DNA of 64,000 bases from Asterias amurensis (Eukaryota; Echinodermata; Asteroidea; Forcipulatida; Asteriidae): contig NC_092650.1 in the NCBI RefSeq assembly GCF_032118995.1, positions 22,072,501 to 22,136,500 of the forward strand, read 5' to 3'. Position 1 is the first letter of the stretch. Every line of letters begins with the position of its first letter. The position numbers and the translations under genes are program-made. Under the pieces are notes generated by a model. It worked only from the letters and a program-made list of their open reading frames with translations. It was not told the origin of the DNA and did no database searches. Positions 1 to 64,000 of this stretch are shown piece by piece.

Positions 1-560
1 GGAAACGATTTCGATATCGGATGGATTTGGTTTTAATCAAAGTATCAAGTTTTTTTTCTTCGTTTTTTTCCCAAGTTTTGTTGATATGCCAAATATGAAA
101 TCAAGATTAAAGAAATCATCACAATCCCTATAAAACAGAGGGTTTGTGTTTTTGATAATTTCAATAGTTTTGTCAAACAAATTTAACTCCTAGATGACAT
201 TTTCTGTAAACTTTTTCAAACAACTAAGCAAAGTGTAGCCCAAGTAAATATTTTAAGAATTGTCCTTGCTTTGCCATCGTGAATAAAAACCTTCCTTAAA
301 CATCTTTTCAAACCTGTAAATTTTGAAAAAAATATCAGCTGAAAAATCTGGGCAGTAAAAGTACAAAGAGATATCCAGACATGGAGAGAAAAAAAAAGAA
401 ACAAAAAAAAACACCAAAAAATGGGGTGGTTTTTTTTTTTAACGGTACCATGCTCATTTCTGCTTAGCAGCAACTGTTTCAAGAGCAACATTTTTCTGCT
501 TAGGCATTTCTACAGAATTTGACCCTGAGTTGTACACAAGAAGTCATGGTTTTCAATCAT
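1..560. repeat. Interspersed repeat H, truncated copy, in GMPR intron
   Basis: About 58-480 matches 41430-41760 and 60710-61130 (shared words such as CACTATAAAACAGAGGG, TTTTGTCAAACAAATTTAAC and TTTGCCATCGTGAATAAAAA). The copies at 41334 and 60631 show near-terminal TATGTGGCCTT inverted ends; here the element is cut by the window edge. No coding sequence was seen. Confidence 0.7.
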
Positions 561-605
561 AAAGTTTTAGATATATGTAGCACTGATATTTGGGGTAAGA
601 CTTAC

Positions 606-687
606 CTGGTCCAATGCCTACTTTGATGATGTCAGCACCAGCTAGGATCAGCTCCTCCACCATCTCACCAGTTACAACATTGCCGGC
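606..687 (-). CDS. GMPR: GMPR exon 5
   Basis: Codes [20 protein letters not shown] and then IKVGIGP, ending in phase 1 at a GTAAGT donor. This is the NADPH/GMP barrel segment just before the catalytic loop. Confidence 0.95.
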
Positions 688-3600
688 CTGAAAACAATCA
701 TGATTTTTAGTCACAAATTTACTGATTTTTAAATTAAAATAGATGTTAAATTTGCATCGTGGATAAAGAATACTAGTTTTGGTTTACCCAAGTTACACAC
801 TTACACATTTAACATGTGCTGTGGTACCCGCTGCTTAAATAATGTAGGATTTGAGCGGCCTCTTGCTAAATGGAAATTTAGGCCTTAAAAATAAACGGCA
901 TATAATTTAATATTTTATTATTTGGTTTACGGTAACACCATGTGTGTATCTACTTGCCAGGGAGAGTTTGCTCTCAGAGAACTGTCTTGCTTTATTCTAC
1001 TGCCGCGGAGTAGATGTTCGGGGGTTCGGGAGACTTCTCAGTTCTGAAAAGAACTGTCCTGCTTTTTTAACTATTACCCGGGCGGAAAATAGGCTGGGAC
1101 TACTATTTTAGCTTATACATGTATGATCGTGATAAACTGTACTACCGCGAAGTCAGTTCTTAAATTATATTATACATGTATAATTCATTACAATTAATGG
1201 TTTTTGCATCAATAAATGAAATATGGTCGCTAATGTACAATATGGTAGTTAATACGATCAAAGCAGCAATCGCCAAAATGCAAGTAATTATACAAAATAA
1301 AACACCCAAAATAAAAAGGCAAATGAAACCCAGAAATGCTCAAAAAGACATACAAATTACAAACAAAATAAAAAAACAAGAAAAAAGTTGACTGAAAAGA
1401 TTGCCTCTGATAACAAACAGCAAAAATAAACAGGAACAAAATGAAAACTGAAAATAATTGAGAACATAGCTTTTGCAAACAACTAAACCAACCAAAAGGA
1501 TCGATGGTATAAATGCAAACAAAATAATAGTCAATGGCCTGACGTTTCGACCCTAGAGCAGAATATAGTTGACTGAAAAGATCAGCCCTTTTTTTAATTG
1601 GTTTAAAAGACCATTAAGGCTTCACAAATGAGATAAGCGAAGGCTTTTGTATTGACTTAACTCAATGCTGGGAACAGACAAAATGGAATTCTTTTCTTTC
1701 CCTTTACGTTTTGTTTTTCTTTTTTTGCGAACACTTAAAACTGCACTTCACATAAAATGGTTTCAGAGACGGTCTTATTGTCAGGCTTCTCTGATGCATT
1801 CAAAGTAGTTACATAGTGTGTACTAGAAAACTGAAAAATATTTGCTTGTTATCCAGTTGAGTAATCCACCGATCTCGTCAAAAATTCAAGGCTTTAAAGA
1901 TTTTGCAACAACTAGGCCAAAAAGCTGGAACCGTCTTCCTCGATCCGTTTGATTTTAAAGGAACACTTTGCCTTGGATCGGACGAGTTGTAAGCGTTTTT
2001 TATAAAATGCATATGGTTGGAAAGATGTTTTAAAAGTAGAATACAATGATCCACACAAGTTTGCCTCGAAATTGCGTGGTTTTCCTTCTACTGTGCGAAC
2101 TAACATGGTCGGCCATTTATGGGAGTCAAAATTTTGACCCCCATAAATGGCCGACATGTTAGTCGACGAGGTAAAAGGAAAACCACGCAATTTCGGGGCA
2201 TGTTTGTGTGGATCATTGTATTCTACTTTTACAACATCTTTCTACCAATATGCATTTTATAAAAAACGGTTACAAACGCTTTTCACAGACCAACTCGACC
2301 CGACCGGTCCAAGGCAACGTGTTCTTTTAAACTAATTCCCTGAGCTCTTTCAAATCTTAACTTAAAATATCCTAAGTCATGCTTATTTGTATTATTGTTA
2401 ATTGCATAGTTATTGTTTGTGTAATGTGTAGTTTGTAATCTATTTATTTTTGGTTGTTTTTGTATTTGTAACTTTGTATCAAATTTTTAAAAAGAACGCT
2501 AAATAAATAAGTTTTTTGATTATTATTACCTTTATCATGTTCATTGTTTTATGATCACATTTTGTGGATCCTATTTCTGACCTTTTAATGATTTTGCTTT
2601 TTGTGGTTTAATGATTTTGCTTTTTGTGGTTTAATGTTATAGTTTTTCTTATTGTTTAAGTGCCTGGGAGCTTTATAATGGATTTGGCGCTATGTAAATG
2701 TGTTTTTATATTCAAATTCACAATAATCATCCAGACAAACCATTTAGAATGCTCCAGATTGTGAAGTAGGACTATTATTAAAGGCAATGAACACTATTGG
2801 TAATTACTAAAAAAAATTATCAGCATAAAAACTTACTTGGTAATGAGCAGTGTGAGAAACGGCTCCCTCTGAAGTAACGTAATTTTCAAGAAAGAAGTAA
2901 TTTCACATTAAAATATCTGAATTGATTTTGAGACCTTAGCAGAGGCCTTGAAATCAAGCATCTGAAAGCACACAACTTGAGCGACAAGGGTGGTTTTTCT
3001 TCCATTATTTTCTCGCAACTTCCAAACCATTTGAGTTTGAATTTTCACAGGTTTATTATTTTATCCATATTATGTTGATATATGATACACAAAGTGAGAA
3101 GACTGGTCTTTTGACAATTACCAAAGGTGTCCAGTGCCTTTAAAATCAAAGATAAACACCAAGTATTGCATCGTAAGTCTGCCTGGTGCACAACTCTGTA
3201 AATTTGCTGTTCAAACCACAATCAAATATGTGCATGCTAGCATATTTCATGGGAATGGCTAATTAAAAAATTCTTCTATAAATGAAATGATTACCATTTT
3301 CAATCAATATTTGACTCTGCAATTAGAGACTCGGTCCTAAAATTGAACCAGTCTTCTTTTTAATCAAATTTCTATTTTAGTTGGGAGTCCATAGTTTAAT
3401 AGGAGGAAATTTGCATCGGGAGAAAGAATATTAATTTTGGTTTTAACCATATATACATCCCTGTATATGGGTAAAACCAAAATTAATAGTCTATAATTTA
3501 TTTGACTACTGGGAAAGCAAACACCTGGGCCCAATCCAATAGAGCTGCTAAGCACAAAATATTGCTTAGCGTGAAATTTCTTCCTAGGTCAAAAACAGGA

Positions 3601-6600
3601 TTACCAACCTAATTTCCATTTATTGCATATTGCTTGTTACTGGTTTATGATCAGCTGTTGTTTGCTTATCCTGAAAATCACGTGCAAATTTGGTTGGTAA
3701 TTCTGTTTTTATCAAGAAAGAAATTTCATGCTAAGCAAATTTGTGTGCTTAGCAGCTCTATGAAATTGAGCCCCTGGTTGATTGATCAGTGTAGAACTGC
3801 AGTCTAGATTGATTTTCTTGGTTGAGGGGGAGCAATTCACATCCCCCATGCAGAGATTCCAGTAAGCTGTGGCTGAATATCGGCCCTAGCTTACAGCCGA
3901 GGGGAGTGGCTGCGTTAATATTTAAAAAATTATTTCAAAGAGAATTTAAGTAAACCATTTTTTTTTTTGCATTTTATTTTAAGAGAACATATGTCCTTAT
4001 GGTACTTTTTAGTGTTAAAGTAAAAGTCTGTGGAAATATTTTTTACAGACCCTATTCACATTGCGCAGTGCACATAATCGTGCGTCTCCTGTCTGCCATT
4101 TAGGGCGTCAAAAATGCGCACTAAAGGATGGAACGCGTGTTTACGCACCTCTGAACAATGCACGTCTCACCATAACCCACCTCTATCCTAAGTTACTCTA
4201 GATTGTATCATTATTAATTGCATTGTTTTGTCTGTAAAACATGTAGTTTATCTTTTGTTTGGTTGCTATTGTATTTCCTAAGCGCTTTGTATCGCTTTTG
4301 TAAAAAGCGCTATATAAGTAAGGTTATTATTATTATTGTTGTTATTATTTGTGCATGCCAAACAACATTGCAGATGAGAGAAGTGTGTGTATGTGTGCTG
4401 CCCGTTGTGAATTGGGTCTATACCCATGAACAGGATGCCAGTCCATCACATGTTATCCACCCAGCTCACACATGTACCCATTTGAGAAGCAATTATGATA
4501 AAGAGCCTTGTAAGAATCCGAAGATCCAATCGGACTAAGCTTGGGCGATATTGCTTTTTTGTAACCCACGATGTATTGTCAAAAAATATTGCCATATTAT
4601 GTTATATCAACTACATATTTTGTGCTTAAAAGCACTTTATATTATTCACCATACATAAAATGACAAAGATGTGGAAGTTTAAGATCGATCTGGGTCTCGA
4701 GGAAATAGTGAGAAGTTGATTACGAATTTGCATTAGATGATTTAAAAAAATAATAAGAATAAAACTCTCACTGCGATTAACTCCAAACGAAAAATCAGTC
4801 TTGTTTATTTCTCATCAAATATGACATTTCAGACAGAAATATTTCAAGGGATGTTTTCTACTATCATTATCATTAGACCGTGTAAGTTTTAATGTAATCT
4901 GTGACCTTATTAGACAAGTTTTTTTCTTACCAATTCTGTAATGTCGCTTTAATATTCTTAGAAACGCAAAACTATACTTACCATGATAGTGTGCTCTGGG
5001 AACATTTCTCTCACAGTTTTCACATGCTGAACGAAGAGTTCTGAGTAACCGTTGGCCACGTCCAGACAGATGTAATCAATGGCAGGCACGGCTTTGACTA
5101 TCTGAGTGAGTTTAACCACATCTGTTTGGCTGGTTCCTGCACTCACAGCAAGGTTCTGAAGAAAAGAAATGAAGAAATACAAAAAAATGGAAAAAATCCT
5201 TGTTAATGTTAGTCTCTCTTTGTGTGGTCCGCCCGAATTTGTTTTATTTGTTGCGCCCATTACACAAGACACACGGCTCTGGTAAGTGTTTGTCCTTTTT
5301 CTTCAAAATATTTCCTCAATGGTGTTTTGAGTGTTGGAGTGGATGCATTCAACATTGAGGATCAAGCCCGTGTCTTTAGAATTTGTGTCCATGATTTCAA
5401 AAGTGGTAAAAATGGAGCAAATCTGGTGACTAGCTGTCGAAATTGTATGTGTTGGACCAAATTCCCGTTTGCCGAACAATCCTAGCTCGTAACCCTTCGG
5501 CATCACCATCGAGATGAGGGTTCCTCTTGAGTTTACTGGCCCAACACTGATATCCAGTAAAGAATTGAGAGCCCTAAATACAATGAAAGAGTTGTGATGG
5601 TCTAAGGAGAAAAAGAATTTACCTTCAAGGTAGATGGGTTCTCAGCTGCAAACGCCTTCCATTCCTCAAGAGAGTAGTGTTTGTGTATACAGGTGAATAG
5701 GTTATGCTGTAATTGGTAAACAAGTAAACAAGTCAACAAGTAAATAAGTCATCAAGTAACTGATTAAAGCCATTATACGCTTTTGGTACCCCAAAAAAAA
5801 GAAATTCAAAGATTTACAAATAATTTACAGGGTTTACAGAAGGTAATAGTGAAAGACTTCTCTTGAAACATTATTCCATGAAATGCTACTTTTTGAGAAA
5901 ACTATAAAACAATATCAACTCTCGATAGCGAGAATTACAGATTTATGTTAAATACATGTCATGACACAGCGAACGTGCGGAAACAAGAGTGGGTTTTTCT
6001 GTTATTTTCTCCCGACTCCAATGACCGATGGAGCCTAAATTTTCACAGGTTTGTTATTTTACAAGTTGTGATACACAAAGTGTGGGACTTTGACAATGCT
6101 GTTTACTGAAAGTGTGTAATGGCTTTAAACAAACACAACTATGTTGGTTCTGCGTGCATAATCTTTTTTAATCAAAATTACCTCACAAACAAATGTTTCT
6201 GTTTCCTGTATTAAATCATCATGCTGGACAAAAACAGAGGGTCTCGAGGAAGAGGGAAAAATTGTGCGAGCAAAGTTTTCGTAATGTGAGAAATTTGAAG
6301 CAGGACTGGGATATGATGAAATTCTTACATTTGTAAACAATCGGATGTGATATTCAATATTTTTTGAAACCCACACAATCAAGTTAGGGACTAAAGGCTT
6401 CGGTCTGAGGTGGGATTCGAACCAGGGTCACAGAGGTGAAAGGCAAGGAAAGAAACACCTGAGCCAACCTGGAACATAGCGGTTTCGGAACGTAGGGATT
6501 TTTTAACATGGGGTTGGCAGAACATAGGGGTGTCAGAAGACAGATATAAGGGTGTTAGGTGAGAACATAGGGGTGTTGAAACTTAGGTGTGTTGGAACAT

Positions 6601-8700
6601 ATTGTAGGGGTGTCTGAACATTGGGATGTCTGAACATGGGGTTGTTTGAACACGGGGTTGGCACAAGCTTGGGTTGGCAGAACATAGGGGTGTCAGAAGT
6701 CAGAACATGGGGGTGTTAGATTAGAACATGGGGGGGGGTGGAACTTAGGGTGTCAGAACATATTGTAGGGGTGTCTGAACCTTGGGATGTTTGAACCTGG
6801 GGTTGGCAGAGAGATGTTTGAACATGGGGTTGGCAGAACATAGGGGTGCCAGAAGACAGAACATAGGGGTGATAATTAGAACATAGGGGTGTTGGAACTT
6901 AGGGGTGTCTGAACATATTGTAGGGGCATCTGAACATTGGGATGTTTGAACATGGGGTTGGCAGAACATCAAGGGATGTCAGAAGACAGAACATAGGAGT
7001 GTTAGATTAGAACATAGGGGGGGGAGGAGTTGGAACTTTTGGGGTGTGGAACTTAGGGGTGTCGGAGCACATTGTAGGGGTGTCTGAACATTGGAACGCC
7101 TGAACATGGGTTTGGCAGAGGGATGTTTGAACATGGGGTTGTTTGAACATGGGGTCGGCAGAACATAGGGGTGTCAGAAGACAGAACATGAGGGTGTTAG
7201 GTGTTAGATTAGAACATGGGGTCGGCAGAACATAGGGGTGTCAGAAGACAGAACATGGGGGTGTTAGGTGTTAGATTAGAACATGGGGTTGGCAGAACAT
7301 AGGGGTGTCAGAACATAAGGGTTAGTGTTAGATTAGATCATAGGGGTGTCTGAACATAGGGTTGTTGGATTATAGGGTTATTAGAGCATGTTAACAGAAC
7401 ATGGGGTTGTCCGAGTATAAGGGTGTCGGAACAAAGAGTAGTCACCAACTACGTACCTGTATGAAAATGGCAAACATTTGAGATCTTAAGTAGGATTTGA
7501 AACTTTGCATGGTGGAGATAAGATATAGAAAAGTTTGCGGTAACACCATGTAATAACAATCTCTAAATGAGTTGGGGTGGTTCTGAAAAGAACCGTTGGG
7601 TTAACTCGACGTTTCGATCAGTATGCTCATTCTCCAGAAGACGATCAGAGCATACTGATCGAAACGTCGAGTTAACCCAACGGTTCTTTTCAGAACCACC
7701 CCAACTCATTTAGAGATTGTTATTACATGGTGTTACCGCAAACTTTTCTATATTTGAGATCTTCCTAACTCTTGCTTACCGAGGCTAGGGCTTTGGCCAT
7801 CTCAAAGGTTCCCACTGTGTCCATATTGGCAGCCATGACTGGGAGGCCATTGTAGGTCTTTGAAGAATTACGGAATATGAAGGACCTCATTAGATCAACC
7901 TGTGGACAATTTTGACAGAGTAGGTGATTAGAAAATAGTACAAAGCTTCCGGAGCATACAGCATTATGTTTACTTGAGCGCTTTGCGCGAACAGCAGACC
8001 GGTGCATGTGTGCCCCTAGAATGGTTGGTCTGACTATATTCAATTTCAAGTGAAGTGTGCTCCGACAGAAAAACAGATGCGACAAGAATCAAGTAGGGGC
8101 CTAAGACTTTTTTTTCTTCTTTTTTTCACTCCTCAAGTCTTGGTCTACACATGCTACAGGTTACTAGCTAGAAAAAGAATACCAGAATATACAACAACAA
8201 AACCACAGGCCCAATCAAATCAAGTCAAAGATAAACAAAATAAAAATATTTAAGACAATTAGGCCTACAATTAAATAATAATTAAAAAGTATTATTTGTT
8301 TTTAATTAGGCCCCCCTTATTTTAAATATAAAATTCACACGCAAATTTTACTTGATTTTTACTCAAAGTCTGTGATACCTATGTGAACGATTCCAAGTAT
8401 AGTGCTATCTGCAACTTCTGAAGTATTAGATCGGTAAGTTTCATGATGCAAAACGTTGCAGATGATTTTCCGAAAGGTTTTGATATCAGTGGTGCTGGGC
8501 CAAGGATACGGAGTGGATTGGACCGATTTGTGGGGCTAAAGTGGGGCATGGACATGATGGAGGAAAGTTGTTGCATTTTTTTTTTTCAATCAAAATTCAA
8601 AACATAAACTTACTTCTGATCGACTTTTCAGTGTGCTCCTTTTTGGACGAACCAGCACATCTTTGAAGTCCAACTTGATATCTGTGTCAATGCGCGGCAT
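606..8700 (-). CDS. GMPR: GMP reductase, exons 1-5 (3' part off window)
   Basis: GMP reductase converts GMP to IMP and ammonia with NADPH in cytosolic purine salvage. Five coding exons join in phase: 8614-8700, 7780-7899, 5623-5706, 4982-5155 and 606-687. All have GT donors and AG acceptors; 182 complete codons plus one base of the next are present of about 345 expected. The start [20 protein letters not shown] matches the family N-terminus. Further family blocks are [35 protein letters not shown] and [20 protein letters not shown]. The last exon stops at VGIGPG, just before the expected SVCTTR loop holding the catalytic Cys, so that exon lies beyond the left edge. The start is the only Met before the conserved block, 87 nt from a phase-0 donor. 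It faces NEDD8 head to head. It could equally be called GMPR2, since invertebrates usually have one gene. IMP dehydrogenase is a relative, but the N-terminus and the absence of CBS domains favour GMPR. Confidence 0.95.
924..1162 (+). mobile_element. MITE family I (GGTTTGCGGTAACACCATG end)
   Basis: It starts GGTTTACGGTAACACCATGT and shares AGACTTCTCAGTTCTGAAAA and TACTGCCGCGGAGTAGAT-like blocks with copies near 26932, 45567, 48065 and more weakly 43051. No coding capacity. The right end is approximate. Confidence 0.65.
1955..2330. mobile_element. Palindromic TTAA MITE, family C, copy 1
   Basis: It begins TTAAAGGAACACTTTGCCTT and ends in the inverse complement at TTAA. The two halves are near-perfect inverted repeats meeting at AAAATTTTGACCCCCATAAA. 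Other copies are at 30807, 38857, 40571 and 54189. Short reading frames inside it recur only because the DNA recurs. Confidence 0.85.
2335..2530 (+). mobile_element. LINE/SINE 3' tail, degenerate
   Basis: TTAATTGCATAGTT ... AACGCTAAATAAATAAG followed by TTATTATT resembles the L2-like tail at 4201-4345. Low information. Confidence 0.35.
2778..3143. mobile_element. TTAA MITE, family A, copy
   Basis: Terminal TTAAAGGCAATGAACACTAT and its inverse GTGTCCAGTGCCTTTAA. The body matches copies at 12569, 24143, 29608, 33316, 34934, 46464, 55226, 59761 and 62538. Confidence 0.8.
3524..3777. mobile_element. Foldback MITE, family G, copy
   Basis: The ends CCTGGGCCCAAT...AGAGCTGCTAAGCA and TGCTTAGCAGCTCTATGAAA are inverted. 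Same family as 34337, 39714 and 58468. Confidence 0.7.
4201..4345 (+). mobile_element. L2-like LINE/SINE 3' tail
   Basis: It contains AAGCGCTTTGTATCG, AAAGCGCTATATAAGTAAGG and a TTATTATTATTATTG tail, typical of L2-type 3' ends. Only the tail is present. Confidence 0.5.
4982..5155 (-). CDS. GMPR: GMPR exon 4
   Basis: Codes 58 residues, phase 0-0, with [21 protein letters not shown] and FPEHTIM. The acceptor is TTCTTCAG and the donor GTAAGT. Confidence 0.95.
5303..5566 (-). other. Unrecognised open frame inside GMPR intron 3
   Basis: A reading frame of about 88 codons on the minus strand, open from a possible acceptor (TTGTATTTAG at about 5568) to TGA at 5303. It reads [20 protein letters not shown], then [18 protein letters not shown] and [12 protein letters not shown]. 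Composition looks more protein-like than its surroundings, but I recognise no family. It could be a decayed exon or retroposed fragment, or chance. It is not part of GMPR, whose flanking exons already join in phase. Confidence 0.2.
5623..5706 (-). CDS. GMPR: GMPR exon 3
   Basis: Codes 28 residues, phase 0-0, with [19 protein letters not shown]. The acceptor is TTACAG and the donor GTAAAT. Confidence 0.93.
5764..6128 (-). mobile_element. TTAA MITE, family D, copy 1
   Basis: Ends TTAAAGCCATTATACGCTTT and GTGTAATGGCTTTAA. The body, with CATGTCATGACACAGCGAA and TTTTCTCCCGACTCC, is the reverse complement of copies at 11846, 30215 and 61591. Confidence 0.85.
6385..6470 (-). mobile_element. tRNA-derived SINE head
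   Basis: On the minus strand an A-box-like TTGGCTCAGGTG and a perfect B box GGTTCGAATCC are spaced as in a Pol III promoter. The cloverleaf is degraded, so this is a SINE head rather than a tRNA gene. A related piece lies at 34588-34655. Confidence 0.5.
6480..7440. repeat. GAACAT-rich minisatellite in GMPR intron 2
   Basis: About 1 kb of imperfect repeats built from short phrases: AACATAGGGGTGTCAGAA, GTTAGATTAGAACATGGG, TGTTTGAACATGGGGTTGGC and CATATTGTAGGGGTGTCTG. The phrases recur in a rough larger order of about 130 bp. Strand-asymmetric and G-rich on the plus strand. Confidence 0.85.
7523..7753. mobile_element. Perfect foldback element (106 bp arms)
   Basis: The left arm 7523-7628 and right arm 7648-7753 appear to be exact reverse complements around a 19 nt spacer. 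The ends carry GTTTGCGGTAACACCATG, the motif that also ends family I. A decayed half of the same element lies at 36265-36378. Confidence 0.9.
7780..7899 (-). CDS. GMPR: GMPR exon 2
   Basis: Codes 40 residues, phase 0-0, containing SFIFRNS and [18 protein letters not shown]. The acceptor is CCACAG and the donor GTAAGC. The perfect foldback element at 7523-7753 lies only about 26 bp downstream in the intron. Confidence 0.95.
8614..8700 (-). CDS. GMPR: GMPR exon 1
   Basis: Codes 29 residues from the start Met ([12 protein letters not shown]...KSRSE). The donor GTAAGT follows directly; phase 0 end. Confidence 0.95.
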
Positions 8701-9129
8701 TTTGGCGTCTTGGGTTGAATGCCAATCCAATGTTTACGTCCTTTTCTCTCACTTTTGGCAAGAGATTTTTACTACGATGTCCCCCGTGAAAAGTTCCCGC
8801 GAACTGCGCTGAATTTATGACACCAAGTACTCGTTCTTAAATCCCTCTCGGATACGCTCGCCTTATTTGGTGATAATTAGAAACAACGTCTCCCATTGGA
8901 CCATTCATGACGGAGGGAACTTTATTGTTGTTGCGCGGTAAGATTTACGGCGAACTCAGTTGACTTTCATTCAAAGTAAAGATCGAATCTCAGTAATATA
9001 TTCCTCAATGGTGTGTATTCCACAAAAGTACTCATCTGTCGACCTTCAAATGGGGCGTAAATGACTATAGGCTAAATGGAGGAAAAATAAAAAATAAAAA
9101 ATTATATTTTAAAGTTTTTAATCTTTTCC
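8701..9129. promoter_or_regulatory. GMPR 5' flank (promoter region)
   Basis: Immediately upstream of the GMPR start. No TATA box is evident. The first 250 bp holds moderately CpG-containing sequence (CCCGCGAACTGCGC, TTGTTGCGCGGTAAG). Boundaries are inferred from position only. Confidence 0.4.
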
Positions 9130-10190
9130 TTTAAAGGGAAGTACACGTTTCGCTTTGGGCTTAATTGGTCATCGAATTTGTGAGAAAATGATGAAAGAAA
9201 AAACGCTTGTTGGACGAATTGGTGTGCTTTCAGATTAAAAGACTTCTAGCTAGAAGTCTTCTATTTTTTTAGTGAGAAATTACCTCTTTCTCAAAAACTA
9301 TGTTACTTCGGAGATAGTCGTTTCCCACAATGTTTTTTATACTATAACAGCTCTCCAATGCCCGTTACGTTAATATTTGTTTACACGTTTGGTAATTACT
9401 CAAAACAAATATTAACTAAGGGAAGGTACACGTTTGGTAAATACTCAAAACAAATAATTATAAACTCATTAAAAAAACGCCTTGGCAAACTCACAGCTAC
9501 TCCACTAGATCCTGCACTAATCTTTATGTTCCATTCACTCGCACCACTTACTCTATGAACACAATCCGCTTCTTTGGTCCTTGTGTGTGGAATGCCATAG
9601 ATGAACGCAGTAGATCTAAGCGGTCAGTGTCTTTTTAAGTCTGCTTTCAAACGTGACATTATCTCCGATTATGTATCCTAGCTTCCCATCCTATGTAATT
9701 GAACCACATCCATCTCATCAATACTTGTCTTATTTATTTTCAGCTTAAACTGTTCTGCCATCTTGTTGCTTCTATATCGTTGTGTCATGTGTTCATCTGT
9801 CCTTTTGTCTGTTTGTCTGTCTGTCTGTCTGGTTGTCTCGTTTTCTTGTCTGTCTGGCTGTTTTTGTTTTTGTTTACAAGCTCATGCTTACCAAACGGCC
9901 CGTACTCTATTTATTTATTCATATTACTCTTAAAGAAATGTTTTGCTTCACTCCGTAATACATATAACTGTTGTTATTCTTTTATGAGAGCGAGGAAATA
10001 AAATGTATTCTTGAATTGAATTGAATTGAATTGATAGTATAAAACATTGTGGGAAACGACTCCCTCTGAAGTAACCTACTTTTTGAGAAAGAGGTAATTC
10101 CTCACTAAAATATTAAAAGACTTCTAGCTAGAAGTCTTTTATTCCTATCTGAAAGCACACAAATTCGTTCAACAAGGCCATGAACGTACC
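9130..10190. mobile_element. MITE family B split by a LINE insertion
   Basis: The left part from about 9130 (TTAAAGGGAAGTACACG) and the right part 10036-10190 belong to family B, seen whole at 29069-29442. Both parts carry the palindrome GACTTCTAGCTAGAAGTC. The parts are in opposite sense, so either the copy rearranged or two copies flank the LINE. Confidence 0.6.
9478..10035 (+). mobile_element. CR1/L2-like LINE, 3' fragment
   Basis: The translation contains IRFFGPCVWNAIDE and SVSLFKSAFKRDI, the xWNxLP...F+x+L pattern of the extreme C-terminus of CR1/L2 reverse transcriptases. It ends with AATAAAATGTATTCTTGAAT and a TTGAA repeat tail. 5' truncated, with stops. Confidence 0.65.
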
Positions 10191-11722
10191 TGAACGTCAT
10201 ACGCACTTGGATGGTCCGGATCCGCGCACCAGTGGGGACAAAATAATGGGACCGTGATGAAGGGAAAAGTATCTGGCAGCAGGAGATGCACAAAGCTCTG
10301 ATTTTAGACAGATTTCTTCTTTTCTCATCTTACACATTTTTGAGACACTGGAGCAGGCATTGTGAAAACCGTGGTACGTTTAATCAACAGTTAAAAAAAA
10401 AGTTATGCTTTGGGTCAATAAGTAGTATCTTGCGTCCAGGCGTTTGTGCACTGCACATGAGCCGATACACGATTTCTGCACTTTCGAAAAACTTTTCCGG
10501 GACATTCTTTCCGTATGAAAAAATTGACCAATCATGATGGTCGTTACTTATAACTACGGATAACTGTGCGATATTTTTGACCGTGTACTTCGCGTTAAAA
10601 TAGTCTGGCGCTAGAACTGCTTGATTGTTTAGTTGTTTACTTTGTGCTACAGGGTGCCGGACTGTCTGAAGCAACTAGAATTTTCATGCGTGTCCGAATG
10701 TTTCGACTGTGGCCGCTGGCTGCGACCGCGGCTTTGGCAGCGTCTAGCGGCCGTGGCATGACGCGGCCAACAAAAACGGACGCGGCTGTGACTTCGTGTG
10801 CCGCCCTCAAGCGGTGAAATGAGTGTTTTGCATACGTACATGTGTTGTTCGTCTGCTAATGCAAACAAACAACATGCACGATTGGACTGAGTGATGTGAA
10901 CGGCGTAAATTTTGAAGTTGGGGGGGGGGGGGGGGGGGGCTCAACATTTCTCTATTTCTACCTCTCAAGTAGAATTTTAGTTTAAATCTATTTGTTGAAG
11001 TATAGTGTCATGTTTTATTTAGGGATTTCAACATTGAAAAGTGAACAATTAACACATTTTTTTTATAAACACCAAAATAAAACAACCTTTTTAAAATAAA
11101 ATTATTTTGGTTGACCCATGCCCAACTGGTGTGTAATGATAATCAAGCACTGTTATACTAGATGCTTTCTGAGTCCTGTAGGAAAGAATTCACAGGCTTA
11201 CTACTCCGGTGAGTTTAACCCAAGACCTCCCGCATAATTATTAGAGCAGATCTACACCAGATGTCAAGAGACCAGTTCGATAATGATGTTTATTGACAAT
11301 GGGTACAGCAAACATTTTAAAATAAATGTAATCCTACCTCAGTAATTACTTAGCCTGTGGATTTTTTCCCCTGCAGAACTAAAAAACCCCCGACAGTGCT
11401 TTCATCAGTGTTCTAATATTCTTCCAAAACCTAGTATTACATCTATTTTAATTAAACAATATTGTAACAAACATAGCCAAGCAACCTCTGGTTTGGCCAG
11501 TAGGTCCAATGGGTGGGTAGGGCGATTGGGTGGGAATTGATGTGGATTACTGTGGAGCACACCCCTTGTCCCAGACTACCAATAATCACACAATCAACAA
11601 TTAATTAAGACACAGGAGATAAATTTAACTTTTGAGACGTGAGGTTTATTTTCACCAGCTTTGCCTTTTATAGGCCAACATAATACAAGTTTATAGAGCA
11701 TTGCCCATAGTTTAACCAATTA
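10191..11722. other. Intergenic, no gene recognised
   Basis: The part at 10680-10800 is GC-rich, with TGTCCGAATGTTTCGACT and GCGGCCGTGG blocks that recur upstream of NEDD8 at 18320-18460. A run of 20 G is at 10920-10939. A minus-strand frame at 10384-10674 is open but unrecognised. Confidence 0.5.
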
Positions 11723-11815
11723 GGGAATAACAGTGCGAGAACACGGTCTTCACTGCGCATAATGACCGGGTTGGTGGCTGGTGCTGTTAACGGTCTTCGC
11801 ACTGTTATTCCCATT
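11722..11815. repeat. Short inverted repeat
   Basis: AATTAGGGAATAACAGTGCG and CGCACTGTTATTCCCATT flank about 55 bp. A small foldback, possibly a MITE. Confidence 0.5.
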
Positions 11816-11845
11816 AGTAAATACCTTTTTAACGAAATAAACAGC

Positions 11846-12221
11846 TTAAAGCCATTATACACTTTCGGTAAACAGTATTGTCCAAGTCCCACACTTCGTG
11901 TATCACAACTTATATATAAAATAACAATCCTGTGGAAATTTAGGCTCAATCGGACATCGGAGTCGGGAGAAAGTAACGGGAAAACCCACTCCTGTTTTCG
12001 CGCGTTTCGCCGTGTCATGACATGTGTTTATAACAAATCCGTAATTCTCGCTAACGAGAATTTATATTGTTTTACTGTTTTCTCAAAAAGTAAAGCATTT
12101 CATGGACTAATATTTCAAGAGAAGTCTTTCACCATTACCTTCTGTAAACCCTGTTAATTATTTGTAAATCTGTGAACTTTTTTTTTTTTTTTTCTGTACC
12201 GAAAGGGTCCAATGGCTTTAA
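11846..12221 (+). mobile_element. TTAA MITE, family D, copy 2
   Basis: Ends TTAAAGCCATTATACACTTT and CCAATGGCTTTAA; the body is as at 5764 and 30215. Confidence 0.85.
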
Positions 12222-12568
12222 GTGTCAATACGTCATGCTCTGTATACGATCAGTCAGTTCAAAAATTACATTGTAAACTTCGCGTGTGAAAAACCAAAAG
12301 CAAAAACATTTCACCTAACCTTATTGACTTAAATTCGTTATCACAATCGCGAGAGTGCAATACAGAAAAATATAGTGCATCTGCGTCCCATCAGCCTGGT
12401 TGGATATGGAACGCATATAAGGAAGTGCTATATTTATCTGTATTCTACTCACGCTTTTTTGATAACTTGAAACTATCATCCGTTAATACATCCCCTTGTG
12501 ATCAGATTTTGACCAATCAGTACCTGGAAACTGTCCAAGGTATTTAGCAACCAAACTAAAAATCCAAC

Positions 12569-13041
12569 TTAAAGACAATGGACACCATTGGTAATTAGTG
12601 TATTTCAACATTTGATAAAATAACAAATCTGTGAAAATTTGAGCTCAATTGGTCTTTGAAGTTGCGAGATAACTATGAAAGAAAAAACACCCTTGTCACA
12701 CAAAATTGTGTGCTTTCAGATGCTTGATTTTGAGACCTCAAAATCTAGTTCTAAGGTCTCGAAATCACATTCGTGAAAAAATTACTTCTTTCTCAAAAAC
12801 TGAGAGAGCTGTTTCTCACAATGTTTTATACTATCACTATCCTTGCTCAAGGCAGTCGCATTATTCACTCCGAAAAAGACGCCGTTGTAAACCCACCTGT
12901 ATACACTGTGCGTGGTGCGTGTAATCACACCACACGACCCACGCGTATACAGTATCACCCTCTCCTCATTACTCGTTACCAAGTAAGGTTTTATGCTAAT
13001 AATTATTTTGAGCAATAACCAATAGTGTCCACTGCCTTTAA
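12569..13041 (+). mobile_element. TTAA MITE, family A, with internal insertion
   Basis: Ends TTAAAGACAATGGACACCAT and GTGTCCACTGCCTTTAA. About 110 bp at 12845-12955 (GTATACACTGTGCGTGGTGC and an inverse-like GACCCACGCGTATACAGT) is extra relative to other copies and looks like a second small inverted-repeat insert. Confidence 0.8.
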
Positions 13042-13689
13042 AGAAGGTTTATAGTCGTTGGAAATGTTGACGTCGGAAATGTTGACGCATGATTCTAAAA
13101 AACACGGTTTATAGACATCATCACTAATAGACCGGCAGCCCAGAGCACTTTGGTTAAAGGAACGAGGTACCAATATTTGACGACGGGAACGTTTAGTGGA
13201 TAACCTGACATAATCAGATATGGATGTCTGCCGGGGACCCCCCGCTGCATGTGGCGCATGGACCCCCAACAAAGAGGCAAAATAATGGGCTGAATCAAAC
13301 ATTCTAGGTACCACATGAAACCAAGTGGAAATGGTCATTACCATGATACTAAGTAAACAAAATCAACCGCCAGACAAATTTTCTGCTGCATTAGGCCTGC
13401 CAGACACCCCCTTCCGCAAATATTTAGTGTCAAATTACCTCAGATTTACATGAAACTTTGGTTAACTGTTCCACTATGGCTAAAATGAACACAAACCAAA
13501 AATTAAATCCATACTCCATGTCGTTTTTGAGATACAGCCTCTTACAATATACTAAAATCTCCCCCTTTTGGAGCTCCGCCCCCGGCCGACACCGCGCGTC
13601 GTGGTGGTATTCTTTCAAACGTTAAGCCCGTAATTTAATAACGACACCAGCTTTGCGGCTGAAAGGTGTATACTATTTAAGTTATGGCC

Positions 13690-14610
13690 CTTGAGTCATA
13701 ATTTGGCTGCATTGGGCCTACCAGACACCCCCACCCCCGGGGTTCAACATCGGAGGAACGACCTAAAACCAAGTTGAAATTACCAAGGCCTTTTGCACTA
13801 TTCTTAACACAAGACATTATCAGGCGCCGGACAAATGTTTTGCCCGGCAGACACCTCCCTTACCCGGGTTAAACAAAGGAATCACCTGAAACCAAGTAAT
13901 GACCAAACACACTATTCTTTGACGTCCAGTATCAATCACCACCAGACGAACGTTTTGCTGCATTTGGCCCGGCAGACACAGCTCCCTTCCCCGGGTTAAA
14001 CATCAGAGGAACCACTGAAACCAAGTTGAAATGTGACCAATACAATATTATTCTTAATACAAGTATCAACTGCCAGATATCAACTGCCAGACGAAAGTTT
14101 TGTTGCATTTGGCCCGGCAGACAACTCCCCCCCCCCCCCCCCCCCCCGGGTTAAACATCAGAGGAACCCCCTGAAACCAAGTTGAAATGACCAATAACAA
14201 TATTCTTAATACAAGTATCAACTGCCAGACAACAGTTTGGCTGCATTGGGCCCGGTAGACAACTCCCCCCCCCCCCCCCCCCCCCCGGGTTAAACGTCAA
14301 ATGAACCACCTGAAACCAAGTTGAAAAGGCCAATAACAATATTCTTAATAAAAGTATCAACTGCCAGACGAAAGTTTTGCTGCATTGGGCCCGGCAGACA
14401 ACCCCACTCCCTCGGGTTTTAGAAGAACCGCCTAAAACTAAGTTGAAATAACCAATAACAATATTCTTAATACAAACGGAAGTATCAACCGCCAGACATT
14501 TTTATGATTCTTCATTGGGCCCGGCAGACACCTCCCCAACCCCGGGGTTAAACTTCAAAGGAACGACCTAAAACCAAGTTGAAATTACAAATAACAATAT
14601 TCTTAAACCA
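13690..14610 (-). repeat. Foldback left minisatellite (~7 units)
   Basis: Units carry TTGGGCCCGGCAGACA, CTGAAACCAAGTTGAAAT and AACAATATTCTTAATACAAG. They include poly-C runs of about 20 at 14127 and 14263. Confidence 0.85.
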
Positions 14611-16470
14611 AGGGGGTGGGGGTGTCTGGCGTGCCCAATGCACCAATTTTTTGTCTGGCGTGTTATGATACTTGTATTAAGAAGAGTGTAAATTGGTCAT
14701 TTCAACTTGGTTTGAAGTGGTTTCTCTGATGTTAACCCGGGGAGGGAAGGTGTCTGCCGGGCCCAATGCAGCAAAACTTTCGTCTGGTGATTGGTACTGG
14801 TATTAAGAATATTGTTATTGGTCATTTCAACTTGGTTTCAGGTGGTTCCTCTGATGCGTAAAACCCGGTGTGGCGGTTTCAGTTTTCCGCCGTATTCAGT
14901 TTTCCGGGACTCAATAAAGCATAACAGTATTGACTTCTTTCGGTTGCTGCGCGCAGGTGTCGCATGACGCTATGTTACCGGATTTGGTCATTTCGGAAAA
15001 CTGAACACGGCGGAAAGTTGAAACCGCCACACCGGGGGAGTGGGGTTGTCTGCCGAACCCAATGCAGCAAAACTGTTGTATGGCAGTTGATAATGGTGGT
15101 AAGAATATTGTTATTGGTCATTTCAACTTAATTTCAGGTGGTCCTTTGATGTTTACCCCGGGGACGGGGAGGTGTCTGTCGGGCCCAATGCAGCAAAACT
15201 GTTGTCTGGCAGTTGATACTGGTATTAAGAATATTGTTTTCGGTCATTTCAACTTAATTTCAGGTGGTTCCTTTGATGTTTAACCCAGGGGGAGGGGAGG
15301 TGTCTGCCGGGCCCAATGCAGCAAAACTGTTGTCTGGCAGTTGATACTTGTATTAAGAATATTGTTTTCGGTCATTTCAACTTAATTTCAGGTGGTTCCT
15401 TTGATGTTTAACCCAGGGGGAGGGGAGGTGTCTGCCGGGCCCAATGCAGCAAAACTGTTGTATGGCAGTTGATAATGGTGGTAAGAATATTGTTATTGGT
15501 CATTTCAACTTAATTTCAGGTGGTTCCTTTGATGTTTAACCCAGGGGGAGGGGAGGTGTCTGCCGGGCCCAATGCAGCAAAACTGTTGTCTGGCAGTTGA
15601 TACTGGTATTAAGAATATTATTGTTATTGGTCATTTAAACTTAATTTCAGGTGGTCCTTTGATGTTTACCCCGGGGAAGGGGAGGTGTCTGTCGGGCCCA
15701 ATGCAGCAAAACTGTTGTCTGGCAGTTGATACTTGTATTAAGAATATTGTTATTGGTCATTTCAACTTAATTTCAGGTGGTTCCTTTGATGTTTAACCCA
15801 GGGGGAGGGGGTGTCTGCCGGGCCCAATGCAGCAAAACTGCTGTCTGGCAGTTGATACTTGTATTAAGAATATTGTTATTGGTCATTTCAACTTAATTTC
15901 ACTTGGGGCCTTTGATGTTTACCCCGGGGAGGGGAGGTGTCTGCCGGGCCCAATGCAGCAGTTGATACTGGTATTAAGAATATTGTTATTGGTCATTTCA
16001 ACTTAAATTCAGGTGGTTCCTTTGATGTTTACCCCGGGGGAGGGGAGGCATCTGTCGGGCCCAATGCAGCAAAACTGCTGTCTGGCACTTGATACTTGTA
16101 TTAAGAATATTGCTATTGGTCATTTCAACTTAAATTCAGGTGGTTCCTTTGATGTTTACCCCAGGGGAGGGGAGGTGTCTGTCGGTCCCAATGCAGCAAA
16201 ACTGCTGTCTGGCAGTTGATACTTGTATTAAGATTATTGCTATTGGTCATTTCAACTTGGTTTCAGGTGGTTCCTTTGATGTTTAACCCGGGGAGGGTAT
16301 ATGTGTCTGTCGGGCCGCGCCCAATGCAGCAAAACATTGTCTGGCGGCTGATATTGTCTTCTGTTAAGAATTGTGCATTAGGACTATTGGTAATTTCAAT
16401 TTGGTTTTAGGTTGTTCCGCCGATGTTTTACCCCGGGGGTGGGGGTGTCTGTCAGGCCCAGTGCAGCCAA
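14611..16470 (+). repeat. Foldback right minisatellite (~13 units)
   Basis: Units carry GTGTCTGCCGGGCCCAATGC, TTGTCTGGCAGTTGATACT, TATTGTTATTGGTCATTTCA and CAGGTGGTTCCTTTGATGTT. Several consecutive units between 15050 and 16260 are nearly identical, suggesting recent expansion. A frame through several units (MQQNCC...) is only a by-product. Confidence 0.88.
14876..15034. mobile_element. Small MITE inserted in the foldback minisatellite
   Basis: CGGTGTGGCGGTTTCAGTTT at the left and AAAGTTGAAACCGCCACACCG at the right are inverted; inner ends CAGTTTTCC and GGAAAACTG also pair. It interrupts a unit whose remaining parts continue on both sides. Confidence 0.75.
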
Positions 16471-17135
16471 ATTATGAATCAAGGGCCACAACTTAAATAG
16501 CATACAATTTTTAGCCACACAGCTGGTGTCGTTATTAAATTACGGGCTCTTAACGTTTGAAAAGAATATCACCACGACGCGCGGTCGTTCGGGGGCGGAG
16601 CGCCAAAAGGGGGAGATTTTAGCATTTTTTAAGAGGCTGTATCTCGGAAACGATATGGAGTATGGATTTAATTTTTGGTTTGTGTTCATTTTAGCCATAG
16701 TGGAACAGTTAAACAAAGTTTCATGTAAATCTGAGGTAATTTGACAACTGGTGAATTTCAACCCATAGGTTTGTACACTAAATATTTGGGGGAGGGGGTG
16801 TCTGGCAGGCCTAATGCAGCAGACAATTTGTCTGGCGGTTGATATTTTTTACTAAGCATGATGTTAATGACCATTTCCACTTGATTTCATGTGGTACCTA
16901 GAATGTTTGATTCAGCCCATTATTTTGCCTCTTTGTTGGGGGTCCACGTGCTACACACAGCGGGGGGTCCCTGGCAGACATCCATATCTGATTATGTCAG
17001 GTTATCCACTAAATGTTCCTGTACTCAAATATTGGTACCTCGTTCCTTTAACCAAAGTGCTCTGGGCTGCCGCTCTATAAGGCATATAAACTGTGTTTTT
17101 ACAATCGCTGCGTCAAGATATTCATTGGACGACCA

Positions 17136-18240
17136 TCGCAAAACCGATCTCAAGGCCCTCATAACAATTCCTTTGCATCATTTTAGAGAGATTAGTAAAA
17201 CATTGTCACAAAATTTATTAGCATGTACAACTAGTTTGTTACTCTGTGTGAAACTGGGCCCTAGTCATAGCTGGTTTCTGAGTAGTCGAAAACCTGACTT
17301 ACAGTAGAACTTAAGAATGAACTTTCCAAATTCTGTATCTGAAGACGTAAGGACGCATCTAACCCATCCTAGGACGAGTAAGAGATAGGATAATCGTATC
17401 GCTTTGTGAAATCGGCTACTGGAGTTGTTCTGCTCCATCCATCATCATGTCATATAATACAGATGCTTTGGGTTTTTTTGGGTGGCTGTTCCTCCTGTTC
17501 TTACCATAAAGATTTTACTGGTCATCCTCGTACTCCTCCAAACACCAAAGATGACAGTACACCGGGCATGGAGAGGTCATGTCTTCATAAAAGGGCCATG
17601 ATATAGGCCTACGGCTGCACATTTCATCTTCCATCCTTCCCTAGTTGAGGGGTGTTTTAATTCCTGAAGTTAAAGTATGAAAGTAATTTTCAGTTACCAC
17701 CATGACAATTGTGTTTTATTTTTACCATAGCAAATATTACCAGTGAAACTGGAAAGCCCAACCAGCCCTTCAATCTCAGCTCTACATAGCTCACCAATCA
17801 GGACCCAGTTCCATGGTCCTACAGTTAACTAAAATATTCTAAGAGTAAGACCACTAACCACATTACATTTTTTACATTAACACAATTTTGCCTAAGTTTA
17901 TCATGTTTATTATTAAAAACCCAATCGTTATGTCACGACTGTCTGTTCTTGATTGCAATAAACAGATGACAGGAATCCCAGGATGATGATAATTTCGTAC
18001 AAAACGAAACGAGCAACGCTAGGGTAGGTTTGGGTTGTGAGTTATTGTCAACAACAAAACACACCCGAAATAGCAATACAACACGAAAAGTGTGACATAA
18101 TTATCACATGTCGTCTTCTTCTTTATCTAAACATCACTTACACTTGAAGGTTTCACCTGTAGCAGCTTTAGCAGAAGTATGTAGTACAGTTTCTAGTCCC
18201 ATCATAAATATATGTAGCAGTAGCACGTAGCAGCAGACGA
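17136..18240. other. Intergenic, NEDD8 upstream flank
   Basis: No gene or repeat recognised with confidence. Several short open frames look like chance. Confidence 0.5.
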
Positions 18241-18536
18241 CACACCACACGCCACACACACACACTATAAACAAAATGGCGTCCCGGCCACAATCAAGTC
18301 ACGTACCTCCGCTTTTGTGGCTTGAAATCTGTGACGTCACGGCCGCAGCCACGGCCGCAGCCAAAAGAAAAAAACATTCGGACTCAACTTCAAAATGGCG
18401 CGCATGCCAGCGGCCGCAGCCGCAGCCGAAGTCGAAACATTCGGACACGGCCATTTTAATCTGCCGCCGGGTTGTTCCATTTCCAGGAGATTCGACAATA
18501 AAATTCTCTGCCCGTATCGTCAAAATCAAATAAAAA
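18241..18536 (+). promoter_or_regulatory. NEDD8 promoter and 5' UTR region
   Basis: CpG-rich. It holds a TATAAAC at about 18266 and three copies of the YY1-like core AAATGGCG/CCATTTT (18271, 18393, 18451). Part of it (18320-18460, CCGAAGTCGAAACATTCGGA) resembles the block at 10680-10800 and may be repeat-derived. An upstream frame of 85 codons from ATG 18276 is in phase with NEDD8 but ends at TAA 18531, one codon before the NEDD8 start. Confidence 0.5.
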
Positions 18537-18554
18537 ATGTTGATCAAAGTAAAG
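18537..18554 (+). CDS. NEDD8: NEDD8 exon 1 (coding part)
   Basis: Six codons, MLIKVK, then GTAAGT. The start follows TAAAAA and is the first Met of the family N-terminus. Confidence 0.95.
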
Positions 18555-21500
18555 GTAAGTCATTCCTTTTTTAGGTTAATACAAAAACCATTTGATGATT
18601 CTTAGTCTTTGTTCATAAACAGTATTTAAAATGTAACTATTTGTTCTTGTCTGGTTTTTTTTTACAGACGCTGACGGGGAAGGAGGTATGTATTGTGCGC
18701 CTAGCCTGGTCAAGTCGACCTATTTTTTCATTGTGGACAGGATCTTCTTTTTGTTAAAATGATAGACTTTAATGGAAAAAATTCTGCATCCTGCCACCAC
18801 CTTTTCATTTGTTACAAGTATAATCTACTATAAAAAAAAAAAAATTAACAAAATAAAAATAAAAATAAATAAAACTAGACATGATTGCATTTGTGCACAA
18901 ATGCAGAGCTGTTTCGTTAATAACAATTTAAATTTTGTCAACTGAATTTGAAATTTATTCTTTTTTTAAAGCAGTTATGACTAATCCAGGCTATTAAAAA
19001 AAAAATTTTTGGATTATACCATGTTCGGATAGCAATTTATTCGTTAAAGGTGCAAAAATTGAAAAAATCATAAAATATCGTGTGATGACGTCATTATGAC
19101 GTCATTTCACAATTCACGAGAGCTTGCCAATATCTAACAACCTACCAAGTTTCAACATAATCGCATAATTACTTAGAGAGTTATATTAGTTCAAAAAGTG
19201 CACCTTTAAGGCCGCGTCACGTGACCCCCAATGACGTCATTGATCTGACACTTCACACATATGATGGCTGCCTGACAGTTAACGTGTGTGTAAAATTTGA
19301 AGTGATTACAAAAAACTTCACCACACACATCTTCAAAAAGTCCATTTTGACGAGTTTTCAACCTGCCGCTAGAGGGCGCTGTTGCATTTTGTGACGTCAT
19401 TGGTATTTTTTTTGAACTGCCCACCCTTGCCACGCACTAACATCGTTAAAAGCAACTTCATATCTTTTTCCAATTTTGAATTAGAGGGCCACTTCCGGTT
19501 TCGACCGGAAGTAGAGGTCATGTGAGGTCACGCACACGAAACAAAATGAAGACCTTATTTATCCCTCCCCAATCCCGCAAACAGAAACCCACGGTTTGGG
19601 GCTGATTTGTTATAAATTTTCAAACATTTAAAATACAACACCTTTAAGATGACGTCACGTGACTTCTGATTATGTCATAATGACATCCTTGTTTCGCAAT
19701 GATCATTGCACCAATACCTTTCATCCCTGAAAATTTCATTGCAATTGCTCTTTGGGAACATTGCAAATCAGAACTTATATGGAATTTTTCTGAAGATGAC
19801 AAATAAAAAAAAAAAAAATAATAATAATAATAACTAGAGCTAAATTGCATTTGTGCACAAATGCAGAGCTGTTTCGTCAACAAAAATTTCAAATTTCTCA
19901 ACTGAGTTTTAAATTTGTTGGGTATTCAAAGCAATTTTACCCAATGTGGCATAAATAAAAAATAATTTGGATTATACCATATTCAGATAGCAATTTATGT
20001 GTTAAAGGTGCAAAAATTGAAAAAATCATAAAAAATCATGTGATGACGTCATCATGACGTCCTTTAATATTTCATAAGAACTTGTCAATATCCAACAACC
20101 TACCAAGTTTCAACATGATCGCGTAATTACTTAGGGAGTTATATTAGTTCAAAAAGTGCACCTTTAAGGCCGCGTCACGTGACCCCCGATGACGTCATTG
20201 ATCTGAAACTTCACACATATGATGGCTGCCTGACAGTTAACTTGTGTGTAAAATTTGAAGTGATTACAAAAAACTTCACCACAGACATCTTCAAAAAGTC
20301 CATTTTGAAGAGTTTTCATCCTGCCGCTAGAGGGCGCCGTTGCAATTTGTGACGTCATTGGTATTTTTTTTGAACTGCCCACCCTTGCCACGCACTAACA
20401 TCGTTAAAAGCAACTTCATATCTTTTTCCAATTTTGAATTAGAGGGCCACTTCCGGTTTCGACCGGAAGTAGAGGTCATGTGAGGTCACGCACACGAAAC
20501 AAAATGAAGACCTTATTTATTCCTCCCCAATCCCGCAAACAGAAACCTACGGTCTCTTGTGGCTGATTTGTTATAAATTTTCAAACATTTAAAATACAAC
20601 ACCTTTAAGATGACGTCACGTGACTTCTGATTATGTCATAATGACATCCTTGTTTCGCAATGATCATTGCACCAATACCTTTCATCCCTGAAAATTTCAT
20701 TGCAATTGCTCTTTGGGAACATTGCAAATCAGCACTTATATGAAATTTTTCTGAAGATGACAAATAAAAAAAAAAAAAAAAATAATAATAATAAAAAAAA
20801 CTTTAACAAAAACAAGAGCTGTTTCGCTGCGCTTCGCTACGAAACAGCTAATAATAAACTAGACATGATTGCATTTGTGCACAAATGCAGAGCTGTTTCG
20901 TTAATAACAATTTAAATTTTGTCAACTGAATTTGAAATTTATTCTTTTTTTAAAGCAGTTATGACTAATCCAGGCTATTAAAAAAAAAAAAATTGGATTA
21001 TACCATGTTCGGATAGCAATTTATTCGTTAAAGGTGCAAAAATTGAAAAAATCATAAAATATCGTGTGATGACGTCACTATGACGTCATTTCACAATTCA
21101 CGAGAGCTTGCCAATATCTAACAACCTACTAAGTTTCAACATAATCGCATAATTACTTAGAGAGTTATATTAGTTCAAAAAGTGCACCTTTAAGGCCGCG
21201 TCACGTGACCCCCAATGACGTCATTGATCTGAAGCTTCACACATATAATGGCTGCCTGTCAGTTAACATGTGTGTAAAATTTGAAGTGATTACAAAAAAC
21301 TTCACCACACACATCTTCAAAAAGTCCATTTTGACGAGTTTTCAACCTGCCGCTAGAGGGCGCCGTTGCATTTTGTGACGTCATTGGTATTTTTTTTGAA
21401 CTGCCCACCCTTGCCACGCACTAACATCGTTAAAAGCAACTTCATATCTTTTTCCAATTTTGAATTAGAGGGCCACTTCCGGTTTCGACCGGAAATAGAG

Positions 21501-24500
21501 GTCATGTGAGGTCACGCACACGAAACAAAATGAAGACCTTATTTATTCCTCCCCAATCCCGCAAACAGAAACCTACGGTCTCTTGTGGCTGATTTGTTAT
21601 AAATTTTCAAACATTTAAAATACAACACCTTTAAGATGACGTCACGTGACTTCTGATTATGTCATAATGACATCCTTGTTTCGCAATGATCATTGCACCA
21701 ATACCTTTCATCCCTGAAAATTTCATTGCAATTGCTCATTGGGAACATTGCAAATCAGCACTTATATGAAATTTTTCTGAAGATGACAAATAAAAAAAAT
21801 AACAATAATAATAATAAACTAGAGCTAAATTGCATTTGTGCACAAATGCAGAGCTGTTTCGTCAACAAAAATTTCAAATTTCTCAACTGAGTTTTAAATT
21901 TGTTGGGTATTCAAAGCAATTTTACCCAATGTGGCATAAATAAAAAATAATTTGGATTATACCATATTCAGATAGCAATTTATGTGTTAAAGGTGCAAAA
22001 ATTGAAAAAATCATAAAAAATCATGTGATGACGTCATCATGACGTCCTTTAATATTTCATAAGAACTTGTCAATATCCAACAACCTACCAAGTTTCAACA
22101 TGATCGCATAATTACTTAGGGAGTTATATTAGTTCAAAAAGTGCACCTTTAAGGCCGCGTCACGTGACCCCCGATGACGTCATTGATCTGAAACTTCACA
22201 CATATGATGGCTGCCTGACAGTTAACTTGTGTGTAAAATTTAAAGTGATTACAAAAAACTTCACCACAGACATCTTCAAAAAGTCCATTTTGAAGAGTTT
22301 TCATCCTGCCGCTAGAGGGTGCCGTTGCAATTTGTGACGTCATTGGTATTTTTTTTGAACTGCCCACCCTTGCCACGCACTAACATCGTTAAAAGCAACT
22401 TCATATCTTTTTCCAATTTTGAATTAGAGGGCCACTTCCGGTTTCGACCGGAAGTAGAGGTCATGTGAGGTCACGCACACGAAACAAAATGAAGACCTTA
22501 TTTATTCCTCCCCAATCCCGCAAACAGAAACCTACGGTCTCTTGTGGCTGATTTGTTATAAATTTTCAAACATTTAAAATACAACACCTTTAAGATGACG
22601 TCACGTGACTTCTGATTATGTCATAATGACATCCTTGTTTCGCAATGATCATTGCACCAATACCTTTCATCCCTGAAAATTTCATTGCAATTGCTCTTTG
22701 GGAACATTGCAAATCAGCACTTATATGAAATTTTTCTGAAGATGACAAATAAAAAAAAAAAAAATAATAATAATAATAAAAAAAACTTTAACAAAAACAA
22801 GAGCTGTTTCGCTGCGCTTCGCTACGAAACAGCTAAAAAAACTTTAACAAAAACAAGAGCTGTTTCGCTGCGCTTCGCTACGAAACAGCTAATAATAATA
22901 AAAAAAACTTTAACAAAAACAAGAGCTGTTTCGCTGCGCTTCGCTACGAAACAGCTAATAATAATAATATTAAAAAAAACTTTAACAAAAACAAGAGCTG
23001 TTTCGCTGCGCTTCGCTACGAAACAGCTAATAATAAACTAGACATGATTGCATTTGTGCACAAATGCAGAGCTGTTTCGTTAATAACAGGTTAAATTTTG
23101 TCAACTTAATTTGAAATTTCATCTTTTTTTAAAGCAGTTATTACTAATCCAGTCTATTAAAAAAAAAAAAATTGGATTATACCATGTTCGGATAGCAATT
23201 TATTCGTTAAAGGTGCAAAAATTGAAAAAGTCATAAAATATCGTGTGATGACGTCACTATGACGTCATTTCACAATTCACGAGAGCTTGCCAATATCTAA
23301 CAACCTACCAAGTTTCAACATAATCGCATAATTACTTAGAGAGTTATATCAGTTCAAAAAGTGCACCTTTAAGGCCGCGTCACGTGACCCCCAATGACGT
23401 CATTGATCTGAAACTTCACACATATGATGGCTGCCTGACAGTTAACGTGTGTGTAAAATTTGAAGTGATTACAAAAAACTTCACCACACACATCTTCAAA
23501 AAGTCCATTTTGACGAGTTTTCAACCTGCCACTAGAGGGCGCCGTTGCATTTTGTGACGTCATTGGTATTTTTTTTGAACTGCCCACCCTTGCCACGCAC
23601 TAACATCGTTAAAAGCAACTTCATATCTTTTTCCAATTTTGAATTAGAGGGCCACTTCCGGTTTCGACCGGAAGTAGAGGTCATGTGAGGTCACGCACAC
23701 AAAACAAAATGAAGACCTTATTTATCCCTCCCCAATCCCGCAAACAGAAACCTACGGTCTCTTGTGGCTGATTTGTTATAAATTTTCAAACATTTAAAAA
23801 ACAACACCTTTAAGATGACGTCACGTGACTTCTGATTATGTCATAATGACATCCTTGTTTCGCAATGATCGTTGCACCAATACCTTTCATCCCTGAAAAT
23901 TTCATTGCAATTGCTCATTGGGAACATTGCAAATCAGCACTTATATGAAATTTTTCTGAAGATGACAGATAAAAAAAAAAATAATAATAATAATAATAAA
24001 AAAAACTTTAACAAAAACAAGAGCTGTTTCGCTGCGCTTCGCTACGAAACAGCTAAAAAAACTTTAACAAAAACAAGAGCTGTTTCGCTGCGCTGCGCTA
24101 CGAAACGGCTAATAAGATTAGGGCCCCTAACTAAAACTTAAATTAAAAGACAGTGGACACTATGGTCATTGTTTGTTATTATCAAAGACCAGTCTTCTCA
24201 CTTGGCTTGGTGTGTATCTCAACATATGCATAAAATAACAAACCTGTGAAAATTTGTTTGAGCTCAAGCGGTCGTCAAAGTTGCGAGATAATAATGAGAA
24301 GAAAAAAGACCCTTGCCTTGTCATTTGAAGTTGTGTGCTTTCAGATGCTTGAAGTTGATTTCGTGACCTCAAATTCTAAATATATGAGGTCTCAAAATCA
24401 AATTCGTTGAAAATTACTTCTTTCTCGAAAACTAGGTCACTTCAGAGGGAGCTGTTTCTCACAATGTTTTATACTACCAACCTCTCCCCATTACGAGTAG

Positions 24501-27371
24501 GCCCCTAATCAAGAAAGGTTTTATGATATTATTATTTTGAGTAACTACCAATAGTGTCCACTGCTTTTAAGAAGAACAATAAAAATAGATAGGCCCTAAC
24601 TTCTAACCCTAATCCTTTTTTAAATTATTTTTTAAGGTAGTTTTTGGTATGCTACAGTCGTTTGACCAGTTCGGGATCACTTTTTGAATTCACATTGTTT
24701 TTTTGTTGCAATCTCTTTGATATCTTAAACAAAAAAGTTTATCAGTTTACCTAAACATGTCATAAAACTCACCAAGTATTCACTGACGAAAAAATATTAG
24801 TTCTTTTGAAGAGGCTTTGAGAAAAGTATCGTCACCTGTTTGACCAGTTCAGGATCAGTTGAATCTATTCTGAATCAGTAGAGTGCCCTTTGTTGCAAAC
24901 CCATAGTCCCATTCATAAAACTGTCTCTCAAGGACACGAAACTTCAGAGGTGTGTTGGCATGGACTTGGACTTCCTTTCTTTAGTGAATGTCATGCAAGT
25001 GTGCTCACTAGCAGCGCAAAAACCCAGCCACAAAACCCCAAAACAACAGCAAAGGCAAATGAAAAAGTGAAGCGAACCTAAAAAGCAATATTGACCCCTC
25101 CAAGTTTAATTTTCTCACAAAATAAAAAATCTACAAGAATTTGTTGAAGTAATGTTTCTCAAAATCAACTAAATAAACTTTCTACTGCAGTAGTATGATT
25201 TTACCATACTTACTGACTTCGTAAGTTAGTGCGGCACAATTTGACGCAATGAGATGTTGAGTGATCCCGAACTGGTCAAGGGTAAGCTGCCCGTCCAAAG
25301 AAGATTTTGGGATCTTCGTCACCTCAAAAAAAACAAGATGACTGCACAGTATCTACAGGAATGTCTTTTTACACATTCTTATCATTTTACATAAATATTT
25401 TTTGCCCCGGCACTCGAATTCTACAGGTAAGAAGTTTTAACAGTGTTTTTCAACCAACATTTTTAAACAAAAAAATAATAAATTTCGCAGACAACCTTCA
25501 GGAAAACAGCCATAATTTATTTGCTGATGATGTTTGGCACCTTATTTTGGGTTTGTTGGTTTAATGATTGTTAATCTTCACATTTATCAACAGAAATTGG
25601 TAATAATGAGAAGTGATATAATTATTTGGTTATTGCAAAGTTGAAGTGATCCCGAACTGGTCAATGATCCCGAACTGGTCAAATGACTGTAATATTTGTG
25701 TAATCACTGCGAAAAAACCCCAGTTCACACTTATCTCTACTTCTAACTAAGACAAAGAAAAGGGGTTTGCCCAATTGTGTTTTGGTTGTTCTGTGTTTTA
25801 ACTTCATTGCACGTGAAGGAAGAAGATTGTTATTGTTAATGTTATTAGAGAGTTTGGATAATATAGGATAGTGGCTTCTTTATTAGCGTTCATATCAGTC
25901 ACTTAGTAATGCTCATACATAGCGCTTCAACATTCAGGATTTTCCTGCAAGGCATGTGCTGTGGGACTACTTTTCAAATATTGCCGTTTCATGCAAGTTG
26001 CATTTTGCCAGAGAAAAATGAGGTGATATATTATTTCTTTATTTAATTTCTCAGATTGAAATCGACATAGAGCCAACAGATAAGGTAATCGAAAAAACAA
26101 AACAATTATTTTGCATTCTTCGTTCTCAGTCAAACCAACACAGTTGATCAGGTTTCTCGGACTTCCAAGCTACACAACAGCATTGTAGAATACTCTCATA
26201 CCAGTATAGTTTCTTCCCAATTGTCATCTGTATCTGGAACACCCTACCAGCCACCGTGGTCTCAGCTCAGTCTTTGGAGATCTTCTGGAGCCGCCTGAAT
26301 CCACTCGCCCTCGGATAGTCTACCACACCAACTTCTTTTTACTTGCATCTTGACTTCAGTTTGCAGCACATTTTGTTGATATGTGTTCCTGTGACCAGGC
26401 ACATATGCGACCAAGTACAAATATACTCCTCTGGAGGGTTAGTTAGTGGAAAATAGCTAGATAAGTGATTCAAATAAGGCGTCCTTGAATTCATTACCAG
26501 AGGTATAGCAATAACATAACAATGGAGACTCCTGATTTTCACCACTGCTACAAACCCAGTACCATGCCCGCTGAGTGCAGTTTGCAAATTAAATACTGTA
26601 TTTGTACTCTTTCTGTTCCTGATACGCTTTCTAGGTTGAAAGGATAAAGGAAAGAGTAGAGGAGAAAGAAGGAATACCACCACCCCAACAGAGACTTATC
26701 TTCAGTGGCAAACAAATGTAAGTTTCACCAGGGAAAGTTTCTTCCAAATAATCTTGACGCTATTGTTACTTTGATTGAGGTACTTGCAAGATGCGAAACA
26801 AGTAGCGCAAACTTGATTTGTTTAGAATGGTTGTTTCAATTTTTATCTATTTGGCCATTGCGACAAGAAAGCAACTTACAGGCAGTCATAAGAAGATAAA
26901 AATTGTAACTTTGAAACATTTGGTTTGCGGTAACACCATGTGTCTATATACTTAACTTGCTGTGTATATTTGAGAACTTGTCTTGCTCTATTCTACTACA
27001 CAGAGCAGATTTTTTTGGAATTAGGGAAACTTCTAAGTTCTGAAAAGAACTGTTGTGCTTTTTAACTACTACCTGGGCAGAAGGTAGAAAGTCGGCTTGT
27101 ACTACTACTTTAGCTGCAGTGGATTGAGGGGACTTCTCGTATAGACTAGCCTGCACGCGTCATCAGTAATCTGTAATTTGGATTCAAGAAAATTTGCCAT
27201 TGAAAGCACCTCACATGGTGCATGGTCATAAATATAGTAAATTCACACTCATTTGTGGTTTCCTCTCCTCTTTCTGTCTTCAGGAATGACGACAAGACGG
27301 CCCAAGAGTACAAAGTTCAAGGAGGATCTGTGCTTCATCTAGTCCTCGCCCTGAGAGGGGGCTCGCTGTGA
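18537..27371 (+). CDS. NEDD8: NEDD8 ubiquitin-like modifier, complete
   Basis: NEDD8 is the ubiquitin-like protein that is conjugated mainly to cullins and activates SCF-type ubiquitin ligases. Five coding exons (18537-18554, 18668-18685, 26055-26084, 26635-26717, 27284-27371) join in phase to 78 codons. The start reads [22 protein letters not shown], then [28 protein letters not shown] and [13 protein letters not shown]. Ile44, Lys48, Ala72 and Gly75-Gly76 are conserved. Ala72, where ubiquitin has Arg, and the N-terminal [28 protein letters not shown] distinguish it from ubiquitin when read in two parts. The tail after the diglycine is only Ser-Leu, shorter than the human five-residue tail, and must be cut by a UCHL3/SENP8-type hydrolase. 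Intron 2 is 7.4 kb and carries a large tandem array. GMPR lies head to head upstream. Confidence 0.97.
18668..18685 (+). CDS. NEDD8: NEDD8 exon 2 (18 nt microexon)
   Basis: Six codons, TLTGKE, between TTTTTTTTACAG and GTATGT. Phase 0-0. Confidence 0.93.
20795..20850 (+). repeat. Hairpin module, one copy (end of unit 2)
   Basis: CTTTAACAAAAACAAG, then AGCTGTTTCG...CGAAACAGCT (10 bp perfect stem). It follows an A-rich and TAA-rich tract and precedes CTAG of the next unit. Confidence 0.8.
22780..23034 (+). repeat. Hairpin module, four copies (end of unit 4)
   Basis: Four ~60 bp repeats, each CTTTAACAAAAACAAG plus the AGCTGTTTCG/CGAAACAGCT stem around CTGCGCTTCGCTA, separated by AATAATAAT. Confidence 0.9.
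23998..24113 (+). repeat. Hairpin module, two copies (end of unit 5)
   Basis: Two copies as above; the last is slightly diverged (CGAAACGGCT) and closes the array. Confidence 0.85.
24143..24570 (+). mobile_element. TTAA MITE, family A, copy
   Basis: TTAAAAGACAGTGGACACTA at the left, GTGTCCACTGCTTTTAA at the right; body as in other family A copies. Confidence 0.8.
24655..25689. mobile_element. Nonautonomous Tc1/mariner-like element
   Basis: Ends CAGTCGTTTGACCAGTTCGG and its inverse CCGAACTGGTCAAATGACTG, flanked by TA on both sides as in Tc1/mariner. The subterminal motif TTGACCAGTTCGGGATCA recurs inside (24835, 25262, 25645). No transposase frame in 1035 bp. Confidence 0.8.
26055..26084 (+). 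CDS. NEDD8: NEDD8 exon 3
   Basis: Ten codons, [10 protein letters not shown], between TTTCTCAG and GTAATC. Phase 0-0. Confidence 0.95.
26130..26460 (+). mobile_element. LINE C-terminal fragment, decayed
   Basis: One frame reads [40 protein letters not shown]: the C-terminal FxPxxIxxWNxLP...SLxxFxxRL pattern of L2/Jockey-type reverse transcriptases. It begins about 45 bp after NEDD8 exon 3. Confidence 0.6.
26635..26717 (+). CDS. NEDD8: NEDD8 exon 4
   Basis: [20 protein letters not shown] then LIFSGKQ, ending in phase 2 before GTAAGT. The acceptor is GCTTTCTAG. Confidence 0.96.
26932..27140 (+). mobile_element. MITE family I, copy
   Basis: GGTTTGCGGTAACACCATGT start and AACTTCTAAGTTCTGAAAAG inside. 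It lies about 145 bp before the NEDD8 exon 5 acceptor. Confidence 0.7.
27284..27371 (+). CDS. NEDD8: NEDD8 exon 5 with stop
   Basis: Completes Met50, then [20 protein letters not shown] and [11 protein letters not shown]. The acceptor is TGTCTTCAG. Confidence 0.97.
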
Positions 27372-28850
27372 CCCACTAGCATCAATGAAAGAAAAGATCA
27401 GTTAAACAGAATTTCAGTAGAAAATATCATAACTCATGCATCTGTGGCTAGAGGGCCAAGCAGTTACGTTCAAATGTTACAAGCTTTACTTGAACCAAAC
27501 TCCTCAAGATTTGTAGAATCCATTGGTCCGGAATCCACTAGCCAGGAACTATCTAAGACTCAAATGTATCTGCTATCCTTTGTACATGTGAAGCTCAGCA
27601 TGGTGGTTTGGCAATGCAGTACCACTTTGGTTGGATTTTCATGGATTTGGGGTTCAAAATCAAGGGCAAATTCTTGTTGCTGTAATCTCACAATGTTGTC
27701 ACTGTTGAAGTATGCTAAGTAAGGCGTATTATGCAGAGCCATTTGGACATTTTTGTGAAATGCTTAAATGTGGTGGGATGTGTTTTTTTTTTTTGGGGGG
27801 GGGGAGGGGCCTAAAGAAAGGGACAACTACCGGTAATAAAATAAACACTCTAATGTTAAATGTTCAAATGTACATGTATTGCTTTGGCATCTGTGTTCTT
27901 CGTGGAATTAACTATGTCAAATGCTCAGAGGGAAGGGATTTTTTTTTTTTCAAATAGACTCGGAAAATGGGTCAACTTAAAAAAAAATGTAGCATAACAT
28001 TTGCAATGTGCATGCATTTCTGTTTTTGTTTGGAGGGTCACATGTGCAGAAGTTTACCGTTCTGTGTTTTGCTTGGTATTTGAATTGGCCAAAACATTTT
28101 TTTTTGGGGGGGGGGTTTTGTTTATAAAAACAAGAATTAAAATAAAGTGCTAACCCAACTGGTATGTATCTATGACTAGTTTTTGAAAGAGGTTGGGGGG
28201 GGGGGGGGGCGTTAATGGTGTCTTAAAAAAAAATGTATCACAAATTGTGATTCACAATCGATGGCATGCTTAAAGTAATTTATTGTTAATTAAAGAGCAA
28301 AATTAAAAAGCAAAACAAAGTGTTGTATTGAAAACAAGGTTGTGAACTTTTCTGTGTAGCTTCAGTGAAACTTGCTGGACCCACACAAATGACTAGGAAC
28401 TAATCCTTGACGAGATTTTTGCCATAGACCTTTTTGCAAACTCTAACTGTTGAATGAGGTGCATGCTGGTCTAGCTTGACCAGCATCGGGCCTAGAGTGT
28501 GCGTACCCAGTATTTGCAATAACCTCATGGCATGCCCAACAGTTTTCTTTTCGGTGTATGGTTCACATACATTTCTACTGTTGATTTAATATGACTAATC
28601 GACATTGTAAAAACTTAACATACTCTTTTTTTGTTTACAGAGATTTACCATGTAAACTAGACAGTCCTTTCTGTTGTGTTATGTTTAGTAGTACTGTAAG
28701 TACCACTAGGTACGAAACCTATTGTCTTATTGTTATGCAATTTTGTTGAGTTTTTTTTGCGACTTTTGTTAATTAAATTATTTAACAAAATACTCTTGAT
28801 TGTCCGACATTCTTGTTTAAGTTTTTGTTATTATCCATAGTATAAAGGCA
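27372..28850 (+). other. NEDD8 3' UTR and flank
   Basis: AT-rich with G runs of 10-13 at about 27796, 28107 and 28197. No other gene seen. Confidence 0.5.
27835..28146 (+). terminator. Candidate NEDD8 poly(A) signals
   Basis: AATAAA occurs at 27835 (overlapping a second) and at 28141. Which is used cannot be told from sequence. Confidence 0.35.
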
Positions 28851-28854
28851 TGTC

Positions 28855-28975
28855 CAAAATGGCAACTTCGGCTACAGCTATGGCTAGATCAGCCGTCTGT
28901 CAGTGTTGAAGAATAGGCAGATATGCGTGATCTAGCCGTAGCTGTAGCCAAAGTCGCCATTTCGGAAAAAGCTTT
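28855..28975. mobile_element. Foldback MITE, family L
   Basis: AAATGGCAACTTCGGCTACA and TGTAGCCAAAGTCGCCATTT are inverted around TAGATCAGCC...GTGATCTAGCC. A degenerate relative is at 45950-46055. Confidence 0.7.
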
Positions 28976-29068
28976 ATTGTGTTTAGTTATGTAGATTTCT
29001 GAGGGTTTTAAACCGAGGCGGCCACCGACCGATGCACCCTATGATGGCCGGCTCCCAACACTTTGGCC

Positions 29069-29442
29069 TTAAAGGGAAGGTACACGTTTGGCAATTGTCA
29101 AAGACCAGTGTTCTCACTTGGTGTATCTCAACATAACCATAAAATAACAAACCTGTGAAAATTTGAGCTCAATTGGTCATCAAAGTTGGGAGAAAATGAT
29201 GAAAAAAAACACCCTTGTTGGATGAATTTGTGTGCTTTCAGATAGGAATAAAATACTTCTAGCTACAAGTATTTTAATATTTTAGTGAGAAATAACCCCT
29301 TTTTCAAAAACTAGGTTACTTCAGAGGGAGTCGTTTCCCACAATGTTTTACACAACCAACAGCTCCCCAATGCTCAAAACCAATTCAGTTTTTGAGCTAA
29401 TATTTGTTTTAAGTAATTACCAAACGTATACCTTCCCTTTAA
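29069..29442. mobile_element. TTAA MITE, family B, whole copy
   Basis: Ends TTAAAGGGAAGGTACACGTT and ACGTATACCTTCCCTTTAA. The centre has ACTTCTAGCTACAAGT. Confidence 0.8.
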
Positions 29443-29607
29443 AGGTGGCATTCACAATGCTTCATCAGGCTGAGGATCTGGCAGTGCCCACGGTCAAAAA
29501 CTGAAATGTTAAATACTTTTTTAGTGGAAGGGCCTTGGGGCAAGTACAATAAGTGCATCTTCGCTTAAAAATATAGCCTGTTGCCATGGTTACAGCCCTT
29601 TCAGGCA

Positions 29608-30215
29608 TTTAAAGGCAGTGGCCACTATTGGTAATTACTCAAAATAATTATAAGCATAAAACCTTTCTTAGCGACGAGTAATGGGGAGAGGTTGATGGTA
29701 TAAAACATTATGTGAGAAACGGCTCCCTCTGAAGTGCCATAGTTTAGGAGAAAGAAGTAATTTTCCATGAATTTGATTTCGAGACCTCAGATTTAGAACT
29801 TGAGGTCTCGAAATCAACCATCTAAACGCACACAACTTCATGTGACAAGGGTTATTTTTCTTTCATTATTACCTCGCAACTTTGATGACTGATCGAGCTC
29901 AAATTTTCACAGGTTTGTTATTTTATGCATATGTTGAGATACACTAACTGTGAAGGCTAGTCTTTGACAGTTACCAGTAGTGTCAGGAGCAAAGATGAAC
30001 CAGTGTCCAATATTGTTCTGTGGACCCCTAAGCATGGGAGGAGGAAATCTGGTAGAACGGCAATAACTTACACTGACATTCTCAAAATGGACACGTGACT
30101 TGAATCAACAGATTTCAAGTCAGCAATGGGGGACAGGAAGGCTTGGGGAACCATTGTGATTCGACGACACCACTCGACTTAAGCAAGCAAGTAAGCAAGT
30201 AGTGTCTACTGCCTT
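29608..30215. mobile_element. TTAA MITE, family A, split by an insert
   Basis: The left end TTAAAGGCAGTGGCCACTAT is at 29608 and family A continues to about 29984 (ACCAGTAGTGTC). Unrelated sequence follows, and AGTGTCTACTGCCTTTAA resumes at 30202. Confidence 0.6.
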
Positions 30216-30591
30216 TAAAGCCATTATACACTTTCGGTGAACAGTATTGTCCAAGTCCCACACTTCGTGTATCACAACTTATATTATAAAATAACAAACC
30301 TGTGAAAATTTAGGCTCAATCGGTCATCGGAGTCGGGAGAAAATAACGGGAAAACCCACCCTTGTTTCCCCGCGTTTCGCCGTGTCATGACATGTGTTTA
30401 AAATAAATCCGTAATTCTCGCTATCGAAAATTGATATTGTTTTAATGTTTTCTCAAAGAGTAAAACATTTCATGGAACAGTATTTCAAGAGAAGTCTTTC
30501 ACCATTACCTTCTGTAAACCCTGTAAATTGTTTGTAAATCTATGAACTTTTTTCTTTTTTTTTCTGTACCGAAAGTGCATAATGGCTCTAA
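30215..30591 (+). mobile_element. TTAA MITE, family D, copy 3
   Basis: TTAAAGCCATTATACACTTT to GTGCATAATGGCTCTAA. It abuts the end of a family A copy, sharing one TTTAA. Confidence 0.85.
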
Positions 30592-30806
30592 GGCAAATTT
30601 TGGGGTATGAAAACCTTTTATGTCACTACAAAGTACCACCCATAGTCTTTCTTGAGAAAACAAGTTGATATAACTTTCACCACTTTTGTTGGATTTTCAT
30701 GGATTTGGGGTTCAAATTAAGGGCGAATTTTTTGCTTGTTGTATACTCACAAGGTTATGACTGTTGAAGTATGCTAAGTAAGGTGCATATACAGAGGGAT
30801 GTGGAC

Positions 30807-31195
30807 TTAAAGGAACACGTTGCCTTGGATCGGTCGAGTTGGTCAAAACAAAAGCGTTTGTAACCGTTTTTTATATAATGCATATGGTTGGAAAGATGTT
30901 TTAAAAGTAGAATACAATGATCTACACAAGTTTGCCTCGAAATTGCGTGGTTTTCCTTCTACTGTGCGAACTAACACGTTCGGCCATTTATGGGAGTCAA
31001 AATTTTGACCCCCATAAATGGCCGACGTGTTAGTCGACGAGGTAAAGGAAAACCACGCAATTTTGAGGCATGTTTGTGTGGATCATTGTATTCTACTTTT
31101 ACAAGATCTTTCCAGCCATATGCATTTTATAAAAAACGGTTGCAAACGCTTTCCAAAGACCAACTCGACCGATCCAAGGCAATGTGTTCCTTTAA
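30807..31195. mobile_element. Palindromic TTAA MITE, family C, copy 2
   Basis: TTAAAGGAACACGTTGCCTT to its inverse; centre AAAATTTTGACCCCCATAAA. Confidence 0.88.
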
Positions 31196-31938
31196 CAATG
31201 TTGTGAAATGTTTAAATGAGTTTAGGGGTTAGGAGACCTAAAGAAAAGGACAACTTAAGGGGCAATAGTTTTACTGTGTATTGGGATGAAAATTGTTGTT
31301 TACCTCTTTCTAAATTTGATGAAAATTAATATTGTACACAGAGTGCAAAAATGTCATAATTTCTTCATTCTATCCCATCGCTTTTTTATACTTTGTCGCT
31401 ACCATGGCAACGTCTTAATGTTTGGGGTAAAATATTTTTCCAATAATAGAGCACAACTGACATTTGACATTCCTTAAAAAATACATGCAACAGAATGTAC
31501 ATCATAAACTGTCCCATCACAAAGGGGTGCGACCTATTACTTGGAAAAGCCGTACTCGTACTCGTGGGTGACCGAGTGAGTGAGTGAGTCACAAAAAGCC
31601 TGCACCTTTACATACATGAATGTCAGCGCTTGCACTTGTTAAGAATCTCTTACTCTTTTCTAATAGGTCAAATATCATGCCTGGTACACATTCTGAAGGT
31701 AAAAACCAAAAACAATATACAGTTTATAAGAACTCATCACAATATCATTTTTTTAAAAACACCTTTAGACATTTATTTTAAATACACTTGTTGGATGGAT
31801 ACAATTGATTACAGCTTCTTTATGGTTAAAATATTTGCAGTAAAAAATACATGTAGTATTAAAAAAGCAGAGAAAAATTAAATGATACCCTTATTAATTA
31901 CTTTAAAACACCTTCTTATGGGGCTGTAATCCGAATAG

Positions 31939-32090
31939 GAGACTTACAGGACGCTTGGTGGCAGCAGACTTACCAGGTAAAATCCATTGTTCTTGGTAAT
32001 GTGCGCATGCTCAGAACTATGTTTACAATGGACATTATTTTACCTGGTAAGTCTGCTGCCACATAGCGCCTCAAAGTCTCCCATTGAAAG
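31939..32090. mobile_element. Foldback MITE, family M, copy 1
   Basis: GGTGGCAGCAGACTTACCAG and CTGGTAAGTCTGCTGCCAC are inverted. The same pattern recurs at 60330-60445. Confidence 0.7.
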
Positions 32091-33079
32091 GTATGGTCAT
32101 ACTGTTGTAATTACCCCCAAAAAATAAAATTGTGTAATTTTTATCAAAGCATCATGTAACATTGGAAAGTAGGGCCTTATACTTCGGTAATGACCCCAAA
32201 AATAAACTGTGTAATTGTTATCACACAACCTACTGGCTATGATAGTAAGCTTTCTACAAAACTATTAAGTCTGAAGTGTGCCTGTTGATTAGAAATCAAT
32301 GAAAGTATGTCAATAATTTTGAATCCCCAAACGGATCCCCTGAAGGCAACTTTTGGGAATGTCTAGGGTGTGCATTGGAATGCTGCTATAAAAACAGCCA
32401 CATGAACAGTTGATTGCTACTAAATATTAATTTATGTAGTTAACGGGTAACTGCAAGGGCAGATAATGGTCCGTGACATTGATTAAGCTAACTGATGAGC
32501 CACATACTATAGCAGCACAGGCTATACTTCCCAGGAAGCTGAGATGGTGTAAGAAATGAAATCTATTTCAAACGTTTGTTTTCAGTTATCACAAATAGAA
32601 TGTTTAACTCAGAATGGGAAAGTGAAAATTTAAGAACTTATCACATATAACCTTTGAAATGAAATGGAAAAAGGTCTGGCAGGCATTTGCAGCCACTATG
32701 GCTTATTAGTTTTCATTAAAAAAAAAGTACTTTTAGACCCCAAAGAAATAACTCCAACAAGAAAATATGCAGATGACCGGAGAAAAGATTTTCCTTTTTT
32801 CAAATCACCGGATTAAATGGGTTGTTGACCAAATTCTTTTATTGATAAGTTTTATATTTAATTAAGTTTTTTCTTCATCATACATCTTCCTCCCTAATAT
32901 GCTGACAGAACCTGTTTGTATAAAGAGCACAGCCTTATCTACAACATTTTCTTCACTTGGGGCAAGCAATTCTGTAGCCTGACGTATACTGAGTGACGTA
33001 CTCAAATCGGTATACAGTCCTACATTATAGAAAGAAAACACACAAGAACATATTATAGTTAGGGTTTGAAAAAAGAAAC

Positions 33080-33165
33080 GTTGACTTTGTATTGGGACTT
33101 GCCCCATCCACCTCCAGATTAATGTGCCAGCGCTCTACCAACTGAACCAATATCGTTGTTAAGGG
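33080..33165 (-). mobile_element. tRNA-derived SINE head
   Basis: On the minus strand CAGTTGGTAGAGCGCTGGCA (A-box region) followed at tRNA spacing by a degraded B box, GGGGCAAGTCCCAAT. Not a functional tRNA. Confidence 0.5.
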
Positions 33166-33315
33166 GTACCAGTCAGAAAACAAATTACTTGAATGTTACT
33201 TGCCCGAACAACTTCCCGATTAATGTTATATTCTACAAATGTAGGCGCCTTGGGCACTCTATCGGTGATGTGTGCAAGTATAAATTTGCCGTTATTGTTA
33301 ATTATTTATTATGAT

Positions 33316-33701
33316 TTAAAGACAGTGGACACTATTGGTAATTGTCAAAGATTAGTCTTCACAGTTGGTTTATCTCAACACATGCATAAAGTAACAAACC
33401 TGTGAAAATTTGAGCTCAATCGGTCATCGAACGAGCGAGATAATAATGAAAGAAAAAACACCATTGTCACGCGAAGTTGTGTGCTTCCAGATGCTTGATT
33501 TCGAGACCTCAAATTCTAAACTTGAGGTCTCGAAATCAAATTCATGGAAAATACCATCATTCGCGAAAACTACAATACTCCAGAGGGAGCCGCTTCTCAC
33601 AATGTTCGATACTATAGTTCGCTCCCCATTACTCGTAATCAAGTAAGGTTTTATGATAATAATTATTTTGAGTAATTACCAATAGTGTCCACTGCCTTTA
33701 A
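33316..33701 (+). mobile_element. TTAA MITE, family A, copy
   Basis: TTAAAGACAGTGGACACTAT to AGTGTCCACTGCCTTTAA. Confidence 0.88.
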
Positions 33702-34208
33702 ATGTACCGACACTCTACCAAGTGAGCTTTCCAGCTCTATGTTGGCTGTGTGTTTCCCTGAAAGACATTATCTGTGAGGATACTGGTCTTTGACAAGCAA
33801 ACCCCTGCCTTTTATTTAAGGTTGATTTGCAGTTGAAGATGTGGAACTGTATAAATGCAGGTAACAAGTACTACTTACCGAAACTCTGTACACTTTCTCC
33901 AGCCAAATGGTCCACACGGAACAGTCACTTGCTCCTTTGTATTCCTTCTTACACTCTTTATCACCGATTTCATATATGTCTCAAAGGGGCATGTTCTGTA
34001 CAAATGAAGAAAAGAAATTCACACCAAAATCAGTTCTCAAGTCATATTTACAATTACAACATAAAACAATTATAGAAATTCGTCAATAACAGTGCCTTAT
34101 CTCATTTTGTTGATTCTAATTCTGGTTGTTAAGCCAATGACAATCGGAATTTAATCACTGGACTAGCCTATAACCAAATGGAGAGCATTAGAAATAGAAT
34201 TAAAATCA

Positions 34209-34214
34209 TTTATT
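34209..34214 (-). terminator. Candidate poly(A) signal of the EGF gene
   Basis: AATAAA on the minus strand about 465 nt past the stop codon. Confidence 0.4.
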
Positions 34215-34336
34215 CAATATGAATAAAGAACGAATGTGACGACAAAGAAGGAATTTTCAGTTTAAGATGTGGGAAGAAAACCCAAGAGAATTATTCCCGG
34301 GTAAGCCCACTGAAAACCCAATCCACATGTGGTACC

Positions 34337-34586
34337 CCTGGGCCCAATTTCATAGAGCTGCTTAAGCACAAAAATTTGCTTAAGCAAAAAAATCCTTGCC
34401 TAGTAAAATTAATTTACCGGCCAAAACTCCACTCAATTGTTATGCTAAGTAAACATCAGCTAAATACCAGTCGCAAGCAATGTCTATGGCATGAAATTTT
34501 GGCCAGTAACATGTGTAAAATGAGCGAGCTATTTTCGTGCTTAAGCGAATTTTTTGCTTAAGCAGCTCTATGAAATTGGCCCCTGG
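34337..34586. mobile_element. Foldback MITE, family G, copy
   Basis: CTGGGCCCAATTTCATAGAG and CTCTATGAAATTGGCCCCTG ends, inverted. Confidence 0.75.
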
Positions 34587-34679
34587 TCGGATTTGAATTG
34601 GGATTCCAGAGGTGAAAGGCACGTCAAGATACCACTATACGCCAACCTGTTTATAGAAACAGAAATCGTTATTAAAGCA

Positions 34680-57198
<22,519 letters not shown>

Positions 57199-57729
57199 GG
57201 TTGGGTATTACACTTACAATGGGGTCCTTTCCATCAGACAAAAATGCAAGTTTAAGAAATGCTCTTCCAGTACGTGAGATCAATGCCGTCGATAACGGTG
57301 CTTTCTCTATGAGTATGATACAACGTAGCTGTCACCTAACTTGTCGTACAACTGAAATGCTTTATCAGAAGAAAGTTGTAAAGGAATGTGATGTTAACAT
57401 GTGAAAGAGAAACGCATGTGGTGGCCCTTGCTCTCGAAAGCTCAGTGTCTGTGGTTTTGTCTTACAACCCAGATGGCTTGCTTGTGTAAACTAATAAGAC
57501 CAGGGGGGCAGTTTCGACTGTTGATTCCACCTGGCTGACCTCCACCGTGATTGACACTGCTAACCATGGACTCTGACAACACTCACAAGCAAACGAGTCC
57601 CACCCCCCTCCCCCGATAGTTTATGGCGTTATGCCAGTGAATGATTAGGCGATATCTAGGGACGTGATAAACACATAAACAACCACTAGACACGCGTGCG
57701 GCATACCTTTTTTGTTTTTTGTAACATAC

Positions 57730-57923
57730 CTCATTGCATAAACCATATAAACCATGCATAAACACTACATTCGGAAGTGTCTGTTCTGTCAAAGCCCTTC
57801 CTCATGGTCAAAGAGAATGGAGGTAGCTCATTGCATAAACCATATAAACCATGCATAAACACTACATTCGGAAGTGTCTGTTCTGTCAAAGCCCTTCCTC
57901 ATGGTCAAAGAGAATGGAGGTAG
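57730..57923 (+). repeat. Perfect 97 bp tandem duplication
   Basis: 57730-57826 and 57827-57923 appear identical (CTCATTGCATAAACC ... AATGGAGGTAG), suggesting a recent event or an assembly artefact. Confidence 0.92.
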
Positions 57924-58467
57924 AAATGTTTCAAGCCTACGTATTATGCAATGTCAGTTGGTAATCTTTTGACACTCAAAGAAAACAGGAAGTTAGGCAT
58001 GCTATCTTCAGAAAATAATCGCCCCCACCCACGCGACACGCAAGCTAAACAAAAGTTGATGTGATGATTCCTGAAAAGGATGCTTTGCCGACTGTATAAT
58101 AATTCAGATACTTTTCCTTTCACAAAAGTGTGATGATCACACCCGAATGGAACTGTTTATTTGGACTCTAAGTTTGGACTCGACAAGATTGCAATTAGGG
58201 TGTTCGAAGATTTGTTAATTTCTATTTCACATTATGAAGTTGCTTCAACTTCAACCACCACTTGTAAAAAAAACACGAGTTATAAATATAACAGCTGAAT
58301 TTGTTTCTGAGATGTGCCCCCTTGCTTCATATCCAAAGTTGATAAAAATCACACAGCACGATCACCATTTTAAAATTTTAAGGTTTCTTTCATTGGCCCG
58401 TGTACTTGAAGGACCACCAGTTGTATGTGTTTTTGGGAAATCCAGTCTGTGGATCTTTTGTACACAC

Positions 58468-58648
58468 ATGGCCCAATTTCAAAGAGCTGCTTAAACAGAA
58501 AACATATGACTAACATGAGCAGGATACCAGTTACAAATGGCATTTGACATGGATGTTTGGTTGGTAACTAAATTCTGGTGAGCATAATTTTTGAGTGATT
58601 CAGTTACTTTTTTTGCTTAGCAGCTCTATGAAATTGGGGCCTGCATGG
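58468..58648. mobile_element. Foldback MITE, family G, copy
   Basis: ATGGCCCAATTTCAAAGAGC and GCTCTATGAAATTGGGGCC ends, inverted. Confidence 0.7.
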
Positions 58649-59261
58649 TAACATGGTCTATACTGGCAAAACCAAACAAGAATTCTTAATTCTTAATGCA
58701 TTATAAGCATGGAGGATAAATTATTCCTCCATGTAATAAGCAACATGTTTTATTTACAAGTCTAAATTAACAACAAAATATGTACATTCAACAACAACAA
58801 TCAGCAGCAAGTCAATGTACAAATGTATTACATAATTATAGAAACAACAGATGTAAGTATGTTATTTGAAAACTTTGACTTTGTATCACCAGCCACATAC
58901 AAACCCTTGTCCCCCCTTGCCTCAAAACTCCAAAATAAATGAGATCGAAAATAATGCACAAATGAATACCTGTAGGGACAAATTAAATAGACCCCTCACC
59001 CACCAAATTATTGCCTCTGCACCCCCCCCCCCCCCCAATAACAAAATGTCTGCTTATGCCAAAGATGACCATGAAACTTTGGACAGCCTTGTAGACACCC
59101 TAAGCATTGCGAAGTGTGTCCTCTGTATGTTGCAAGACACAACAATCATACACCCCACCAAGGTCAGCTCTGTTGATAAATGGTTAAGGGCAGAACCCAA
59201 TGGAACAGTCCATTCTTTACCCATTAAAGCATAGTGATATATTAACTTAGTTTTTACTTTC

Positions 59262-59610
59262 CCGGGAAAGTACTGAGTATACAGTGCTAACACACATCAG
59301 CGTGTGGGTAAAAACCAAAATTAATATTCTTTATCCCCGATGCGAATTTAAAGTCTATTATATCGTTGCGGTACCCCCTGCCAAAACATAGGATTCGAAC
59401 TGCCTCTAGCTACCGGGCAACCTCGGTAGTCTAGTTGGTAAGACACTGCTCTAGAATTGCAAGGGTCGTGGGTTCTAATCCCACCCGAGTAACATGCCTG
59501 TGATATTTTTTCACAGGACTCGGGAAAGTACTGAGTATACAGTGCTAACACACATCGGTGTATGAGTAAAAACCAAAATTAATATTCTTTATCCTCGATG
59601 CAATTTTAAC
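59262..59610 (+). mobile_element. tRNA-headed SINE between two tails
   Basis: The tRNA-like head 59425-59495 has CTCGGTAGTCTAGTTGGT (A box), GTGGGTTCTAATCCCACC (B box) and CTCGG/CCGAG acceptor pairing. Tails with GAGTATACAGTGCTAACACA and AAAACCAAAATTAATATTCT occur on both sides (59262-59350 and 59518-59610). Confidence 0.65.
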
Positions 59611-59760
59611 ATCTACCAACTAATATTGTTAGAACAAAACAAAAGTTCTAAACCCTGCTTAATTACTCTGTCACTAACAGGCCAACGAAAGCCCACTGGG
59701 TTACAATTCTGTACAAACACTGACAAAAAACCACACTCTTGCAACTTTCACTACAACTAC

Positions 59761-60151
59761 TTAAAGGCAGTGGACACTGGACACTGTTGGTAATTGTCAA
59801 AGACCAGCCTTCACAGTTGGTGTATCTCAAGATATGCATAAAATAACAAACGTGAAAATTTGAGCTCAATCGGTCATCAAACTTGCGAGATAATAATGAA
59901 AGGAAAAAACACCATTGTCACACGAAGTTGTGTGCGCTTAGATGGTTGATTTCGAGACCTCAAGTTCTAAATCCGAGGTCTTGAAATCAAATTAATGGAA
60001 ATTACTTCTTTCTCGAAAACTTTGGCACTTCAGAGGGCGCTGTTTCTCACAATGTTTTATACCATCAGCCTCTCCCCATTACTCGTCACCAAGAAAGGTT
60101 CTATGATAACAATTATGTTGAGTAATTACCATTAGTGTTCACTGCCTTTAT
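59761..60151 (+). mobile_element. TTAA MITE, family A, copy
   Basis: TTAAAGGCAGTGGACACTGG to GTTCACTGCCTTTA. Its right end may supply the AATAAA (minus strand, 60147-60152) that lies about 40 nt past the TMEM67 stop. Confidence 0.8.
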
Positions 60152-60190
60152 TAAGGGTTTTGTTTTCTCAATTTATAAACCAAATCTGAC

Positions 60191-60271
60191 TTAAATGAGG
60201 AATCGTTCATCAACGAGGGTCTTCTTGGCCAGGTTGGCTCGCCCCACTCCCGCTCGTATCTTCATCATCAG
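60191..60271 (-). CDS. TMEM67: TMEM67 last exon
   Basis: LMMKIRAGVGRANLAKKT, then LVDERFLI and TAA. The acceptor is GTTTCAG. Cytoplasmic tail. Confidence 0.85.
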   Translation of the reverse strand: MMMKIRAGVGRANLAKKTLVDERFLI

Positions 60272-63200
60272 CTGAAACGAAACAGATTTTTAAATGAGTA
60301 TATTGCAAGATTACTGACAAAGTTCTGGGACGATTGAGGTGGCAGCAAACTTACCAAGAAAATTATTTGCATGTTCAGAACTGCATAAAAAATTGAAATT
60401 TACCTGGTAAATCTGCTGCCACCTGGCGTTGGAAAATCTCCCATTGAGTGAAAATGTGCCACTGTGGCCACTAAATTCTCATTTGGAAACATATGGTGCG
60501 TCCAAATGGGAATAATGTCTGCAACCCACAAGGTATTCCCAGTGGGACATGGGCATATTCTTATTTGGACGTTCCAAGAGATTTCTATCACCCAAGACCA
60601 CTCGGCCACAACACCCCACAAATAAAAATGGACTTAGACCACATTTAAAAAAATGCGGATGGGGGAGGAAGGGAGGTTTACTTTTATTTTTATATTTTTT
60701 TTAAAAAAGTTTTGTTGTAGTCAAGAATAAGGAAATCATCACAATCACTATAAAACAGAGGGTTTTTGTGTTTTTGATGTTTTCAATAGTTTTTTTTGTA
60801 ATCAAGAACAATGAAATAATCACAACCACTATAAAACAGAGGGTTTGTGTGTTTTTGATGTTTTCAATAGTTTTGTCGATCAAATTTAACTCCAAGATGA
60901 CATTTTCTGTAAACTTTTTCAAACAACTACCGGTAAGCACGGTGTAAATAACTGAAGACTTATTGTTCTTGCTTTGTGTAAATATTTGTAAATATTTGAA
61001 GACTTATTGTTCTTGCTTTGCCAACATGAATAAAAACCTTTTTTTAACATATTTTCAATTTTTTAACATTTTGAAAAAACATCAGCTGAAAAGGTTGGTT
61101 TTTATGAAAAAAAAAACCAAAAACCCAAAACAATGGGGTCGGGGTGGGGGTTTAAATGGTCGGGTGGGGATGATCAACAATTTGTTTTTTATGTGGCCTT
61201 GCCTAGTAAGTTTGCGCTACCTAGATTCCCCTGCAAACCACTTTTTTTTATTAGGGTTTCAAGTCATAGCTATGTACTACATGTACCCTCTCCCTCCCAG
61301 ACTACTTACTGTACTCCCGAGATACGTGATAATAGCTGCCAACACGTAGTTGGTGAACATTAAATCCACCAGGCAAAACAAGAGGAGTTCAAATATCTGA
61401 AGTGTAGACTCGTGGCCGTAGAACAGCGAGTTGTCAAATGAATGGCCGCCGTCTTTAGAAAAAAAGAAAGAAAACAGGTGTGGGTTGATGGTTGAAGTGA
61501 ACATCAAAGATTGATAAATGGGTTGATTCACGGGCTGTCAAGTGAGACACTGTGAGAAGGAGAGTCGGAGTGGAGGGGATCGGCACCGTTTTAAAGCCAT
61601 TATACACTTTTGGTAAACAGTATTGTCCAAGTCCCACACTTCGTGTATCACAACTTACATATAAAATAACAAACCTGTAAAAATTTAGGTTCAATCGGTC
61701 ATCGGAGTCGGGAGAAAATAACGGGAAAACCCATGCTTGTTTCCGCGCGTTTCGCCATGACATGACATGTATTTAAAATAAATCCGCAGTTTTCGCTGTT
61801 ATAAGTTTGTTTTCGATTATACTAATGTTTTAATGTTTTCTCAAAAAGTAAAGCATTTTATGGAACAATATTTCATGAGAAGTCTTTCACCATTACCTTC
61901 TGTAAACCCTGTAAGTTATTAGTAAATCTGTGAACTTTTTTTTTTCCTGTACCGAAAGTGTAATAATGGCTTTAAGGAGGTACATGGCTGAGGTGGTTTG
62001 GTCATGTGAAGAGAAATGTCATTCAGTGCATACAAATTATGAAAATAAATATTCCTTAAAGGATTTGGGTACGTTTTGTAACACAAAACACAATGTCCAC
62101 AGATTTACATTCAACTTACACCATTTGAAGATGATGATAGTGGAAAGCGTACCTTAAAATATTACTTACTGAGGAGCTGTAGTTTTTGAGAAATGAGTTA
62201 AACAATGTCATGAAAATACTATTTTACATGCTCAAAACATTTTTCGTCTCACGATCACTGAGACATGAATTATTTTCATGACATTGTTTTACTCATTTCC
62301 CCAAAACTACAGCACCTCAGCAAGTATTATTTTAAGGAAAACTTTTAAGGAAAGTGTAGTGTAAATCTGTAGACATTATCCACGTCTATATACTACACTA
62401 GTATAAAGATAAACAGCTTTTGAAGTAACAGCCCTATGTTTTTTGTCCTACAAAAAGTTCATGAATGAGATGGTTACCATTGTAAAAGAATCCTTTGTCA
62501 ATCGGATCGTAAAACTCCATGTCGAAAACTCTTTTACCACAGTGGACACTATTGGTAATTGTCAAAGACTGGTCTTCACAGTTAGTGTATCTCAACATAT
62601 GCATAAAATAACAAACCTGTGAAAATTTGAGCTCAATCGGTCGTCGCAGTTTCGAGATATAAAATGAAAGAAAAAAACACCCTGGTCACACAAAGTGTGT
62701 GCTTTCAGATGCTTGAGAAAACATGACAACTACCAATAATGTACACTGCCTTTAACCCAGGTGTGGTGGGTGTACATCCGACAGTATGACTTGAATTAAG
62801 ATAATTGGGGATAAATTACTGGTAACCTTGCAGATCACACAGGTCAATTATGGTACACGTTCCTCCTGGAAGAAAAAAAATGGCACACACTGGGGTCGAC
62901 CCAGAGAAGCTAAACGAACGCACCCTAAGTAAGGTTTGATGTTAAAAGGTTGTAACTTGTTTTCCAAAAGCATTAAAATAGACCTTTCCCCATGAAATAC
63001 GTGAACTGCATGTAGGGCGTGCGCACTAACATTTTGGTTGGCAAAATAAGGGATCATTGTGCTGTTTTGTACACGGCTAATGGGTGTGTGACGCAGACGT
63101 GATTGCGCGTCTGGTAAGTGCACAACTCTATGGCGTTTGCCAACCAATAAGGTCTGTACGCATGCGTGAATGTAATTAGCAAATTTCATGGGAAGGGTCC

Positions 63201-63949
63201 ATTGTTCACTTTAGAAGAACTACTGTTGGGAAAAGAAACGGGGTCTTGTGAAAATCTAGTATCTGTACGATCTTGAAAATGCATAAAGGAAATGACAAAT
63301 GTAAAGTGGTTATACAAATGAATCTCCACAATGGGTTAAATTATAGTTTGAGTGCCCAACGCGTGGACTTAAAGGCCCGGTTCCACTGCAGCGATAACGA
63401 TTACGATAACGACCCAGGTCAAAAATTCCAGTTCAAAGAATTCAAAATTCAAAGAACCTAGTTAAACTGGGTTTAAACTGGAACTAGTAGAAACCAGTTT
63501 GATAAACTAGCTAAACACAGTTAAAACCAGTTGGTTTAATATGGAAAATGGACAGAGACCAACTGGTTTTATAATTTCAACCTAGTTGAACACAGTTAAA
63601 CCTAGACCAAACCAGTTGGTTAATATGGAAAATGGACGAGTTTTATCACTATCCAGGTTGAACCAGTTGACCCCAGTTAACTAGGTTCAACTGGAGTTTT
63701 TGACCTGGGGATGCAAAGAGAACACAATCTATTGGTTGAATATGCGTGTGCGAATTCTCCATGGAACAATCCAACCAGTAAATTGCATTCTGTCTGCGTC
63801 GTGATCGTTATCGCTGCAGTGTGGACTTGGGGGGCTTAAGAGTTTGAGACTTTACATGATCAAGAAAAAGCTGCCAGGAATCTGTTCATCGTCTGGTACG
63901 CTTGGATCATCTTGTCTGCCTGTGCGTTTTCTTCCACTGTCCGGTCGAC
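60191..63949 (-). CDS. TMEM67: Meckelin (TMEM67), C-terminal exons, 5' part off window
   Basis: Meckelin is a multipass receptor-like protein of the ciliary transition zone. Exons 60191-60271 and 61310-61452 join in phase, preceded by 62478-62528. They give VFDMEFYDPIDKGFFYNDGG, then HSFDNSLFYGHESTLQIFEL, a last transmembrane span (LLLFCLVDLMFTNYVLAAII), and a short tail ending NLAKKTLVDERFLI. From memory the human protein ends FYNDEGYSF...NLASKTLVDQRFLI, which matches closely. An upstream exon (63856-63949) encodes DKMIQAYQTMNRFLAAF, fitting the human AYKTINKFL segment. That exon runs into TGA unless one T of a T5 run is ignored, and the 10-15 residues expected between it and VFDMEF are not clearly present. 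Whether the gene is intact is therefore uncertain. Confidence 0.75.
60330..60445. mobile_element. Foldback MITE, family M, copy 2
   Basis: GAGGTGGCAGCAAACTTACC and GGTAAATCTGCTGCCACCTG are inverted. Confidence 0.65.
60631..61203. mobile_element. Repeat H, copy with internal duplication
   Basis: ATAAAACAGAGGGTTT...TTTTTGATGTTTTCAATAGT occurs twice in tandem (60749 and 60830); the ATGTGGCCTTG end is at 61190. It lies in the last TMEM67 intron. Confidence 0.65.
61310..61452 (-). CDS. TMEM67: TMEM67 penultimate exon
   Basis: Starts in phase 1 (Asp split), GGHSFDNSLFYGHESTLQIF, then the membrane span and TYLGST; phase 0 end at GTAAGT. The acceptor is TTTTTTTCTAAAG. Confidence 0.87.
61591..61975 (+). 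mobile_element. TTAA MITE, family D, copy 4
   Basis: TTAAAGCCATTATACACTTT to GTGTAATAATGGCTTTAA. Confidence 0.85.
62056..62385. mobile_element. TTAA MITE, family E, copy
   Basis: TTAAAGGATTTGGGTACGTT; the halves TTTTGAGAAATGAGTTAAAC and TTTACTCATTTCCCCAAAAC are inverted. Confidence 0.7.
62478..62528 (-). CDS. TMEM67: TMEM67 exon, 5' border uncertain
   Basis: VFDMEFYDPIDKGFFYN and then a GTAACC donor in phase 1. The 5' edge is unclear: AG at 62529-62530 or 62531-62532 is not preceded by a pyrimidine tract, because a truncated family A MITE begins within 10 bp. Family alignment suggests the exon once extended a few codons further (GKR-VFDMEF). Confidence 0.65.
62538..62755. mobile_element. 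TTAA MITE, family A, internally deleted
   Basis: CAGTGGACACTATTGGTAAT at the left, without TTAAAGG; TGTACACTGCCTTTAA at the right. The lost left end faces the TMEM67 exon. Confidence 0.75.
62827..62865 (-). CDS. Possible TMEM67 exon (tentative)
   Basis: Between TTTTTTTTCTTCCAG and GTTACC an open 39 nt piece reads GTCTIIDLCDLQ and would join to VFDMEF in phase 1. It resembles the expected family segment only weakly, so it may be a chance pseudo-exon. Confidence 0.25.
62980..63201. mobile_element. MITE family K, copy 2
   Basis: AATAGACCTTTCCCCATGAA and TTTCATGGGAAGGGTCCATT ends; interior as at 46058. Confidence 0.85.
63369..63839. mobile_element. TTAA MITE, family J, with internal AACCAGTTGG repeats
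   Basis: TTAAAGGCCCGGTTCCACTG, GCAGCGATAACGAT and ATCGTTATCGCTGC, CAGTGTGGACTTG...GGGCTTAA. The interior has repeats of ACCAGTTGGTTTAATATGGA and GTTAAACTGGG-type words. It lies 16 bp past the donor of TMEM67 exon 63856. Confidence 0.8.
63856..63949 (-). CDS. TMEM67: TMEM67 exon with apparent one-base frameshift
   Basis: VDRTVEENAQADKMIQAYQT, then MNRFLAAF. The next codons are TCT TGA. Reading the T5 run as T4 would instead continue as LDH to a GTAAAG donor, as the family predicts. Either an assembly or read error in a homopolymer, or a real lesion. Confidence 0.6.
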
Positions 63950-64000
63950 CTGTACACGGAGTTATTTTGTTATAAGAGTAATAATTGGCGCAGTAACACA

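Follow-up and report, generated by a model that had tools for sequence, protein, structure and literature searches.

In the human genome, NEDD8 and GMPR2 are presumably transcribed divergently on 14q, with their ends nearly touching. Their adjacency can be gleaned from published tables: for a patient's 14q copy-number variant, the order CHMP4A, NEDD8, GMPR2, TINF2 is listed, which appears to follow the chromosome and from which MDP1 is absent (PMC10340279), and another table groups MDP1 with the same human locus (PMC7600188). In a methylation table, 'NEDD8;GMPR2' forms one entry, among other double names (PMC4340013). In cattle, NEDD8 and GMPR2 fall within one region, whose genes are listed alphabetically (PMC8520274). 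No statement tying NEDD8 and GMPR to synteny, gene order or a bidirectional promoter was found in the open-licence PMC papers searched. An earlier note on the DNA studied here, made from its letters alone, had cited the human genes as divergent neighbours on 14q; the listed order and the joint methylation entry support the adjacency.

Here, we describe a locus in which members of these two families also neighbour each other, as judged from exon models in a sea star and from the listed gene order in human. The window—the whole 64,000-nucleotide stretch of DNA that was analysed—corresponds to C3:22072501-22136500 of Asterias amurensis, the northern Pacific sea star, and exons to its left are given in C3 coordinates.

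Two neighbouring genes with facing 5′ ends

GMPR runs leftward from position 8700 on the minus strand and NEDD8 rightward from 18537 on the plus strand, their 5′ ends facing each other across the 9,836 bp (8701..18536) that separate the start codons. The two genes are adjacent, no gene being recognised between them in a scan of 20 of the 126 open reading frames (ORFs) in the spacer. This head-to-head arrangement had been proposed in the earlier note and is borne out by exon models with GT-AG junctions; the coordinates 8700, 18537, 606 and 27371 given there are all correct.

NEDD8 comprises five coding exons (18537-18554, 18668-18685, 26055-26084, 26635-26717 and 27284-27371, plus strand), joined at GT-AG junctions and encoding 78 aa; its intron 2 holds a 5-kb tandem array. 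NEDD8 is marked by Ala72 and by a Gly-Gly at the C terminus, followed by a short tail that is cleaved off. All of these are found in the translation, which ends in LALRGG-SL, i.e. Gly-Gly followed by a two-residue tail. In PDB, NEDD8 chains are matched at 141.4 bits and single ubiquitin chains at about 92 bits, which rules out ubiquitin; the 20 entries with higher scores than NEDD8 are polyubiquitins, fusions or engineered chains, and almost all of them add up several copies. Going by gene structure only, the five coding exons with their GT-AG junctions likewise rule out a retrocopy. A genome-wide search for the ubiquitin family returned 29 matches, 11 of which belong to a single polyubiquitin array on C9, while a twelfth is NEDD8 exon 4. 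Six more, at five further places, were read and yielded no NEDD8 (two places are ubiquitin, three are more distant). The other 11 matches are all at or below 35.9 bits, and NEDD8's own exon scores only 35.4 bits. Judged from the matches read, NEDD8 looks single-copy, and a second, split copy may be hidden among the 11.

GMPR has nine exons, the first five of which lie in the window (8700-8614, 7899-7780, 5706-5623, 5155-4982 and 687-606, minus strand, GT-AG junctions) and encode residues 1-182. Exons 6-9 were found beyond its left edge at about C3 22071134-22071027, 22069281-22069237, 22068660-22068502 and 22067915-22067730 on the same strand, with edges accurate to a few bases, and they end in a stop codon, making the coding sequence complete. 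Residues 1-182, rather than the nine joined exons, underlie the following bit scores. In PDB, human GMPR1 and GMPR2 are matched at 287.1 and 286.6 bits, respectively, and the top IMP dehydrogenase (IMPDH) at 81.9 bits; a contrast of 287 versus 82 bits rules out an IMPDH identity. TIGR01305 is matched with 310 bits across its first 181 positions, to be read against a whole-protein cut-off of 492 and a query of only 182 aa. Over these 182 positions, the sea star protein shares 127 identities with GMPR1 and 130 with GMPR2, which share 138 with each other. Such near equidistance is what a gene that arose before the vertebrate duplication would be expected to show, and the sea star GMPR thus looks, by its sequence, to predate the GMPR1/GMPR2 split. 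One GMPR gene was found in the genome: all five matches of a genome-wide search are exons of this same gene.

Inheritance or later rearrangement

From the sea star and human arrangements only, we infer that the divergent GMPR-NEDD8 arrangement existed in an ancestor shared by sea stars and vertebrates and was passed down both lineages, a reading to which we assign a probability of roughly three in four. In vertebrates, which have two GMPR copies, the arrangement would have persisted at GMPR2; in the sea star, where the genes would have separate promoters, the linkage would have been passed on passively rather than being tied by a shared one. Ancestry is favoured because what was read of the two genes is intact and places them clearly in the NEDD8 and GMPR families, and because the only detected gene of a human-neighbour family, FITM, shares C3 with them. 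Found by genome-wide search, this FITM gene (C3:20975410-20976012) lies 1.1 Mb off, and its presence on the same chromosome has a chance near 6% on its own, given that C3 makes up 28.59 Mb of 491.5 Mb.

The strongest alternative is that the adjacency is secondary, i.e. that independent rearrangements in the sea star and vertebrate lineages, perhaps within one ancient chromosome, each brought the two genes together. We consider this unlikely, though deserving of serious attention, since the wider neighbourhood gives it some substance. To the left of GMPR, and tail to tail with it, lies a Piezo gene (Pfam Piezo_cap, 1.4e-38; PDB Piezo2, 2e-32). To the right of NEDD8, the minus strand carries EGF-repeat exons: six of ten scanned pieces, nine of which came from this region, match EGF-type families at 37.6-50.8 kb, and these matches were taken, together with exons recognised by eye at 33.9-57.2 kb, as one gene. 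Neither the Piezo nor the EGF-repeat gene appears in the human list CHMP4A-NEDD8-GMPR2-TINF2 (PMC10340279), so that the recognised flanking genes differ from that list on both sides. No further human neighbour was recognised in 164 kb, as surveyed through ORF lists inspected by eye and 14 Pfam scans. Of the other two human-neighbour families searched genome-wide, TM9SF has matches on C12, C17, C20 and C21 and none on C3, and the MDP1 family has no match, which may reflect exon splitting.

How readily could such a pair arise by coincidence? For a named pair to be divergent neighbours under random gene order, the computed chance is 2.3e-5 with 22,000 genes assumed (about 3e-5, by hand calculation, with the annotated 16,531 genes instead) and rises to 5e-4 if both genes are confined to a single 1000-gene chromosome. 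The pair was picked from a scan, and across many windows some chance pairs are expected to surface. Moreover, shuffled genomes still produce apparent ancestral blocks: one survey assigns the gain of 256 blocks to the bilaterian ancestor in real genomes, versus 45, 48 and 56 in shuffled ones (PMC8851819). Against independent rearrangement, it is not adjacency alone that matches but also the presumed human orientation, and the chance matches expected over 1,399 human divergent pairs amount to 0.03 to 0.7, i.e. fewer than one even with a conserved 1000-gene chromosome.

Published surveys help to calibrate these figures. Of the human divergent pairs, 66 are given as conserved in fly and 50 as conserved in worm (PMC12672016), and chance alone is put at a probability of about 0.002-0.01 of producing a same-orientation pair in at least two species (PMC2871058). 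Local gene order does decay: no microsynteny is apparent between two hemichordates, whereas two Lytechinus sea urchins do share it (PMC11175523). Taken together, the chance figures and these surveys favour inheritance over coincidence without making it certain. The earlier note had gone one step further and suggested a linkage older than the deuterostome ancestor. Its core stands insofar as chance is a far less likely explanation than common descent, but a comparison of human and sea star reaches only as far back as that ancestor.

Spacer, repeats and candidate promoters

A second alternative concerns what has held the genes together. The pair may have been kept by function if NEDD8 began with a noncoding first exon beside GMPR and both genes were served by a bidirectional promoter, in which case most of the spacer would be a 5′ UTR intron swollen by repeats. 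We regard this as distinctly unlikely. Such functional retention is a matter of mechanism and is compatible with shared ancestry.

In sequence, the spacer is unremarkable. When the window was compared with itself, 5,124 of the 9,836 bp (52%) recurred elsewhere in it, which is ordinary next to the 48.69% repeat content given for the whole A. amurensis genome in the assembly paper and obtained by a different method (PMC10625585); an unusually high repeat load is thus unsupported, within the limits of comparing two methods. Nor is a spacer of 9.8 kb wide when set against the mean metazoan divergent intergenic distance of 34,912 bp quoted in one survey (PMC2871058). The earlier note had the spacer 'later opened' to its present size; this presumes that the human spacing is ancestral and, with a repeat share ordinary for the genome, exceeds the evidence. 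Its estimate that more than half of the spacer consists of identifiable transposons was about right in amount, yet the pieces are mostly anonymous repeats.

The largest of these is a 4-kb inverted-repeat, foldback-like element (13079..17119), whose arms (13124-13430 and 16775-17081) are 93% complementary and enclose a tandem array (15034-16353) of 10.5 copies with a period of about 128; no transposase was seen in the element. An interspersed repeat at 9154..10177 also has inverted arms (9233-9339 and 10038-10144, 90%), and the segment between them resembles what we take to be a LINE 3′ end, with no Pfam match. A hidden extra gene was considered and rejected: none of the 20 scanned ORFs, out of 126 of at least 40 aa, reached the Pfam cut-off, and the best match (KAP, E 0.0015, below cut-off) lies inside an interspersed repeat at 11846-12222.

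Both gene starts border on CpG-rich sequence. The 5′ region of GMPR (8701..9150) has 18 CpG in 8700-8999 (observed/expected 1.34, 96th percentile of the window), and that of NEDD8 (18201..18536, plus strand) has 22 CpG in 18300-18599 (observed/expected 1.40, 98th percentile), along with one palindromic TGACGTCA motif, two AAATGGCG motifs and an in-frame upstream ORF from 18276. CCAAT is present at the GMPR 5′ region but occurs 56 times in the spacer and carries little weight. CpG peaks also extend beyond the two gene ends, with values at or above the 95th percentile at 8900-9399, 10300-10799 and 11900-12199; within these, 10500-10799 has 25 CpG (observed/expected 1.42, 98th percentile). The segment upstream of NEDD8 resembles 10.63-10.86 kb in reverse, with a local score of 77 against a mean of 43.6 and a maximum of 73 in 200 shuffles, for segments picked after looking. 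Part of this CpG-rich segment may hence be repeat-derived, which makes its standing as unique sequence doubtful.

A CpG-rich segment just upstream of each gene mildly favours separate promoters. Most likely, if tentatively, there is one promoter per gene, around 8.7-9.0 kb for GMPR and 18.2-18.5 kb for NEDD8, a role suggested by this CpG content. With a promoter of its own for each gene, the linkage would probably have been inherited passively, a modest hint in keeping with the ancestral reading.

For functional retention, the CpG-rich GMPR 5′ region is one supporting element, and a pair of splice sites is another. A candidate plus-strand donor after 8937 scores 8.8 bits, beating five of the nine donors in the GMPR and NEDD8 models, and a candidate acceptor before 18487 scores 8.3, beating five of their eight acceptors. 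Splicing from 8937 to 18487 would remove the upstream ATGs at 18276, 18395 and 18404, and such a spliced 5′ exon could bring the putative transcription starts much closer together than the 9,836 bp between the start codons. However, both sites were chosen after looking and scored with approximate frequency matrices, equally good plus-strand sites occur at 0.36 donors and 0.75 acceptors per kb, and a competing acceptor at 17645 scores higher (10.6). A CpG-rich segment also lies directly upstream of NEDD8 itself. The combined proposition that the pair dates back to the deuterostome ancestor or earlier and that a bidirectional promoter is still at work, with NEDD8 starting near 8.9 kb and a 9.5-kb repeat-filled intron behind it, strikes us as very doubtful.

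Finally, a misjoin in repeats that unites two unlinked genes is barely credible: the 4-kb inverted-repeat element in the spacer and the 5-kb array in NEDD8 intron 2 would offer places for it, but the assembly combines HiFi and Hi-C data with a contig N50 of 8.05 Mb according to its description (PMC10625585), and a random misjoin is not expected to yield the human neighbour.

Relation to described gene pairs and elements

The closest described counterpart of the sea star pair is the human NEDD8-GMPR2 locus on 14q, where the same two families stand side by side and, in the methylation table, share a promoter methylation entry. The sea star locus differs in that its start codons are 9.8 kb apart, whereas the human pair is presumably nearly touching; in that its GMPR looks to predate the split into two copies; and in that none of the genes flanking the human pair was recognised in its vicinity.

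Within the spacer, the element at 13079-17119 can be likened to foldback transposons, for example Tetris of Drosophila virilis: its long inverted arms enclose tandem repeats, and the title of a paper on Tetris ties a foldback element to a satellite (PMC4079207). This likeness is one of description, not of sequence.

On a larger scale, the pair resembles the ancient metazoan microsyntenic blocks, which likewise represent local gene order common to deuterostome phyla in two surveys (PMC8851819, PMC11175523), although here just two genes and two lineages are involved. Ancient gene pairs in general are already well known, which keeps the surprise modest. If confirmed in outgroups, the ancestral arrangement would add one more human bidirectional pair whose arrangement predates vertebrates, and it would provide a case of adjacency without close spacing. 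The pair would thereby make it testable whether such arrangements persist through a shared promoter or by mere inheritance.

Divergently-paired, or bidirectional, gene pairs are a further described kind. Like them, GMPR and NEDD8 are adjacent on opposite strands with their 5′ ends facing; such pairs are defined by a distance of under 1 kb between transcription starts (PMC2670823), and in the sea star genes it is the start codons that are separated by 9.8 kb.

Histone-type hairpins and the second intron of GMPR

Three matches to the histone mRNA 3′ stem-loop (Rfam RF00032) exceed the threshold, i.e. one on the minus strand at 7553–7599 (35.6 bits) and two on the plus strand at 7677–7723 (35.6 bits) and 36307–36352 (40 bits). 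None of the three was seen to adjoin a histone gene, and the hairpin may be carried by a repeat family. The 7553–7599 and 7677–7723 matches form the two arms of a palindrome within intron 2 of the minus-strand gene GMPR. The same intron contains a minisatellite (6472–7322) whose GAACATAGGGGTGTCA-like units are 16 bases long and show a higher period of 154 bases.

The EGF-repeat region and other features

To the right of NEDD8, and convergent with it, EGF-repeat exons on the minus strand (33880–57207) probably constitute a single gene, for which a signal-peptide exon is possible at ~57.2 kb. This exon region also includes a Thr/Pro-rich ORF at 54.7–55.0 kb. The window also holds a tRNA-Ser with anticodon AGA (59420–59493) and a tandem array of period 127 (52737–53708), the higher period of which is 368 bases (2.6 copies, 97% match).

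NEDD8 and its upstream region

Upstream of NEDD8, an ORF of 85 codons (18276–18533; start context AAAATGG) lies in frame with the NEDD8 ATG and ends 3 bases 5′ of it. The segment directly upstream of NEDD8 resembles, in reverse, positions 10634–10857, which are a portion of a third CpG-rich segment in the spacer separating the GMPR and NEDD8 start codons (10500–10799; 25 CpG).

Within NEDD8 itself, intron 2 harbors five tandem units (18842–24115) arranged A-B-A-B-A, with identities of ~97% for A-A, 99.6% for B-B and ~93% for A-B (940 bp compared per unit); copies of the hairpin GAGCTGTTTCG...CGAAACAGCTAA separate some of them. Exon 2 (18668–18685) is a microexon of 18 bases encoding TLTGKE. 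The 7.4-kb intron that follows may have been gained, since human NEDD8 presumably has no intron at the 3′ edge of this exon.
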